Assembly (NCBI RefSeq): GCF_000949135.2
Contig: NZ_JTAN02000019.1
Coordinates: forward strand, 434,001-498,000
Length of the DNA stretch: 64,000 bases
Direction of reading: 5' to 3'
DNA from: Burkholderia sp. USMB20
GTDB lineage: Bacteria; Pseudomonadota; Gammaproteobacteria; Burkholderiales; Burkholderiaceae
Shown: piece after piece, positions 1 through 64,000 of the stretch
How positions within the stretch are numbered: position 1 is the stretch's first letter
How the letters are laid out: each line of letters starts with the position of its first letter
Made by a program: the position numbers and the translations under genes
The notes under the pieces: model-generated
Databases searched by the model: none
What the model was told of the DNA's origin: nothing
The model's input: the letters and a program-made list of their open reading frames with translations, nothing else

Positions 1-578
1 TGCTCGTCCAGCGCAGCATCTACGAACGTGTGCTGGATCGTCTCGGCGAGCAGTTTGCGTCGCTGCGTTCGGGGCCGCCGTCGATGAACCTCGAGATGGG
101 GCCGCTCGTCAACGCGAAGCAGCATGCGCGGGTTCGGTCCATCGTCGCGCACGCGGAAGCCGACGGCATTCGCGTGGCGGCGCGCGGCACGATCGCGGCC
201 GGCGCATCGCGTGCCGGCTACTACCAGGAAGCGGTCCTGTTCCGCGACGTCCCGCCCGACAGCCAACTCGCGCAGGAAGAGGTATTCGGCCCCGTGCTCG
301 CGGCCATGCCGTTCGACGACGAAGCCGAGGCCGTCGCGCTCGCGAACGGCACGCAGTACGGGCTCGTCGCGGGCGTGTGGACCCGGGACGGCGCACGCGG
401 GTTGCGGCTCGCGCGCAAGTTGCAGGCCGGCCAGGTGTTCATCAACAACTATGGCGCCGGCGGCGGGGTGGAACTGCCGTTCGGCGGCGTGAAGGCCAGC
501 GGATACGGCCGCGAGAAGGGCTTTGAAGCATTGCTCGGCTTCACCGCCCTCAAGACCATCGCGATCAAGCACGATTGA
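1..578 (+). CDS. Aldehyde dehydrogenase, C-terminal part (5' end outside window)
   Basis: The reading frame is already open at the left edge (…LVQRSIYERVLDR), so only the C-terminal part is present. The protein belongs to the NAD(P)-dependent aldehyde dehydrogenase superfamily, which oxidises aldehydes to carboxylic acids. Visible family signatures are the EEVFGPV block that contacts the cofactor, the segment ANGTQYGLVAGVWT, and the C-terminal PFGGVKASGYGRE oligomerisation motif. The catalytic cysteine normally lies a short distance upstream of the LVQ segment, so it should be just outside the window. The gene ends at a TGA and converges on the sensor kinase gene that follows. The substrate cannot be told from this fragment. 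Confidence 0.93.
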   Translation, partial: LVQRSIYERVLDRLGEQFASLRSGPPSMNLEMGPLVNAKQHARVRSIVAHAEADGIRVAARGTIAAGASRAGYYQEAVLFRDVPPDSQLAQEEVFGPVLAAMPFDDEAEAVALANGTQYGLVAGVWTRDGARGLRLARKLQAGQVFINNYGAGGGVELPFGGVKASGYGREKGFEALLGFTALKTIAIKHD

Positions 579-680
579 CCGCCGCAACGCGCGGCGCGGC
601 GCGACGCGGCCGCGATGTTCCGCACCGGCCTGCAAAGGCGGCGGCGCACGCGGTCGCGACGACGCCCCCGCACGTCGTGC

Positions 681-2453
681 TCACACGCGTTGCCCGACTG
701 CCGCCGCCGCGCCCGCGTGGCCCTGCGCGCGCCGGATCGGCAGTCGAACGCGGAACGTCGTGCCGCGCCCCGGCTCGCTCGTCACGTCGATTGTGCCGCG
801 ATGACGCTCGACGATCCCGTGCGACACCGACAACCCGAGCCCCGTTCCCTGCCCGACCGGCTTCGTCGTGAAGAACGGATCGAAGATCCGCCGGACGATA
901 TCGGGCGTCATGCCGGTTCCGGTATCGCTGATCGCGATCGACACCTGCTCGCCGTCGCTCGACGTGCGGATCGTGATCACGCCGCGCGTCGGCATCGCAT
1001 GCGCCGCGTTGACGAGCAGGTTCATGAACACCTGGTTCAGCTGCGATGGAAGACATTCGACCAGCGGCAGGTCGCCGTACTCGCGCACGATGTCGGCCTT
1101 GTACTTGAGTTCGTTGTGGACGACGTTGAGCGTGCTTTCGAGGCCCGCATGGATATCGGCCACGCTCCACTCGCCGCTGCCCGGCCGCGAGAAATCGCGC
1201 AAGTCCTGCACGATGCGCCGCACCCGCACCGCGCCGTCGATCGATTCGTCGATCAGCGTCACGATCTCGTCGCGCACGTAGTCCAGGTCGGCCGCGCCGC
1301 GCAGCGCCGTCAGCGCGTCGCGCGCCGCGGGTTCCAGCTGCGGCAGCGCGGCTTCGTGCGCGGCGATCACGTCGAGCAGGCTGCGCACCCATGTCCTCAG
1401 CGTATTGAGGTTCGCGCTGATGAAGCCGATCGGATTGTTGATCTCGTGCGCGACGCCGGCCGCGAGCTGGCCGATCGATGCGAGTTTTTCCGATTGAAGC
1501 AACTGCACGTGGGTTTCCTCGAGCGCGCGCAGCAGGCGCCGCTGTTCGTCCTTCTCCTGTTCGAGCCGACTCTGCGCCGCGCGGCGCTCGTCGATCTCGC
1601 TCGCCATGTTCTCGCGCGTGCGTTGCAGCATCGCCGTCGTCTGCTCGTAGCGCCGCAACGCCGTTTCGAGTTCGGCGGTGCGCAATCGCACCAGCCGTTC
1701 GAGCGTGTCCGTCATGCCGCGCAGAAAGGTTGTTCGCGCATCGAAGCGGCAGACGAGCAGCGTGACGATCAGCGTCGCCGTCGTGAACAGTGCGATGGTC
1801 GTCGCGAGCCACGGCGCATCGATGCCGTTCGCGGCACCGCAGCGCGCATCCGGTGCGAAATGCGCGGCCGCCATCGCCGTGTAGTGCATGCCCGTGATCG
1901 CGATGCCCATGATCAGCGCGGCGCCGATGCGTTGCGCGGTCGCATGGCGCGCCTGTTGCGCGCGCAACGCCTGCGCCATCCAGAGCGCGGCGGTCGACGC
2001 GATCACGGCCACGCCGATCGATGCCGCGAACAGCGCGGGCTCGTAGCGGATGCCCGGCGCCATGCGCATCGCGGCCATGCCCGTGTAATGCATCCCGACG
2101 ATCCCGGCGCCCATCAGCGCGCCGCCCGCGAGCAGGTGCCGGCGGCTCAGCCGCGCACGCGTGACGACGTTCAGCGCGAAATACGACACGAGCACCGCGA
2201 TCGCGAGCGACGCGCCGGTATCCGGCAGCGCATAACCGAGCGGAATCGGCAGCGACAGCGCCAGCATCCCGACGAAATGCATCGACCAGATTCCGGTGCC
2301 CATCGCGGCCGCGCCGCCGGCCAGCCACGCGCGCTTGAGCCGCGGGTTGTCGAGCAGCGAAATGAACGCGGCCAGGTCGAGTGCCGTATAGGAGGCCAGC
2401 GTCGCGATGACGAGCGACAGCAGGACCAGCAGCAGGTTATAGGTGCCATGCAT
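681..2453 (-). CDS. MHYT-domain sensor histidine kinase
   Basis: A 590-residue membrane sensor kinase. Residues 1-235 carry seven or so hydrophobic segments with three repeats of the MHYT type (MHFV near 58, MHYT near 121 and 189). In this family the repeats are proposed to bind a metal and sense a gas or redox signal. A coiled-coil linker (about 255-325) is followed by the HisKA dimerisation domain with phospho-acceptor His336 (GVAHEINNP). The ATPase domain shows NLLVNAAHA (N box), DTGTGM (G1), FDPFFTTK (F box) and GTGLGLS (G2). The gene lies 81 bp downstream of the response regulator gene on the same strand, so the two form a two-component pair. The start is an ATG with only a weak ribosome-binding site. 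The signal is unknown. Confidence 0.93.
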   Translation of the reverse strand: MHGTYNLLLVLLSLVIATLASYTALDLAAFISLLDNPRLKRAWLAGGAAAMGTGIWSMHFVGMLALSLPIPLGYALPDTGASLAIAVLVSYFALNVVTRARLSRRHLLAGGALMGAGIVGMHYTGMAAMRMAPGIRYEPALFAASIGVAVIASTAALWMAQALRAQQARHATAQRIGAALIMGIAITGMHYTAMAAAHFAPDARCGAANGIDAPWLATTIALFTTATLIVTLLVCRFDARTTFLRGMTDTLERLVRLRTAELETALRRYEQTTAMLQRTRENMASEIDERRAAQSRLEQEKDEQRRLLRALEETHVQLLQSEKLASIGQLAAGVAHEINNPIGFISANLNTLRTWVRSLLDVIAAHEAALPQLEPAARDALTALRGAADLDYVRDEIVTLIDESIDGAVRVRRIVQDLRDFSRPGSGEWSVADIHAGLESTLNVVHNELKYKADIVREYGDLPLVECLPSQLNQVFMNLLVNAAHAMPTRGVITIRTSSDGEQVSIAISDTGTGMTPDIVRRIFDPFFTTKPVGQGTGLGLSVSHGIVERHRGTIDVTSEPGRGTTFRVRLPIRRAQGHAGAAAAVGQRV

Positions 2454-2534
2454 GATCGGCGTCCCGGTCGAAATGAACGCGGTGCCGCGGCGCGCGGTCG
2501 CGCGCCCGCCGCGGCGGAGCGGCTCCGTGCAGCG

Positions 2535-3941
2535 TCACGCGGGCGGCGCGGCGGCGCTCGCCTGCGTCGACGCGGCCGCGCCGGTCTGCACGAGAATGTC
2601 GAACGACGTTCCCTCGCGTGCTTCGAAGCGCCGCACGAGCTCGATCTGGTGCGCCGACATCACGCTGCCCTTCGTCATCAGCAGCACGCCGCGATGCGTG
2701 CGCAGATCGTCGGCGAGCTGCATCCCTTCGCGCAGTTGTTCGGACCGGATCTCCGCGACGGACGCCGCGATGCGCAGGCTCGCCGGATCCCGCACCAGCT
2801 CGATGAAGCGCGCGACGAGCAGCGGGTCGTAACGCACGCCGGCCTGCGAATGCAGCACGTCGATCGCCTGTTCGACCGAATGCGGCGAGCCGATCTCGCC
2901 GTTTCGCAACCCCTCGAAATCGCGCGCGATCGCGACGATCCGCGAGCCGAGCGGGATCGCGTCGCCCGCCAGGCCGTCGGGCGTGCCGCGGCCGTTGAAG
3001 CGCTCGTACTGGTGCAGCACGATCGACGCAACCTTGTGCAATTGCGCGACCGGCGTGAGCACCATCTGCGCGCGCAGCGGATGCTGCTGGAACAGGCTGT
3101 GCTCGTCCGTCGTCATCTTGACGAGCGGCTTGTGCAGCAGTTCGTCGGGCAGCGACAGCTTGCCGATGCCGTGCAGCAGTCCCGCGTAATACACGTCCTG
3201 CGCGTGCAGGCTGCTCATCCCGGCCGACAACGCGAGACGGCGCGCGATTTCGCCCACGCGCATCGCATGGCCGCTCGCCGATCCGCAGCGCATCTCGATC
3301 ATGCTCGCGCACACCTGGACCATCGCGGTGAAACTGCTTTTCAGGTCGTGCTGTGCGGCTTCGAGAAACAGCACGGTTTGCCCGAGCTCCTCGGTGCGCG
3401 CGCGCACCTGCGTTTCGAGTTCCGTGTTGAAGCGGCGCAGCGCTTCGTTCTGCGCTTCGGTCAGCGCGGCCAGCCGCGCGGCTTCGCCGCGCAGGCGCCG
3501 CTGCTCGAGCGCCTGCTCGAGAGTCATCAGCAGGTCGTGATCGTCCCACGGCTTGTTCAGGTAGCGATACACGCCGCCTTCGTTGACGGCCGCCACGATC
3601 GATGCGATATCGGAGTAGCCGGTCAGCAGGATGCGCATCGTGTCCGGATACAGCGCGCGGGCGCGGGCGAGAAACGCCGCGCCGCTCATGGTCGGCATGC
3701 GCATGTCGGACACGATCAGGTCGACTTCGGTCGACGCGAGGATCTCGAGCGCGGCTTCGCCGCTTTCGGCGGTCAGGATCTGGTAGCGCGCAGGCCGCAG
3801 CACGCGCCGCAGCGCGGACAGCACGCTCGGCTCGTCGTCGACCAGCAGGATCGATGGGGCGGCGGCGGGGGTGTCGGATGCGGCGTCGGCGATCGATTCG
3901 GGTGGTGTAACGTTCGTTCCGTTTGTCGCGGATGTCGTCAT
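2535..3941 (-). CDS. Response regulator with degenerate HD-GYP output domain
   Basis: A 468-residue regulator. An N-terminal receiver domain (about 28-150) has acidic residues Asp35/Asp36, phospho-acceptor Asp79 in LIVSDMRMP, Thr107 and Lys130. A coiled coil (about 150-195) leads to an HD-GYP-like domain. HD-GYP proteins normally hydrolyse cyclic di-GMP with a bimetal site. Here the HD pair reads HG (His257-Gly258 in LLHGIGK), the HHE motif reads QYE, and GYP reads GTP (RGTPDGL). The domain is therefore probably catalytically dead and may bind a ligand or a partner protein. The ATG start at 3941 has GAGG six bases upstream; an in-frame start 37 codons further up lacks family-like sequence. 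It is cotranscribed with the MHYT kinase. Confidence 0.9.
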   Translation of the reverse strand: MTTSATNGTNVTPPESIADAASDTPAAAPSILLVDDEPSVLSALRRVLRPARYQILTAESGEAALEILASTEVDLIVSDMRMPTMSGAAFLARARALYPDTMRILLTGYSDIASIVAAVNEGGVYRYLNKPWDDHDLLMTLEQALEQRRLRGEAARLAALTEAQNEALRRFNTELETQVRARTEELGQTVLFLEAAQHDLKSSFTAMVQVCASMIEMRCGSASGHAMRVGEIARRLALSAGMSSLHAQDVYYAGLLHGIGKLSLPDELLHKPLVKMTTDEHSLFQQHPLRAQMVLTPVAQLHKVASIVLHQYERFNGRGTPDGLAGDAIPLGSRIVAIARDFEGLRNGEIGSPHSVEQAIDVLHSQAGVRYDPLLVARFIELVRDPASLRIAASVAEIRSEQLREGMQLADDLRTHRGVLLMTKGSVMSAHQIELVRRFEAREGTSFDILVQTGAAASTQASAAAPPA

Positions 3942-4181
3942 GGCAGGCCTCGGATTGTTTATCTTCACTACCTCTGTGACATCGGCGCGTGCCGCGTATT
4001 CCGTATTGGGGAAAACGCTGATTCGTATCAACCGAAGCGGCACGCGACGCACGACCGGCAGCTCGCGAGCCGGTCATCCGGAACGCGTGATGCCGACTTC
4101 CGGTATCGTTGCGGGACGCGTCGATCGCAGCGCCCCGTCGCATCGCGATCCGTTCGCCTCGTTCACCCCACAGGAGCATTC

Positions 4182-4475
4182 ATGATTCTGGAAATGGCAT
4201 CGCTCGAAATCGATCCGTCGCAGGCCGAGCCATTCGAGGCGGCGGTTCGCCAGGCCCTCCCGCTGTTCGCCCGCGCGCGCGGCTGCGGCGGCGCCGAGCT
4301 GCATCGCGTGATCGAGCGCAGCGGCGGCTACCTGCTCGTCGTCAAGTGGGACAGCGTCGACGACCACATGGTGCATTTCCGGCAGTCGGACGACTTCCAG
4401 GCGTGGCGGCAGCTGGCGGGCCCGTTCTTCAAGAGCCCGCCGCAAGTCGTGCATACGGAAGTTGCGGTGAAGTAA
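4182..4475 (+). CDS. ABM-family (antibiotic biosynthesis monooxygenase-like) small protein
   Basis: A 97-residue protein with the dimeric alpha/beta-barrel pattern of the ABM superfamily: an N-terminal strand (MILEMASLEI), a helix with FEAAVRQALPLF, a central strand YLLVVKWDSVDDH, and a helix beginning HFRQSDDFQAW. Small proteins of this group act as cofactor-less monooxygenases, haem-degrading enzymes or simple ligand-binding dimers. The ATG is preceded by AGGAG at 4172-4176 with normal spacing. The gene stands alone, divergent from the response regulator gene and convergent with the porin gene. Its substrate is unknown. Confidence 0.85.
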   Translation: MILEMASLEIDPSQAEPFEAAVRQALPLFARARGCGGAELHRVIERSGGYLLVVKWDSVDDHMVHFRQSDDFQAWRQLAGPFFKSPPQVVHTEVAVK

Positions 4476-4486
4476 GCGCCACCGTC

Positions 4487-4515
4487 AAAACGGGTCGGGC
4501 AAACGCCCGACCCGT
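4487..4515. terminator. Bidirectional intrinsic terminator between convergent genes
   Basis: A perfect 11-bp inverted repeat (4490-4500 and 4505-4515) with a four-base AAAC loop lies between the ABM gene and the convergent porin gene. A short A run precedes it on the + strand, which becomes a U tract for transcripts of the porin operon arriving on the minus strand. Confidence 0.85.
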
Positions 4516-4573
4516 GTCACCCGCGCGCTGCCGCAACCCGGGCCTGCACGCGCCGCTCCAGTCGCCGCTCCGT

Positions 4574-5800
4574 TCAGAACCGGTGACGCAACCCGATCCG
4601 CAATGAAACCTGCCTGTCGGTCGCGGACGGCGTCAACCCGGTGATCTGCGCAACCGCCGGCTGTCCGAGCGAATCCGTCCCGCTCGCCTTCTCGAACACG
4701 GCCACCGTATAAACGTCCGTGCGCTTCGACAGGAAATAATCGACACCCGCGCTGAACAGGTGGTAGTTCGCGCCGCCCTTGCCGCCGGCACCGCCGTTCC
4801 TCGTGTAGTCGTAGGCGACACCGGCCAGCAGCGACGGCGTGAACTGATATTTCGCGTTGATCTCGACGTTGTTGAACGCCGCGGTGCCCGCGTAGCGCAG
4901 CGCATTCGGCCCCGACGCAGAGCCCAGCCCCGCGAAGCGCGTATTCGAATACGCGAGATTGACGCTGAGTGCGGCCAGCGTCACACCGGCGCCCACGCCG
5001 GCGATTTGGAGCCGGTTCGCGGACGCATAGCCGGCGAACACGGGATTGCTCTCCGGCGCGGTCGCGCTGCCTGCGCTGCCGAGGTTGTTGCTCGTCGCCG
5101 GGCCGGCATTCGGATTCGCGCCGAAGAACGACGTGTTCGGGTTCCGGACGTTCAGGTAGCCCGCACCGATCGAAAACGGCCCCGCCGCATACGACGCGCC
5201 GGCGCCCCAGATCCAGTTGGTCGAGAACGATCCGGCCGTGCCGCCGAGATTCATCAACGCTTCGACCGTCAGCCCGCGATAGCTTGCGCTGCGAAACTTG
5301 ATCGAATTGTTGATGCGCCGCGTGTTCAATGCATTGTCGAGGTCGCCCGGATGCGAGGTCATGTAGCCGCCCCACTGCGGCGCAGCGAGAAACGGCCCGT
5401 AAAAGTCGACGACGGGATCGTACTGGCGCCCGAGCGTGACCGTGCCGACCGGATGGCTCAAGCCGACATACGCCTGCCGGCCGAACATCGCGCCGCCCTG
5501 GTTCAGCACGCCGTTGTTGCTGTAGAAACCGCTCTCCAGCACGAACAGCGCCTTGAGACCGCCGCCGAGATCCTCGCTGCCCTTGAGCCCCCAGCGGCTC
5601 CCCTGCAGGCCGGCCGACCCGCCTTCGATCATCGCGATCTGACGGCTGCCGACCGGGCCAGCCGCCGTCCGCGCCGTCTGCACGTTGCTGGTGTAATTGA
5701 TGCCGCTGTCGACGATCCCGTACAGCGTCACGCTGCTTTGCGCCAGTGCGATCGCCGGCACTGAATTCAGTATAACCAAGCAAACTGAAAGCTTCTTCAT
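4574..5800 (-). CDS. Gram-negative general porin (OmpC-like, Burkholderia type)
   Basis: A 408-residue outer-membrane porin that should form a trimeric 16-strand beta barrel for passive entry of small hydrophilic solutes. The N-terminus is a signal peptide (MKKLSVCLVILNSVPAIALA, cleaved before QSSVTLYG). The mature start SSVTLYGIVDSGI, the GSRWGLKGSEDLGGGLKA loop, the FGRQAYVGLS strand and the terminal phenylalanine (LRIGLRHRF) are typical of betaproteobacterial porins. ATG 5800 follows GGAG with 8-base spacing. It is the last gene of a likely lactonase, MFS permease, porin operon (60-bp gap to the permease), so it probably supplies the outer-membrane step for the same substrate. Confidence 0.95.
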   Translation of the reverse strand: MKKLSVCLVILNSVPAIALAQSSVTLYGIVDSGINYTSNVQTARTAAGPVGSRQIAMIEGGSAGLQGSRWGLKGSEDLGGGLKALFVLESGFYSNNGVLNQGGAMFGRQAYVGLSHPVGTVTLGRQYDPVVDFYGPFLAAPQWGGYMTSHPGDLDNALNTRRINNSIKFRSASYRGLTVEALMNLGGTAGSFSTNWIWGAGASYAAGPFSIGAGYLNVRNPNTSFFGANPNAGPATSNNLGSAGSATAPESNPVFAGYASANRLQIAGVGAGVTLAALSVNLAYSNTRFAGLGSASGPNALRYAGTAAFNNVEINAKYQFTPSLLAGVAYDYTRNGGAGGKGGANYHLFSAGVDYFLSKRTDVYTVAVFEKASGTDSLGQPAVAQITGLTPSATDRQVSLRIGLRHRF

Positions 5801-5860
5801 CAATCGATCTCCTTCATTTGTTATATGCCCTGGCTCGCCGCCGGAATGCGCGTCATCGTT

Positions 5861-7186
5861 TCAATGGGTCTGGTTCACCACATCCGACGGTGTGTCGGTG
5901 GCCGGTTCTTCGTGAACCCGAATGAAGAACGTCATCAGGAACGACACGACGAGCAGCGCCGCGAGAAACAGCAGCCCCGGCGTCGCGCTCTGCCCCGCGC
6001 CCTTGACGAAGCCGATCATGAACGGCCCGACGAAACCGCCGAGGTTGCCGATCGAGTTGATCACCGCGATCGACACGGCCGCCGTCGAGCGGCTGAGGAA
6101 CAGCGTCGGCAGCGCCCAGAACGGCGACTTGAACGCATAGAGCCCGGCGAGGCTCACGCAGATCATCGCGATCGACACGTACGGGTTCGTCGACAGCCCC
6201 GCGCCGAGCAGCGCCGCGGCGGCCACCGCCAGCGGGATCGCCGAATGCAGGCGCCGCTCGCGGCGCCGGTCCGAGCGGCGCGACCACATCACCATCGCGA
6301 TCGTCGCGACCACGTACGGCACCGTCGCGATGAGTCCGATCTCGGTATGCGTGAGCGTCGACGCGAAACCCTTGATGATCTGCGGCATCCAGTAGCCGAC
6401 GCCGAGGCTGCCGCACTGGTACACGAAGTAGATGAACGACAGGTACAGCACCTTCGGGTTCGTCATCGTCTTCAGCGAGCTCAGGTGCTGCGCAAGCGGC
6501 CGCGCCTTGCGGTCGTTGTCGAGCTCGTTCAGCAGCCACGCGCGCTCGGCCGGCGTGAGCCACTTCGCGTCGCCGGGGCGGTCGGTCAGGTACAGGAAGC
6601 ACAGGACGCCGCCGATCAGCGCGGGCGCGCCTTCGAGCACCAGCATCCAGCGCCAGCCGCTCCACTGGAACCAGTGGACGTGATCCATGATCCACGTCGA
6701 CAGCGGCGCGCCGATGATGTACGACACCGGAATCGCGGCCGTGAACAGCGCGACGGTTGTCGCGAGCTCCTTCGCGCGGAACCAGTAGGTCAGGTACACG
6801 ATGATGCCGGGGAAGAAGCCCGCTTCGGCCACGCCGAGCAGGAACCGCAGCACGTAGAGCTGCGTCGCGTCCTGCACGAACGCGGAGACCACCGACACGA
6901 CGCCCCACGTCACGAGGATCCGCGCGATCCACACGCGGGCGCCGAACTTGTTGAGCATCACGTTGCTGGGCACTTCGAACAGGAAGTAGCCGATGAAGAA
7001 GATGCCCGACGCGAAGCCGAACGCCTCGCTCGACAGCGCGAGTTCCTTGTTCATCTGCAATGCCGCGTAGCCGATGTTCGCGCGGTCGAGATACGACACG
7101 ATGTAGAGGACGAACACGAACGGGATGATGCGCCACGCGATCTTGCGCACCAGCGCGCGTTCGTCGATAGGGGTGTGTTGATTCAT
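5861..7186 (-). CDS. MFS transporter, anion:cation symporter (ACS) family
   Basis: A 441-residue inner-membrane permease with about twelve membrane segments. The motif YLDRANIGYAALQM after helix 1 and the pattern of the second helices (FEVPSNVMLNKFGARVWIARI) are characteristic of the ACS branch, whose members carry organic anions such as tartrate, hexuronates and phthalate by proton symport. The gene lies between a periplasmic-type lactonase (53 bp upstream) and a porin (60 bp downstream) in one probable operon divergent from an aconitase gene. The context suggests a carboxylic acid substrate. This is inference; the sequence itself does not fix specificity. Confidence 0.92.
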   Translation of the reverse strand: MNQHTPIDERALVRKIAWRIIPFVFVLYIVSYLDRANIGYAALQMNKELALSSEAFGFASGIFFIGYFLFEVPSNVMLNKFGARVWIARILVTWGVVSVVSAFVQDATQLYVLRFLLGVAEAGFFPGIIVYLTYWFRAKELATTVALFTAAIPVSYIIGAPLSTWIMDHVHWFQWSGWRWMLVLEGAPALIGGVLCFLYLTDRPGDAKWLTPAERAWLLNELDNDRKARPLAQHLSSLKTMTNPKVLYLSFIYFVYQCGSLGVGYWMPQIIKGFASTLTHTEIGLIATVPYVVATIAMVMWSRRSDRRRERRLHSAIPLAVAAAALLGAGLSTNPYVSIAMICVSLAGLYAFKSPFWALPTLFLSRSTAAVSIAVINSIGNLGGFVGPFMIGFVKGAGQSATPGLLFLAALLVVSFLMTFFIRVHEEPATDTPSDVVNQTH

Positions 7187-7239
7187 GAATGTGCGCCGGC
7201 GGACCTGCCGCCGGCTGTCTCCTGATGGGGCGGGAAGGA

Positions 7240-8463
7240 TTACGCGCGATGTGCCGAGAACACCATGCAGACCGGGCTGCCCGACGCGACCGAAAAGCCG
7301 GTCGGCTTGAGGCGCCCCGTCGCGGCATCGATCGCGAACGCGACGATGCTGTCGCTGTCCTCGTTCAGCGCGTACATGAAGCGGCCGTCCGGCGTGCCCG
7401 TCATGAAGCGCGGCGTGCGGCCGCCAGCCGGCTCGGCCGCGACGAACGCGAGATGGCCGCTGGCCGGATCGATGCGGAACACGGCGATGCTGTCGTCGCC
7501 GCGATTCGACGCATAGACGAAACGCCCCGCCGGATCGACTTCGATTTCCGATGCGCGGCTGTTGCCGGTGTACGTATCGGGCAGCGACGACACGATCTGC
7601 ACCGGCGTCAGCGCGCCGTTCGACGACGTGTATCGATAGGTCGTGACGGTCGAGTCGAGTTCGTTGACGACATATGCGAGCGCGCCGTTCGGATGAAACG
7701 CGACGTGCCGCGGGCCGGCCGTCTCACGCGTGACGACGAACGCCGGCTCGGCCGGCGCGAGCCGCCCGTCCCGGAAGCGGAAGGTGAACACGCGGTCGAG
7801 GCCCTTGTCCGGCACGATCACGAATTGCCCGCTCGGGTCGAACGGATTGAAGTGCGGCTTCGCCTGCTTCTGCTCGACGCGGTGCGGGCCGATCGGGCCG
7901 TCGAGCGCGACGAGTTGCGTGACTTCCTGCAGCGCGCCGTCCGCCGCAATCGGCAGCACCGCGACGCTCGCGCCGATGTGATTCGACACGACCACGTAGC
8001 GGCCGGTCGGGTCGATCGCGAGATGCACGGGGTTCTTGCCCTGCGTGCTCTGCCGGTTCAGGAACGTGAGCTTGCCGGTGGCCCGGTCGACCTTGAATGC
8101 GCTGATGTCGCTGAGGTCGCCGTGCACGGTGTACAGGTATTCGCCGTTCGCGCTGAGTGCGAGGAACGACGGATTCACCAGATCCTTCACGAGCTGCACG
8201 AACTCGAGCGCGCCCGTCCCGGTGTCGACGCGATAGACGCTGATCCCGTCGCCGCGGGCGTTTCGTTCGCGCGTGGTGCGCGATCCGACGTAAGCAAACA
8301 TGGGTGTTCTTCCTTTCAAAGCCTGCGGTGATTCGTCTGCAAAAACCGGCCGGGTGGCCGCGCCGAGGATCGCGAGCGCGCCGAGTGCCGCCGTGTGCCC
8401 GATCACGCGGCGGCGCAGCGGATCCGGTCCTGTTCCATCCGGGTCGTGGCCTGTTTTCGTCAC
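7240..8463 (-). CDS. Lactonase-family seven-bladed beta-propeller protein with Tat-like leader
   Basis: A 407-residue member of the 6-phosphogluconolactonase (YbhE)/carboxy-muconate cyclase beta-propeller family. Repeated blades show patterns such as FAYVGSRTT, NGEYLYTVHGD, DPTGRYVVVSNHIGAS, HPNGALAYVVNE and DPAGRFVYASNRGDDS. An N-terminal twin-arginine-like leader (RRRVIGHTAALGALAIL, then AAT-ARPVFA-like region) suggests Tat export, which would place it in the periplasm. The GTG at 8463 is preferred because AAGGAG lies six bases upstream; an in-frame start 12 codons further up has no such site. It heads the lactonase, permease, porin operon and is divergent from the aconitase gene. It may open or isomerise a lactone before uptake. 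Confidence 0.87.
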   Translation of the reverse strand: MTKTGHDPDGTGPDPLRRRVIGHTAALGALAILGAATRPVFADESPQALKGRTPMFAYVGSRTTRERNARGDGISVYRVDTGTGALEFVQLVKDLVNPSFLALSANGEYLYTVHGDLSDISAFKVDRATGKLTFLNRQSTQGKNPVHLAIDPTGRYVVVSNHIGASVAVLPIAADGALQEVTQLVALDGPIGPHRVEQKQAKPHFNPFDPSGQFVIVPDKGLDRVFTFRFRDGRLAPAEPAFVVTRETAGPRHVAFHPNGALAYVVNELDSTVTTYRYTSSNGALTPVQIVSSLPDTYTGNSRASEIEVDPAGRFVYASNRGDDSIAVFRIDPASGHLAFVAAEPAGGRTPRFMTGTPDGRFMYALNEDSDSIVAFAIDAATGRLKPTGFSVASGSPVCMVFSAHRA

Positions 8464-8508
8464 GGTCGTCTCCTTGGTTTTGGTATGTCGGGTTAGCACT
8501 AGGATTGC

Positions 8509-8534
8509 ATTTTTACTTGTTAAAGTGCAAAAAT
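8509..8534. promoter_or_regulatory. Probable operator in the lactonase/aconitase divergent promoter
   Basis: The 77-bp region between the two divergent starts is AT-rich compared with its surroundings. It holds an inverted repeat: ATTTTT-ACTT, a GTTA centre, and AAGT-(GC)-AAAAAT, the inner ACTT/AAGT pair being perfect at 8515-8526. GntR-family regulators bind short dyads of this kind, and a GntR gene lies downstream of the aconitase. The assignment to that regulator is inference. Confidence 0.45.
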
Positions 8535-8540
8535 ACAGTC

Positions 8541-11165
<2,625 letters not shown>

Positions 11166-11191
11166 CACCGAAGCCGCCGGCGGCGCCCCGA

Positions 11192-12097
11192 ATGCTCAAT
11201 CCCATGATCGACCGCTCCATTGCGACCCAGATTGTCGAACTGATCAAGACGGAAGGACTCGACGCAGGCACGCACCTGCCCGCGCAGATGCTCGCCGATC
11301 GCCTGCGCGTGTCCCGTTCGCCCGTCAACGAGGCGCTCGCGCTGCTGCACGAAAAAGGCATCCTGACGCGCGAGCGCAATCGCGGGTTCTTCGTCGCGAA
11401 GCCGGTGATCGAGCCGCTGTCAGACGTCGTCGACGAACTCGGGCTCGCCGAGGCGGACGTGGTGACGAGCGTGTATTTCCGGATCGCGGACGATCGCCTG
11501 AAGGGCGAACTGCCCGATGAATTTTCCGAGCAGCTGATCCGCACGCGCTACGGGCTGACGAATGCGCAGCTCACTGCCGTGCTCGGCCGCATCGCGCAGG
11601 AAGGCTGGGCCGAGCGCAAGCCGGGCTACGGCTGGCAGTTCTCGCCGATGCTGACGACGCCGGACAGCCTGCTGAAATCGTACCGGCTACGCCTCGCGCT
11701 CGAACCGGCCGCGCTGCTGGAGCCCGGCTACCGGCTCGAACCGAAGGTGCTGGAGCGGTGTCGCGACGTCGAAAAGCATCTGCTCGCCGGCGGCATCGAG
11801 ACCGACACCGCCGATCAGTTGCACGAGCGCGGCGTGCGGTTCCACGAATCGCTCGTCGAAGCGTCGGGCAACAGCTTCTTCATCGACACGATCCGGCGCG
11901 TGAATCGCGTGCGCCGGCTGCTGTCGTATCGCTCGATGCAGGATCGCGAACGTTACGTCGAACATGCGAAGCAGCATCTGCACGTGCTCGAACTGCTCGA
12001 GCGCGAGCGCAACGAAGAAGCGTCGGAAGCATTGCGTCAACACCTGTTGCATACGCTCGATGCGCTGTCGCGCATCAGCGCCATTCTCAAACCCTGA
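11192..12097 (+). CDS. GntR-family transcriptional regulator with two winged-helix segments and FCD-like domain
   Basis: A protein of about 301 residues. Residues 1-75 form a GntR winged helix (IVELIKTEG…LADRLRVSRSPVNEALALLHEKG). A second winged-helix-like segment follows (residues about 110-155: YGLTNAQLTAVLGRIAQEGW, then a WQFSP wing), an arrangement seen in a subset of GntR proteins. The C-terminal helical part (FHESLVEASGNSFFIDTIRRV; HLHVLELLERERNEEA) matches the FCD ligand-binding domain, which in this class usually senses a carboxylic acid through a metal. The start could be ATG 11192 or ATG 11204; neither has a strong ribosome-binding site. It probably controls the divergent aconitase and lactonase units. 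Confidence 0.88.
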   Translation: MLNPMIDRSIATQIVELIKTEGLDAGTHLPAQMLADRLRVSRSPVNEALALLHEKGILTRERNRGFFVAKPVIEPLSDVVDELGLAEADVVTSVYFRIADDRLKGELPDEFSEQLIRTRYGLTNAQLTAVLGRIAQEGWAERKPGYGWQFSPMLTTPDSLLKSYRLRLALEPAALLEPGYRLEPKVLERCRDVEKHLLAGGIETDTADQLHERGVRFHESLVEASGNSFFIDTIRRVNRVRRLLSYRSMQDRERYVEHAKQHLHVLELLERERNEEASEALRQHLLHTLDALSRISAILKP

Positions 12098-12139
12098 GCG
12101 CCGGCGCAGCCGGCGCATCCGATTCCTCGCGAGCCTTTC

Positions 12140-12874
12140 ATGACCGTCGACCCTTCCGTCCTCTCCGCGTTCACGCCGACCGGCAAGCTGCGCGCGTCGA
12201 TCAATCTCGGCAACCCGATCCTCGCGAACCGCGACCCGGCGACGGGCGAGCCGTTCGGCGTGTCGATCGACCTCGCGCGCGCGTTCGCCGAGCGACTGTC
12301 GGCCGAGCTCGAGCTCGTCGTGTTCGATGCGGCCGGCAAGTCGGTGCAGGCGCTGACCGAGGAGCGCGCCGATTTCGGCTTCTTCGCGGTCGATCCGCTG
12401 CGCGGCGAAACGGTCGCGTTCACCGAGCCCTACGTGCTGATCGAAGGCTTCTATCTCGTGCGCGACGATTCGCCGATCCGCGGCAATGCGGACGTCGACC
12501 AGCCGCACAACCGCGTGGCGGTCGGCAAGGGCAGCGCGTACGACCTGTTCCTCACGCGTGAGCTGAAGGCCGCGCAGATCGTGCGTGCGCCGACGTCGCC
12601 GGCCGTCGTGCCGACCTTCGTCGAGCAGCAGCTCGAAGTCGCGGCCGGCGTGAAGCAGCAGCTTGAAGCCGATGCGGCGAAGACGCCGGGCCTGCGCCTG
12701 CTCGGCGAGCGCTTCATGGTGATCCGCCAGGCGATGGGCGTGCCGAAGAGCCGCGGCGAAGCGGCCGCGGCGGTGCTCGGCGAATTCGTCGAGGCAATGA
12801 AGGCGTCGGGCTTCGTCGCGGAGTCACTGCGGCGGCATGGCATCGTCGGGGCGTCGGTCGCACCGCTGGCCTGA
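12140..12874 (+). CDS. Type II periplasmic-binding-fold protein without signal peptide
   Basis: A 244-residue protein with the pattern of amino-acid-type solute-binding proteins (family SBP_bac_3): a first strand LRASINLGNPIL, the hallmark GEPFGVSIDLARAFAERL, then ADFGFFAVDPLRGETVAFTEPYVLIEGFYLV. It has no signal peptide or lipobox; the sequence begins MTVDPSVLSAFTPTGK and no in-frame upstream leader was found. No ABC permease or ATPase gene is adjacent. It follows the GntR gene by 42 bp in the aconitase unit. The protein may therefore be a cytoplasmic ligand-binding protein or an enzyme that adopted this fold; the known aconitate isomerase also has a binding-protein fold, though of another subfamily. 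The function is unassigned. Confidence 0.8.
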   Translation: MTVDPSVLSAFTPTGKLRASINLGNPILANRDPATGEPFGVSIDLARAFAERLSAELELVVFDAAGKSVQALTEERADFGFFAVDPLRGETVAFTEPYVLIEGFYLVRDDSPIRGNADVDQPHNRVAVGKGSAYDLFLTRELKAAQIVRAPTSPAVVPTFVEQQLEVAAGVKQQLEADAAKTPGLRLLGERFMVIRQAMGVPKSRGEAAAAVLGEFVEAMKASGFVAESLRRHGIVGASVAPLA

Positions 12875-13043
12875 GTCGTACACCCGTCAAGTGTCGACGA
12901 CGACGCCGTCGTGCCAGGTTCGCGCGGCCTGTCGACCACCCGGCGCCACCTGGCACTCGACACTTCGCTCGCGCGGCTGAACGTCGTCATCGGCGGGATT
13001 CGGCGCGGCACGGCGTTTTGCGAACGGCTGCCCGTGCGCGCGT

Positions 13044-14645
13044 TCATGATGCGGCGCGATGTCCCGCTGCTGTTGCGCCGGCGGGCGATCGAGGTGCTGC
13101 CGTCGCGGGGTGCGCGGACGACGGGGACGCCGCGGCGCCCGGTCCGGCAGGCGGCTGCGGCGCGGAAGCGGAAGCAGGCGCCGGATTCGGCGGCGACGAG
13201 GCGGGTTGGCTCGTGCGGGCACTCCCTGCCGAGCCTGACGCCGCTGATCCAGAAGCTGCTGGTCCTGAGCCCGCTGATCCCGACGCCGCCGACCCCGAAC
13301 CTGCTGACCCCGAACCCACTGCCCCTGAACCCGCCGCTCCCGATCCCGCCGCTCCCGAACCCACCGCCCCCGAACCCGCCGCTCCCGAACCCGCTGCCCC
13401 CGAACCCGCCGCCCCAACAGCCGGCGGCGCACGCAGCCCACCGTCCAGCGAGGTCCTACGAGCGGCCATGTCGGCCTGTTCGGCACTACGCTGGGCGGCG
13501 CGGTCGGCGGACAAGCGCGCCGCTTCGGCATCCGGATTGATCGTGTTGACGCGGATGCGTTCGACGTCGCCCACGCCCGCCAGCCGGTTCAACGGCACGT
13601 AATCCGTCCGAAACACCAGTTCGACGCCGCTGCTCAGGTTGAGGTCGGCGTGCGAACTCTCGGTCGTCTGGGTCCGGTCGGTCGACACGTAGCCGATCGT
13701 GCTCTGCACATTGGCCTCCGCGCCCCACGGCCCGAAGCGCGCGCCCCCGCTCACGCCCACCGTGTTGCGCGTGTCGAACTGCGAGCCGCGGTCGTTGGCG
13801 GCGACGCTGCTCGCGTCGATATGGAAATTCATCGCGGCGTTGAGCCGCCCGCTCTCGATGACGATGCGCTGCAAACCCATCTGCACCATCGTCGCGAGCA
13901 ACTGCTGGCGGTTGCGGGCCAGCACCTGCTGGGCGAGCGGCACCAGGCGCTCGGGATCGGCGGCCGTCACCGCGTCGCCCGGCCCCAATCCCAGCGCGGT
14001 GCGCAGCGCCGCTTCCGCCGGCGGGGTCGCGCCCGCGCGCAACGCCAGCCGGGTCGACGCATCGCGCTCGGCCTGCAGTTCCTGCTGGCGCTGGCGGCGC
14101 TCGTCCGGCGGCAGGCCCGCCAGTTCGTCGGCGTCGTCGGCGGCCTCGTCGTCGCCGGTGACCTCGTAGGCGGTGGGGAAATGCTCGGCCAGCCACTGCC
14201 GCGCGCCGGCGATACCGACGTTGCTGTCCGCGAAGCCTTCGGTGGTCTGCGCGACATTGCGGATCAGGTCGACGAACGCGGTCAGCTGCTGCTGGTTCGA
14301 ATCGTTCATCGCCTTGAAGACGCCCGTGATCAGCTCGGTCACGAAGCGCGGGAACGACACCGCGTTGAGCACGGCCCGGGTGGTGCCGGCCATCCGGTCG
14401 ATGGCGGTGCCCGAATACGCCGAGCCCGCGTCCTGCGCGACGGCCAGCGCGGTGCCGGGACGCGCCGCGAGCTCGTCATGATCGACCGCGAGCGAGCCGA
14501 TCCGTGCCAGTCCGGACGCGAGATCGCGGCGCATGGCCGGATCGAGTGCGCCGAAGCCCTGCTGCGCCGACAGCAGTTCACGGAGACGGTGGCGAACGTC
14601 GGGCCGCGGCACCGCCGAACGCGCAAGGTGGGCGGTTGCCGTCAT
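13044..14645 (-). CDS. Unknown protein, paralogue 4 of a four-member family, with Gly-Ser-Ala-rich tail
   Basis: Last gene of the sigma-54-controlled operon (533 residues). It shares with three other proteins here an N-terminal helical block (RLRELLSAQQGF…MRRDLASGLARI), a central helix pair (FPRFVTELITGVFKAMNDSN; LTAFVDLIRNVAQTTEGFAD) ending ARQWLAEHFP, a strand block (RQQLLATMVQMGLQRIVIES-GRLNAAMNFHIDAS) and a late block (FRTDYVPLNRLA, matching FKSDYLPLDKMA elsewhere). The last ~170 residues are a low-complexity tail of GSGAA-type repeats followed by Pro/Ala-rich sequence. No signal peptide or membrane segment is visible. ATG 14645 follows GGAG with 8-base spacing. It is separated from the upstream gene by 141 bp, more than any other junction in the operon. 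No known family was recognised. Confidence 0.8.
   Translation of the reverse strand: MTATAHLARSAVPRPDVRHRLRELLSAQQGFGALDPAMRRDLASGLARIGSLAVDHDELAARPGTALAVAQDAGSAYSGTAIDRMAGTTRAVLNAVSFPRFVTELITGVFKAMNDSNQQQLTAFVDLIRNVAQTTEGFADSNVGIAGARQWLAEHFPTAYEVTGDDEAADDADELAGLPPDERRQRQQELQAERDASTRLALRAGATPPAEAALRTALGLGPGDAVTAADPERLVPLAQQVLARNRQQLLATMVQMGLQRIVIESGRLNAAMNFHIDASSVAANDRGSQFDTRNTVGVSGGARFGPWGAEANVQSTIGYVSTDRTQTTESSHADLNLSSGVELVFRTDYVPLNRLAGVGDVERIRVNTINPDAEAARLSADRAAQRSAEQADMAARRTSLDGGLRAPPAVGAAGSGAAGSGAAGSGAVGSGAAGSGAAGSGAVGSGSAGSGSAASGSAGSGPAASGSAASGSAGSARTSQPASSPPNPAPASASAPQPPAGPGAAASPSSAHPATAAPRSPAGATAAGHRAAS
13229..13424. repeat. Degenerate 15-bp tandem repeat coding GSGAA-type pentapeptides
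   Basis: About thirteen copies of a 15-bp unit (gctcccgaacccgcc and variants on the + strand) encode the Gly-Ser-Ala-rich tail of the overlapping minus-strand protein. The unit keeps the reading frame, so copy-number change would only lengthen or shorten the tail. Boundaries are approximate. Confidence 0.8.
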
Positions 14646-14786
14646 CTCGGCGGCTCCGCCGCGCATCGCGCATTCCGCGTCCCGCAACACGTGAAGCACG
14701 GCCAGACGGGCGACGGCACGTCCGCCGCCGTCGGCACCCGGGTTCTGCCGCCCGTCTCGCGACGGCCTGAGCGACGCGGTTCCATG

Positions 14787-15782
14787 TCAGCTTCCGAGCG
14801 CCGCCCACGGGTTCGACGGCGCGGCCGGGCGCGCGGCCGGCGGCACGGCGCGGCCGTCGTCCGGGACGGAAGACACCTGGCCGTCGGGTTTCTCGCCGAG
14901 ACTGAGCGTCGCCTCGATCCAGTCGGCGGCGGAGGCGATCACCGGATTGTCGGTGCGCAGCAGCGGCGATGCGCCGCCCAGCGCATCCGCGACGTCCGCG
15001 AGCCATGCGATCACGGTCATCCCGGCCTTGCCGCGCCGGACATAGGCGGCAGGCTGGCGCGGCGGCTGCCGCGAAAGCCGGCCGATGCCGGCGACCACGC
15101 CCCAGATGTCGCGCGCGGCGAAGCCGTGACGCAGGTCGGCATGGCCGAGGATCGCGAACGCGTCCCTGAGCATGCCGACGATCTCGCCGGCCATGAACGC
15201 GGTCACGCCGGTACAGGCGGCGCCGAGATTCTGCGCGAGCGCGCGCGCGGCGTTGCAGACTCGCGCCTGGCGCCCGGGATCCCCGCCCGGGTCGGCACCG
15301 GGCGTCTCGTCGAGCTTGTAGAGCGCCTCGCAAAGCACGAGCATGCATTCCTCGAACTGGACGTTGCGCTCGGCATCCGCGGCCGCCGGGCCGTACGCGG
15401 TGCCGAACAACCGTGCATAGAACGCCGCGCGCTCGCCGGCCGCGAGCTTCTCGGCGCGGTGACGCCACCAGTTGGCGACCAGCGGCTCCGCGCCGCCGAG
15501 ATCGACGCCGACGGCGCCGCTCGCCGACAGTCCGGCGAGCGCCTCGACCGCAGGGATCACGCCCGCGGGCTCGAGGTCGGCCGCCAGATAGAGCGACGCG
15601 AGCGCCCGCAGCTGCGCCTTGTCGACGCGCGCGGCAACGGGATCGGGAATCGCGATGTCGCCGAGCTCGTCGAGCGCGAACGCGAGGCCGTGCGCGGTCG
15701 CGCGCTCGACGAGCCGCTCCCCCGACCGGATGGCCGCCGCGAGCCCGGCATCCGCCGGCGGGACGATGAGCATGCGCGCCAT
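14787..15782 (-). CDS. Unknown alanine-rich helical protein, related to the 606-residue protein of the same operon
   Basis: A 331-residue, mainly helical, alanine-rich protein without signal peptide. Its region 185-300 (AARALAQNLGAACTG, MAGEIVGMLRDAFAIL, then HGFAARDIWGVVAGI) aligns by eye with the C-terminal half of the 606-residue protein at 19625-21445 (AARDLAGNLSLHGYG, AAREIQSQVKFMIDLLQ, then GCYGAKDMWQVIDQV), and both continue with a strand like MTVIAWLADVADAL / IITAWLANNVDRV. The two therefore appear to share a domain. ATG 15782 lies 3 bp after the stop of the upstream paralogue, so translation is probably coupled. No function can be named. Confidence 0.78.
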   Translation of the reverse strand: MARMLIVPPADAGLAAAIRSGERLVERATAHGLAFALDELGDIAIPDPVAARVDKAQLRALASLYLAADLEPAGVIPAVEALAGLSASGAVGVDLGGAEPLVANWWRHRAEKLAAGERAAFYARLFGTAYGPAAADAERNVQFEECMLVLCEALYKLDETPGADPGGDPGRQARVCNAARALAQNLGAACTGVTAFMAGEIVGMLRDAFAILGHADLRHGFAARDIWGVVAGIGRLSRQPPRQPAAYVRRGKAGMTVIAWLADVADALGGASPLLRTDNPVIASAADWIEATLSLGEKPDGQVSSVPDDGRAVPPAARPAAPSNPWAALGS

Positions 15783-15785
15783 GAT

Positions 15786-17087
15786 TCAGTGCTGCCCGGC
15801 CGGCACGCCGGCGGCGGGGGCCGGCTTGTTGGGGTTGTACGGCGTCGAGTTGCCCTGGATCACCGACATCATCTCGGGCGTCGCCATCTTGTCGAGCGGC
15901 AGGTAGTCGCTCTTGAAGTTGACGCGGACCTCGCCCGACAGTTTCGCCTTCACCTCGGCCTTCGATTCGCTCGTGTCGTCGAGCGCCGACCCGACGGTGG
16001 CCACGTGCTCCTGCTGCCCCTCGAACGCGGCGTCGGCCGAATACGGCGTGTACCAGCTGCCGTAATGGGCGTTGAGCGATTCCTTGTATTTCTGGCTCTC
16101 GCGGTCGTGCATCGACGCGGTGTAGGTGCGTTTCGCCGTGTCGCTGGCGCGCATGTCGAACACCACCTTGGCGTTGATCGACCCGTCGGTGACGACGATG
16201 CGGTTGATGCCGAGCATGACCATCGACGACAGCAGCTGCTGGCGCTGCTTCGCCATCTGCAGGCGCGCCGCGGTGACGAGGCGCAGTTCCGACTTGTCGT
16301 CGGACAGGTCGGTCACGGGCGGATCGAGGTTGTAGTTCCGGCTGATCTCGGCAAGCCGCTGCTGCGCGTTGTCGCCCTGCGCCACCAGCCGCGTCGGGGC
16401 CGCCGCCGCGGCCGCGCCGGCGCTGTCCGCGTCGAACGCGTCGGCGCCGTCCTGCGCCTGCACCGACAGCACGTCGGGGAACGAATCGGCGAGATAGTCG
16501 CGGCCGGCGCCCTCGCTGATGTTGTCGCTCATGAACTGGGCGGTGGTCTTGGCGACATTGGCGATCAGCTCGCCGTACGCGCGCATCTGTTCGATCGAGC
16601 TTTCGACGATCGCCTGGAACACGTTCTTGATCAGGCCTCCTACGAATTTCGGGAAATCGACCTTCTGCACCATCTGGCCGAACTGCTCGACGCCCTGCTT
16701 CACCGCGCCGGCCTGGAAGTCCTTGCCGGCGAAGCCGGGATCCTGCGCGAGCTGGCGCTTGGTCGCGGTGACGGGATCGTCGGCCAGCGCCGCGGCGGCC
16801 GGCGCCGGACCCGGCGGCACGAGCGGGTGCGCGAGGCCGGTGGGCGGCAGTTCGCCGTTCGCCTCGCGCTCGGCAATCTCGGCATGCACGCCGTTCGGGT
16901 CGGCCAGGTAGGCGAGCACCCGCACCGTATCGGCGGCGATGCGGCGGCGCTCGTCGTCGGGCAGGTCGAGGAACGACGGAATCGCGGTCAGCAGGCGGCG
17001 CACCTCGGGCCGCGTCGCGTCGAACGCGGCGGCGCTCGTGGGCGGCCGCACCGGGTGGAGCGCGTCGGGGGGAGCGGGCAGGCGCAT
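15786..17087 (-). CDS. Unknown protein, paralogue 3 of a four-member family
   Basis: A 433-residue soluble-looking protein, best preserved example of the family together with the next gene. Blocks in order: N-terminal helices (VRRLLTAIPSFLDLPDDER, then IAADTVRVLAYLADPNG; about 15-60), the central pair FPKFVGGLIKNVFQAIVESS and MRAYGELIANVAKTTAQFMS (about 130-175), YLADSFPDVLSV, the strand block RQQLLSSMVMLGINRIVVTD followed by GSINAKVVFDMRASD (about 275-310), and near the C-terminus VRVNFKSDYLPLDKMATPEM. It is separated from the genes on both sides by only 3 bp. It has no signal peptide, no catalytic motif and no recognised domain. Repeated use of the same architecture suggests subunits of one assembly, but this is inference. 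Confidence 0.82.
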   Translation of the reverse strand: MRLPAPPDALHPVRPPTSAAAFDATRPEVRRLLTAIPSFLDLPDDERRRIAADTVRVLAYLADPNGVHAEIAEREANGELPPTGLAHPLVPPGPAPAAAALADDPVTATKRQLAQDPGFAGKDFQAGAVKQGVEQFGQMVQKVDFPKFVGGLIKNVFQAIVESSIEQMRAYGELIANVAKTTAQFMSDNISEGAGRDYLADSFPDVLSVQAQDGADAFDADSAGAAAAAAPTRLVAQGDNAQQRLAEISRNYNLDPPVTDLSDDKSELRLVTAARLQMAKQRQQLLSSMVMLGINRIVVTDGSINAKVVFDMRASDTAKRTYTASMHDRESQKYKESLNAHYGSWYTPYSADAAFEGQQEHVATVGSALDDTSESKAEVKAKLSGEVRVNFKSDYLPLDKMATPEMMSVIQGNSTPYNPNKPAPAAGVPAGQH

Positions 17088-17090
17088 GGC

Positions 17091-18482
17091 TCAGTTTCCC
17101 CTGGCCGCAGCCGGTGCCGGCGCGGCGGCCGGCGCCGCCGCCGGGGCTGAAGCCGCAGCGGGGGCGGACGCCGCCGGCGGCGTTTTCGGGCTGGGCAGCA
17201 CGTTCGGATCGGCGGGCGTCGCGTTGCCGGTGATGGTGGCGATCATCTGCGGCGTCGCCATCTTGTCGAGCGGCAGGTAGTCGCTCTTGAAATTGACGTC
17301 GACCGCGCCGGACAGCTGGATCTTGGTCTGCATCGCCGCGTTGCTGGTTTCCGACGCGGCCGTCGACGCGGTGATGATCGGCTTGTTCTCGTATTCGTAG
17401 TCGCCCTTCGCGTAGTAGTCGGCGCTGTACTGGCGGCCGTTGTCCTTGTCGTTGCTGGAGTCGTACTTGCCGCCGCGATCGTAGGTGCCCTTGCCGGCGT
17501 AGGTCGACTGGACGTTGCCGTCCTTGTCGCGGGCGAGGTCGACCGCGGTGGCGCTGCGCTGCTTCGAAAGCGTGTCCTGCGCGCGCACGTCGTAGATGAT
17601 CTTCGCGGAGATCTTGCCGTCGGTGACGACGATGCGGTTGATGCCCATCAGCACGATCGACGCCAGCATCTGCTGGCGCTGCTTGGCGAGCTGCATCTTG
17701 AAGCGATTGACGATCGCCAGCTCGGAGGCCTCGTCCGACAGGTCGAAGGTATCGCCGTCGCCCATCTGCAGGCGCGCGCGCACGGTCTTCGACGCTTCGT
17801 CCGGGTCGACCCCGTCGCGCACCTGCACGCGCGGGCTCGGCGTGTCGCCGCTGTCGTCCATGCCGATCTCGAACAGGTCGGGAAACTGGCCGACCATATG
17901 ATCGCGCGCCTGGTTCTCCGTCACATGTTCGTCGGCGAACTGGCCGAGCGATTTCGCCACCTGCGCGATCATTTCCTGATACGCCTTCATCTGCTCGATC
18001 GAGCTGTGCGTGATCGACTGGAACACGCCGCTGATCAGGCTCGCGACGAAGGTCGGGAACTTGACCTGGTTCAGCAGCTCGCCCGCGACCGCCGCGCCCT
18101 CGTGCGCGGCCGCCGCGGTGAATTTGGACTTGCCGATGCTGTCGACGGCCTGGTTGTGCGTCGAGAAATCCGCCTCGTGCGCGGAATGATCCGTGTTGTC
18201 GTCGAGCGCGCGCGCCGGCGCGGTGCCCACCCCGCCCGGAATCTCGTGGCCGGCGAACCCTTCGGGCCGCGCGAGGTAATCGGCGATCAACGCGGTGTTG
18301 CGCGCGATGTCGCGGCGATCGGCGTCGGGCATCGCGTTGAACGCCTGCGACCGGGTCAACATCTGCGCGACGCCTTGGCGCACTTCGTCGGCGGGCACCG
18401 GCGGCGTGTGACGCGGAGCGGTCGCCGCGGCGCGTGGCGGCGGCGGCGCGATCGGCGTGGAACGGGCAGCTTGCGGGAACAT
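17091..18482 (-). CDS. Unknown protein, paralogue 2 of a four-member family
   Basis: A 463-residue protein. It shares with its neighbour the helical block (VAQMLTRSQAFNAMPDADR, then DIARNTALIADYLARPEG), the pair FPTFVASLISGVFQSITHSS and MKAYQEMIAQVAKSLGQFAD, the strand block RQQMLASIVLMGINRIVVTD, and VDVNFKSDYLPLDKMATPQM. A charged, Tyr- and Gly-rich insert (about 325-375, for example KGTYDRGGKYDSSNDKDN) separates the strand block from the C-terminal block. The C-terminus is an Ala/Pro-rich tail and the N-terminus is Pro-rich. ATG 18482 is preceded by GAGG at five-base spacing. No signal peptide is present. Confidence 0.82.
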   Translation of the reverse strand: MFPQAARSTPIAPPPPRAAATAPRHTPPVPADEVRQGVAQMLTRSQAFNAMPDADRRDIARNTALIADYLARPEGFAGHEIPGGVGTAPARALDDNTDHSAHEADFSTHNQAVDSIGKSKFTAAAAHEGAAVAGELLNQVKFPTFVASLISGVFQSITHSSIEQMKAYQEMIAQVAKSLGQFADEHVTENQARDHMVGQFPDLFEIGMDDSGDTPSPRVQVRDGVDPDEASKTVRARLQMGDGDTFDLSDEASELAIVNRFKMQLAKQRQQMLASIVLMGINRIVVTDGKISAKIIYDVRAQDTLSKQRSATAVDLARDKDGNVQSTYAGKGTYDRGGKYDSSNDKDNGRQYSADYYAKGDYEYENKPIITASTAASETSNAAMQTKIQLSGAVDVNFKSDYLPLDKMATPQMIATITGNATPADPNVLPSPKTPPAASAPAAASAPAAAPAAAPAPAAARGN

Positions 18483-18521
18483 GGCGACCTCGCGGGAAAT
18501 GCGTGACGACGCGATTCGGAT

Positions 18522-19574
18522 TCAGTTGGCCTGGGCGGGCGCGTCCGCCGGCAGTTCGAACTCGATGGGGCGCAGGTAGAGACTCACCCGTGCCGGGCAG
18601 GCCGCGTCCGTGCGCAGGCTGATGATCGAGAAGCGGCCCGGCCAGTGCGCGTCCTCCGGCGTGAACGCGCCCATCCAGCGCTCGAGCGCCTGCAATCCGC
18701 GCGGACGCTCGGCGAGCCCCATCGTCAGCAGGCTCAGGAACGCGGGCGGCACGTCGGGGATCGCCGACAGCAGCACGTAGAGTTCGAAATCCGGCCCGTC
18801 CGGGCCGAGCCCGAACGCGAGCAGCGCGCCGTGCGGCGGCAGGTCGAAGCGCCCGCCGAGCACCAGCCCCAGGAGCTGCATGATGCCGGGCAGCCGATGG
18901 CCGATGCCGAGCGCATCCATGACCGGCTGCAGATCGGCGAGCCGCAGCGCCCGGGTACACGCGAACGTGAGCCGCTGGCCGCCGAGATCGCGCTGGGCCG
19001 CCATCGTGGTGAAGAGCGGCTTGAGCCCCGGCACCATCTGCAGCGCGGCCTGGACGATGCCGGCCAGGTCGCGGGGCAGGTTCTCGATCGTGCCGGCATC
19101 GCCGGGCAGCTCGTAGTACACCTTGGACGCATAGAGCCCGTCGCGGTCATAGCTGGAGCCGAAGAACGCGCCGTAGTCGAGGTTGCCGCCGGGCCGCGCG
19201 AAGCCCCGGAACGGCTCGCTCGCCTGGTCGAACCAGTGCAGCGCCTCGCGGCCGATGAAGTCGCGGATCAGCTTGCGCATTTCGCGGGTCGACTCGTCGC
19301 GCCGGTCGATCGCCGACGCCTCCGGCGGCAACGGCTCGATCGTGAAGCGCAGCTTGCCCGGCTGGCTTTCCGAGAAGCTGGGCTCGAACGGCACCGCCAT
19401 CGGCATCAGCGCGTTGTCGCGGAACCGCAGATCGTCGGCGCCGTCGCCGAAGGTGCGCAGGAACAGGTCGCGCGACGGCGCGAATGGATCGGCGGTGCCG
19501 AGGCTTCGCGCGGCGCTTTTCAGGCGGCGTTCGACCCGGGCGACGACCGGTTCGCGGATTGAGGTCAGGGGCAT
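18522..19574 (-). CDS. Unknown 350-residue protein of the sigma-54 operon
   Basis: A soluble-looking protein with no recognised family. It has alternating helices and amphipathic strands ending in pairs of aromatic residues: DRDGLYASKVYYELPGD (about 140-156), PDFELYVLLSAIPDVPP, and ARVSLYLRPIEFELP at the C-terminus. Such K/L-x-Y-x strands recur in ABBA-barrel aromatic prenyltransferases, and a distant relation is possible, but no pocket residues could be confirmed, so this is only a weak idea. ATG 19574 follows GGAG at 7-8 bases. Gaps are 50 bp to the upstream gene and 39 bp to the downstream one, consistent with the same operon. Confidence 0.75.
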   Translation of the reverse strand: MPLTSIREPVVARVERRLKSAARSLGTADPFAPSRDLFLRTFGDGADDLRFRDNALMPMAVPFEPSFSESQPGKLRFTIEPLPPEASAIDRRDESTREMRKLIRDFIGREALHWFDQASEPFRGFARPGGNLDYGAFFGSSYDRDGLYASKVYYELPGDAGTIENLPRDLAGIVQAALQMVPGLKPLFTTMAAQRDLGGQRLTFACTRALRLADLQPVMDALGIGHRLPGIMQLLGLVLGGRFDLPPHGALLAFGLGPDGPDFELYVLLSAIPDVPPAFLSLLTMGLAERPRGLQALERWMGAFTPEDAHWPGRFSIISLRTDAACPARVSLYLRPIEFELPADAPAQAN

Positions 19575-19624
19575 GGCTCGGCTCCGGCAGGGTTCGAAAA
19601 TGGCGCGGCACACGCGACGCCGCT

Positions 19625-21445
19625 TCAGTGCGGACGGTTCGAGTAGTAGCTCGCGCCGTTGTGCGTGCCGACACCGTAGCCCGCCTTCACCGGCACGCCC
19701 GCGCCGAGGCCGATGCCGGCGCCGATGTCGCCGACGCCGTCCAGCATCTCGCGCGCCATCGCCGGGATCGGCACCGGCTTCGAGGTCATCTGCGGCGCCT
19801 CGCGCGGCTGCGAGAACTGCTCGATCTGCGTATCGGTGGTCGCGGTATCGGCCAGCCACAGCTCGCATGCGTTGACCAGGTCGTAATCGGTCGGGTCGAC
19901 GGTCGACTTGTGGTTCGACGAGACGTCGGGATTGGCGATCTGGTCGATGCTGAGCAGCGGGCCGGTCGCCTTGTTGACGCGATCGACGTTGTTGGCCAGC
20001 CACGCGGTGATGATCGTGCCGCAGGTCGCGAGCGTGCGATAGCGCGAGCTGGTGCGCGCGCCGCCCAGGTCGTAGGTCGCGACCTGGTCGATCACCTGCC
20101 ACATGTCCTTCGCGCCGTAGCAGCCGCGGATCTCGGGGTCCTGCAGCAGGTCGATCATGAACTTGACCTGCGACTGGATCTCGCGCGCCGCGTAATGCGC
20201 CATGCCGTAGCCGTGCAGCGACAGGTTGCCGGCGAGATCGCGGGCGGCCTTGCGCACCTGCTGGTGGTTGATCGGGTTCGGCACGCTCGCGCGCAGCAGC
20301 GAGTCGACCTCGGTCTGTCGCACGAACGACGACACCGACGACACGAAGCGGATCCACAGGTCGTTGAACTCGCGATTGCCGGCCGTGTTCGGATCGCCGC
20401 CCGGCACGCCGAGCGTGATGGCCGCGAAGTTCTTGCGCTCCTGCTCGGAGATGCGGTTCGGCGTTTCGCGCCAGTAGCGATAGAGCAGCTTGCCGGCATT
20501 GCCCGGGCCGATCGGCAGCGTGCCGTGCTGGAACTGCTCGACGATGCGGTCGACCACCTGGAACACCTTGAGTTCGTCGAACATCGCGGCGACGATCATC
20601 GGGCCCATCACGCGCACGTTGTCGGCGACGATGTTCGCGTCTTCCAGATCCTCGAGGTTCGGCAGGTCGATGCCGAGATCGGCGATCGCGTCCTCGCCGC
20701 CGATGTTCTGGACGGTGTTCAGCTCCTCGTTGATGCGGCGGCGCAGTTGCGGCTCGTCGGCCTGGATCTTGCGGGCCTGCAGGCCGCGCATCACGCGCGC
20801 GAATTCGGTGGTGACCACGCCCGGCTGCTCGCCGCCGCGGCCGTCGGGATCGCCCTCGATGCACAGCAGCGCCAGCACCCGCTGCGCGAGCCCACCGTAC
20901 GAATTGGCCTCGCCCACCGCCGCGAAGAACTGGCGGGTAAAGGCGTTCATCAGCACGTTGTCGCCGTCCGGCACGGTCTTGTCGCCGTCGACCTTCACGG
21001 GCGGCGGCGTGGCCCCGTCCACCGCGAGGATGCCCAGCACCAGCGCGACGAGCGTGATCGACACGGCCTCCGGGTCCGAGCCGTTCGCGCCATTGGCGCC
21101 ATTGGTGCCATTGGCACCGTTGGCGCCGCTCACGTCGCCCGCGTCGAACACCAGCTGGCCGTTGACCTCGGAGAGCAACGGCGGATTCACCAGTGACTTG
21201 CTGGCGAGCAGTTCGCGGGTGGCGACGAACAGCGGATCGCACACCTGCGGCACGCCGTCGGACGGCTTCGTGTCGTAGACGACCGCGAGGATGGCCTTGC
21301 ACAGCGCGAGCTGCTCCCGCTCGGCGGCGACCGGCGGCCGCTTCAGCGACTCGAGCCGGTTGACGATATCGACCAGCCCGTCGCGTGCCCGGGTCTCGAG
21401 GTCGACGAGGTCGAGGAAGCGGACTTGATTGTTGACATGAAACAT
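19625..21445 (-). CDS. Unknown 606-residue protein with collagen-like Gly-X-Asn segment
   Basis: A large protein with an N-terminal helical region (residues 1-100), a short stretch of Gly-Ala-Asn/Gly-Thr-Asn triplets (about 107-123), a hydrophobic segment (VSITLVALVLGILAVDG) that could be buried or membrane-associated, and a long helical C-terminal half. The C-terminal half includes AARDLAGNLSLHGYGMAHYA, CYGAKDMWQVIDQVATYDLG and TLATCGTIITAWLANNVDRV, which resemble the protein at 14787-15782. AAGGAG seven bases before ATG 21445 is the clearest ribosome-binding site in the operon, which suggests high expression. It could be a structural or scaffold component. No enzyme motif was seen. Confidence 0.8.
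   Translation of the reverse strand: MFHVNNQVRFLDLVDLETRARDGLVDIVNRLESLKRPPVAAEREQLALCKAILAVVYDTKPSDGVPQVCDPLFVATRELLASKSLVNPPLLSEVNGQLVFDAGDVSGANGANGTNGANGANGSDPEAVSITLVALVLGILAVDGATPPPVKVDGDKTVPDGDNVLMNAFTRQFFAAVGEANSYGGLAQRVLALLCIEGDPDGRGGEQPGVVTTEFARVMRGLQARKIQADEPQLRRRINEELNTVQNIGGEDAIADLGIDLPNLEDLEDANIVADNVRVMGPMIVAAMFDELKVFQVVDRIVEQFQHGTLPIGPGNAGKLLYRYWRETPNRISEQERKNFAAITLGVPGGDPNTAGNREFNDLWIRFVSSVSSFVRQTEVDSLLRASVPNPINHQQVRKAARDLAGNLSLHGYGMAHYAAREIQSQVKFMIDLLQDPEIRGCYGAKDMWQVIDQVATYDLGGARTSSRYRTLATCGTIITAWLANNVDRVNKATGPLLSIDQIANPDVSSNHKSTVDPTDYDLVNACELWLADTATTDTQIEQFSQPREAPQMTSKPVPIPAMAREMLDGVGDIGAGIGLGAGVPVKAGYGVGTHNGASYYSNRPH
21082..21130. repeat. Nine-base tandem repeat coding collagen-like Gly-X-Asn triplets
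   Basis: Five to six copies of a 9-base unit related to ggcgccatt (+ strand) encode Gly-Ala-Asn and Gly-Thr-Asn triplets in the minus-strand protein. The unit length preserves frame. Confidence 0.75.
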
Positions 21446-21503
21446 TTAACTTCTCCTTGAAATCCGGTCGGTTCGGGGGAGTGAGCGGAATCCCGTGCGC
21501 CAG

Positions 21504-22976
21504 TCAGCCGTCGTCGGCACGGCCGTCCTTGCCCGTGCAACCGTCGTCGCCCGCCGCTTCGTACGCGTCGATGCGGCCGGACAGCGCCTGCAGCGCCGCT
21601 GCCGCGTCGAGAATGCCGGCGCCGCAGCCGTCGGCCGCGCCGGGCGCGAACGGGCGCGCGGTGGCGACGACCAGCTCGCGTACCGTCGCGCCGTCGAGCG
21701 GATAGGCGCGGCGCTGCGCGTACGCGACGAGCAGCGCCGCGGCGCCCGCGACGAACGGCGCGGCGAAACTGGTGCCGGTCGCGAGCTGATAGGCCTCGAT
21801 CGCGCTCGTCAGCACCCGTTCGCCCGGGGCGCACAGCGCGACGTGCGGGCCGCGCGTCGAGAACGGGGTCGGCCGGCCGTCGTCGCCGACGGCGCCGACC
21901 GCGATCACCTGCGGATAGGCGGCGGGCCAGTAGCGGGTCACGGCGCCGTTGTTGCCGCTCGCGGCCACGAGAATGCAGCCGCGCGCGGCGGCATACGCGA
22001 CCGTGTCGGCGTGCGGTTTCGGGCGGTTGGCGGCGATCGTCGCGTCGTCGGTGCCGAAGCTCATGTTGATCACCTTCGCGCCGAGGTCGACCGCGAGCTT
22101 GAGCGCGCGATCGAGGTCGGCGATCGCGCCGAGCCCGATCGCATGCGCCTTGCCCGGCAGGCGGGCGGCCGCCAGCGCGCGCATCGGCAGGATGCGGCAA
22201 TCGCCGCCGAGCCCGCGCGGCATCGCCACGCCTTCGGCGGCGATGATGCCCGCGCAGCCCATGCCGTGACCGACGAAGCGGTCCTCGGGAAAATCGCCGC
22301 GATGGCCGTGACCGCTCAGCAGCTGCACGCCGGGCGACAAGTCGCCGGGCTCGAGACGCACCGTATCGGCGCCCGCGCGGAAGGCATGCGCGAATTCGGG
22401 ATGCTGGCGCGCGATGCCGCTGTCGATCAGACCGACCGTGACGCCGCTGTCGCCCGGCTCGATCGCGTGTGCGTCGGCCATGCGCACCAGCGCGCGCGCA
22501 TCCTGCGCAACCCGCGCGGCCGGCGGCACGGGCGCCAAGCGGCCGGGCGCGTCCATCGGGACCGTCGCCACGTAGTTGGGCGTCACGCTTTCCACGGTCG
22601 CGAGCTGGGCGAGCGAGTCGCACAGCGCACCGATCGGCGTGCCCGCCGGCACGCGCAGCAGCAGCGTGCGGGCCATGCCGGTCGTCTGTTCGATCGCGTC
22701 GTAGCCGAGGTGCGCATGCCCGGGCACCCAGCGCCCGGCCGCCGCGCTGAACGGGCGCACCGCGAGAAAGCGGCCGGCGAACGCAACCACGATGCGGTCG
22801 ACCGGGCCGCCGTCGATGCATTGCGCGGCGGCCAGCGCGCCGCGCGTCACGTCGCGGATCGACGGCACGTGCTCGGGCGCTTCGCCGAGCGCCAGCTTGA
22901 CGAGCAGGCAGGTCGGCAGGCTGAACTGACGCTCGCCGGGCGATGCCCACGGCGTGCCGAGTGCATGGATCGTCAT
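21504..22976 (-). CDS. Subtilisin-like (S8 family) serine protease without signal peptide
   Basis: A 490-residue protease. The catalytic triad is Asp185 (VGLIDSGIA), His237 (FVGHGMGCAG) and Ser403 (GTSFAAPFVAG), with oxyanion-hole Asn342 in AASGNNGA. The 170-residue N-terminal part (LLLRVPAGTPIGAL…VESVTPNYVATVP) looks like an inhibitor-type propeptide domain, so the enzyme may be made as a zymogen. There is no secretion signal, unlike most S8 enzymes, so it is either cytoplasmic or exported by another route. ATG 22976 overlaps the stop of the upstream gene (ATGA), indicating translational coupling. The C-terminus is short and acidic. It may process or activate products of the same operon, for example the multidomain hydrolase. 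Confidence 0.92.
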   Translation of the reverse strand: MTIHALGTPWASPGERQFSLPTCLLVKLALGEAPEHVPSIRDVTRGALAAAQCIDGGPVDRIVVAFAGRFLAVRPFSAAAGRWVPGHAHLGYDAIEQTTGMARTLLLRVPAGTPIGALCDSLAQLATVESVTPNYVATVPMDAPGRLAPVPPAARVAQDARALVRMADAHAIEPGDSGVTVGLIDSGIARQHPEFAHAFRAGADTVRLEPGDLSPGVQLLSGHGHRGDFPEDRFVGHGMGCAGIIAAEGVAMPRGLGGDCRILPMRALAAARLPGKAHAIGLGAIADLDRALKLAVDLGAKVINMSFGTDDATIAANRPKPHADTVAYAAARGCILVAASGNNGAVTRYWPAAYPQVIAVGAVGDDGRPTPFSTRGPHVALCAPGERVLTSAIEAYQLATGTSFAAPFVAGAAALLVAYAQRRAYPLDGATVRELVVATARPFAPGAADGCGAGILDAAAALQALSGRIDAYEAAGDDGCTGKDGRADDG

Positions 22977-23794
22977 GGCCGCGCCTCCTCCTGGCCGGGC
23001 ACGGCGGCCAGGGTCATGGGCCTGGCCGCGGGCGCCGGCGGCGGCGCGAATGCGCTCAGGTCGAACGCCAGCGCGGCGGCATGGCGGCTCGTCGGCGAGA
23101 CGGCGAGTTCGCCGGCCCACTGGTCGCGGCCCGGTGCGAGCAGCAGCTCGTCGTCCGCCGATTGCAGCACCGCGACCGGGCGATTGCCGATCCGCACCAG
23201 CGGCGCGTGCGTGCCGTTGACGAGATTGCGCCCGATCACGCGCAGCAGCGGCGCCGCATCGGGCTGCGCGTCGGTGGCGGGCGCCACCGGTTCGATCCGC
23301 TCGACGCTCGGCGCAGACGCCCGGTCGAGCGCCCGGCGCAGCCGGTCCACGGACAGGTTGGTGACGCGGCCGATCGCATGCACCATGTCGCGCTGCTCGG
23401 CCTGCCGAAATTGCCGGACCGTGCGCACGCCGGCCCATTCCAGCCGCTTGCGGTCCTCGGCCGAGAGCTCGTCGCCCAGCGCGTCGAGCGGCTGGTCCTT
23501 GCTGTCCTCGGACAGCGCGATCGCGTTCTCCTCGATCGCCGGCCGCGTGATGGTCGTGAAGACGAGATGGAACGTGCTGCTGTCGGTGTCGCCCGGGCCG
23601 GCGGGACGAATCCACACCTCGCTTTCGACGAATTCGACATGGGCGCGCAGATCGAGGTTGACGTCCTTGATCGCGAAGGTCAGCGGCAGGTTGAGGTTGC
23701 GCGCCTTGATCGCCATCGCCGCCTGCGCGTTGTCGAGCTGGCTCTGCACGGCCTGGATGAAATCCTCGAGGCGCAGGCTGGCGTTGCTGTTCAT
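22973..23794 (-). CDS. Unknown protein with trypco2-like N-terminal domain and Ig-like C-terminal segment
   Basis: A 273-residue protein. Residues 1-80 (LRLEDFIQAVQSQLDNAQ, then PLTFAIKDVNLDLRAHVEF, STFHLVFTTITRP) have a helix-then-strand pattern like the trypsin-co-occurring domain 2 found beside peptidase genes. Residues 100-150 (LSAEDRKRLEWAGVRTVRQF, DMVHAIGRVTNLSVDRLRRA) look like paired helix-hairpin-helix units. Residues about 180-245 (LLRVIGRNLVNG, APLVRIGNRPVAVL) resemble an IPT/TIG-type Ig fold. It overlaps both neighbours by ATGA junctions, placing it tightly between paralogue 1 and the S8 protease. The domain labels are by-eye resemblance only. Confidence 0.78.
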   Translation of the reverse strand: MNSNASLRLEDFIQAVQSQLDNAQAAMAIKARNLNLPLTFAIKDVNLDLRAHVEFVESEVWIRPAGPGDTDSSTFHLVFTTITRPAIEENAIALSEDSKDQPLDALGDELSAEDRKRLEWAGVRTVRQFRQAEQRDMVHAIGRVTNLSVDRLRRALDRASAPSVERIEPVAPATDAQPDAAPLLRVIGRNLVNGTHAPLVRIGNRPVAVLQSADDELLLAPGRDQWAGELAVSPTSRHAAALAFDLSAFAPPPAPAARPMTLAAVPGQEEARP

Positions 23795-25224
23795 CGCACC
23801 GCTCCGTCGACCGGCACGGCTTCGAGGACGATCGCGAGCCGCGCCGGCTCCGCATCGAAGGCCGTGCGGGTCAGGAACTGCGGCAGGTCGCCGACCAGCT
23901 CGATGCCGTCGGCGCCCCATGCAATGCGCAGGTCGAGCGGCAGTTCCATCGCCATCGAGCGCACCCGCAGCCCTTGCGCCGCGCCCGCGGCCAGCTGTCC
24001 GGCAACGTCGGCGAACGCGCCCAGCGTCTCGCCCAGCGGCCGCGGCGCGATCATGTGGGTTCTCTCTGCGGATGCGGGTGCGGGTGCCGCCGGCGCCGAT
24101 GAAGCCGATGAAGCCGATGAGGCCGACGCGGCCGACGGGGCGGCGGACGCGGCCGGCACGCGCGGCACGGCGGCGGCGCCTGCGTCGCGCGGCGGAACGG
24201 GCACCGCCACCGGCGCGCGGCTGGGCGGCCGGCGGCGCGATCCGCGCGCCGGCCGGCTGTGCCGCTCCAGCAGATTGCGCGACGCCTCGTCGACGAAACG
24301 GTCGAGCGGCGGCAGCGTCTCCGATGCGAAATTGATGCTCACCTTTCCGGTCAGCGTCGCCTTGAGATCGGTGTCGGTTTGCGCATTGACCGCAACGGTC
24401 GAGACCGTGGTGACGACATCGCCCGACGTTCCCCGTCCGCCCCAGGTCGTCTGCCCCGACGACGGGTCGTTCGACGTCGCATACTGCACGGCGGCGCGGT
24501 CGCGCGCCTTGGCCTGGAAATTGAGGCTCGCCGCGATCGTCCCGTCCTTGACCACGACCCGCTGCATGCCCAGCAGCACCATCGTCGACAGCGTCGACAA
24601 CCGGTGCTGCGCGACGCGCTCGCGGGCGCGGGGCAGCACCACCGATTCGAGCGTCTGGGTATCGAACGCGCCGTCGGCCGCGCCGAAATCGGCGAGCCAC
24701 GCGGGCGCGGGGGCCGCGTCGTCGTCGCCGGGCCGGACGACCGGCGCGAGGCGGTAATCGCCGCCGTCCTGCGTCAGCGTCACGTCGTGCGGATACTGCT
24801 CGACCAGCCACGCGCGCGCCTGCCCGTCGGTCACGTTCTCCTGCGTGAACTGGTCCAGCGGCTTGGCCACCGCGCCGACCAGGTCGGCGAAACTCTCGAC
24901 CTGCTTGATCGAGCTGTCGACGATCGCGTCGTAGGTGCCATGCACGAGGCTCGCGACGAAGGTCGGAAAGTCGATCGCATCGGCCAGCGCCGCCGCACGC
25001 CGGCCGATGGCGTCCGTCGCCTTCTCCTTCGGAGGCGCCGACCCGCCCGGGGCCGCGGGCGCCGCGCCGCCGGCCGGCATTGCTTGCGGCAATGCGCCGT
25101 CCTGCCTGCCCGGGTCGCCCGATCCGGACCCGTCGACGATCTCGCGGCCGAACGCGTCGCGAGCAAGGGCCACCGCGGGCGTGATCGCGCCGCGGGGTGG
25201 CGGAGGGGGAATGTGGCGGGCCAT
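23791..25224 (-). CDS. Unknown protein, paralogue 1 of a four-member family, with extra C-terminal domain
   Basis: A 477-residue protein. It has the family's central pair (FPTFVASLVHGTYDAIVDSS; VESFADLVGAVAKPLDQFTQ), a strand block (LSTLSTMVLLGMQRVVVKDG, then TIAASLNFQAKARD) and a weaker late block (VSINFASETLPPLDRF). After an Ala/Ser/Pro-rich linker, residues about 395-477 form an extra domain (LGETLGAFADVAGQLAAGAA, LPLDLRIAWGADGIELVG, ARLAIVLEAVPV) that resembles the N-terminal domain of the downstream protein at 22973-23794. The other three paralogues lack it. ATG 25224 follows GAGGG. The gap to the multidomain hydrolase is 18 bp. Confidence 0.82.
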   Translation of the reverse strand: MARHIPPPPPRGAITPAVALARDAFGREIVDGSGSGDPGRQDGALPQAMPAGGAAPAAPGGSAPPKEKATDAIGRRAAALADAIDFPTFVASLVHGTYDAIVDSSIKQVESFADLVGAVAKPLDQFTQENVTDGQARAWLVEQYPHDVTLTQDGGDYRLAPVVRPGDDDAAPAPAWLADFGAADGAFDTQTLESVVLPRARERVAQHRLSTLSTMVLLGMQRVVVKDGTIAASLNFQAKARDRAAVQYATSNDPSSGQTTWGGRGTSGDVVTTVSTVAVNAQTDTDLKATLTGKVSINFASETLPPLDRFVDEASRNLLERHSRPARGSRRRPPSRAPVAVPVPPRDAGAAAVPRVPAASAAPSAASASSASSASSAPAAPAPASAERTHMIAPRPLGETLGAFADVAGQLAAGAAQGLRVRSMAMELPLDLRIAWGADGIELVGDLPQFLTRTAFDAEPARLAIVLEAVPVDGAVR

Positions 25225-25242
25225 CGCGCGTGTCCCTCGGGG

Positions 25243-28200
25243 TCAGGCGGGTTGCAGTTCGCGCGGCGCCGGTTGCGTGCCGCTTGCCGGAAGCGGCGGC
25301 GCGCCGTCGGCGCCGTGCACGATCTGGAAGCGGCCGTCGCCGTTCAGCGTCACCTCCGTCACGCCGACCTGGTCCTCCTCGCCGGCATGCCGGAACGTAG
25401 TGGTGATGCGCAGCTTGACGCTCGCCCGTTCGGCGGTGCCGGAACCGCGGCCGATATCCGCGCGCACGAACGCGCTCCAGCCGTCGAGCATCTGGCCGTG
25501 GTCCGCGGCAATCGTCACGTCGCCGACCGCGCCGCCCTGCCACGCCCAGTCGATCGACACCGGCGCCGACGTGCGGCCGCTCGGCCCGTCGATATACGGC
25601 CAGTCGTCGAGGGTGATGCGTTGGCCGGCCATGCGCGGCTGCCCGGCGCCGCCCGCCAGCGCGTTGGCGGGCTGGACCAGCCCGGCGAGCTGCGCGAGAT
25701 CGTAGCTGCGCCCGTCGCGGCTCTCGGTGCGCCGGGTCAGGCTCACGCCGAAGCCGAACTCGCCGCCCGCTGCCGGCGGCTCGACGCCGAGCGCGTAGCC
25801 CGCGCCCGCCGCGCTGCCGCGATTGATCGTGTGGCCGAACGTGCCGCCCGAATGCATCAGCTGGATCACGCCGATGCCGGCCGCCGCCTCGTATTCCGAC
25901 ACGAAATCCTCGTAGGTCATGATGTAGCGGCTGCCGGTCGAGTGGGTCGGCGGCACGGTCCGCGCGCCGGGATGGCCCGGCGTGCCGACCACGCGGTCCA
26001 GCGGATCGGTGATCCGCACGAAATACGCGTCGCCGCTGCGATACATGCCCGTCACCACCACCGCATGGAAGAAGTTGACCGGCGCGCGCACGACTTCGGC
26101 GACCCAGATCGGCCCGTTCGCCTCCAGCAGCCGCCGAAAGCCTTCGGGCGCGAAGCACGCATTGGGTTCGACCGTGAGCGTCGACACCCCGGCGAACCCC
26201 GCCACCTCGGCCGGCGCCAGGCCATCGCGCATCTGGCGCTCGAGGCTGATGCAGCGCGCGAGCAGCGTCGGGTCGACGCTCTGGTTGTCGCGCCAGCCGA
26301 TCACCATCGACGCGGCCGTCGCCCAGCAGCCCATGTCGGTGGGCTGCGGGGTCAGTTGCACCTCGTCCCAGTTCACCGACCAGTCGTCGGCGCCCAGCGC
26401 GCGCGCGGCGCCCGAGGCGACCGACAGCGCCTGGCTCGTGCCGAAGAAGCCGCGGCTCGGGATCGGCGCCTTCAGATGGCCGACATACGCGAGCGTTCCG
26501 GGGGCCATCGTGCCGGTCGACAGGCTGGCGAGATCGCCCGGCGGCACCCAGTGCGGCGGCACGCTGACGATCGGCCTGCCCGCGTCCTGGAACGACTGGG
26601 CGACCAGCTGCGAGCAGAAGAAGTTGTCGGTGTCGGCGCCTTCGCCGAGCTCGATGCGGCCGACGAAGCGGCGGCAGCGCTCCGCCGCGTCGCCCGACAG
26701 CAGGTCGCACGCGTGGCGGTCGATCAGGTAGCTGCCGCAGCGGACCAGCCCGACGTAGTTGAAACCGCGATCGAGGTAGCGCGCGGCGGCATCGGCAACC
26801 TGCTGCCGCTGCGTATCGGTCAGGCCCGGCACCCGGAACGCGACCGCGAGGCGCGCGTCGGCCAGCGCGTCCGCGAGCGGGCGCAACTGGACCCCGCCGG
26901 GAATCGCCTCGATCACCTGCCCGCCCTGGCCGACATAGAGCATCGCGTGGCTGACCTCCGCACCCGAGCCGGCACGAATGACGCCGGAGCCCGGATTGCC
27001 GGTGGTGCTGAGAATGATGTCGCCGATCTCCAGCGCGTCGGTGCCGATCGACAGGCCGCCGACGCCGGGATCGAGCGGAATGTCGTCGCCGAGGCCGCGC
27101 GCGGCGAGCCCCAGCGCCTGGCCGGCCGCCTGCGGCTGGCAGGTGCGGCTGGTGACCAGCCGCATGAAGTAGTCCCAGTCCCAATTGCCGTCGGGGCACG
27201 CGGTATGGCCGGTCGAGGTGTCGGCCTCGCGATGGCCCATGATCGTCGTGCGATTGATCGGCAGCTGATACTTGTCGCACAGCGACGCGACCAGCGCCGC
27301 CGAGGTTTCGTACTGGAGCTGGGTCGGCGCCAGCGCATCGAAATGCTGGACGGTGCCATTGCGACGCGGGTAGTCGGCGCCGCCGCGCTTCACCGCGATG
27401 TGTTCGATGCCGATGCTGCGCTGGTTCGAGCCCTTGCAGTGCCACGCCGTGTCGGCCTCGGAGACGAACTGGACGACTTCGCCCTCCTGCCCGACCAGGT
27501 AATGCGAACTCACCTTCGACGACGCATTGGTGAAGGTATTCACCACCTGCTGGACGGTGGGGACGTCGGCGATGTGGATGATGATGCGGTCGATCGTCTT
27601 GCTGCCGCGCCCCTCGTCGAAATTCGGGCTGGCGGCCGTGCGCGTGACGAGACTGTTCTCGCGCGCGCCCAGCGCCAGCGCGCTGGCCGTCGCGGACGGC
27701 TCGGCGGCCGCATCGTCGTCGCTGTACGGCGGCGTATCGATGCCGTAGGCCTCCGGGTCGGCGCTCAGGCCGCGCGCCCACGCAAGCGACGACGACGACG
27801 AGGTGGCGATCGTGCCCGCCGCGGCGCGCGAGACGCCGACGAAGACGCTCACCGGGCTGCCGACGCTGACGCCGGCCGACAGCGTGACGCCGACGAATTC
27901 ACCGCGGGCGTTGAACAGCGCCGAGATGCCGCCGGCCGGGGCTTCGCCGACCATCACGCCGACCGTCGTGCCGGTGCCCGCGAAATCGTCGATATGGCCG
28001 CGCAGCAGGCTGATCTGGCCGGTGAGGCTCGCCGACACGATGTAGCCGAAGTCGAGCTCGCCCGACACGAAGACGCCGATGTCGTCGCCATTGGCGTCGA
28101 AGATGAGGCCGACCGCGCCCGCGCCCCCGGATTCCAGCCCGGCGCCCGCACCCGCGCCGATCGAGACCGACAGGCCGTTGCGCATCGCGACCGGCAGCAG

Positions 28201-28341
28201 CAGCATCAGCGACGCGGTGGCCGGATTCGCGCTCAGAATCGCGCGCAGCGCGGCCCGCTCGACGGTCGAGAGCTTGCGCGGCCGCGGCCAGGTGAAGCCG
28301 CGGCGTTCGCCCGCGAGGCGGAACCCGGCATCGTCGCTCAT
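25243..28341 (-). CDS. Three-domain hydrolase: PGRP-type amidase + NlpC/P60-like + papain-like peptidase
   Basis: A 1,032-residue protein. Residues 1-180 are Gly-rich and strand-like, without family. Residues 245-400 form an Amidase_2/PGRP domain, which cleaves the MurNAc-L-Ala bond of peptidoglycan: zinc ligands His256 (IIIHIAD), His370 (MGHREA) and Cys382 (TACPDG), with Trp300-His301 (AWHC) nearby. Residues 430-605 match a YiiX-type permuted NlpC/P60 domain, with His465 (VSHAMLYVG) and Cys576 (FFCSQLV). Residues 660-785 match papain-like (C70/C39-type) peptidases, with Cys672 (DMGCWATAASM), His759 (FFHAVVVTG) and Asp779 (RITDPLD). The C-terminal 200 residues are of unknown fold. There is no signal peptide. 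ATG 28341 overlaps the upstream stop (ATGA). The protein resembles a delivered lytic effector or a polymorphic toxin in build, but no delivery module was recognised in it. Confidence 0.9.
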   Translation of the reverse strand: MSDDAGFRLAGERRGFTWPRPRKLSTVERAALRAILSANPATASLMLLLPVAMRNGLSVSIGAGAGAGLESGGAGAVGLIFDANGDDIGVFVSGELDFGYIVSASLTGQISLLRGHIDDFAGTGTTVGVMVGEAPAGGISALFNARGEFVGVTLSAGVSVGSPVSVFVGVSRAAAGTIATSSSSSLAWARGLSADPEAYGIDTPPYSDDDAAAEPSATASALALGARENSLVTRTAASPNFDEGRGSKTIDRIIIHIADVPTVQQVVNTFTNASSKVSSHYLVGQEGEVVQFVSEADTAWHCKGSNQRSIGIEHIAVKRGGADYPRRNGTVQHFDALAPTQLQYETSAALVASLCDKYQLPINRTTIMGHREADTSTGHTACPDGNWDWDYFMRLVTSRTCQPQAAGQALGLAARGLGDDIPLDPGVGGLSIGTDALEIGDIILSTTGNPGSGVIRAGSGAEVSHAMLYVGQGGQVIEAIPGGVQLRPLADALADARLAVAFRVPGLTDTQRQQVADAAARYLDRGFNYVGLVRCGSYLIDRHACDLLSGDAAERCRRFVGRIELGEGADTDNFFCSQLVAQSFQDAGRPIVSVPPHWVPPGDLASLSTGTMAPGTLAYVGHLKAPIPSRGFFGTSQALSVASGAARALGADDWSVNWDEVQLTPQPTDMGCWATAASMVIGWRDNQSVDPTLLARCISLERQMRDGLAPAEVAGFAGVSTLTVEPNACFAPEGFRRLLEANGPIWVAEVVRAPVNFFHAVVVTGMYRSGDAYFVRITDPLDRVVGTPGHPGARTVPPTHSTGSRYIMTYEDFVSEYEAAAGIGVIQLMHSGGTFGHTINRGSAAGAGYALGVEPPAAGGEFGFGVSLTRRTESRDGRSYDLAQLAGLVQPANALAGGAGQPRMAGQRITLDDWPYIDGPSGRTSAPVSIDWAWQGGAVGDVTIAADHGQMLDGWSAFVRADIGRGSGTAERASVKLRITTTFRHAGEEDQVGVTEVTLNGDGRFQIVHGADGAPPLPASGTQPAPRELQPA

Positions 28342-29063
28342 CCCCTGCGACACGGGTGCCGGTGCGATGGCGGGTGCCGGTGCGACGGCGGGTGCCGGTG
28401 CGACGGCGGATGCGGCGCGCGGCGGGGCGACGCCGACGCCGGCGCGGCGCGTCGCGGCGCCCGCGTTGCGGCATTGAGCGGCGGAAGCGGACCGAAGCCG
28501 TCGTCGTAATGGACGTCGTGGTGCGGCGCAGCGCCCTCGACGGCCGCTGCGGCGCGCGGGGGCGGCGCCCGGCCGGCCGGCGCCGGCACGGCGGTCGCGC
28601 CCGGCCGCGTGGCGTCGCCCGCCCAGTTCAGCAGCGGACTCCTGACGGCGGCAGCGCCGCGCGTCGGGAACACGCGGACCCGGCGCAATCCCCGGTCGCT
28701 GAGCCCCGACAGCGACACATACGGACTGTCGGCATTCGGCAGGACGTCGACCGTCCACGCATCGGCAGCGGGCGACGCCGCGGTGGCGAGGCCGAACCAC
28801 AGCCGGCTCGCGCCCGCGAAGCGCGCCAGCACGGCAGGCGGCACCATGAACACCGCTTCGCCACGCGGGATCGCCAGCAGGCCGTCCTCGCGGCTGGTAT
28901 AGAACGTCGACGACGTGCGCCCGTCCTTGCGCGTGAACAGCGCGGGATCGGTGGCGATCACCAGTTCCGCGACGCACGGCGCGTGGCCGACGCGAATCGT
29001 GAAGCCCAGCATCGGGAAACGGTCGGTCAGGACCATGCGGTTGGGATGGAGTTGCGCTGCCAT
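28338..29063 (-). CDS. Unknown 241-residue protein with His/Pro-rich repeat tail
   Basis: Residues 1-145 form a compact beta-rich region (MVLTDRFPMLGFTIRVGHAP, RLWFGLATAAS, GLSDRGLRRVRVF) without recognised family. Residues 150-241 are Ala/Pro/Arg-rich and end in three PPSHRH repeats. The tail overlaps the start of the next gene by 4 bp. In the tail region this frame has G or C at nearly every third codon position, while the frame of the downstream gene does not, which supports reading the tail as real protein rather than a frameshifted piece of the hydrolase gene. It lies 9 bp after the DUF3467 gene. Confidence 0.75.
   Translation of the reverse strand: MAAQLHPNRMVLTDRFPMLGFTIRVGHAPCVAELVIATDPALFTRKDGRTSSTFYTSREDGLLAIPRGEAVFMVPPAVLARFAGASRLWFGLATAASPAADAWTVDVLPNADSPYVSLSGLSDRGLRRVRVFPTRGAAAVRSPLLNWAGDATRPGATAVPAPAGRAPPPRAAAAVEGAAPHHDVHYDDGFGPLPPLNAATRAPRRAAPASASPRRAPHPPSHRHPPSHRHPPSHRHPCRRG
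28354..28407. repeat. Three 18-bp tandem repeats at a gene junction
   Basis: Three near-identical 18-bp units (gggtgccggtgcgacggc, first copy with one change) lie 13 bp before the hydrolase start on the coding strand and encode PPSHRH in the upstream protein. The unit is a multiple of three, so copy change would not break the frame. Confidence 0.85.
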
Positions 29064-29072
29064 GTCGTGTCC

Positions 29073-29471
29073 TCAGCTCTGGTTTTGATCGGGCTCGTCG
29101 CGACGGCCGCCGAGCATCGGCTTGCTGCGCGCATCGATCGCGCGCCGTTCGAATTCCTGCGGGGGAAGCATCTCCAGATCCGGTTCCGGGTCGCCGATGT
29201 CGGGGATTTCGTGGTGCGTCGCTTCGAACTGGGCAATCGCGCGCGCCAGCAGTTGCGCGAGCAGCTTCGCGTGCACCGGGCTGATCGCGACGCGACTCAT
29301 CAACTGGACGTTGCCGGATTGCGGCTCGACCTGCCCGGCATCGATCAGGAACTCGAACGCGTTGTGCCCGACCTCGAAATAGTTCGCATAACTGGCGAGC
29401 AGCGGCCGTGTCTGGCCGGCCGGCTGGGCCGGCTCCGGCGGGGCGTCCTGGCTTGGCTCGATGACGTGCAC
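29073..29471 (-). CDS. DUF3467-family small protein, first gene of the sigma-54 operon
   Basis: A 132-residue protein with the DUF3467 pattern: YANYFEVGHNAFEFLIDAGQ followed by MSRVAISPVHAKLLAQLLARAI. This family is small, widespread and of unknown function, and is often found next to unrelated accessory genes. GTG 29471 is preferred because AAGGAGG lies five bases upstream and the sigma-54 promoter ends shortly before it. A longer in-frame extension to 29636 would run through the promoter and has no family-like sequence. Thr/Pro-rich residues precede the domain. Confidence 0.85.
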   Translation of the reverse strand: MHVIEPSQDAPPEPAQPAGQTRPLLASYANYFEVGHNAFEFLIDAGQVEPQSGNVQLMSRVAISPVHAKLLAQLLARAIAQFEATHHEIPDIGDPEPDLEMLPPQEFERRAIDARSKPMLGGRRDEPDQNQS

Positions 29472-29516
29472 GACGGCCTCCTTGCATGGCGACGGGCGGT
29501 CTGTCCGTTCTGCTTC

Positions 29517-29531
29517 GCAAGGAGCGGGCCA
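29517..29531 (-). promoter_or_regulatory. Sigma-54 (-24/-12) promoter of the twelve-gene operon
   Basis: On the minus strand the sequence TGGCCCG-CTCC-TTGC matches the sigma-54 consensus TGGCACG-N4-TTGC in all but one listed position, with the required ten bases between GG and GC. Transcription should start around 29505, leaving a leader of about 35 nt that contains the AAGGAGG ribosome-binding site of the first gene. A sigma-54 activator gene lies immediately upstream. Confidence 0.85.
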
Positions 29532-29602
29532 ACGCGGGTGCGCCGGCGCAAGCACATGATTTGCCGTGGAATTTCCCGGCCGGTGCGGGATTCGGGAACG
29601 CT

Positions 29603-29637
29603 GCCGGGCTGTACCATGTGACAGCCCGGCTGTCACA
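29603..29637. promoter_or_regulatory. Palindromic upstream activator site, about 100 bp before the sigma-54 promoter
   Basis: Two nested inverted repeats share one arm. GCCGGGCTGT (29603-29612) pairs with ACAGCCCGGC (29621-29630) across 8 bases, and TGTGACAGCC (29617-29626) pairs with GGCTGTCACA (29628-29637) across 1 base. The position, about 100 bp upstream of the -24 element, is where sigma-54 activators bind. The dyad overlaps the last codons of the activator gene, and the GC-rich hairpin could also help end that transcript, though no U tract follows. Confidence 0.75.
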
Positions 29638-30595
29638 CCGATGCAGTGTTGCCGGCGTCCAGGTTGTATTTGGCCAGCTTGCGGTACAGCGTCATGCGCG
29701 ACCAGTTCATCTGGCGCGCCGCTTCCATCTTGTTCCAGTTGGTCTGGCGCAGCACCGAGACCAGCCGCTCGCGCTCATGCTCGCCGGCCGAAAAATCCTG
29801 CAGGAACAGGCGCCGGAATGCCGGCGGCAGGTCGCCCAGCCCGAACGGGCGCCCTTCCGGCGCATCGATGAACAGTGCCTCGACCAGGTTACGCAACTCG
29901 CGTACGTTGCCCGGCCACCGGTAATGCCGCATGCACTCGAGCAGGGCGGGATCGGGCCGCCCCACCCGCATCGCCCGCTGCAGGTTGTGTTCGGCGACGA
30001 AGAGATCGACGATCGGCGCGATGTCCTCCGGCCGTTCGCGCAGCGGCGGTATCTCGATGCGCGCGACGTTCAGGCGATAGAACAGGTCGGCACGGAAACG
30101 GCGTTCCGCGACCAGGTCCTCCAGGCGTTCGTTGCTCGCCGCCACGATCCGGACATCGACCGGGCGCCGGCGCAGCGAGCCGACCGGCATCACCGTGCGG
30201 TCCTCGAGCAGGCGCAGCAGCTTCGCCTGGACGGCGAGCGGCATCTCGCTGACTTCGTCGAGGAACAGCGTGCCGCCGTCGGCCTCGACGAAGCGGCCGG
30301 GAAACGCGTGCTGGGCGCTGGTGAACGCGCCGCGCTCGTGGCCGAACATCTCGGATTCGAACAGGCTGTCGGGCACGGCCGCGCAGTTGACGGCGATGAA
30401 CGGCTTGTCGGTCCGGGTGCTGAGGCGATGGACGGCGCTGGCGACGCGCTCCTTGCCGGTGCCGGTTTCGCCGGTCACGAGCACCGTCGTATCGGTGCGC
30501 GCGACCTTCGCCAGATAGCGGCGCAGGTCGGTCATCGCCGGGCTCGAGCCGTGCAGCCCGAGCGACGTCGCGTGAATGCCTCCGATCGTGCTCAT
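29633..30595 (-). CDS. Sigma-54-dependent activator without sensor domain (PspF-like architecture)
   Basis: A 320-residue bacterial enhancer-binding protein made only of an AAA+ domain and a C-terminal Fis-type helix-turn-helix. Walker A is GETGTGKE (42-49), Walker B is GTLFLDEV (108-115), and the arginine-rich RFRADLFYRLN follows. The sigma-54-contacting loop reads GAFTSA (89-94) instead of the usual GAFTGA. The C-terminus (TNWNKMEAARQMNWSRMTLYRKL) should bind the palindromic site just downstream. With no receiver, GAF or PAS domain, activity must be controlled by another protein or by its expression level. It is transcribed toward the sigma-54 operon on the same strand, separated by 161 bp, and is its obvious activator. 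Confidence 0.92.
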   Translation of the reverse strand: MSTIGGIHATSLGLHGSSPAMTDLRRYLAKVARTDTTVLVTGETGTGKERVASAVHRLSTRTDKPFIAVNCAAVPDSLFESEMFGHERGAFTSAQHAFPGRFVEADGGTLFLDEVSEMPLAVQAKLLRLLEDRTVMPVGSLRRRPVDVRIVAASNERLEDLVAERRFRADLFYRLNVARIEIPPLRERPEDIAPIVDLFVAEHNLQRAMRVGRPDPALLECMRHYRWPGNVRELRNLVEALFIDAPEGRPFGLGDLPPAFRRLFLQDFSAGEHERERLVSVLRQTNWNKMEAARQMNWSRMTLYRKLAKYNLDAGNTASV

Positions 30596-31120
30596 GCGCG
30601 CGCCGCCCGGCTAGCGAACCGTTGACGGATGATGCGCAGCCCCGATGTTCATCGCCACTTCCCCCCCGCTGGATGTTGAGGAACAAGACAACCATCCTCG
30701 ATGGCGATTGTTGGCACGCGTTTAATTAGTACTGTGATGCGTGTTGAATGGAGAGCCGCGTGTCACGGCGCCGGCCGATAACCAGTGTAGTTTCAATATG
30801 GAGATTCGTACAACCTGCCGACTACGCAATAACAAATATGTCATTTCACGCATTTTCATCAATTCATCCGCAATCGGGATGACGAACGGAAAGCCCGTCG
30901 CGGAATTCGGAGAATGCGTGTCGTTCACGAAGCGGGATCGGTGACTTCGCCAGTCGCGTACGTCGGTTGCGGTGAGGATGTGGCGCACGTGTCTGATGCG
31001 CGCGGAGACGGCGAGCCGCGTCGGGTTTCCGTGCCGCTCGATCGGCATGAACTGCCCGAGCGTCGAAACCCGAACCCGCAGCCTGCCGCCTCGCTGACGC
31101 ATTCGCGCACGCTGCCATCG
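30596..31120. other. AT-richer intergenic region upstream of the sigma-54 activator gene
   Basis: About 525 bp without a supportable gene. The stretch 30710-30900 is clearly poorer in GC than its surroundings (for example around TTTAATTAGTACTGTG at 30720-30735). It may hold the promoter of the activator gene and the 3' flank of the permease gene. A minus-strand frame of about 126 codons (30722-31102) has no family-like sequence or good start and was not accepted. Confidence 0.5.
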
Positions 31121-32425
31121 TCAATCGCGCAGATAGCCGTCGGTCGCCGAGTCCCGCATCCGGAACGACGCGAGCGCGGCAATCGCCCCCAGTGCACTCA
31201 CGTACCAAAAGAATGCGGATTCGATACCGGCTGCCTTCAACGAAAGCGCCGCATACTCCGCCGACCCGCCGAATGCCGCATTGGCAATCGCGTAAGGCAA
31301 CCCGACACCGAGCGTCCGCACTTCCGCCGGAAACATCTCGGCTTTCACGAGACCGCTGATCGAGGTGTACAGGCTCACGACCGCCAGCGCGGCGAGAATC
31401 AGGACGAAAGCCCACAGTGGATCGTGGACGGACTTCAGCGCCACCATCACCGGAACCGTGCCGACCGTTGCACCGACGCCGAACATCAGCATCGACGCCC
31501 GGCGCCCGATCCGGTCGGACAGCGCGCCGAACGCCGGCTGCATCACCATGAACACGACGAGCGCGGCGGTCATGATTGCACTCGCGGTCTTCGCCTGCAT
31601 TCCGACGGTGTTGACGAGGTACTTCTGCATGTAAGTCGTAAACGTGTAGAACACCAGCGAGCCACCGGCAGTGAAACCCAGTACCGTTACCACGGCCCGG
31701 CCGTGCCCGCGCAGTCCTTTCAGCGTGCCAGCATCGGCCCGGTTGCGCGCATGCGCGGTCGTGGTCTCGTCGAGCGAACGACGCAACCTCATCGCGACAA
31801 CCGCGCCGAGTGCACCCAGCGCAAACGGAATGCGCCAACCCCATGCGATCAGCTGATCGTGCGAAAGCCACTGCTGAAGCGCGACTACCACGACCAGGGC
31901 GAGCACCTGCCCGCCGATCACGGTCACGTACTGGAACGACGCGAAAAAGCCGCGCCGTCCCGGCTCGGCGATCTCGCTCATGTAGGTCGCGCTGGTGCCA
32001 TATTCCCCGCCGACCGATAGCCCCTGCATGCAACGCGCGGCGAGCAGCAGCGCCGGAGCGAGCGCGCCGACTTGCGCGTACGTCGGCAGCACGGCGATCG
32101 CCAGCGACCCGCCGCACATCATCAGCACCGACAGGACCATCGCCCGCTTGCGGCCATGGCGATCGCCGATGCGCCCGAACAGCCAGCCGCCGACCGGGCG
32201 CATCAGAAAGCCGGTCGCGAACACGCCGGCCACATTGAGCAGCTGCGTCGTCCTGTCACCGGCAGGAAAGAACGCATGCGCAAAGTACAACGAGCAGAAC
32301 GAATAGACGAAGAAATCGAACCACTCGACCAGGTTGCCCGACGAAGCGCCGACGATCGCCCGAATGCGTCGCCGGGAATCCGCCGGCGCGCCGACCGCGT
32401 TCGGCCGCAGGGTATTGGTTTCCAT
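31121..32425 (-). CDS. MFS transporter of the metabolite:H+ symporter (MHS) family, KgtP-like
   Basis: A 434-residue inner-membrane permease with twelve predicted segments. The start [23 protein letters not shown] and the motif [20 protein letters not shown] are typical of the MHS branch (alpha-ketoglutarate, citrate, proline/betaine and shikimate carriers). Further signatures are [21 protein letters not shown] and the second-half DRIGRR. ATG 32425 has GGAG about ten bases upstream. It is the last gene of a unit with an aldehyde dehydrogenase and a thiamine-diphosphate decarboxylase, so it probably imports their oxo- or sulfo-acid substrate. Confidence 0.92.
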
Positions 32426-32499
32426 TGCTTGGTGTCTCCAGATCCATGTTGTCCCGCGGTCCGGTCTGATGCCGCGTCGGGAGGATTTGCGTACCGCTG

Positions 32500-33978
32500 C
32501 TAGCGCATCACGAACGGATTCCCCGTCGGCGCGCCCGTGTTGATCCACACGCTCTTCGTCTGCAGGTATTCGTCGATCGCGCCGATGCCGTTCTCGCGTC
32601 CGAGCCCCGAATCCTTGTAACCGCCGAACGGCGACATGAAGCTCACCGCGCGATACGTGTTCACCCACACGGTGCCCGACTCGATGCGCTCGGCCATCCG
32701 GAACGCGCGGCCGATGTCGCGCGTCCACACGCCCGCGCCGAGCCCGAAGCGCACGTCGTTCGCGAGCGCGACGGCCTCCTCTTCCGTATCGAAGCGGATC
32801 ACCGACAGCACCGGCCCGAATACCTCTTCCTGCGCGATGCGCATGTCGTTGCGCACGCCGGTGAAGATCGTCGGCTCGACGAACCAGCCGTTGCCGCATT
32901 CGACACGCGCCGCCGCGTGGCCGCCGAGCGCAAGCTGCGCACCTTCGTTGCGTGCAATGTCGATGTAGCTCAGCACCTTGTCGTATTGCGCCCGCGTCGT
33001 GACGGGGCCGACCTGCGTGCCCGCATCCATCGGGTCGCCCATCCGCGCGGTGCGTGCGAGCGCGACCACGCGTTCGACGACCTCGTCGTGGACTCGCGCT
33101 TGCACGAGCAGCCGCGAGCCCGCGATGCAGGTCTGGCCGGTCGCGGCGAAGATGCCCGATACCGCGCCGTTCACCGCATCGTCGAGATTCGCGTCGTCGA
33201 ACACGATGTTTGGCGACTTGCCGCCGAGTTCGAGGCTCACGTGCTTGAAGTCGCGCGCGGCCTGCTCGTTGATGCGGCGCCCGGTCGAATCGGCGCCGGT
33301 GAACGTCACCTTGCGCACCAGCGGATGCGCGACCAGCGCACTGCCGACTTCGTTGCCGAAGCCGGTCACGACGTTGACCACGCCGCGCGGAAAGCCGACC
33401 TCGTGCAGCAACTCGACGAACTCGAGCGTCGACGCCGACGTGAACTCGGACGGCTTGATCACCGCCGTACAGCCGGCCGCGAGCGCGGGCGCGAGCTTCC
33501 ACGCGAGCAGCATCAGCGGCGAATTCCACGGCGTGACGATCGCGACCACGCCGAGCGGCTCGCGTCGCGTGAAATTGAAGTAGCCAGGCTTGTCGAGCGG
33601 GATCACGTCGCCCTGGATCTTGTCCGCGAGGCCGCCGTAATAGCGATACCACTGCGGCAGATACGTGAGCTGACCGCGCATCTCCGCGTACAGCTTGCCG
33701 TTGTCGCGCACCTCGATCGCGGCGAGGCGCTCGGCGTGCTCGGCGATGCGGTCGGCGAGCCGGCACAGCAGCTGGCCGCGCGCGGTCGCGGACATCTCGC
33801 GCCATGCGCCGGCGACGAACGCACGATGCGCGGCGCGCACTGCGACATCCGCATCAGCCTCGTTGCCGCGCGCCAGCTCGGCCCACGGCTGGCCGGTAAA
33901 CGGATTGTCGGTGTTGAACCATTGACGGCTGTCGGGCTCGCGCCGTTCGCCGTCGATCAAGTGAAGGTAGCGTTGCAT
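32500..33978 (-). CDS. NAD(P)-dependent aldehyde dehydrogenase
   Basis: A 492-residue aldehyde dehydrogenase close in length to the family norm. It shows the cofactor motif [24 protein letters not shown], catalytic Glu in LELGGKSPN, catalytic Cys in [19 protein letters not shown] and [16 protein letters not shown] 33978 is preferred over an upstream ATG (34029) because homologues usually begin just before the HLIDGE segment. It follows the two decarboxylase subunit genes by 137 bp and could oxidise the aldehyde they release. The exact substrate is unknown. Confidence 0.92.
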
Positions 33979-34115
33979 GTCCGGCTCGCTGAAATCGGTG
34001 TGAATCGCCCGGACCGCTACCGGATGCACGCATTCGGCAGCGGTCCCGGCACGGCGGTCGCCGCCGTTCGACGGGAACGACGAGATTGCGTCGAACGACG
34101 GCGTGTCAAGCGCAC

Positions 34116-34709
34116 TCAGAACGGCGCGTAACCGAGTGCTTCGCGGAAGCGGTTCTTCACGTACACGCCGTCGCGCGGCGGCAGCGCGCGCGGCGGCTCG
34201 TCCGCGCGGATGTGAACCTGGGCAAACACCGGCCCGCTGCGCGCATTCACGCGCTCGACGATCTGCGTGTAGTCGCGCGCGTCGCGTACCGCGAACGAAT
34301 CGGCGAGCCCGAAGCCCTTCGCGACCGCAACGAGATCGGTGCCGAGGCTCGAATGGCTCTGCTGCATGCCGGTTTCGCCGTAATGACCGTTATCGAGCAC
34401 GACGATCGTCAGGTTGTTCGGCTGCTTCGCGCCGATCGTCCCGAGCGCGCCGATCCCCATCAGCTGTTCGCCGTCGCCGGTCACGACGATGACCGGCTTC
34501 TCCGGCTGCGCGAGCGCGAGGCCGAGACCGAGCGCCGCCGCGCCGCCCATCGCGCCCCACAGATAGAAATTGCCGACGCGATCGCCCGCCGCGAACACGT
34601 CATACGAGGCCGAACCGAGGCCGCTGACGACGAGCGCGTCCGGCGCGCCGGCCAGCAGGTTCCGGACGAACGCACGGCGCTCGATGGTCTGGTTTTGTTG
34701 CTCGCTCAT
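34116..34709 (-). CDS. Thiamine-diphosphate-dependent decarboxylase, catalytic (beta) subunit, ComE-like
   Basis: A 197-residue protein equal to the C-terminal, cofactor-binding half of ThDP decarboxylases. The ThDP/Mg motif is present as VVTGDGEQLMGIGALGTIGA followed at the right distance by LDNGHYGETGMQ. The family includes sulfopyruvate decarboxylase subunit beta (ComE) and phosphonopyruvate decarboxylase. The start ATG overlaps the stop of the alpha-subunit gene by one base (TAATG), so the two are made in equal amounts. The product would be an aldehyde for the downstream dehydrogenase. Confidence 0.88.
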   Translation of the reverse strand: MSEQQNQTIERRAFVRNLLAGAPDALVVSGLGSASYDVFAAGDRVGNFYLWGAMGGAAALGLGLALAQPEKPVIVVTGDGEQLMGIGALGTIGAKQPNNLTIVVLDNGHYGETGMQQSHSSLGTDLVAVAKGFGLADSFAVRDARDYTQIVERVNARSGPVFAQVHIRADEPPRALPPRDGVYVKNRFREALGYAPF

Positions 34710-35245
34710 TATTTCCGCTCCCACTTCTTGCGACCGATCAGGCTCTGCGACAGCAGCACGGCAACCTGCTCGCCGGCTTCGAAGGCGGCGTCGAACCCCG
34801 CACTGACGATTTCCTCGACGTCCTCCGGGCGGTCCGCGCGCAGCACCGTGATGCCCATCAGTTCGAGCGCGGCCTGCGTCGTCTTGCCCATCGGACCCTG
34901 CCACGGATTGAATTCCGCGTATTCGCCGCGCATCGTCACCAGCGTGAAGAACGGAAAATTGCAACTGCGTAACAGCGAGAACATGTTCACGCAATTGCCA
35001 ACGCCGCTGCTCTGCATCAGCAGCACCGCGCGCTGGCCGCCGAGCCATGCACCGCTCGTCAGCGCCACGCCTTCCTCCTCGGTGGTCAGCGCGATGGCTG
35101 CGATTTCATCGTCCGCGATCGCGCTGCGGATCACCTGCGTATGTCCGGCGTCCGGCACGTAGGCGATCTGCTTCACGCCGCCGGCCTTCAGAACGGAAAA
35201 GATGGACGTCTGCCATGCCGGCTCATGTCCCGTTGCGGTACTCAT
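34709..35245 (-). CDS. Thiamine-diphosphate-dependent decarboxylase, PYR-domain (alpha) subunit, ComD-like
   Basis: A 178-residue protein equal to the N-terminal PYR domain of ThDP enzymes. The conserved glutamate needed for cofactor activation is in LTTEEEGVALTSGAWLGG, and the region VLLMQSSGVGNCVNMF is typical of sulfopyruvate and phosphonopyruvate decarboxylases. It is the first gene of the decarboxylase, dehydrogenase, permease unit and is divergent from a LysR regulator gene 96 bp away. Confidence 0.87.
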   Translation of the reverse strand: MSTATGHEPAWQTSIFSVLKAGGVKQIAYVPDAGHTQVIRSAIADDEIAAIALTTEEEGVALTSGAWLGGQRAVLLMQSSGVGNCVNMFSLLRSCNFPFFTLVTMRGEYAEFNPWQGPMGKTTQAALELMGITVLRADRPEDVEEIVSAGFDAAFEAGEQVAVLLSQSLIGRKKWERK

Positions 35246-35271
35246 CGGTTGCGCTCCTTCACGAAGTTGTT

Positions 35272-35321
35272 TCAGGAATCATAAAATGCGATTACTCTCA
35301 CGCAGAAATAGAGTTTCCTGA
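35272..35321. promoter_or_regulatory. Possible LysR-type operator between divergent genes
   Basis: The intergenic region carries an inverted pair, TCAGGAA (35272-35278) and TTCCTGA (35315-35321), separated by 36 bases of AT-rich sequence likely to hold the divergent promoters. The pairing is perfect over seven bases, but the long spacing makes the assignment tentative. Confidence 0.35.
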
Positions 35322-35341
35322 TACACGGATCACGATTCGGC

Positions 35342-36274
35342 ATGGACATCAAGCAATTGCGCGCGCTGCTGGCCGTCGCGGAAACCGGCAGCGTCACGCG
35401 GGCAGCCGACGTGCTGCACATCGTGCAGCCCGCCGTGTCACGCCAGTTGAAGCTGCTGGAGGAGGACGTCGGGATCGCGCTGTTCGAGCGCGGTCGATAC
35501 GGGATGGAACTGACGGAATCCGGCGAGATCCTGGTCGAGCATGCGCGGCGCGCGCTGCTCGAGCTCGACCGCGCGCGGGCGGAAATCCAGCCGTCGGACG
35601 CGCGGATCTCCGGCATCGTGACGATCGGCCTGCTGCCGAGCACGGCCGACCTGCTGGCCAGCCCGCTGCTGACCGCCGTGAAGGCGCGGCATCCGTCGGT
35701 CAGCCTGCGGGTGTCGGTCGGCTACGCCGGCCATTTGCGCGACTGGCTCGAAGCCGGGGAAATCGACGCGACGCTGCTGTACAACCCGAAAGCCACGCCC
35801 ACCATCCAGGTGCAGCCGCTGCTCGGCGAGAGCCTGTGCGTCGTCGGGCCGCGCTCGTCGGACCTTGCGCCCGACCGGCCGCTCGCGCTCGCGGACATCG
35901 CCGCATGGCCGATGATCCTGCCGAGCGCGCCGCACGGCATCCGCAACATGCTGGAGCAGGCGCGCCCGGGCGCCGGCGCGACGCTCGACGTCGTTGCGGA
36001 AACGAATGCGATGAGCGTGCAGAAGAGTCTCGTCGCGCGCGGGCACGGCTTCACGATTCTGCCCAGCATCGCGGTCACGGAAGATATCGCGCGGGATGCG
36101 CTGCGCGCGGCGCCGCTGTCCGATCCGGGGCTGCAGCGCACGATCGTGCTGGCGTTGCCGAATACGCGCCGGATCGCGGCGGCCGTGCGGGCGGTTACCG
36201 CGCTGCTCGTCGACGAGATGCGCGCCGCGGTCGAACGCGGCGACTGGCCGTCCGCACACTGGCTCGCTGACTGA
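35342..36274 (+). CDS. LysR-family transcriptional regulator
   Basis: A 310-residue LTTR. The winged helix occupies residues 1-60 (MDIKQLRALLAVAETGSVTR…PAVSRQLKLLEEDVGIALFER), and the effector domain begins near 90 (GIVTIGLLPSTADLLASPLL). It is divergent from the ThDP decarboxylase genes, the classical position for an LTTR that controls the neighbouring unit in response to a pathway compound. It converges on a second LysR gene with an 18-bp gap. Confidence 0.93.
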   Translation: MDIKQLRALLAVAETGSVTRAADVLHIVQPAVSRQLKLLEEDVGIALFERGRYGMELTESGEILVEHARRALLELDRARAEIQPSDARISGIVTIGLLPSTADLLASPLLTAVKARHPSVSLRVSVGYAGHLRDWLEAGEIDATLLYNPKATPTIQVQPLLGESLCVVGPRSSDLAPDRPLALADIAAWPMILPSAPHGIRNMLEQARPGAGATLDVVAETNAMSVQKSLVARGHGFTILPSIAVTEDIARDALRAAPLSDPGLQRTIVLALPNTRRIAAAVRAVTALLVDEMRAAVERGDWPSAHWLAD

Positions 36275-36292
36275 ACCCGCGAAGGTCGCCCG

Positions 36293-37243
36293 TCACGACG
36301 GCGCGGATTCGCCCTCGCGCAGCGTGATGCCCGTCCACGCGCCGCTTGCGGCCAGTTCGCCGATCAGCTCGACGATCGCTTGCCGCACGGCGAGCGCGGC
36401 GGAATTGACGGGAGACGTGTTCGACCAGCACAGGCTCGCGGGCCGGCGGATCTCCGGCTCGACGATCCGGCGCATCTTCGGCCGGCTGGACGGCTCGCGC
36501 GACGCCAGCGCGGACGCCGGCAGGATCGTGCACGCGAGGCCCGACTGCGCGAGCGAGATCATGGTCGGCAGCGAGTCGATATCCGCGATGATGTTGAGCG
36601 GCACCTCCTCGCGCGCGAACGTGCGTTCGAGCAGCAGGCGCAGCCCGTTCTGCACGCCCGGCGCGACGAGCGGCACGCCGGCGAGCGACGCGAGCGGGCA
36701 GGTTCGCGCGCGCGACGGCACCGCGCCGCCCGGCTCGCCGAGCAGATACAGCACCTCGTCGAACAGCGGCATCGCGGTGATGCCGGTCGTGTTGGATTCG
36801 CGGAACAGGATCGCGAGGTCGAGCCGCCCGTTCGCCAGCAGCTCGTTGATGAAGCCGCTCATGCTCTCGATGTACTGCAGCCGGATGCCCGGATAACGCG
36901 CCCTCACGCGCTCGAACAGCGGCACCGCGAGGATCGACGTCATCGTGGTCGGGAAACCCACCGCGACCGTGCCCGACTCGCTGCCCGCGCCTTCCCGCAC
37001 TTCCTGGCGCAGTTGCTCCATCTGCCTGAGCACGAGCCGCGCGTGACGGTACAGCGCCTGCCCGGCCGCGGTCGGCTTCACGCCCTGCGGGCTGCGCACC
37101 AGCAGCGTGACGCCGATGTCGCCCTCGAGCTTCGCGATCTGCTGGCTCAGCGACGGCTGCGCGACGAACAGCTTTTCGGCCGCCTTCCCGAGGCTCCCGT
37201 ATTCCACGATGCTGACGAAGTAACGGAGCTGGCGGATGTCCAT
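36293..37243 (-). CDS. LysR-family transcriptional regulator (CbbR/NAC-like)
   Basis: A 316-residue LTTR: winged helix (MDIRQLRYFVSIVEYGSLGK…QPSLSQQIAKLEGDIGVTLLVR) and effector domain from about 90 (GTVAVGFPTTMTSILAVPLF). ATG 37243 gives the standard N-terminus; an upstream in-frame start would add 31 residues that do not fit the family. It is divergent from the MaoC hydratase, acyl-CoA dehydrogenase and CoA-transferase genes, with a textbook operator in between, and most likely controls them. Confidence 0.93.
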   Translation of the reverse strand: MDIRQLRYFVSIVEYGSLGKAAEKLFVAQPSLSQQIAKLEGDIGVTLLVRSPQGVKPTAAGQALYRHARLVLRQMEQLRQEVREGAGSESGTVAVGFPTTMTSILAVPLFERVRARYPGIRLQYIESMSGFINELLANGRLDLAILFRESNTTGITAMPLFDEVLYLLGEPGGAVPSRARTCPLASLAGVPLVAPGVQNGLRLLLERTFAREEVPLNIIADIDSLPTMISLAQSGLACTILPASALASREPSSRPKMRRIVEPEIRRPASLCWSNTSPVNSAALAVRQAIVELIGELAASGAWTGITLREGESAPS

Positions 37244-37266
37244 GGCGGTTCGTTCGATGCGAAAGC

Positions 37267-37283
37267 CATAGGATACCCCTATG
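37267..37283. promoter_or_regulatory. LysR-type operator (T-N11-A dyad)
   Basis: CATAGG (37267-37272) and CCTATG (37278-37283) form a perfect dyad with a five-base centre, containing the T-N11-A spacing (T37269, A37281) of LysR-type binding sites. It sits 24 bp from the LysR start and about 100 bp from the hydratase start. Confidence 0.65.
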
Positions 37284-37383
37284 ACCGGCACATCCAAACG
37301 GTATTTCCGCCGCGCCTGCGCTTCACCTAAAGTCACTTCATGCCAAGTCAGAACAGCCGGCCCGCCCGGCGATGGAGGTGACA

Positions 37384-38229
37384 GTGAACGCTCCCCGGTC
37401 GCATGCCAGCGACGATGTCCAACAGGTCGCGACCGACCTGATCAGCGCCGAACGTGCGGTCGCCTTCGCGGCCACGCTAGACCATCCGGTCGTTCCCGCC
37501 GTGGGCGACGCGTTGCTGCCCGCCTGGCACTGGCTGTATTTCTGGTCGATCGCGCAGCAGGCCGAGCTCGGCCCGGACGGCCATCCGCGCACGGGCGGCT
37601 TCCTGCCGGACCTCGGGCTGCCGCGGCGCATGTGGGCCGGCGGCCGGCTGACGTTCGAACGCCCGCTGACGATCGGCGCGATCGCGACGCGCACGTCGCG
37701 CATCCTGTCCGTCGAACGCAAGGAAGGCCGCACCGGCACGCTCGGCTTCGTGACCGTCGAGCACGTGATCGAATCCGCGGGTGAAGTCGCGATCCGCGAG
37801 GAACACGACATCGTCTATCGCGGCGCGGCCGCGCCCGGCGCCGCCACGCCCCCGCCGAAGGCCGCGCCCGACGCCGCGCAATGGCAGCGCGACATCACGC
37901 CGGACGAAGTCATGCTGTTCCGCTATTCCGCGCTGACCTTCAACGGCCATCGCATTCACTACGACCGCACCTACGTGCGCGACGTCGAAGGTTATCCGGA
38001 CCTCGTCGTGCACGGCCCGCTGATCTCGACGCTGCTGCTCGACCTCGTGACGCGCTCGCTGCCCGGCGCGACGATCGTCGAATACGCATATCGCGCGGTA
38101 CGGCCGACCTTCCTCGGCAACACCTTCAGCGTGTGCGGCCGCCTCGCCGACGACGGCGAGACCATCGAGCTCTGGGCAAAAGATCACGACGGCTGGCTGA
38201 CCATGTCCGCAACCGCGACCCTCGCATAG
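37384..38229 (+). CDS. MaoC-type dehydratase/hydratase (3-methylfumaryl-CoA or mesaconyl-C4-CoA hydratase-like)
   Basis: A 281-residue double-hotdog protein. The N-terminal MaoC-like half includes LPAWHWLYFWSIAQQAELG, GGFLPDLGLPRRMWAGG and RLTFERPLTIG. The C-terminal half has the active-site-type sequence FRYSALTFNGHRIHYDRTYV and VHGPLISTLLLDLV. This arrangement is that of FAS1-like dehydratases and 3-methylfumaryl-CoA hydratase. GTG 37384 is preferred to ATG 37372 because GGAGG (37374-37378) sits five bases upstream of it. It is the first gene of a unit with an acyl-CoA dehydrogenase and a CoA-transferase, consistent with hydration of a branched unsaturated acyl-CoA. Confidence 0.85.
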   Translation: MNAPRSHASDDVQQVATDLISAERAVAFAATLDHPVVPAVGDALLPAWHWLYFWSIAQQAELGPDGHPRTGGFLPDLGLPRRMWAGGRLTFERPLTIGAIATRTSRILSVERKEGRTGTLGFVTVEHVIESAGEVAIREEHDIVYRGAAAPGAATPPPKAAPDAAQWQRDITPDEVMLFRYSALTFNGHRIHYDRTYVRDVEGYPDLVVHGPLISTLLLDLVTRSLPGATIVEYAYRAVRPTFLGNTFSVCGRLADDGETIELWAKDHDGWLTMSATATLA

Positions 38230-38260
38230 GGCCCATTCCAAGCATTCCCCGATACGAAAC

Positions 38261-39418
38261 ATGAATCCTACCGACGCGTACCAAGACATTCGCGAAGCCG
38301 TTCGCGACCTGTGCGGCGAGTTTCCCGCCGAGTATTTCCGCAAGATCGACGAGGAACGCGGTTATCCCGAAGCGTTCGTCGACGCGCTGACGAAAGCCGG
38401 CTGGCTCGCCGCGCTGATTCCGCAGGAATACGGCGGCTCCGGCCTCGGCCTGACCGAGGCATCGGTGATCATGGAGGAAATCAATCGCGCGGGCGGCAAC
38501 TCCGGCGCGTGTCACGGCCAGATGTACAACATGGGCACGCTGCTGCGCCATGGCTCGGCCGAGCAGAAACAACGCTATCTGCCGAAGATCGCGAGCGGCG
38601 AGCTGCGCCTGCAGTCGATGGGCGTGACCGAACCGACCACCGGCACCGACACAACGAAGATCAAGACGACGGCGGTACGCAAGGGCGATCGCTACGTGAT
38701 CAACGGCCAGAAGGTGTGGATCTCGCGCGTGCAGCACTCCGACCTGATGATCCTGCTCGCGCGCACCACGCCGCTGTCGGACGTGCAGAAGAAGTCGGAA
38801 GGGATGTCGATCTTCATCGTCGACCTGCATCACGCGATCGGCAACGGGATGACGGTGCGCCCGATCCCGAACATGGTGAATCACGAGACCAACGAGCTGT
38901 TCTTCGACAACCTCGAGATTCCCGCGGAGAACCTGATCGGCGAGGAAGGTCGCGGCTTCAAGTACATCCTCGACGGACTGAACGCCGAGCGCACGCTGAT
39001 CGCAGCCGAATGCATCGGCGACGGCTACTGGTTCGTCGACAAGGTGTCGCAGTACGTGAAGGATCGTGTCGTGTTCGGCCGCCCGATCGGCCAGAACCAG
39101 GGCGTGCAGTTTCCGATCGCCCGCTCGTTCATCAACGTCGAGGCGGCGAGCCTGATGCGCTTCGAGGCCGCGCGCCGGTTCGACGCGCACGAGCCGTGCG
39201 GCGCGCAGGCGAACATGGCGAAGCTGCTCGCGGCCGATGCGTCGTGGGAAGCCGCGAACGCGTGCCTGCAGTTCCACGGCGGCTTCGGCTTCGCATGCGA
39301 ATACGACGTCGAACGCAAGTTCCGCGAAACGCGCCTGTACCAGGTCGCGCCGATCTCGACGAACCTGATCCTGTCGTACGTCGCCGAGCACATCCTCGGC
39401 CTGCCGCGTTCGTTCTGA
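38261..39418 (+). CDS. Acyl-CoA dehydrogenase
   Basis: A 385-residue flavoprotein that should introduce an alpha-beta double bond into an acyl-CoA and pass electrons to ETF. Typical blocks are LIPQEYGGSGLGLTEASVIME, MGVTEPTTGTDTTKIKTTAV, GQKVWISRVQHSDLMILLAR, AERTLIAAECIG and the C-terminal QFHGGFGFACEYDVERKFRE. The gene is 31 bp after the hydratase and 14 bp before the CoA-transferase. With these partners it likely acts on the CoA ester formed by the transferase. Confidence 0.92.
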   Translation: MNPTDAYQDIREAVRDLCGEFPAEYFRKIDEERGYPEAFVDALTKAGWLAALIPQEYGGSGLGLTEASVIMEEINRAGGNSGACHGQMYNMGTLLRHGSAEQKQRYLPKIASGELRLQSMGVTEPTTGTDTTKIKTTAVRKGDRYVINGQKVWISRVQHSDLMILLARTTPLSDVQKKSEGMSIFIVDLHHAIGNGMTVRPIPNMVNHETNELFFDNLEIPAENLIGEEGRGFKYILDGLNAERTLIAAECIGDGYWFVDKVSQYVKDRVVFGRPIGQNQGVQFPIARSFINVEAASLMRFEAARRFDAHEPCGAQANMAKLLAADASWEAANACLQFHGGFGFACEYDVERKFRETRLYQVAPISTNLILSYVAEHILGLPRSF

Positions 39419-39432
39419 CGGGAGTGACGAGC

Positions 39433-40611
39433 ATGCGCCCACTGGAAGGCATCAAGGTCGTCACGTTCGAGCATGCGATCGCCGCGCCGTTCTGCACGCG
39501 CCAGCTCGCCGATCTCGGCGCGCGCGTGATCAAGGTCGAACGGCCGGGCGTCGGCGATTTCGCGCGCGGCTACGACGAACGCGTGTCGGGACTCGCGTCG
39601 CACTTCGTGTGGACCAACCGCTCGAAGGAAAGCCTCACGCTCGACGTCAAGCAGCCCGCGGCGCTCGACGTCGTGCACAAGCTGCTCGCGGATGCCGACG
39701 TGTTCGTGCAGAACCTCGCACCCGGCGCGACCCAGCGGCTGGGGCTCGATTACGACACGCTGCGCGAGCGCTATCCGCGGCTGATCGTCTGCGACATTTC
39801 CGGCTACGGGCTCGACGGGCCGTTCCGCGACAAGAAGGCGTACGACCTGCTGATTCAAAGTGAATCCGGATTCCTGAGCATTACCGGATCGAACGGCGAG
39901 CCGGCCAAGGCCGGCTGCTCGATCGCCGATATCGCCGCCGGCATGTATGCGTATACGAACATCCTCGCCGCGCTGATCGAGCGCGGGCGCACCGGGCGCG
40001 GCCGGCACATCGACGTGTCGATGCTCGAAAGCATGGTCGAGTGGATGAGCTATCCGCTCTACTACGCGATCGACGGCCAGTCGCCGCCGCGGCAGGCCGG
40101 CGCGTCGCACGCGACGATCTTTCCGTACGGCCCGTTCAGGGCCGGCGACGGCAACACCGTGATGCTGGGCCTGCAGAACGAGCGCGAATGGAAGCGCTTT
40201 TGCGAGACCGTGATCGGCATGCCCGAGCTGGCGGCCGACGAGCGCTTCGGGTCGAACAGCCGCCGCGTCGCGAATCGCGACGCGCTCGCGGCCATCATCG
40301 TCGATGCGTTCTCGACGCTGACGTCCGCCGACGTGATCGACCGGCTCGAGCAGGCCGGCATCGCGAACGCGCGGATGAACGACATGCACGGCGTCTGGAC
40401 GCATGCGCAACTCGCCGCGCGGCATCGCTGGACGCGGGTCGACACACCGGCCGGCGAGATTCCTGCCCTGCTGCCGCCCGGCGTCGCGCCGGGCGACGAT
40501 CCGCGCATGGACCCGGTGCCGGCGCTCGGCCAGCATACCGATGCCGTGCTGCGCGAGCTCGGCTATGCCGATGAACAGATTCACACGTTGCACGCATCCG
40601 GTGCCGTCTGA
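39433..40611 (+). CDS. Class III (CaiB/BaiF) CoA-transferase
   Basis: A 392-residue CoA-transferase. It starts MRPLEGIKVVTFEHAIAAPF and carries the family's RQLADLGARVIKVERPGVGDFARG, FVWTNRSKESLTLDVKQP, the catalytic aspartate region (CDISGYGLDGPFRDKKAYDLL, Asp near 139) and SIADIAAGMYAYTNILAALI. Such enzymes activate a carboxylic acid with CoA from succinyl-CoA or a similar donor. ATG 39433 follows GGAG with 8-base spacing; GTG 39424 is possible. It would perform the entry step of this unit. Confidence 0.92.
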   Translation: MRPLEGIKVVTFEHAIAAPFCTRQLADLGARVIKVERPGVGDFARGYDERVSGLASHFVWTNRSKESLTLDVKQPAALDVVHKLLADADVFVQNLAPGATQRLGLDYDTLRERYPRLIVCDISGYGLDGPFRDKKAYDLLIQSESGFLSITGSNGEPAKAGCSIADIAAGMYAYTNILAALIERGRTGRGRHIDVSMLESMVEWMSYPLYYAIDGQSPPRQAGASHATIFPYGPFRAGDGNTVMLGLQNEREWKRFCETVIGMPELAADERFGSNSRRVANRDALAAIIVDAFSTLTSADVIDRLEQAGIANARMNDMHGVWTHAQLAARHRWTRVDTPAGEIPALLPPGVAPGDDPRMDPVPALGQHTDAVLRELGYADEQIHTLHASGAV

Positions 40612-40712
40612 CCGGGCCTTGCCGCGCTGATCGAAGCGCGCCCCCCACCTACGTTTCGAAGCGTCTCCGCGTCCGGCCACGGACGCGAGAGCGCCACATG
40701 ACTGGAGACATC

Positions 40713-42101
40713 ATGGCGAACACCGTCAATGCCGCCGGCCGGCTCGACCGGCTGCCGATTTCAAGGTTTCACTGGAAGATACTCGGCCTGATCGCCGGTG
40801 GCGCGTTCCTCGACGCGTTCGACATCTATCTCGCCAACGGCTCGGTCGCGGCGATGGTCAAGGAGGGATTCACCGACCTGCGGCATGGCGCGATGTTCGT
40901 GTCGTCGACGTTCGTCGGGATGATGATCGGGGCGTTCGTCGCGGGTTACGTCGGCGATCGGCTCGGGCGGCGCTATTCGTATCAGCTCAATCTGGCCGTG
41001 TTCGGGCTGGCTTCGATCGCCGCGTGTTTCGCGCCCGATATCGCGTGGCTGATCGTGCTGCGTTTCATCATGGGAATCGGGCTGGGCGCGGAACTGGTCG
41101 TCGCGGCCGGGACGCTCGCCGAGTTCGTGCCGCCCGAGACGCGCGGCAAGTGGGTGTCGCTGCTCGCGATCATCACCAACAGCGGGCTCTTCGCGGCGCT
41201 GGCCGCGGGGTACTGGATCATTCCTTATCTCGGCTGGCGGTACATGTTCGCGCTGGCGGGCGTCGGCGCGCTGGTCGTCTGGTTCATGCGCAAACGGATG
41301 CCGGAGTCGCCGCGCTGGCTCGAATCGGTCGGGCGGCTCGACGAGGCCGAGGCGACGCTTGCCGCGATCGAGCAGGAGGTCGGCCGGCAGGTCGGCACGC
41401 TGCCGCCCGTGCGGCGCACCGTCGACCTGCATGTCGGCAAGGTGCCGCTCGGCGTGCTGTTCTCGAAGGGGATGCGGGGCCGGACGATCGTCGCGGCGTT
41501 GACCGCGATCGGTGTGAACGTCGGGCTCTACGGCTTCATTGCGTGGCTGCCGACGTTCTTCGTCACGGAGGGATTGTCCGTCGTCAAGTCGCTCGGGTTC
41601 GTGTTCCTGATGTCGATCGGCTCGCCGGTCGGCGGGTTGATCGGCTATCTGATCGCGGATCGGATCGGGCGGGCCAAGGGCATCGTGATCGCGTCGATTC
41701 TCAGCATCGCGCTCGGCTGGCTGTATGTGTCGCTTCGCGATACCACCGCGATCATCGTGGTCGGCTTCTGTCTCGTCAGCGCGATCTACACAATTACGAC
41801 GCTCGGGCTGTTCGGCTACATTCCCGAACTGTTCCCGACCGAAGTGCGGCTGCGCGGCACCGGTGTCGCGGGGATGTGCGGACGGATGTCGTCGATCGGC
41901 ACGCCTGCGCTGGCCCTGGCGCTTTACCAGGCGTTCGGCGTATCGGGCGTGATCGCGATGGTCAGCGCGACGCTCGGCGTGCTGTGTGTCGCGATCGGGC
42001 TGCTGCGCGTCGAAACCGGAGGGCAGGCGCTGGAGGAAGTCGCGCCGGGGATGCAGGACGCGGAGGACACCGCGGTCCACTCCGGCGTCAGGCAAGCCTG
42101 A
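40713..42101 (+). CDS. MFS transporter (sugar-porter-like/AAHS-type)
   Basis: A 462-residue permease with twelve segments. Motifs are GAFLDAFDIYLANGSVAAM, VAGYVGDRLGRRYSYQLNL, FIMGIGLGAELVVAAGTLAEFVPP and ELFPTEVRLRGTGVAGMCGR. The AFDIY sequence in helix 1 is common in aromatic- and organic-acid carriers of the superfamily. ATG 40713 has GGAG five bases upstream and is preferred to ATG 40698. It follows the CoA-transferase gene and probably imports the acid that the transferase activates. Confidence 0.9.
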   Translation: MANTVNAAGRLDRLPISRFHWKILGLIAGGAFLDAFDIYLANGSVAAMVKEGFTDLRHGAMFVSSTFVGMMIGAFVAGYVGDRLGRRYSYQLNLAVFGLASIAACFAPDIAWLIVLRFIMGIGLGAELVVAAGTLAEFVPPETRGKWVSLLAIITNSGLFAALAAGYWIIPYLGWRYMFALAGVGALVVWFMRKRMPESPRWLESVGRLDEAEATLAAIEQEVGRQVGTLPPVRRTVDLHVGKVPLGVLFSKGMRGRTIVAALTAIGVNVGLYGFIAWLPTFFVTEGLSVVKSLGFVFLMSIGSPVGGLIGYLIADRIGRAKGIVIASILSIALGWLYVSLRDTTAIIVVGFCLVSAIYTITTLGLFGYIPELFPTEVRLRGTGVAGMCGRMSSIGTPALALALYQAFGVSGVIAMVSATLGVLCVAIGLLRVETGGQALEEVAPGMQDAEDTAVHSGVRQA

Positions 42102-42483
42102 TTGCCGGCGGCGGCGAATATTCGGCGCTCGCTGCCGGGCGCCGGCGGCGAGCGGCGAGCGGCGAGCGGCGAGCGGCGAGCGGCGAGCGGCGAGCGGCGA
42201 GCGGCGGTGCGACGTCCCGGACAAACAAGGGTTTCGCGTGGATTTCCTCTGATGTCCGCGTTCGCCGCCTTCTTCAAGCGCACCCGCATGTTGAACGACT
42301 GCACCGCCGCGCCAATCGCGCGTCAGACAGGAAGGTTCAAGCTCGACGTGGCGCGTGAAGGTCCGCCCCGTCCATGTGCCTGTGACGCATATACGCGCAC
42401 ATACCCGCACATACACGCACGTAGCGCGCCGCCGATGCTGACATAAAATAGAAGCTATTCCCGACTGAAAAAAGGGGGCCGAC
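42102..42483. other. Intergenic region with heptamer repeat and CA-rich stretch
   Basis: A 382-bp region without a supportable gene. It contains the heptanucleotide repeat listed separately, a short run of cacata/cgcaca-type simple sequence (42391-42421), and AT-rich sequence (42440-42465) that may be the promoter of the following gene. Confidence 0.6.
42147..42202. repeat. Eight perfect tandem copies of a 7-bp unit (GGCGAGC)
   Basis: The unit GGCGAGC is repeated eight times without a mismatch, ending in GGCGGTG. Heptamer repeats are prone to slippage. This one is 46 bp downstream of the MFS gene and about 280 bp upstream of the next start, so it lies outside both coding regions. Confidence 0.95.
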
Positions 42484-42993
42484 ATGAGGCGCCTCTATTT
42501 CCTCGTACCCGACACGCAGATGGCGAAGGCGATCGTGGATGACTTGCTGCGCGCTCGCATCATCTGGCGCCATATCCATGTCCTCGCGGATCACAGTGTC
42601 ACGCTCGAAGAGTTACCCGAAGCGTCCTTGCTGCAAAGCAGCGATGTCGTGCACGCGCTCGAGCGCGGCGTCGCGCTCGGCGGCGCAACGGGCGCGCTCA
42701 TCGGCCTCGTCGCGCTCGTCTACCCGCCTGCCGAGCTCGTGATCGCGGGCGGCGCCGTCGTCGCATTGACGGTGGCGGGTGCGGGCTTCGGGGCGTGGAC
42801 GGCCGGGATGATCGGCATCGCCGAGCCGAACGCGCGACTCGAGCGATTTCGGGAGGCGATCAAGGAAGGCCAGATTCTGATCATGGCCGACGTGCCGGCA
42901 TTGCGGGAGCAGGAAATCGAGCAGATGATCGCCCAGCATTTTCCGAAGGCGGACCTGGAGGGCGGCGAGCCTACGTCACCGGTTTTTCCCTGA
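42484..42993 (+). CDS. DUF1269-like membrane-associated stress protein
   Basis: A 169-residue protein. The N-terminal part (MRRLYFLVPDTQMAKAIVDD; RIIWRHIHVLADHS) is a small alpha/beta unit, followed by a Gly/Ala-rich hydrophobic hairpin (VALGGATGALIGLVALVYPP; VIAGGAVVALTVAGAGFG) and a C-terminal domain (FREAIKEGQILIMADVPA; EIEQMIAQHFPKADLEG). This order fits the DUF1269 family common in Burkholderia, which is often stress-induced and of unknown function. AGGGGG is five bases before the ATG. Confidence 0.87.
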   Translation: MRRLYFLVPDTQMAKAIVDDLLRARIIWRHIHVLADHSVTLEELPEASLLQSSDVVHALERGVALGGATGALIGLVALVYPPAELVIAGGAVVALTVAGAGFGAWTAGMIGIAEPNARLERFREAIKEGQILIMADVPALREQEIEQMIAQHFPKADLEGGEPTSPVFP

Positions 42994-43377
42994 CACGAGG
43001 AAACCGGCATGCACGGCGCGTGGGGCCGCACCCGCATCGAGCGGGTCGGCAGCAGGCAAGGGCAAAATCGGCATTCTTCCATTCATAAGATTTGTCGGTG
43101 TACTTAATTTACTCCGACACGCCGGCACGAGGACGATTCCATGACGGCCCCTGCCCTTTTGGCGTTGCATCCGGTGAGATGCCCGTGACCGCGCAACGTC
43201 ACGGCCTCCGTTCCCGTGTCGCGCCGCCGACGCCCGCCGCACGCCGATCCTGAACAGAACACCGTACTGCCATGCGACGCGCAGGGTTTTTGCACCTTGC
43301 GTTGCCCCCCATATCTGCCATTCTGAATCGAATAGCCGACGTATTTTCGACGCGCGAACCGTCAGCAAGGAGGTCGT
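42994..43377. other. Intergenic region, no gene seen
   Basis: A 384-bp stretch with lower GC in parts (43080-43115). Short open frames on either strand have no good start, no ribosome-binding site and no family-like sequence. The AAGGAGG ribosome-binding site of the next gene is at its right end. Confidence 0.5.
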
Positions 43378-43890
43378 ATGGAACTGCACATTCAATCGCA
43401 CCATTGGCAACGGCGCATGCCGGACTGGCTCGCCGCGGCCGTGGCCGGGCTTGCGGGCGGCGCCCTGGTGATCGTGCTCGAATTCTTCTGGTCGACCATG
43501 GTGCTCGATGAAAGTCCGTGGCAGCCGACTCACAAGATCGCGGCGATGGTGATGGGCCGTGGCGCACTCGAACAGATGTCGGTGTTCAGCTTCAGCATCG
43601 TGGGAATGGCACTGCTGTTGCACTATGTGCTCGGCGCCATCATGGGGATGATCCTCGCCGCGATCATGGCGCCGTTCCGCTTCGATTCGAGCGTCGGCAT
43701 GGAGGCCGTTATCGGGCTGGCTTTCGGGATCGTCGCGTACGTATGGAACTTCTACGTGATGACCGCCGTGTTCCCGTGGTTCATCTCGGAGCGGGGATCC
43801 GGACCGTTGCTGGCCAACCTGCTGTTCGGCGTGGTCACCGCCGTCGTCTACGGCATGCTCGAACGGCGCAAGCAGAACGCGATGCACTGA
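43378..43890 (+). CDS. Small integral membrane protein, function unknown
   Basis: A 170-residue protein with four likely membrane segments (LAAAVAGLAGGALVIVLEFF; FSIVGMALLLHYVLGAIMGM; VIGLAFGIVAYVWNFYVMTA; LLANLLFGVVTAVVYGML). An AAGGAGG ribosome-binding site four bases before the ATG suggests good expression. It lies upstream of the cytochrome oxidase operon, separated by 316 bp. No family was recognised with certainty, though similar proteins occur near terminal oxidases. Confidence 0.82.
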   Translation: MELHIQSHHWQRRMPDWLAAAVAGLAGGALVIVLEFFWSTMVLDESPWQPTHKIAAMVMGRGALEQMSVFSFSIVGMALLLHYVLGAIMGMILAAIMAPFRFDSSVGMEAVIGLAFGIVAYVWNFYVMTAVFPWFISERGSGPLLANLLFGVVTAVVYGMLERRKQNAMH

Positions 43891-44206
43891 CATGCCGGTG
43901 CTTCGCGCCGCGCGCGACGGCTGCCTCGACAAGCCAAGCCGGAGGCGGCCGTTTTGCTTGTCGTCGCGGCCGGTGGTGCCGTCCGTGGTGCGACGCGGGT
44001 ATGGGGTGCTTCCCTCCTTCCTCTTGCGCTGCCTTGCACGATGCAAGGCAGCAGACTACCTTTTTCTTTAGAGCCGCCGACGCCGCCCGGCGAATCGGTC
44101 CTGGTGGATTGCCGGCAAACAATCGTACGAAATTCGGCAAGGCGGCACGACGATGCCCGGAGCGCCGGTTGGCGGCTCCGGCGAGTGACGCGCGGCGAGG
44201 CGGCCC
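43891..44206. other. Intergenic region upstream of the oxidase operon
   Basis: A 316-bp region without a supportable gene. It includes an AT-rich piece (44050-44075) and the sequence around 44110-44140 that may hold the oxidase promoter. No clear -35/-10 pair or FNR box was identified by eye. Confidence 0.45.
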
Positions 44207-45361
44207 ATGGTGCTTGCGATTGCCCTGATCGTGATCATCGCGTTGGCGGTGGGGTTTCACTTTGCCAGTCCCTGGTGGATCACGCCGATCGCGTCGAACT
44301 GGGTGCGCATGGACGACATGCTGACGATCACGCTCGTCATCACCGGCGCGTTCTTCATCGCCATCAACCTGTTCATCGCGATCGCGCTGATGCGCTACCG
44401 CCACCGCGGCGGGCATCGCGCGGCCTACGAGCCGCACAACAGGCGGCTCGAATGGTGGCTGATCGGCCTGACCGCCGTCGGCGTCGCGGCGTTGCTGGCC
44501 CCCGGTCTGTTCGTCTATGCGGACTACATCCGGCCGCCGCGCAACGTGCTGCAGATGGAGGTGCTCGGCCGGCAATGGCAATGGCGCTTCCGCTTCGCCG
44601 GCCCCGGCGGCAAGCTGGGCACGACGGATGTGCGCTATATCGGCAGCGACAATCCCTTCGGCCTGAACCCCGCCGACCCCAACGGCCGCGACAACTACCT
44701 GATCGAGACGCCCGAGGTCCACCTGCCGCTGAACCGGCCGGTCCAGGTCCTGACACGATCGCTCGACGTGCTGCACGACTTCTATGTACCGCCGTTCCGT
44801 GCGCGCATGAACATGGTGCCCGGCATGGTGACGACCTTCTGGTTCACGCCGACCAAGGCGGGACGTTACGACATCCTGTGCGCGCAGCTCTGCGGGATCG
44901 GGCACGCCAGCATGCGCGGCGTGGTGGTCGTGGAAGACGAAGCCTCGTTCTCGCGCTGGCTCGCGCAGCAGACCACCTTCGCGCAGCGGCAGCAGGCCAA
45001 GGTTCAGGCCGCGGCGGCAACGCCAGGCGGCAGCGCGCAGGCGCTTGCCGACCAGGGCAAGGCGCTCGCCGCGGCCAAGGGCTGTCTCGCCTGCCATACC
45101 GTGGACGGCAGCCCGCGCGTGGGTCCGACCTGGAAGGGCCTGTACGGCAAGACCGAAACGATGGCCGACGGCAGCACCGCGAAGGTGGACGACGCCTATC
45201 TGCGCGCCTTCATCCGCGATCCGGCGGCCCGCGTCGTGAAGGGCTATTCGCCCATCATGCCGCATTTCGACCTGAGCGATCAGGAGCTGACCGCGCTGGT
45301 GACCTACATCGAATCGCAAGGCGGCCCGGCTGCCGGCAGCACGGCCAACCGCCAGCCCTAG
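44207..45361 (+). CDS. coxB: Cytochrome c oxidase subunit II with fused C-terminal cytochrome c domain
   Basis: A 384-residue protein. After an N-terminal hydrophobic segment and one further membrane segment, the cupredoxin domain (about 110-255) carries the CuA site C-x3-C-x3-H-x2-M in CAQLCGIGHASM, plus the second ligand region FYVPPFRARMNMVPGM. After a Gln/Ala-rich linker, residues about 278-375 form a class I cytochrome c with the haem motif CLACH and a methionine ligand in SPIMPHFDLSD. This is the caa3-type arrangement, in which the oxidase receives electrons through its own cytochrome. It is the first gene of a five-gene operon. Confidence 0.94.
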   Translation: MVLAIALIVIIALAVGFHFASPWWITPIASNWVRMDDMLTITLVITGAFFIAINLFIAIALMRYRHRGGHRAAYEPHNRRLEWWLIGLTAVGVAALLAPGLFVYADYIRPPRNVLQMEVLGRQWQWRFRFAGPGGKLGTTDVRYIGSDNPFGLNPADPNGRDNYLIETPEVHLPLNRPVQVLTRSLDVLHDFYVPPFRARMNMVPGMVTTFWFTPTKAGRYDILCAQLCGIGHASMRGVVVVEDEASFSRWLAQQTTFAQRQQAKVQAAAATPGGSAQALADQGKALAAAKGCLACHTVDGSPRVGPTWKGLYGKTETMADGSTAKVDDAYLRAFIRDPAARVVKGYSPIMPHFDLSDQELTALVTYIESQGGPAAGSTANRQP

Positions 45362-45374
45362 CGGAGCAGACGCA

Positions 45375-47135
45375 ATGCCCTACGCGCACCTCGACCACAC
45401 CCCGAAAAGCTTCTGGACGCGCTATGTCTGGAGCCAGGACCACAAGGTCATCGCCGTGCAGTATGCGCTGACGGCCATCGCCATCGGCCTGGTCGGCCTC
45501 GTCCTGTCGGACCTGATGCGGTTGCAGCTCGGCTTTCCCGGCAAGTTCAGCTTCATCGACGCCAACCACTATTACCAGTTCGTCACCATGCACGGGATGA
45601 TCATGGTGATCTACCTGCTGACCGCGCTGTTCCTCGGCGGCTTCGGCAACTACCTGATCCCGCTGATGCTGGGCGCGCGCGACATGGTTTTCCCGTTTCT
45701 CAACATGCTGAGCTTCTGGGTCTACCTGCTGGCCGTGCTGGTGCTGGTGGCGAGCTTCTTCGTGCCGGGCGGGCCGACCGGCGCGGGCTGGACGCTGTAT
45801 CCGCCCCAGGCGATCCTGCCCGGCACGCCGGGCGTCGAATGGGGCATCGTGCTGATGCTCGTGTCGCTGGCGATCTTCATCGTCGCGGCAACCATGGGCG
45901 GCCTGAACTACGTCACCACCACGCTGCAGGCGCGCACGCGCGGCATGACGCTGATGCGCATGCCGCTCACGGTGTGGGGCATCTTCATCGCGACCATCAT
46001 GGCGCTGCTGGCGTTTCCGGCGCTGTTCGTGTCGGCCGTGATGATGCTGCTCGACCGGACGCTCGGCACCAGTTTCTTCATACCGGCCGTGGTGTCGATG
46101 GGACAGTCGCTCAAGCACGCCGGCGGCAGCCCGCTGCTGTTCCAGCACCTGTTCTGGTTCTTCGGGCATCCGGAGGTCTACATCGTCGCACTGCCGGCCT
46201 TCGGCATCGCGTCGGACCTCATCAGCACCCACGCGCGCAAGAGCATCTTCGGCTACCGGATGATGGTGTGGGCCATCGTCGTCATCGGCGCACTGAGCTT
46301 CGTGGTCTGGGCGCACCACATGTTCGTCGCCGGCATGGATCCGTACTTCGGTTTCTTCTTTGCCACCACCACGCTCATCATCGCCATCCCGACCGCCCTC
46401 AAGGTCTACAACTGGGTGCTGACGCTGTGGCGCGGCGATATCCACCTGACCGTGCCGATGCTGTTTGCCATCGGCTTCATCAGCACCTTCGTGCTGGGCG
46501 GGCTGACCGGGCTCTACCTCGGCAACGTGAGCGTGGACATTCCGCTGTCGAACACGTACTTCGTGGTCGCGCACTTCCATATGGTGATGGCCGTGTCGCC
46601 GATCCTGGTGGTGTTCGGCGGCCTCTACCACTGGTATCCGAAGGTGACGGGCCGCATGCTCGACGACAGGCTCGGGCGCGCGCACTTCTGGATCACCTTC
46701 CTCGGCACGTACGCGATCTACTTCCCGATGCACTATCTCGGCATCCTCGGCATGCCGCGGCGGTATTACGCGTACGAGGGCTACAGCTTCATTCCGCATT
46801 CGGCGCAGACGCTCAACACGTTCATCACCGTCGCCGCGCTGATCGTGGGGGTCGGACAGTTGCTGTTCCTGTACAACCTGGCGTGGAGCCTCGTACGCGG
46901 CAAGCGTGCCGACGGCAATCCGTGGCGGGCCACCACGCTGGAATGGCAGACGCCGCAAACGCCGCCGGTGCACGGCAACTGGGGCGCCGCGCTGCCGGTC
47001 GTCTACCGTTGGGCGTACGAATACAGCCCGCCGGGACAAGCGGAAGACTTCGTCCCGCAAAACCAGCCGCCTGCAACCGCGCCGGAGCCGGAACCGGCCC
47101 GCCCGACGGTTCAACCCGGCGAGGCACGCAAATGA
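45375..47135 (+). CDS. coxA: Cytochrome c oxidase subunit I
   Basis: A 586-residue haem-copper oxidase subunit. Haem and CuB ligands are recognisable (FVTMHGMIMV; FFGHPEVYIVALP with the cross-linked His-Tyr and the D-channel Glu; VWAHHMFVAG; FVVAHFHMVM). The D channel is intact: Asp in GARDMVFPFLN and the following Asn. These features place it in the A-type family. GGAG lies eight bases before the ATG. It overlaps the next gene by ATGA. Confidence 0.96.
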   Translation: MPYAHLDHTPKSFWTRYVWSQDHKVIAVQYALTAIAIGLVGLVLSDLMRLQLGFPGKFSFIDANHYYQFVTMHGMIMVIYLLTALFLGGFGNYLIPLMLGARDMVFPFLNMLSFWVYLLAVLVLVASFFVPGGPTGAGWTLYPPQAILPGTPGVEWGIVLMLVSLAIFIVAATMGGLNYVTTTLQARTRGMTLMRMPLTVWGIFIATIMALLAFPALFVSAVMMLLDRTLGTSFFIPAVVSMGQSLKHAGGSPLLFQHLFWFFGHPEVYIVALPAFGIASDLISTHARKSIFGYRMMVWAIVVIGALSFVVWAHHMFVAGMDPYFGFFFATTTLIIAIPTALKVYNWVLTLWRGDIHLTVPMLFAIGFISTFVLGGLTGLYLGNVSVDIPLSNTYFVVAHFHMVMAVSPILVVFGGLYHWYPKVTGRMLDDRLGRAHFWITFLGTYAIYFPMHYLGILGMPRRYYAYEGYSFIPHSAQTLNTFITVAALIVGVGQLLFLYNLAWSLVRGKRADGNPWRATTLEWQTPQTPPVHGNWGAALPVVYRWAYEYSPPGQAEDFVPQNQPPATAPEPEPARPTVQPGEARK

Positions 47136-47746
47136 CCACGCTGCCGCGCCCCTTCGTTCCCGACACGCCGCCGCCCGTCTTGCCGAATGCGAGCCGCGTC
47201 GGCCTGATCGTGTTCATGGCCGTGGCAACGGCCTTGTTTTCATTGCTGCTGCTCGCCTACGGCATGCGCATGCGCGAGCCCGACTGGCAGCCGATCCCGC
47301 ATCCGGCGCTGCTGTGGTGGAACACCGGCGCGCTCGCGCTGGCCAGCGTCGCCATGCAGCGTGCCCGGCAGCTGACTGGGCATCGCCTGGCGTGGCTGGT
47401 GGGCGGCGGCGTGCTGGCCGCCGCGTTCGTGATCGGGCAACTGATCGCCTGGCGCATGCTGTCGGCGGCCGGGCAAACCGTCGTCGCCAATCCTTCCAAC
47501 AGCTTCCTCTACCTGCTCACCGGCCTGCACGGACTGCACGTGCTGGGCGGGCTGGCAGCCTGGGCCGTGACGATCGCGCAGCGGCGGCGTATGGATCCGT
47601 TCCGCGCTCAGCGCGCCATTTCGCTGTGCGCGCTCTACTGGCATTTCCTGCTGGCGGTCTGGCTCGTGCTGCTGGCGGCAATGTGGTGGCTCACCCCCGC
47701 GGTTGTCGCCGCCATCTGCGGACCGCTGTATGGAGCCGCGCCATGA
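47132..47746 (+). CDS. Cytochrome c oxidase subunit III-like protein (first of two)
   Basis: A 204-residue membrane protein with about five segments (VFMAVATALFSLLLLAYGM; AWLVGGGVLAAAFVIGQLIA; FLYLLTGLHGLHVLGGLAAW; ALYWHFLLAVWLVLLAAMWW). The sequence TGLHGLHVLGGL and ALYWHFLLAVWLVL are signatures of the subunit III/CyoC family. The start ATG overlaps the coxA stop and its stop overlaps the next start, so translation is coupled on both sides. Confidence 0.88.
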   Translation: MTTLPRPFVPDTPPPVLPNASRVGLIVFMAVATALFSLLLLAYGMRMREPDWQPIPHPALLWWNTGALALASVAMQRARQLTGHRLAWLVGGGVLAAAFVIGQLIAWRMLSAAGQTVVANPSNSFLYLLTGLHGLHVLGGLAAWAVTIAQRRRMDPFRAQRAISLCALYWHFLLAVWLVLLAAMWWLTPAVVAAICGPLYGAAP

Positions 47747-48450
47747 CCTCGCCCCCGCTCCCGCCCGAATCCGCCACCACCCCGCCCGCCGACGCCGGGC
47801 CCGACGGCTGGCGCGGCATCGTCACGGACTGGTCGGCCGACCGCGAAGCCTTCAAGGTGCCGTGGGGCAAGGCGATGATGTGGATCTTCCTGCTGTCGGA
47901 CACCTTCGTGTTCAGCAGCTTCCTGATCGGCTACATGTCGGTGCGCATGTCGACCACGGCGCCGTGGCCCGACCCGTCCAAGGTGTTCGGGCTCACCGTG
48001 GCCGGCGTCGAGGTGCCCTTGCTGCTGATCGCGATCATGACGTTCACGCTGATCACCAGCAGCGGCACCATGGCGATGGCCGTGAATTTCGGCTATCGGC
48101 GCAATGCCCGGCGCGCCGCCGCGTTGTTGCTGGCGACCGCGCTGCTCGGCGTGACCTTCGTGTCGATGCAGGCCTTCGAATGGACCAAGCTGATCGTCCA
48201 TGAAGGCATCCGCCCGTGGGGCAACCCGCTGGGCGCCACGCAGTTCGGCGCATGCTTCTTCATGATCACGGGGTTCCACGGTTTTCACGTGACCTGCGGC
48301 GTGATCTACCTGCTGCTGATCGCACGCAAGATCCTGCAGCCGGGATTCACCGAGCACGGCAACTTCCAGATCGTCGAGATCGCCGGCCTGTACTGGCACT
48401 TCGTCGACCTGGTGTGGGTGTTCATCTTCGCGCTGTTCTATTTGTGGTGA
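47743..48450 (+). CDS. coxC: Cytochrome c oxidase subunit III
   Basis: A 235-residue subunit III. It has the family's KAMMWIFLLSDTFVFSSFLIGY, TGFHGFHVTCGVIYLL and GLYWHFVDLVWVFIFALFYLW. It follows the shorter subunit III-like gene with an ATGA overlap. Two subunit III-like proteins in one operon are unusual; the first may replace the missing N-terminal helices or act as an extra structural subunit. Confidence 0.93.
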   Translation: MTSPPLPPESATTPPADAGPDGWRGIVTDWSADREAFKVPWGKAMMWIFLLSDTFVFSSFLIGYMSVRMSTTAPWPDPSKVFGLTVAGVEVPLLLIAIMTFTLITSSGTMAMAVNFGYRRNARRAAALLLATALLGVTFVSMQAFEWTKLIVHEGIRPWGNPLGATQFGACFFMITGFHGFHVTCGVIYLLLIARKILQPGFTEHGNFQIVEIAGLYWHFVDLVWVFIFALFYLW

Positions 48451-48458
48451 GGCAGGCC

Positions 48459-48800
48459 ATGGACCACACCGATCCCGCCGATCGACCCGACGCCGCGCAC
48501 GGCCAGCAGCACCCGATCGGCATCTACCTGAAAATCTGGGGCCTGCTGTTCGTCCTGAGTACGTTGTCGTACCTGGTCGACTACTTCAAGGTGCAAGGCG
48601 TGGTGCGCTGGGTGCTGATCGTCGTGCTCATGATCGCCAAGGCCGGACTGATCGTGTCGATCTTCATGCACATGATGTGGGAGCGGCTGGCGCTGGTGTA
48701 CGCGATCCTGATACCGCCGCTGTGCCTGCTGGTGCTCATGGTGCTGATGGCGGCCGAAGCGCATCACACGTTCGGCATGCGGGCGCTCTTCTTTCATTGA
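48459..48800 (+). CDS. Cytochrome oxidase subunit IV (CyoD-like)
   Basis: A 113-residue protein with three membrane segments (IYLKIWGLLFVLSTLSYLVD; WVLIVVLMIAKAGLIVSIFM; LVYAILIPPLCLLVLMVLMA) and the HMMWERLAL motif typical of prokaryotic subunit IV. It completes the oxidase operon, 8 bp after coxC. Confidence 0.9.
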   Translation: MDHTDPADRPDAAHGQQHPIGIYLKIWGLLFVLSTLSYLVDYFKVQGVVRWVLIVVLMIAKAGLIVSIFMHMMWERLALVYAILIPPLCLLVLMVLMAAEAHHTFGMRALFFH

Positions 48801-48803
48801 TCG

Positions 48804-48830
48804 CGTCGCCGGTTCGTTCTTCCGGCGACG
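48804..48830 (+). terminator. Stem-loop after the oxidase operon
   Basis: A perfect nine-base inverted repeat, CGTCGCCGG (48804-48812) and CCGGCGACG (48822-48830), starts 4 bp after the subunit IV stop. No U tract follows, so it may be a weak or Rho-assisted terminator. Confidence 0.6.
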
Positions 48831-49010
48831 AACGCTTCGGATCACGTACGATCCGGCTCAGCTCGAGGAGGGGGATGGGGACAACGCGCGCCTGGCGCGT
48901 GCCCGCATGCAGCCGAACGTTTGGAATTGGACGCTGGCCAGCACGCAGGCATGTGTGACGAGAGGATGCGCACTGCCGCGAGCAGCGCGCATCCCCCTGG
49001 AGGGCGGCGA

Positions 49011-49613
49011 TCAGTAGGCCGCCACCTTTTCGGTATTGCGTCGTTCCACGGACGTCCTGGATTTCGCCACTGCCGTGATGAACAACATGGTCGCGATGCC
49101 ACCGGCGATCAGTGCCGGGTAAGCGGCCAGGATCTGGAGCAGGGAATACTTCCAGCTCAACGGGCGCCCGACGCCAAGCATTGCAGCATAGAACCACGAG
49201 ACGGCGGAAATCACGCCCGCGAAAATGGCAACCATGCGCCGTTCGAACGAAAGCTTCAGCAAGGATCCCGCTTTCCGCAATGCCGGCAGGACCGCGGAGT
49301 GCAGCGCGATACCGTTGAAGGTCAGCAACGCGACGATGCCGATCTTGGCCTGCAGCTTGGGATTGCCGAGATACCGGAGACCCTGGGTCCGCATGTCGAA
49401 CGCAATGATCGCGATGCCGGTGATCCAGAGAATCGTCAGCGCCAACGTGACGGTGCGCTGCAGGCTGGCCAGGTGAACCTGGGCAGGATCGGTAGGCGCG
49501 TCGGTATCCAGCAGTTGCCTGACCATCGCAATGTCGCTGGTCAGCACGAGACCAATCGCGACACAGCAGGCAATGAGATGAACATAGACGATTCCCATTC
49601 GTACGAATTCCAT
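49011..49613 (-). CDS. Integral membrane protein with five segments, function unknown
   Basis: A 200-residue protein with five hydrophobic segments (MGIVYVHLIACCVAIGLVLT; VTLALTILWITGIAIIAFDM; IGIVALLTFNGIALHSAVLP; MVAIFAGVISAVSWFYAAML; LLQILAAYPALIAGGIATML). ATG 49613 is chosen because AAGGA lies six bases upstream. An upstream in-frame start would add 25 unlikely residues. His residues in the first and third segments (YVHL, ALHS) could bind haem, as in copper-resistance or cytochrome-type membrane proteins, but this is speculation. Confidence 0.82.
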   Translation of the reverse strand: MEFVRMGIVYVHLIACCVAIGLVLTSDIAMVRQLLDTDAPTDPAQVHLASLQRTVTLALTILWITGIAIIAFDMRTQGLRYLGNPKLQAKIGIVALLTFNGIALHSAVLPALRKAGSLLKLSFERRMVAIFAGVISAVSWFYAAMLGVGRPLSWKYSLLQILAAYPALIAGGIATMLFITAVAKSRTSVERRNTEKVAAY

Positions 49614-50850
49614 TTTCTGTCCTTTATCGGCGCGGTGCGCAAAGTTAAGTTGTACCGTCGTGAATCTGGGCGAATTCCGTCGATACACATTTAGGATTGC
49701 GACGCAAACATCAAAATTCGATCATGGATTCCGCTATCAAGCTGGCTCCAGTTCGGCATGACATGAACAACGTGGTGAGCCCATTCCGGTGCGTCTGGTC
49801 GCAACGGGCTGAATGCAGTCGAACCGACACCCATCGCGAGTTCGACCACTTGATCAAGCCCGCACGGCGTGCAGACTTGTAGTGTCGGATGGCTGGCCAT
49901 CCGGGTATCCGGCATGCGTGACTTGCAGATTGAAAGGTCGCCCGACTGCCGGATGCTGCTGGGCGACGGGCAAAATTTAAAACAGCGAGCCCTGACGAAT
50001 CAACCCGAGTTGTTACGAAATGCAAAGGACGTAACGAGCGCTGAATGCGCCGAGAGAAGGGTCGGACCGGGCGCAATTTCTGCTGATACGGAGTATGCGG
50101 AATTGTTCTGACCTGGATTCAGGCACTGATTGACGGGTCACGTCTTTTTACATTTGAGCGGTAAATAGTAAAGGGGTCGCAGTTCGGAGTGCATATTGCG
50201 AAACTTTCATATGTTGAATAGGTAAATTGTCGGTCATTCTGGATATTGTCGAGCATTGATTTTCTCAGACGAAACGCCAACGGCAGCGGGCGTTGATGCA
50301 CCGGTCAGTGCCTGAAAATCTGCGCAGTTTGCCGAGAGATCTCCCGTCGCTTCCTTCGCATTACGCCGTCTGGCGGGGCTGAGCGTCAAACCGGCAGTAA
50401 CGGCGGAGACACCGACCGGGTCGACATGACCAAAATCGGATGGCCCGAATTTTTTAGGGTATGGTTCCGCAATAAATCGAAGCAGATCGCGCGATCGGCC
50501 GAAAGAATATTTTTGACGACTGGCAGGAAGTAAAAATCGCGGACGTCAAAAATCAAAAATACCCTGATTACCCGAAATCAAAACCGTGCCTTGCAAATAA
50601 CTTTCGATCAAGGCCGAGAAATCCCGCCGGGTCGAGATTCGTCGTCGATGGCGGCTGAGGAAGTCGCGCCTCATTCGCAAAGCGCCGCTCATGCGTCGGT
50701 TTGAGCGTTCACCAAACGCCGCTGCAACGTGCTCGTGCGCGTCGAGCGCGGTTGCCCCTCAGATTGCCTTCTCCCGGCAGTCCCCGTCGAATCCGGGAAT
50801 AACCGTCGTGTGCTCACGGTATTGCAGGAAACACGAACCGGGTGACCCCT
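49614..50850. other. AT-richer gene-poor region
   Basis: About 1.2 kb with GC content well below its surroundings, especially 50110-50620. Short frames exist (for example a 74-codon minus-strand frame ending at 49691 and an 80-codon plus-strand frame from 49869), but none has a convincing start, ribosome-binding site or family. The composition suggests either a decayed acquired segment or a large regulatory region. No inverted terminal repeats or transposase remnants were found by eye. Confidence 0.55.
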
Positions 50851-51675
50851 ATGGACATCATCGACACGGCCCATGCAACGGATACCAAACAGGAATCGCC
50901 CGCGGTGCGCGCACCGTACCGTGAATCGAAAGTCCGGATGCAATCCGTGCTGCGCGGTTTCCAGCTCGGATCGGGCGTGGTGCTGCTGACCTATCTCTTT
51001 CTGCATCTGATCAATCACGCACTCGGAATCTGGTCACTCGAACTCGCCGGACGCGGTCTCGTGCTGGCGTTGCGGCTCTGGCGCAGCGCACCGGGGACGT
51101 TCGTGCTGTACGGTGCGGCGTCGCTTCATTTTGCGCTGGCGTTGCACACGATATACGGGCGCCGCCACTGGACCCTGCCGCCCGCCGAATGGCTCCGACT
51201 CTGGGCAGGCCTCAGCCTGCCGCTGCTGCTGATCCGCCACGCGGTGACAACCCGGCTCGCGTCCTCGCTCTACGGCTTCGAGCCGGACTACGAGCGTGTC
51301 GTCACCGTGCTGCTCACCAGCGGCACGCAGGGCCTGCAACTGGCCCTGCTCGCGCCCGGCTGGATACACGGATGTCTCGGCCTGTGGTTCCGGTTGCGCC
51401 ATCAGCCGTGGGCGTGCCGCGTCAAACCCGCGCTGCTGGCATTCGTCGCCCTGTTGCCGTTGCTCTCCGCAGGCGGCTTTGTTCATATGATGCGCGTCGT
51501 CGAGGCGAAGGGCTCGCTGTATCTGCCCCCCGATCCGAAACTGGTTTCACACCAGCTCGCCCTTGACGCGTGGCGTCACTATCTCGTCACCCTCTACGTG
51601 TGCCTGATCATCGGCGCGTTGATCGCGGGCCTGTTGCGCAACCGCCTTGAACGTCGACGATTGCAGAACGCGTGA
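50851..51675 (+). CDS. Membrane anchor resembling the SDH-like sensor domain of class III cyclases, without cyclase domain
   Basis: A 274-residue membrane protein with six segments. The pattern LLTYLFLHLINHALGIWSLE, then LWRSAPGTFVLYGAASLHFALALHTIYGRR broken by a loop, PLLLIRHAVTTRLA and PGWIHGCLGLWFRL matches the succinate-dehydrogenase-cytochrome-like membrane domain that precedes ferredoxin and adenylate/guanylate cyclase domains in some alphaproteobacterial and betaproteobacterial proteins. Conserved histidines (HLINH, LIRH, WIHG) could bind haem. Here the protein stops at LRNRLERRRLQNA, and no cyclase domain follows in any frame before the convergent helicase gene. It may be a truncated cyclase or a stand-alone redox sensor. 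GTG 50842 is an alternative start. Confidence 0.75.
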   Translation: MDIIDTAHATDTKQESPAVRAPYRESKVRMQSVLRGFQLGSGVVLLTYLFLHLINHALGIWSLELAGRGLVLALRLWRSAPGTFVLYGAASLHFALALHTIYGRRHWTLPPAEWLRLWAGLSLPLLLIRHAVTTRLASSLYGFEPDYERVVTVLLTSGTQGLQLALLAPGWIHGCLGLWFRLRHQPWACRVKPALLAFVALLPLLSAGGFVHMMRVVEAKGSLYLPPDPKLVSHQLALDAWRHYLVTLYVCLIIGALIAGLLRNRLERRRLQNA

Positions 51676-51732
51676 CGAAGACCAGGAAGATCCGGCCGAG
51701 CCGCGGCGGCCGGCACGCCTCATCTCCGTCGA

Positions 51733-53178
51733 TCAGGGTTGACGCTTGCCGCGACCACCGGCGGGTTTCCCGGCCGGCTTGCGTGAACCCGCAGCCGCCT
51801 TGCCGGCGGGTTTGCCGCGAGGCTTTTGCACGCTGAACGGACTGCCGCTCAACACGCTTGCCGCCTTACCCGCGGTGCCGGAACGCTGCCCCTCGGCCTT
51901 GCGCTTGCCCTCGCCACCTTGCGGCTTCGGCTTCTTGCCGGCCGCCGGCATGGCACCCGCCCCACCTTGCGGCACCTTGGGCTTCTTCGGCTTTTTGGGC
52001 TTCTTGATGATCTGCCCCGTCGCGCTGGTTTCCGGCACGCGGTGTTCGGCTTCGAAACCCGGCTCCTCTTCACGGCGCAGCGTCTGCCGGATCAGCGCTT
52101 CGATCGCGGCCAGCTGCGGCGCTTCATCGGCGCACACCAGCGACACCGCCACGCCGCTGGCGCCCGCGCGGCCGGTACGGCCAATACGGTGCACGTAGTC
52201 TTGCGCGACGATCGGCAGATCCACGTTGATCACCAGCGGCAGGTCGTCGATATCCAGCCCGCGCGCCGCCACATCGGTCGCGACCAGCATCTGCACTTCG
52301 CGCGTCTTGAAGCGCTCCAGCGCACGCAGGCGCGCGGGCTGCGGCTTGTCGCCGTGGATGGTGTCGACCGCATAGCCCGCTTCATCGAGCATCGCCGCCA
52401 GGTAGTCCACGCCGTTGCGGGTCTTGACGAACACCAGCGCGTGGTCCCAGTTGTTCTCGGCCACCAGGTGCATGAAGAGGTCGGGCTTGTTGCGCTTGTC
52501 CACCGGCACCACCCACTGCTTGATTTTGCTGGCCGTGACGTTGGGCGGGCTGACGCTGATATCGACCGGGCTGCGCAGAATGGTCGCCGCCATCGCGCGG
52601 ATATCGTCGGTAAACGTGGCGGAGAACAGCAGCGTCTGGCGCCGGGCGGGCAACGCAGCAAAGACGGCGTTGAGTTCGCGCGCAAAACCCAGATCGAGCA
52701 TCCGGTCGGCTTCGTCCAGCACCAGCGCCTGCACCTGATCGAACTGCACCGCGTTCTGCCGGTTGAGGTCCAGCAGACGGCCCGGCGTGGCAACGAGCAC
52801 ATCCACGCCCTTGCGCAGCTTCATCATCTGCGGGTTGATGCTCACACCGCCGTAGGCGGCCAGGAACCGCAGGTCGAGGCCCTTGCCGTACGCGACGAAG
52901 CTCTGCAGCACCTGTTCGGCCAGCTCACGCGTGGGCACCAGCACCAGGACACGCGCACGGTTGCTGGACACCGCCGGCCCGTGTTGCACCAGCCGCTGCA
53001 GCAGCGGCAGCGCGAAACCCGCCGTCTTGCCGGTGCCGGTCTGCGCCGCGGCCATGACGTCCTTGCCGCCGAGCACCGCGGGAATCGCCTTGGCCTGCAC
53101 CGGCGTCGGTGTCTGGTAATTGAGGTCCTGCAGATTACGCAGCAAGGGATCGATCAGGCCAAGCGAGGCAAAAGACAT
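51733..53178 (-). CDS. rhlE: DEAD-box RNA helicase, RhlE-like
   Basis: A 481-residue ATP-dependent RNA helicase. Motifs in order: F-x17-type start MSFASLGLIDPLLRN, Q motif (TPTPVQAKAIP), I (AQTGTGKTAG), Ia (PTRELAEQV), II (DEAD), III (SAT), and VI (HRIGRTGRAG). The last ~100 residues are a Lys/Arg/Gly/Pro-rich tail (KKPKKPKKPK…) that binds RNA non-specifically in the RhlE group. It stands alone and is likely used in RNA turnover or ribosome assembly at low temperature. Confidence 0.95.
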   Translation of the reverse strand: MSFASLGLIDPLLRNLQDLNYQTPTPVQAKAIPAVLGGKDVMAAAQTGTGKTAGFALPLLQRLVQHGPAVSSNRARVLVLVPTRELAEQVLQSFVAYGKGLDLRFLAAYGGVSINPQMMKLRKGVDVLVATPGRLLDLNRQNAVQFDQVQALVLDEADRMLDLGFARELNAVFAALPARRQTLLFSATFTDDIRAMAATILRSPVDISVSPPNVTASKIKQWVVPVDKRNKPDLFMHLVAENNWDHALVFVKTRNGVDYLAAMLDEAGYAVDTIHGDKPQPARLRALERFKTREVQMLVATDVAARGLDIDDLPLVINVDLPIVAQDYVHRIGRTGRAGASGVAVSLVCADEAPQLAAIEALIRQTLRREEEPGFEAEHRVPETSATGQIIKKPKKPKKPKVPQGGAGAMPAAGKKPKPQGGEGKRKAEGQRSGTAGKAASVLSGSPFSVQKPRGKPAGKAAAGSRKPAGKPAGGRGKRQP

Positions 53179-53269
53179 GGACGTGTTCCGGGCTAAAACC
53201 GCAATTCTAGCCGTTACCGCCGCCGCGACCGCATCGCCCGGGCCGAACGCCGCGCCGCGCGATGCGGCG

Positions 53270-54334
53270 TCACCGGTCCTGTTTCGACGCGCCGCGCGTG
53301 AACGGCTGCGGCCGCCTGCCCGCCGCCTGGCGATCGATCATCCAGCCGGGATAGCCGGCAGGCACCGCACTGACCGCATCAAGATGCGCGAGTTCGTCCC
53401 CGGTCAGCGCGACCTCGGCCGCGCCGAGATTGTCTTCGAGCTGTTCGACCCGCTTGGCGCCGATGATGACGCTCGTGACATGCGGCTTGGCGAGCAACCA
53501 TGCGAGCGCGATCCGCGCGACCGACACACCTCGCGCGTCGGCGATGGCGCGCATCGCGGCAACGCACGGCCACGCCCGCTCGAGATCGACCGGCGGGAAA
53601 TCGAAATGGCTGCGCCGCGATCCTGCTTCGGCCGGCGCCCCGGGGCCGAACTTCCCCGAAAGCAGTCCCCCGGCGAGCGGCGACCAGACGAGCAGGCTCA
53701 TCTGCTCGTCGATCGCGAGCGGCACCAGTTCGTGCTCGACGTCGCGTCCGGCGATCGAATAGTAGGCCTGCAGCGTCTCGAAGCGCGTCGCATGGAGCGC
53801 CTGGCTGAGCCCGAGCGCCTTGCCGATCTTTCCGGCGCGCCAGTTCGAGACGCCGACATGGCGAACCAGCCCCTGCCGCGTCAGATCGTCGAGCGCCCGC
53901 AGCGTCTCTTCGATCGGCGTGACGGGGTCGTTCGCGTGTATCTGGTAGAGGTCGATGTGATCGACCTGGAGCCGTTCCAGGCTTCGCTGCACGGAATCCA
54001 TGATGTGGCCGCGCGACGCCCCCTGATCGTTGGGCTTCGGGCCCATCACGCCCGCCGTCTTCGTCGCCAGCACGATCTCGCCGCGCGGCACGCCGAGGTC
54101 CCGGAGCGCCTGTCCGACGAGGCGTTCCGACTGACCGAACGAGTAGATGTCGGCGGTATCGATGAAGTTGATGCCCTCGGCCAGGGCGCGGGAAATCAGC
54201 CGGGTCGCGTCGTCCTGGCCGACCGCGCCGATCGACGCCCACATGCCGGCATCGGCATTGCCGCCCAGCGTCATCGTGCCGAGACACAGCTCGGAGACAT
54301 ACAGGCCGGTGCGGCCCAGTTGCTTGTATTTCAT
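53270..54334 (-). CDS. Aldo/keto reductase
   Basis: A 354-residue NADPH-dependent oxidoreductase with a TIM barrel. The family start MKYKQLGRTGLYVSELCLGTM is present. The tetrad is visible as Asp and Tyr in INFIDTADIYSFGQSE, Lys in LATKTAG and His in YQIHAND. The NADPH end reads VTSVIIGAKRVEQLEDN. It lies 69 bp after the flavodoxin-like gene on the same strand, so the two may be cotranscribed and controlled by the divergent LysR gene. Confidence 0.94.
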   Translation of the reverse strand: MKYKQLGRTGLYVSELCLGTMTLGGNADAGMWASIGAVGQDDATRLISRALAEGINFIDTADIYSFGQSERLVGQALRDLGVPRGEIVLATKTAGVMGPKPNDQGASRGHIMDSVQRSLERLQVDHIDLYQIHANDPVTPIEETLRALDDLTRQGLVRHVGVSNWRAGKIGKALGLSQALHATRFETLQAYYSIAGRDVEHELVPLAIDEQMSLLVWSPLAGGLLSGKFGPGAPAEAGSRRSHFDFPPVDLERAWPCVAAMRAIADARGVSVARIALAWLLAKPHVTSVIIGAKRVEQLEDNLGAAEVALTGDELAHLDAVSAVPAGYPGWMIDRQAAGRRPQPFTRGASKQDR

Positions 54335-54403
54335 GGCCGTTTCCTCATGGTCGGCTGGAAAGCATGCGGTGGCGTCCGGTCAGGCGCCCCGCACGCCGGG
54401 ATG

Positions 54404-54994
54404 TCAGCTGATTCGCGCGTGCCCTGCCCGAAACTGTCCGGCGATCGTTGCGACGCGTGCGCCATAGCGGCGTGCCGTCTCGAGATCCCCCGGCGACATC
54501 TCGTCGGGCGACGCGTCGGCCGGCGTCTGCGCCATCGGCGCGAGATAGGACCCCATGCGATTCAGGTCGTCGCGCATCGACGCCTTCAGGTTCGCCGGCT
54601 TGATGTCCATGCTCACCCAGACACCGCCGTGCTGCCCGGCGAGCAGCACGAAGTATTCGAGCGTATTGAGCTTGTCGCCGTTGACGCTCGCGCTATTGGT
54701 GAAGCCGCCGAAGATCTTGTTGCGCCACCGGCCGTCGAACCAGGCCTTCGACGATGCGTCGGCGAACTTCTTGAACTGCCAGCTGGGGCCGCCCATGTAG
54801 GTCGGCGAGCCGAACAGGATCGCGTCGGCGCCCGCGAGCGTGTCCCACGCGTCCGGTGCGATGTTCCCGTCGGCGTCGATTGCGACGAGGACGGCGCCCG
54901 CGCCCTCGGCGACAGCCGTTGCCATACGCTGGGTATGCCCATAGCCGGAGTGGTAGACGACGGCCGTCTTAACCGGTGCGATGTGTTGTGTCAT
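54404..54994 (-). CDS. Flavodoxin-fold NAD(P)H:quinone oxidoreductase (WrbA-like)
   Basis: A 196-residue FMN-binding protein. The phosphate-binding loop is YHSGYGHTQRMA, the isoalloxazine-binding region FGSPTYMGGPSWQFKKFAD, and the C-terminal YLAPMAQTP follows. Such enzymes reduce quinones by two electrons and protect against redox stress. It is divergent from a LysR gene 118 bp away, a common arrangement for oxidoreductases of this class. Confidence 0.88.
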   Translation of the reverse strand: MTQHIAPVKTAVVYHSGYGHTQRMATAVAEGAGAVLVAIDADGNIAPDAWDTLAGADAILFGSPTYMGGPSWQFKKFADASSKAWFDGRWRNKIFGGFTNSASVNGDKLNTLEYFVLLAGQHGGVWVSMDIKPANLKASMRDDLNRMGSYLAPMAQTPADASPDEMSPGDLETARRYGARVATIAGQFRAGHARIS

Positions 54995-55092
54995 GGTTGC
55001 GCCCTTTCGTTCAGTTGGTCGTCGGGAGACGACATCGGAAAGCACTCTACTGAGTCGCAATTGAGTTATAAATGACGGCCGATTGAACGTTC

Positions 55093-55112
55093 TGTTACTC
55101 ACCGAGTGAACA
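55093..55112. promoter_or_regulatory. Possible LysR autoregulatory dyad
   Basis: TGTTACTC-ACC-GAGTGAACA is an imperfect dyad ending at the LysR start codon. Its position would let the regulator repress its own gene. Two ACTGAGT/ATTGAGT-like direct repeats lie about 45 bp further toward the flavoprotein gene. Confidence 0.4.
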
Positions 55113-56018
55113 ATGCAAAACCTCGATGCGCTGTTGATCTTTGCCCGTGTCGCCGAAATGACGAGCTTCACGCGGGCAGCCGAAAGCCTGGGCATCCAGA
55201 AGGGACGTGTCTCGATGGTGATCCGTCGACTCGAGCGCGACGTGGGCGTTGCGCTGTTGCATCGGACGACGCGGAGCGTGCAGCTGACCGAGGACGGACG
55301 CGCGTTCTATTCGCGCGCACGGGACCTGCTGGCCGAAGTCCAGGCATTGCAGTCGATGTTCTCCGGCAACGGCTCGCGACTGCGGGGAAGATTGCGCGTC
55401 GACATGCCGACCGAACTGGCCCGCAGTGTCGTGGTTCCCGCACTCCCGCAACTGATGGCCGCGCATCCAGAGCTGGAACTGGAGCTGTCGAGCACCGATC
55501 GGCGAGTCGATCTCGTCCAGGAAGGCTTCGATTGCGTGATCCGTCTGGGCCCGATCGTGGACGAGACGCTGATCGCGCGACCGTTGGGCCGGCTGCGCAT
55601 GATCAATGCGGCGAGCCCCGGCTACCTGGCGCGGTACGGCGTACCGCATACGCTCGACGATCTGCTCGGCCAGGGACACCGGATGGTCCACTACACGCTG
55701 ACACTCGGGGCGCGTCATCCGGGATGGGAGTGCCCGAACGGCACCAGCTATGCGTCGCTGCCGTTGCCGAGCGCGATGCAGGTCAACAGCGTGCAGACCT
55801 ATCACGCTGCCGGGCTGGCCGGCATCGGCTTGATCCAGGCCGGATATTCAGGGGTCGCGACTCACATCGAAAGCGGCGCGCTGGTGGAGGTGCTGCCCGA
55901 TCTGCGCCCGGAGCCGCTGGCCGCGTGGCTCGTCGTGGCCCATCGACGCAATCTGTCGCCGCGCGTTCGGGCGTTCATGGACTGGATCGAGCGGGTGCTG
56001 GAGCCTTATTTCGACTGA
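55113..56018 (+). CDS. LysR-family transcriptional regulator (CrgA/AaeR-like)
   Basis: A 301-residue LTTR with N-terminal winged helix (LDALLIFARVAEMTSFTRAA, RVSMVIRRLERDVGVALLHR) and effector domain (GRLRVDMPTELARSVVVPAL). The sequence VARTTRSVQLTEDG-like region and the YLARYG-x-P-x-TLDDL stretch are typical of the group that regulates quinone- and aldehyde-detoxifying genes. It is divergent from the WrbA-like and aldo/keto reductase genes, which are its probable targets. Confidence 0.93.
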   Translation: MQNLDALLIFARVAEMTSFTRAAESLGIQKGRVSMVIRRLERDVGVALLHRTTRSVQLTEDGRAFYSRARDLLAEVQALQSMFSGNGSRLRGRLRVDMPTELARSVVVPALPQLMAAHPELELELSSTDRRVDLVQEGFDCVIRLGPIVDETLIARPLGRLRMINAASPGYLARYGVPHTLDDLLGQGHRMVHYTLTLGARHPGWECPNGTSYASLPLPSAMQVNSVQTYHAAGLAGIGLIQAGYSGVATHIESGALVEVLPDLRPEPLAAWLVVAHRRNLSPRVRAFMDWIERVLEPYFD

Positions 56019-56160
56019 GAGCGGCGCGGCGGATTGGCTCGGGGGGCATGGCCCGCGGCCGGGAAACCGATGAGGCCGCTCATGCGATTTGGCCGGGCCG
56101 CCGACATGGTTTGACTGCAAGCTGCGCCGTAACCGGCGACCTCGCGTCGTGACGCCGCAG

Positions 56161-56496
56161 CTAATCCTTCGGCGCGGGCGGCAGAGGAATCCAGTGCGTG
56201 TACGCCGACTGCAGCAGCGCGACGTCGTCGAATCGAGCGACGACCGCAAATCCTCGTGAATCCCACGCCAGCACATTAGACGCCGAGTCCGCATCTTGAC
56301 GCGTCGGGCAGTGCTGATCCGCCGGAATCCAGTTCTGGCCCTGACGTGCCCCCTGCCATCCATCCCACGCGGCCGCCGCGCGTGTTCCCGTGACATAGCC
56401 GCCTTGGTCCCGAACGCGATAGGCCAGGTCGGCGCGATATTCCACCGGCGCGTCGCGGAACCACCATTGTTCAAAAAGCTCTCTCTCGGTGCTCAC
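56161..56496 (-). CDS. Phage-type small protein (DUF551-like end)
   Basis: A 111-residue protein. The start ELFEQWWFRD, AAAAWDGWQGARQGQ in the middle and the end THWIPLPPAP resemble small proteins common in prophage early regions, which often end in a DUF551 motif of this form. No other phage gene is adjacent, so it is probably a prophage relic or a moron-like gene kept in the chromosome. Function unknown. Confidence 0.7.
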   Translation of the reverse strand: MSTERELFEQWWFRDAPVEYRADLAYRVRDQGGYVTGTRAAAAWDGWQGARQGQNWIPADQHCPTRQDADSASNVLAWDSRGFAVVARFDDVALLQSAYTHWIPLPPAPKD

Positions 56497-57045
56497 CGAC
56501 TTCTCCAGTGACGCAGCTTCAGCTTGAATCCGCGGCCGCGAATTCGGCTACGCCCACCACCGTGCAATTCGCGTTCCTGCGGCATCGCAGGCTGACTTCG
56601 TCGCCCATCATGCCGAATCGGACTGCCCTCGGCGCGGCGCGAGCCCAGCCTTCCACCCCGTCAGCATATCGCGATGTGCTGCAACGATGCTGTGCGGCAC
56701 GCGGCATCGTCGTCATGGATAGCGCCATGAGTCGAAGTCGCTTGCTGGCTACCATGCGCCGAACTTCGCTTGAATGTCAAAGCATCGACACGTTCCCGAT
56801 TTGGCACGAAGCGCAGCGAAATCACGCTCCGGTCAAGTCGATGCCGCGGGGATGGCAGTCGCAAAAGTCAAAGGTACTCACGGAGTACGAATTGCCCATG
56901 AATCGACTGGAAACGTGGTGTTTATAGGCGAATTTGCCCGACTGTCGACGAGCATACTTGAGACCGCGACGACCATCCCGCACACGCCACCGAACTTCAG
57001 CTTTCCCGTGCGTCGGACCGCACGAGACCCGCCCGCACCTTGACG
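56497..57045. other. Intergenic region, no gene seen
   Basis: About 550 bp with overlapping short frames on both strands, none with a good ribosome-binding site or a recognisable product. GC content is lower than in the flanking 10 kb. Confidence 0.5.
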
Positions 57046-57357
57046 TCAGAGGGTCATCAACAATCGCAACTGGTGTTCGGTTTCCGTTCCCTTGACCAGC
57101 GCATAACATCGCGTCTCCCGTCGCTCGATCACTGAAAGGCCTTCCGCATCGGAGAAGGTGTTCCATACGACGCCGTCGATACTTGCCCATTCTCCGCGGG
57201 TTCGCGCAAAGGCGCGCAACAGCGGACTGGCTTCACGGCGCAGAACGACACGGTCCGCATTCAGCACACAGGTCGACCAGCCACCGCGGAGGATCAGGTA
57301 ACAGGGTACCGAACGGTGATCAATTCTCGTGAGCACAGTTGTTTCTTCCATTTTCAT
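57046..57357 (-). CDS. Hypothetical protein, 103 residues
   Basis: A short frame with no recognised family. It contains CYLILRGGWSTCVLNADRVV and CYALVKGTETEHQLRLLMTL, a strand-rich pattern with cysteines. ATG 57357 is assumed; the ribosome-binding site is weak. It belongs to the patch of small genes between 56 and 59.5 kb. Confidence 0.5.
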   Translation of the reverse strand: MKMEETTVLTRIDHRSVPCYLILRGGWSTCVLNADRVVLRREASPLLRAFARTRGEWASIDGVVWNTFSDAEGLSVIERRETRCYALVKGTETEHQLRLLMTL

Positions 57358-57534
57358 CGCGACGAGGTCCAACGGTTCGCATTGCAGACGAAGTTATCGA
57401 GCCGATCGAAGCGTGCGCGGCCACGGCCGGATGGTGAAGCCGGCCGGATCGCGACACATCCCGACGGCGGACGCTTCTGCTCGTGCGGCCCCGCACGGCA
57501 GCCCCGCTCGCGACAACCAGACAGGGAGGAGCCC

Positions 57535-57750
57535 ATGCTCTTCAATACGACACGCTTCCGGATCGATCCGACGCCCCGCAGGGCCGATGGCGAGTACATC
57601 GCACATGCGAGAATCACCACGACGCTGCTGGACGGAGGTGAGAGAGAGGTGCATTCCAGCGGCGATCTGGCCGGCTTCGATGCGCGCGACGATGCGATTG
57701 CGTACGCGACGCAATGGGCGCAGGGATGGCTGGCCGCTCAATTTGGCTGA
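57535..57750 (+). CDS. Small conserved-looking protein, 71 residues
   Basis: A short protein with a clean GGGAGGA ribosome-binding site before ATG 57535. The sequence IAHARITTTLLDGGEREVHS followed by DLAGFDARDDAIAYATQWAQ is typical of small Burkholderia proteins that have a strand pair and a C-terminal helix. No function is known. A protein with a similar end is at 59144-59428. Confidence 0.7.
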   Translation: MLFNTTRFRIDPTPRRADGEYIAHARITTTLLDGGEREVHSSGDLAGFDARDDAIAYATQWAQGWLAAQFG

Positions 57751-57804
57751 AGGCAAGAAGGCGGTGGCGCAGCTGTGGCTCGAGCGTCGGGCATCGTGGC
57801 TGCG

Positions 57805-58122
57805 TTACCGCCTGGGATGCTTCATTTCCTCGGCTTCCATCGCGGCGAGTCGCTCTTCACTTGCGGATACGGGTTCCATGGCTTCGTCGATCGAAGTCAA
57901 TGCATATTCGCAGGCCAGCTTCACTTCTTCAACGGTAGTCTCCGGCTGCTCGTCGTCGCCAGGCGGCGGGGAAAGCATGTCTGCGAGCATCATGGCCAAC
58001 TCGGGGGTGTCCCATGGTTCGCCCTTTTGCGCCTTCTTCTTTATATAGTGCCGGATTTCCGCATCTTGCTCGGGCGAGAGCGGAAGGTGTCGAAACGTGT
58101 TGCCTGGGTTAGCGTCAATCAT
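57805..58122 (-). CDS. Hypothetical acidic protein, 105 residues
   Basis: An acidic helical protein (LSPEQDAEIRHYIKKKAQKG; PETTVEEVKLACEYALTSID). GGAG six bases before ATG 58122 supports the start. No family was recognised. An in-frame upstream extension to 58269 is unlikely to be translated. Confidence 0.65.
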   Translation of the reverse strand: MIDANPGNTFRHLPLSPEQDAEIRHYIKKKAQKGEPWDTPELAMMLADMLSPPPGDDEQPETTVEEVKLACEYALTSIDEAMEPVSASEERLAAMEAEEMKHPRR

Positions 58123-58213
58123 GTGTTGCTCCGAAATTCGAATGCGACTCCCGTGGGCTGCTCCCTGCCATGCGCGTGCACCCGGAACAAGACGAGAACG
58201 AAGGAGCAGCTTC

Positions 58214-58450
58214 CTATTTTCGGCAGCGCGAATCCTGAATGCGTTCGAGGCGGACCAAAAGCTCGTCAACCTGCAGTGCGAGGACCTTGCTTCGCTCGGA
58301 TTGTGTGCGGAGCTTGTCGAGCTTGACTCTCCAGTACGCGGGATCGTTCACGGACGATCGGTTGATGAAGGCGTGTTGCGCTTGCTCGAGCAGCCCGACC
58401 GATCGTCTGATATGGGCCAACTCGCGTTCCGCGTCGCAGTACCAGCTCAT
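58214..58450 (-). CDS. Hypothetical helical protein, 78 residues
   Basis: A small, probably coiled-coil protein (ERELAHIRRSVGLLEQAQHA; VLALQVDELLVRLERIQDS). AAGGCGG precedes the ATG at usable distance. It lies upstream of the 105-residue gene on the same strand. Function unknown. Confidence 0.55.
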   Translation of the reverse strand: MSWYCDAERELAHIRRSVGLLEQAQHAFINRSSVNDPAYWRVKLDKLRTQSERSKVLALQVDELLVRLERIQDSRCRK

Positions 58451-58641
58451 GCTTGCCGCCTTCTGATCATGATTTTCATCCTGGCTTGCTGCACGGCGCG
58501 ACTGGCGTACCGATCAATCTTCCTGCCGGTGCGCGGCGGCCGGCCGGCATGCTGCCTGCGTCGTCCGGCCGCCTTACCGCATGCCGGGGATCGGGATGGC
58601 GACGTAAGCCCCGTGGCCGGCACGTTGTTCCCGCCGTTCTT

Positions 58642-58854
58642 CTAGTACATCTTGCGGGGCGGCAACATGCGCTTCGCCCGCAAGCGCTGCCGGGCAACGG
58701 CACTGGCCTTTTTCCGCTTGCGCTCCGTCGTGGGCTTCTCGTAGCTGGTGCGACTGCGCAACTCGCGAATCAGCCCGGTCTTCTCGATACTGCGCCGGAA
58801 GCGCCGCAGCGCGACATCGAGGGGTTCGTTGATCTTCAGTGTGATGGTTGTCAT
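58642..58854 (-). CDS. rpsU: 30S ribosomal protein S21
   Basis: A 70-residue S21. The sequence [20 protein letters not shown] followed by [20 protein letters not shown] and the basic C-terminus are diagnostic. It is set in a patch of unrelated small genes rather than next to dnaG or rpoD, so it is probably one of several S21 copies that may change translation initiation under particular conditions. Confidence 0.95.
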
Positions 58855-58887
58855 GTAATGCCTGTTGGAAAACTTTCGACGGAAAAA

Positions 58888-59097
58888 CTAGCCGAGTCGT
58901 GTCATGACGGTGCTCGCTATCGCGTCGGATTCGAACTCCGAATACCCGGCTCCGATCGAAAATGCGCGCACCGCCGCGAACATCTGCAGCTCTTGTTGAT
59001 GGCACCGCGCAGAATGGGTCATTCCAGCGGGCAGGACAGCATCGCTCCGCGTGAGCTTGCACCGCTGGACCAGATCGAGAAGCTCGTCGACGATCAT
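58888..59097 (-). CDS. Hypothetical protein, 69 residues
   Basis: A small protein (MIVDELLDLVQRCKLTRSDA; FAAVRAFSIGAGYSEFESDA) with an excellent GGAGG ribosome-binding site five bases before ATG 59097. It lies 33 bp upstream of rpsU on the same strand and may be cotranscribed with it. No family was recognised. Confidence 0.65.
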   Translation of the reverse strand: MIVDELLDLVQRCKLTRSDAVLPAGMTHSARCHQQELQMFAAVRAFSIGAGYSEFESDAIASTVMTRLG

Positions 59098-59143
59098 TTC
59101 GCCCTCCAAATTGATGGCAAGTCACGCTGCCATGCGAGTCGTG

Positions 59144-59428
59144 TCAGACGGCGTCCGAAAAGAAGCTCAGCTTTTCGCGATCGTCGTCAATGACGCGCTC
59201 GGCATAGCGCAGCGACGCACGCCGTGCGTCACCGGCCGTGTCGAACGGGCCGTCGCCGACGAGCCTGAAAGTCTGGCTCTGCGTCAGCGTGTCGGTGGTG
59301 CCGCGAAGACAAATCTTGACCGCTGCGTCGAAGCCGGCCTCGTAGTTGTGCGGCAAGCCATCCAGCGCAGGCACGTGCGGGTAAATCAGTGGATAGATCT
59401 CGAATCCACGGTAGATATGCATGCTCAT
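59144..59428 (-). CDS. Hypothetical protein of a small Burkholderia-type family, 94 residues
   Basis: A protein with MHIYRGFEIYPLIYPHVPA at the N-terminus and GDARRASLRYAERVIDDDRE near the end. This pattern is frequent among small Burkholderia proteins of unknown role. AGGAG precedes tandem ATG codons at 59431 and 59428; the second gives better spacing. It is first in a likely unit ending at rpsU. Confidence 0.68.
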   Translation of the reverse strand: MSMHIYRGFEIYPLIYPHVPALDGLPHNYEAGFDAAVKICLRGTTDTLTQSQTFRLVGDGPFDTAGDARRASLRYAERVIDDDREKLSFFSDAV

Positions 59429-59958
59429 CATGAACTCCTGACGATCGCTTCTCGGCGACTCGCAAGGACGAGCGTAGGCAGCCAGCATCGCCTGATGCAT
59501 GGCGCGACGGGTCGTGGTGAAAGGGACAAACGTTGCGCGCGAGGCAATGCGCGACGCAACACGGTGGCAGGTGGAGGGCGAGCGGTCGAACAGCAAACGG
59601 AGGCTCGAACGAAACCATCATACGCGCATCGTCGATCGGGTGTCCATTTTATTTCGACCGCGACGAGGCAGATGACGAAGTGCGTTGTCGCGCCGTGATC
59701 GCGGCTCACCCCATGCCGTCGTGCCCTCGTTCATCGAAACGCTTTCGACGTGGCGAGTCGACCAGATGAAGACCACGCCGATCACTGCCGTCGACGAGCA
59801 TCTTCCCGGCGACCAAACTTTTGCATCTCCACCATCTTCCGTCAGTCGACCGAATACAGAAGCAACTTCGCCTAATGCAAGCCGCCGAGGCATGCACGCA
59901 CCCATTCATTGATCCGACGATAGCGGACAGCCGTGGCCACCCCGACTCACGCCGCCGA
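59429..59958. other. Intergenic region, no gene seen
   Basis: About 530 bp. A minus-strand frame of 95 codons (59618-59905) has neither a clear ribosome-binding site nor family-like sequence. The region probably holds promoters for the small-gene unit. Confidence 0.5.
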
Positions 59959-60834
59959 TCATTCGCCGGCGGCGGCGTTCGATCCGGCGTTGACGGCTGC
60001 AGCCAGCGCGGCGATCCGCTCGGCGCGCAACAGCACCGGCCGATCGACCATCTTCCCGTCGACCGTCACCACGCCGCCATTCGAATCGCGCATCGCATCG
60101 AGCACGCGCCGCGCCCAGCGCGCTTCGTCGTCGCTCGGTCGAAAGCATCGGTGCACGAAGCCGATCTGCTTCGGATGGATGCACAGCTTCGCGCCGAATC
60201 CCAACTGCTTGCCGTTGAATGCATCGCGCGCGATACGCTCGCCGTCATCGATATCCGGCGTCACGCCGTCGACCGGCGATTCGATCCCGGCCACCCGCGA
60301 GATCAGCACGAGTTGCGAGCGGAAGTGATTGAGCGAAACGCCATCGTCCGACATGCCCATGTCCGCGATGAAATCGAGCGTGCCGAACATCAACCGCTCG
60401 ACGTACGGCGCTTTCGCGACATCGAGCGCGTTCCACATGCCGTGTGCGCTTTCGATCAACGGATAGACCGGCACACGCCGGCGCGCGAGCGCAACGGCAG
60501 CGCACACGTCGTCGGCACGCTCGGCCTTCGGCAGCACGATACCGGCCACGCCCTTCAACGCGCCGAGCGCGGCATCCGCGTCGAACCATCGCGTGTTCCG
60601 CGCGTTGATCCGCACGAGCACCGGATGCTCGGGCGAAACCCACGCCGCTATCGCATCGCGCGCCGCCACTTTCGCCTCCGGCTCGACGGCATCCTCGAGG
60701 TCGATGATGATCGCATCGGCGCCGCTTGCGAGCGCCTTGTCGAAGCGCTCCGGCTTGCTCCCCGGCACGAACAGATACGACTGGGCCTGCGCCACGCGGC
60801 CACCGCCGGCGCGCATCGCGGCATCAGACGGCAT
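59959..60834 (-). CDS. CitE/HpcH-family CoA-ester lyase
   Basis: A 291-residue TIM-barrel enzyme of the citrate lyase beta/malyl-CoA lyase group. It shows SYLFVPGSKPERFDKALASG, the acidic IIIDLEDAVEPEAK with metal ligands, VLVRINARNT, LPKAERADDV, PLIESAHGMWNAL and CIHPKQI. It cleaves or hydrolyses a hydroxyacyl-CoA such as citramalyl-, malyl- or beta-methylmalyl-CoA. Its start overlaps the etfA stop by 11 bp, so it is transcribed with the electron-transfer flavoprotein genes. Confidence 0.92.
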   Translation of the reverse strand: MPSDAAMRAGGGRVAQAQSYLFVPGSKPERFDKALASGADAIIIDLEDAVEPEAKVAARDAIAAWVSPEHPVLVRINARNTRWFDADAALGALKGVAGIVLPKAERADDVCAAVALARRRVPVYPLIESAHGMWNALDVAKAPYVERLMFGTLDFIADMGMSDDGVSLNHFRSQLVLISRVAGIESPVDGVTPDIDDGERIARDAFNGKQLGFGAKLCIHPKQIGFVHRCFRPSDDEARWARRVLDAMRDSNGGVVTVDGKMVDRPVLLRAERIAALAAAVNAGSNAAAGE

Positions 60835-61756
60835 CGACCACCTCCGGAACCCGTTCGAACAGATCGCCGACGAGGCCGTAGTCGGCCACGCTGAAGATCG
60901 GTGCTTCCGGATCCTTGTTGATCGCGACGATCACCTTCGAATCCTTCATGCCGGCCAAGTGCTGGATCGCACCCGAGATGCCGACCGCGATGTACAGCTG
61001 CGGTGCGACGATCTTGCCGGTCTGGCCGACTTGATAGTCGTTCGGCACGTAGCCGGCGTCGACTGCCGCGCGCGAAGCGCCGAGTGCCGCCGACAGCTTG
61101 TCGGCCAGCGGCTCGAGAACCTTCGTGTAGTTCTCGCCGCTGCCCAGGCCGCGGCCACCCGACACGATGATGCTCGCCGACGTCAGCTCCGGACGGTCCA
61201 GCTTCGTCACTTCACGGCTCACGAATTGCGACTTGCCGGCGTCCGCCGCGGCTTCGATCTTCTCGATCGCTGCGCTGCCGCCTTCCGCTGCCACCGGATC
61301 GAAACCCGTCGCGCGCACCGTGATGACCTTGATCGGGTCGCTCGACTGCACCGTCGCGATCGCGTTGCCCGCGTAGATCGGGCGCTCGAACGTGTCGGCA
61401 CTGTCAACAGCCGTGATGTCGGAGATCTGCGCGACGTCCAGCTTCGCGGCGATACGCGGCGCGATGTTCTTGCCGTAAGCCGTTGCCGGCGCGAGGATGT
61501 GCGAGTAGTCCTTCGCGATGTTCAGCGCGGTCGCCTCGACGTTTTCCGCGAGGCCCGCTTCGAGTTGCGGCGCATCGGCCAGCAACACCTTCGACACACC
61601 TGCGATCTTCGCTGCTGCATCGGCCGCACCTTGCGCGTTGTGGCCCGCGACCAGCACGTGAATGTCGCCACCGATCTTCGCTGCCGCCGCCACCGTGTTC
61701 AGCGTCGCGGCCTTGATCGACGCGTTGTCGTGTTCTGCAATCACCAGAATCGTCAT
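60824..61756 (-). CDS. etfA: Electron-transfer flavoprotein alpha subunit
   Basis: A 310-residue FAD-binding subunit. Typical features are [20 protein letters not shown] at the start, [40 protein letters not shown] and [20 protein letters not shown], which binds FAD. ETF accepts electrons from acyl-CoA dehydrogenases (one is encoded at 38261-39418) and passes them to the quinone pool. It lies 16 bp downstream of etfB. Confidence 0.97.
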
Positions 61757-61772
61757 TTCTTTCCGCTCCCTC

Positions 61773-62522
61773 TTACAGCACCTTGGCTTCGGTCTTCAGC
61801 TTTTCGACCAGCGTCTTCACGTCCGGCACCTTCACGCCGGCCGCGCGCTTCGGCGGCTCGGCCACCTTCAGCGTCTTCAGACGCGGCGCGACATCCACGC
61901 CGAGGTCTTCCGGCTTCACCGTTTCCAGCGGCTTCTTCTTCGCCTTCATGATGTTCGGCAGCGTCACGTAGCGCGGCTCGTTCAGGCGCAGGTCGGTCGT
62001 GACCACCGCCGGCAGCGACAGCGACAGCGTTTCCGCGCCACCGTCGACTTCACGGGCCACGGTTGCCTTGCCGTCGGCGATCGTGACCTTCGACGCGAAC
62101 GTCGCTTGCGGCAGGCCGGCCAGCGCGGCCAGCATCTGGCCCGTCTGGTTCGAATCGTCGTCGATCGCCTGCTTGCCGAGGATCACGAGTTGCGGCTGTT
62201 CCTTGTCGACCAGCGCCTTCAGGATCTTCGCGACTGCGAGCGGCTCGACGCTGTCGTTCGACTCGACGAGGATCGCGCGATCCGCGCCGATCGCCAGCGC
62301 CGTACGCAGCGTTTCCTGCGCTTGCGTCACGCCGACCGATACCGCGATCACTTCGGTCGCCACGCCCGCTTCCTTCAGGCGCACCGCTTCTTCCACCGCG
62401 ATTTCGTCGAACGGGTTCATCGACATCTTCACGTTCGCGATGTCGACGCCCGTGTTGTCCGACTTCACGCGGACCTTCACGTTGTAATCGACCACTCTTT
62501 TCACTGGCACCAGGATTTTCAT
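61773..62522 (-). CDS. etfB: Electron-transfer flavoprotein beta subunit
   Basis: A 249-residue subunit with [20 protein letters not shown] at the start, [37 protein letters not shown] and the signature [23 protein letters not shown] 62522 is used; two further codons upstream are possible. It is first in the etfB, etfA, CitE-like unit. Confidence 0.97.
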
Positions 62523-62675
62523 GCACACGCTCCAAAGTTACGAATACGACCAGAGGCCATTCTATAGCGAGGCCTCATGACTGCGCGGCCAAGCGGACCA
62601 ATCCATCGCGGCTATCGAGGATAGCGCGCCTCTCCGGCGCGCCGGCAATAGCGAACGGTCGTTCTATTTTAAAAG

Positions 62676-62706
62676 AGAAAAAACCCGGACGCAAAGCCCG
62701 GGTTTT
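62676..62706 (-). terminator. Intrinsic terminator of the met operon
   Basis: On the minus strand a GC stem (CCCGG…CCGGG) with an eight-base loop is followed by a run of six U, about 50 bp after the metQ stop. It separates the methionine transporter operon from the promoter of etfB. Confidence 0.88.
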
Positions 62707-62751
62707 CGATCATCGACTCTAATCGTCACCGGGCGCGCCCCGCATCACGTG

Positions 62752-63546
62752 TTACCAGGCAGCGATCACCGCGCCGCCGAACTTCTGTTCGATGAACTGC
62801 TTCACTTCCGCGGAATGATAAGCCGCGACCAGCTTCGCGACCCACGGCTTGCCCCGGTCGGCCTCGCGAATCGCGAGAATGTTCGCGTACGGGCCGGTCG
62901 GGCCCTCGATCGCGATCGCATCCTGTTTCGGTTTCAACCCCGCTTCCATCGCGTAGTTGGTATTGATCGCCGCCGCGTCGACGTCGCCGAGCGAGCGCGG
63001 AATCTGCGCCGCATCGAGCTCGACGATCTTCAGCTTGCGCGGGTTGTCGACGATGTCGAGCGGCGTCGCCTTCAGCCCGGCGTCCGCGCGCAGCTTCAGC
63101 AGCCCCTGCTTCTGCAGCAACAGCAGCGCACGGCCGCCGTTGGTCGGATCGTTCGGCACCGCGATGCGCGCGCCCGGCTTCAACTCGGCCAGCGACTTCA
63201 CCCGCTTCGAATAGATGCCCATCGGGAACGTGACGGTCTCCGCGACCTTGATCAGCTTGTAGCCGCGATCCTTCACCTGCGCCTGCAGATACGGATCGTG
63301 CTGGTAGCTGTTCGCGTCGAGATCGCCGGACGCGAGCGCCGCGTTCGGTTGCACGTAATCCGAGAATTCGACGACGCGGATGTCGAGGCCGCCCTTGGCC
63401 GCGACCTTCTTCACCACCTCCATGATCTGCGCGTGCGGGCCGCCCGTCACGCCCACCTTGATGATTTCGGTCTGCGCGTGCGCGCTCGCGAACAGTGCGG
63501 CCGCGCCGAATGCGGCCGCGAACTTCAGCATGAAGCGTCGTTGCAT
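62752..63546 (-). CDS. metQ: D-methionine-type ABC transporter substrate-binding protein
   Basis: A 264-residue NlpA-family periplasmic binding protein. The signal peptide MQRRFMLKFAAAFGAAALFA ends in ASAHAQ, with no lipobox cysteine, so the protein is soluble rather than a lipoprotein as in Escherichia coli. Family blocks are IIKVGVTGGPHAQIMEVVKK, GDLDANSYQHDPYL, RIAVPNDPTNGGRALLLLQ and NTNYAMEAGL. GGGG/GGAT precedes ATG 63546. It lies 27 bp after metI. Confidence 0.94.
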   Translation of the reverse strand: MQRRFMLKFAAAFGAAALFASAHAQTEIIKVGVTGGPHAQIMEVVKKVAAKGGLDIRVVEFSDYVQPNAALASGDLDANSYQHDPYLQAQVKDRGYKLIKVAETVTFPMGIYSKRVKSLAELKPGARIAVPNDPTNGGRALLLLQKQGLLKLRADAGLKATPLDIVDNPRKLKIVELDAAQIPRSLGDVDAAAINTNYAMEAGLKPKQDAIAIEGPTGPYANILAIREADRGKPWVAKLVAAYHSAEVKQFIEQKFGGAVIAAW

Positions 63547-63573
63547 CCTATCCCCCAACGAATGAATGTCGTT

Positions 63574-64000
63574 TTACTTGTGGCTCAGCCGGCGCACGAG
63601 CCAGTCGCCGAACGACTGCACGATCTGCACGAACACGATCAGGATCGCGACGACCGTCCACATCACTTCCGGCAGATAGCGCTGGTAGCCGTAGCGGATC
63701 CCGAGATCGCCGAGCCCGCCGCCGCCGATCGCACCGGCCATCGCCGAATAGCCGACGAGCGATACGAACGTGATCGTCAGGCCCGCGACGATGCCCGGCA
63801 GCGATTCGGGCAGCAGCACCTTGAACACGATCTGCGAGGTCGTCGCACCCATCGACTGGGCCGCCTCGATCAGCCCGCGGTCGACTTCGCGCAGCGCGGT
63901 CTCGACCAGCCGCGCGACGAACGGTGCGGCCGCGAGCGTCAGCGGCACGACCGCCGCGGCCGTGCCGATCGACGACCCCGTGACGAGCCGCGTGAACGGA
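63574..64000 (-). CDS. metI: Methionine ABC transporter permease, C-terminal part (5' end outside window)
   Basis: At least 141 residues of the membrane permease. The frame runs through the right edge (…PFTRLVTGSSIGTAAAVVPL), so the N-terminal helices are missing from the window. The ABC-permease EAA loop is LIEAAQSMGATTSQIVFKVL followed by LPESLPGI, which docks on the MetN ATPase. The end reads IVQSFGDWLVRRLSHK. It is followed by metQ and should be preceded by metN outside the window. Confidence 0.95.
   Translation of the reverse strand, partial: PFTRLVTGSSIGTAAAVVPLTLAAAPFVARLVETALREVDRGLIEAAQSMGATTSQIVFKVLLPESLPGIVAGLTITFVSLVGYSAMAGAIGGGGLGDLGIRYGYQRYLPEVMWTVVAILIVFVQIVQSFGDWLVRRLSHK

Follow-up and report, generated by a model that had tools for sequence, protein, structure and literature searches.

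What is encoded by the run of twelve genes that lies within a 64 000 nt stretch (the window) of the genome of Burkholderia sp. USMB20, and does it belong to any system that has been described? An earlier note placed twelve minus-strand reading frames at positions 13044–29471 of the window with gaps of 141 bp or less, and re-reading of the sequence bore this out. The intergenic gaps between genes A to L, neighbour by neighbour, are 9, -4, 18, -4, -4, 58, 50, 39, 3, 3 and 87 bp, the last of which, before gene L, becomes 141 bp if the gene caller's L start at 14645 is used. The genes that were compared have dN/dS values of 0.08–0.32.

Gene A (29073–29471), at the head of the operon, encodes a 132 aa DUF3467 protein (PF11950, 2.2e-10). 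Upstream of it on the same strand is a -24/-12 sigma-54 promoter, TGGCCCGCTCCTTGCG (29516–29531), that agrees with the consensus at 10 of 12 positions (shuffle p 0.004) and is kept in relatives. The adjoining gene R (29633–30595, also minus strand) encodes a sensorless sigma-54 activator, an AAA+ protein with a Fis-type HTH (Pfam Sigma54_activat, 3e-67, and HTH_8). Both elements had been predicted, and the description of the operon as sigma-54-controlled holds for copies of this type, as at least 10 of the 12 consensus positions are present in all 14 operons with gene A first. It does not extend to the 13 operons that have x4 or x7 as their first gene, none of which has a sigma-54 promoter, and other copies of the operon have a BTAD (SARP-like) regulator. 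Where the regulator is of the BTAD type, the place of gene A is often taken by other small proteins (x4/x7). Of 37 upstream stretches, 12 have both gene A and an R-type activator, as defined by a blastp cluster, ahead of the operon, and one has such an activator but no A. Promoter type matches regulator type across the operons.

A genome-neighbourhood search, suggested in the earlier note, revealed that the gene order is conserved beyond close relatives. The core order D-E-F-G-H-I-J-K-L (paralogue 1, Trypco2-like E, S8 protease, G, H, paralogue 2, paralogue 3, K, paralogue 4) was present in 43 of 66 records, and the remaining 23 comprised 9 that are truncated, 13 variants and one with G and H in a single frame. 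According to the record titles, eight phyla are represented. The system has moved horizontally, as the tree nests two Actinomycetota rows within Pseudomonadota, on starred branches; at least six label changes are required for Pseudomonadota. Presence among Burkholderia is sporadic (7/65), and one Burkholderia genome contains an empty site where the flanks are 83 bp apart (L110 of G370). H was not found in that genome, and comparison with the empty site identified 12866–31119 as the missing unit. In the cyanobacterial versions L002, L132 and L133, neither H nor the modules of C could be detected, so neither is indispensable to every relative. With gene order shared across phyla, and with the paralogues, G and K lacking a convincing profile match, the locus has kept its standing as a candidate undescribed system. 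We conclude that the operon is real and is a member of a widespread system, no description of which was found in the literature searched.

The most variable component is protein C (25243–28341), which here includes a Gly-rich domain, Amidase_2, C92 and C70 modules (Pfam, 1.8e-25, 5.2e-9 and 5.8e-19, respectively) and, as the architecture census indicates, a conserved C-terminal domain. PHROGs endolysin/amidase entries also match C. Gene B (28338–29063) was previously thought to encode a separate protein with a His-rich tail. A tblastn search with intact relatives revealed that B and C are spanned by one protein that is in two frames here, so B is the N-terminal domain of C, named Bdom, in a frame of its own, and its His-rich end results from linker sequence translated in the wrong frame. 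Across the C proteins the N-terminal domain is constant and the C-terminal one usually so, and the hydrolases between them, which include peptidoglycan amidases and several peptidases, are shuffled. Bdom is at the start of all 29 class-1 proteins examined, 28 of which contain a recognised hydrolase module, and 24 different architectures were counted among the 29, a diversity that is expected of conflict effectors. The catalytic residues are largely retained (C70 Cys 44/45 and His 45/45; Amidase_2 ligands in 31–32 of 32; C92 His 18/20 and Cys 17/20). A modular C is compatible with the delivery or control of peptidoglycan and protein hydrolases proposed earlier.

As the recognised cargo modules are degradative, the operon might be a digestion or predation cassette, with a complex that is released or exported so that the walls and proteins of competitors or prey serve as food, and no self-sacrifice. 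Record titles place several copies in Lysobacter, Myxococcota, Massilia and Cellulomonas, some of which are known as lytic or degradative. However, Roseobacter, Erythrobacter and Bradyrhizobium are carriers too, no signal peptide or exporter was evident in the operon, and four paralogues and a prenyltransferase would be superfluous for a digestive enzyme. We consider this the best of the alternatives, but unlikely.

Of the four paralogues counted previously, D (23791–25224), I (17091–18482) and L (13044–14699), which are paralogues 1, 2 and 4, were recovered in alignment A1, and I also in A3; paralogue 3 is J (15786–17087), and L has a low-complexity Gly/Ser/Ala tail. D requires a correction, as it is a fusion of paralogue 1 with D2, which is a small gene of its own (approximately 85 aa) in 53 of 63 relatives' loci examined. 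The profile analysis gave no convincing match of the paralogues to a known secretion or phage-tail family, nor any for G or K, and the paralogue model, which is of moderate quality, was also without a match. G (19625–21445) is a large conserved protein that has no Pfam or PHROGs match, and K (14787–15782) is related to its C-terminal half (26% identity, alignment A2). The label 'collagen-like' does not suit G, as the Gly-X-Y repeat was not seen in the other 38 of 39 aligned members (A5). E (22973–23794) comprises a putative Trypco2-like domain, a helix-hairpin-helix-like region and a TIG-like C-terminus. Its earlier designation as trypco2-like is only partly sustained: E scores 16 bits against a cut-off of 24.2 (PF19631), while 10 of 25 aligned family members match at E values up to 0.1. 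The TIG match, also weak, was seen in 2 of the 25.

Trypco2 is an adaptor of peptidase conflict systems, as described in PMC7159879 and PMC10907252, and the operon resembles the Trypco/VMAP systems of the former in having a Trypco2-like adaptor beside peptidases. E, D2 (also Trypco2-like) and the peptidases could accordingly form a sensor-adaptor-effector cascade that kills an infected cell. The sporadic, transferred distribution would suit such abortive defence, and with PADLOC the protease F matched 'subtilase' (4e-19) and, weakly, IetS (9e-5). However, PADLOC returned nothing for the other nine of the 10 proteins scanned (all but A and B), and the core protease here is an S8 enzyme beside a peptidoglycan/protein hydrolase array. 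No MoxR, vWA or VMAP protein was recognised among the 12 operon proteins, nor a STAND sensor among those scanned, and the AAA+ gene R is the sigma-54 activator. As peptidoglycan amidases would also be an odd effector inside the cell, we find defence improbable.

F (21504–22976) is an S8 subtilase (PF00082, 1.2e-38) in which the Asp, His, Asn and Ser are kept in 59 of 59 members. Its best NCBIfam match is the type VII mycosin model TIGR03921 (1.7e-46), yet the score of 159 bits is below the cut-off of 278.75. In a crude hydropathy scan, where the highest KD19 is 1.64 (window starting at residue index 401) and the N-terminal KD11 is 1.94, neither a signal peptide nor a membrane anchor was evident, in which F would differ from the mycosins, and no ESX ATPase or WXG100 protein was recognised in the operon. 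H (18522–19574), a 350-residue protein that had been called an orphan, is predicted to adopt a known fold, the DMATS-type PT-barrel of prenyltransferases, over its full length. Sequence similarity is slight: H scores 12.2 bits against Pfam Trp_DMAT (cut-off 25), 22 of 42 H members match that model at E values up to 0.5 (best 2e-4), the H profile retrieves no DMATS chain, and identity to the indole prenyltransferases CymD and PriB is only 13–18%. Unlike the genes of such enzymes, which belong to natural-product clusters, that for H is inside a hydrolase/scaffold operon. Residues E64 (39/42), E69 (40/42), R76 (34/42), K151 (32/42), Q200 (42/42) and R335 (42/42) are conserved, and may correspond to the prenyl-diphosphate-binding and catalytic residues of DMATS enzymes.

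A subtilase with a prenyltransferase could point to RiPP-like maturation of a peptide or protein, with C as an accessory. F also matches PatA-type S8 proteases (1.5e-28, 100 bits, cut-off 421) and QhpE (2e-12), which, like mycosin, are below cut-off, and the PT-barrel fold was, as stated in a 2011 article, confined to secondary metabolism (PMC3227686). However, maturation leaves the four paralogues and the near-constant presence of a hydrolase in C unaccounted for, so we find it improbable as well. Stress remodelling of the cell wall or envelope is least probable, as sporadic presence in Burkholderia and turnover of C modules weigh against ordinary physiology, although C has amidase modules and R, being sensorless, is of a kind known from envelope stress (PspF).

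That no known injection-system core is recognisable in the operon was confirmed: no phage, contractile or secretion core was found among the proteins scanned, with no sheath, tube, baseplate or spike of an eCIS, T6SS or tailocin by Pfam (12 proteins and R) or PHROGs (10 proteins, all but A and F). BTAD regulators, environmental spread and variable cargo are shared with eCIS, for which PMC8213781 describes release by lysis, but no DUF4157 was recognised here. The constant ends and swapped enzymatic modules of C resemble polymorphic toxins, but C has several enzymes per chain and no known trafficking domain was recognised in the operon. No immunity gene was recognised, and gene maps of 37 loci contained no further recurrent family, though a variable immunity gene could escape such a comparison.

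The explanation we favour, with a probability of roughly 40%, is that the operon encodes a horizontally moved, cytoplasmic, protease-gated and prenylation-dependent scaffold that deploys modular lytic cargo in self-lysis or antagonism. The regulator would induce the operon, a scaffold would assemble from the four paralogues, G with K, and E and D2 as Trypco2-like adaptors, and C would dock on it via its end domains. In variant operons the cargo is separate from the Bdom protein, and docking via the ends of C is therefore not universal. H may attach a prenyl group to an aromatic residue in one of the operon's proteins, allowing the complex to mature or reach the membrane, and F may cut a component so that C is activated or released to degrade cell wall and proteins. 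As neither a signal peptide nor a conserved membrane segment was evident in the operon proteins (crude hydropathy scan) and no conserved immunity gene was found, release by terminal lysis of the producer, in self-sacrifice or against neighbours, would be the likeliest outcome. Against this explanation, cytoplasmic peptidoglycan hydrolases require an exit route, and the predicted fold of H does not in itself establish prenyl transfer.

Approximately ten genes thus make up a core that is ordered across phyla and has moved as a unit, in which most proteins have no family model and a predicted PT-barrel prenyltransferase fold occurs alongside a subtilase and an array of reshuffled hydrolases. It may, though we lean against it, represent a new class of nanomachine: a cytoplasmic paralogue scaffold lipidated by a dedicated protein/peptide prenyltransferase of the indole-prenyltransferase fold and fired by a subtilase to release a swappable multi-enzyme lytic polyprotein. 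If so, it would act in lysis or antagonism as a self-contained system with no relation to phage tails, secretion systems or gasdermins. If confirmed, it would add a new type of machine to those that bacteria use for lysis or conflict and would offer lytic enzymes in modular form, and may reveal a new role for protein/peptide prenylation in bacteria.

Every one of the twelve reading frames described in the earlier note is present in the window sequence, as are their overlaps and the gene for a sigma-54 activator (R) next to them. From the DUF3467 gene A to the paralogue gene L, the intergenic gaps are 9, -4, 18, -4, -4, 58, 50, 39, 3, 3 and 87 bp. A Gly-Ser-Ala-rich repeat stretch lies close to the end of gene L (window 13220-13440, minus strand).

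When the four paralogues (D, I, J and L) were used to scan 84,980 species genomes, 89 relatives were returned, and the best 80 of these 89 yielded 63 loci (L003-L065). A further search of plasmids contributed one locus from Burkholderia pyrrocinia (L001) and one from Tolypothrix (L002). The titles of the loci from the best 80 and the plasmids, several of which are MAGs, cover Alpha-, Beta- and Gammaproteobacteria, Actinomycetota, Cyanobacteriota, Chloroflexota, Acidobacteriota, Gemmatimonadota, Myxococcota and Thermodesulfobacteriota. These loci were selected on paralogue similarity, not synteny. The gene-order search in other bacteria proposed earlier found the core order D-E-F-G-H-I-J-K-L, where E is Trypco2-like, F is an S8 subtilase, G is 'collagen-like', H (the earlier 'orphan') has a predicted DMATS-type prenyltransferase fold and K is a relative of G, whole and ordered in several phyla (43 of 66 records, using called genes in 65 loci and the window). 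Among the remaining 23 records, nine show the same order truncated where the contig or the stretch stops (L010, L023, L025, L034, L038, L040, L042, L045 and L047), one (L008) has a single frame for G and H, and 12 are variants with differing paralogue numbers, mostly of the D-E-F-G-H-J-K-L-J type and some also cut (L050, L051, L053-L057, L059-L061, L063 and L065). The order in Tolypothrix is F-G-J-E.

Of 63 loci, 53 have a tenth small gene, D2 (approximately 85 aa), ahead of E; the window has a D-D2 fusion. H was present as one copy per genome in all 37 carrier genomes searched, a set outside which the L024 genome falls. The Cellulomonas humilata frame (L008:6982-9954, approximately 990 aa) extends from G through H. 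It may be a G-H fusion, which would hint that the two proteins are in physical contact.

Several related or neighbouring arrangements were seen. One locus each in Myxococcota (L134:489-2761) and Actinomycetota (L135:8784-11466) contains a J-like gene, a D-like gene and a third small gene, which in L135 has a weak HhH match; S8, G and H were not detected beside these three-gene sets, which possibly represent an ancestral module. The cyanobacterial version (L002:12328-23543 and L132:4411-14722) is F-x-G-J-x-x-E, with long unknown proteins in between. In L002, a plasmid typed as mobilizable, an alpha/beta hydrolase gene precedes F and a peptidoglycan-binding protein gene follows it. Adenylate/guanylate cyclase and patatin-like phospholipase genes follow the B. 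pyrrocinia operon (L001:25409-30006); no recurrence of this pair beside the operon was recognised in the gene maps of the relatives' loci.

In tblastn searches, the intact L001 and L066 proteins aligned first to B in one window frame and then to the lytic protein C in another, switching within a Pro/Ala linker. B and C are thus one protein in relatives, among which unbroken copies exist, and the frame change in the window may be genuine or may reflect an error in the sequence. The 'His-rich tail' previously attributed to B is this linker read out of frame. The B domain opens all 29 C proteins examined (28 from upstream stretches of class-1 operons, and L001), and the architecture count was restricted to proteins with this start; 27 of the 29 share a conserved C-terminal domain. 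Between these ends the modules form 24 architectures: C70 was found in 25 proteins, Amidase_2 in 20, a trypsin-like domain in 16, C92 and a Gly-rich domain in nine each and M15 in one, as identified by Pfam in 12 C-type proteins including that of the window and in the remainder by profiles made from those segments. Only the L075 protein (L075:8319-11831, minus strand) lacks a recognised hydrolase module; it has the C-terminal domain four times. Variant operons carry the hydrolases (Amidase_3, C92, NlpC/P60, C70 and trypsin) as separate genes at the operon end. One operon tail (L092:1-5627, minus strand) encodes two Amidase_3 proteins, one also with C70, and a 1078 aa protein with a weak Ig-like match. 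Catalytic residues are largely retained in C70 (Cys 44/45, His 45/45), Amidase_2 (zinc ligands 31/32, 32/32 and 32/32) and C92 (His 18/20, Cys 17/20), and the S8 Asp, His, Asn and Ser of F in 59/59.

With regulator class assigned by blastp cluster, and checked with Pfam for one BTAD protein and the activator of the window, 37 upstream stretches comprised 12 with a sigma-54 activator and A, one with the activator without A, 16 with a BTAD-type regulator and eight with no regulator called, which in some cases reflects an early end of the stretch. In 14/14 A-type operons, a -24/-12 element that matches 10 or more of 12 consensus bases stands ahead of A at a distance of 28 to 132 bases; among these, the window and the two other Burkholderia copies share a single sequence. 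The threshold of 10 was reached in 0/13 operons where the small proteins x4 or x7 come first. Cellulomonas (L008), which is near in core sequence and outside this test set, has a BTAD-type regulator; actinobacteria are not known to carry sigma-54. This contrast between operon types is in effect a natural control on the predicted sigma-54 promoter. At window 29617-29637, overlapping the R stop codon, two perfect 10-base arms form an inverted repeat, TGTGACAGCC G GGCTGTCACA, which was seen by eye and is a candidate activator site.

Presence of the system is sporadic. One of 299 sampled Pseudomonadota was positive, the centre genome itself, as were seven of 65 Burkholderia genomes, centre included; the paralogue profile detected 3/292 Cyanobacteriota, 3/188 Myxococcota and 2/296 Actinomycetota (centres included). 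In a tree of H (61 rows), Cellulomonas and another actinomycete are nested within Pseudomonadota, Pseudomonadota require at least six label changes on starred branches, and the Burkholderia copies have Dyella (Gammaproteobacteria) as their sister. The tree thus shows horizontal transfer. As the two window flanks, one running up to 12865 and the other starting at 31120, lie only 83 bp apart in a Burkholderia genome without H (G370), the unit is approximately 18.3 kb; apart from the operon and R, it has no called genes. The blastn match of B. pyrrocinia to the window stops near both edges, and the unit is therefore located elsewhere in that genome. The GC content is 0.708 in the unit and 0.679 and 0.651 in the flanks. 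The compared genes are under purifying selection (dN/dS 0.08 to 0.32 versus L001, L005 and Dyella L006; A versus L001 only, B left out).

In excerpts of PMC7159879 and PMC10907252, Trypco2 is presented as an adaptor of peptidase conflict systems, and those of PMC8213781 report BTAD regulators and release by lysis for eCIS; the gene set found here is absent from these excerpts, and no description of the system was found in the literature searched. F is a subtilase whose closest model is the T7SS mycosin, at 159 bits against a cut-off of 278.75, followed by PatA and QhpE, all below cut-off. E likewise scores below the Trypco2 family cut-off. When ten of the operon proteins (all but A and B) were compared with PADLOC, F gave weak matches to 'subtilase' (4e-19) and IetS (9e-5), and the other nine gave none. 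The operon did not classify as a contractile or a VMAP system, in line with the earlier view that it does not fit known injection systems.

The combination of a constant frame with shuffled degradative modules whose catalytic residues are intact resembles an effector of conflict or lysis. A crude hydropathy scan revealed no evident signal peptide in F. As the operon yielded neither an exporter nor a conserved immunity gene nor an evident signal peptide, terminal release is likelier than secretion. Subtilase F and the predicted prenyltransferase H occur in every complete class-1 operon seen, and cleavage by the former and prenylation by the latter are therefore probably steps of assembly or firing.
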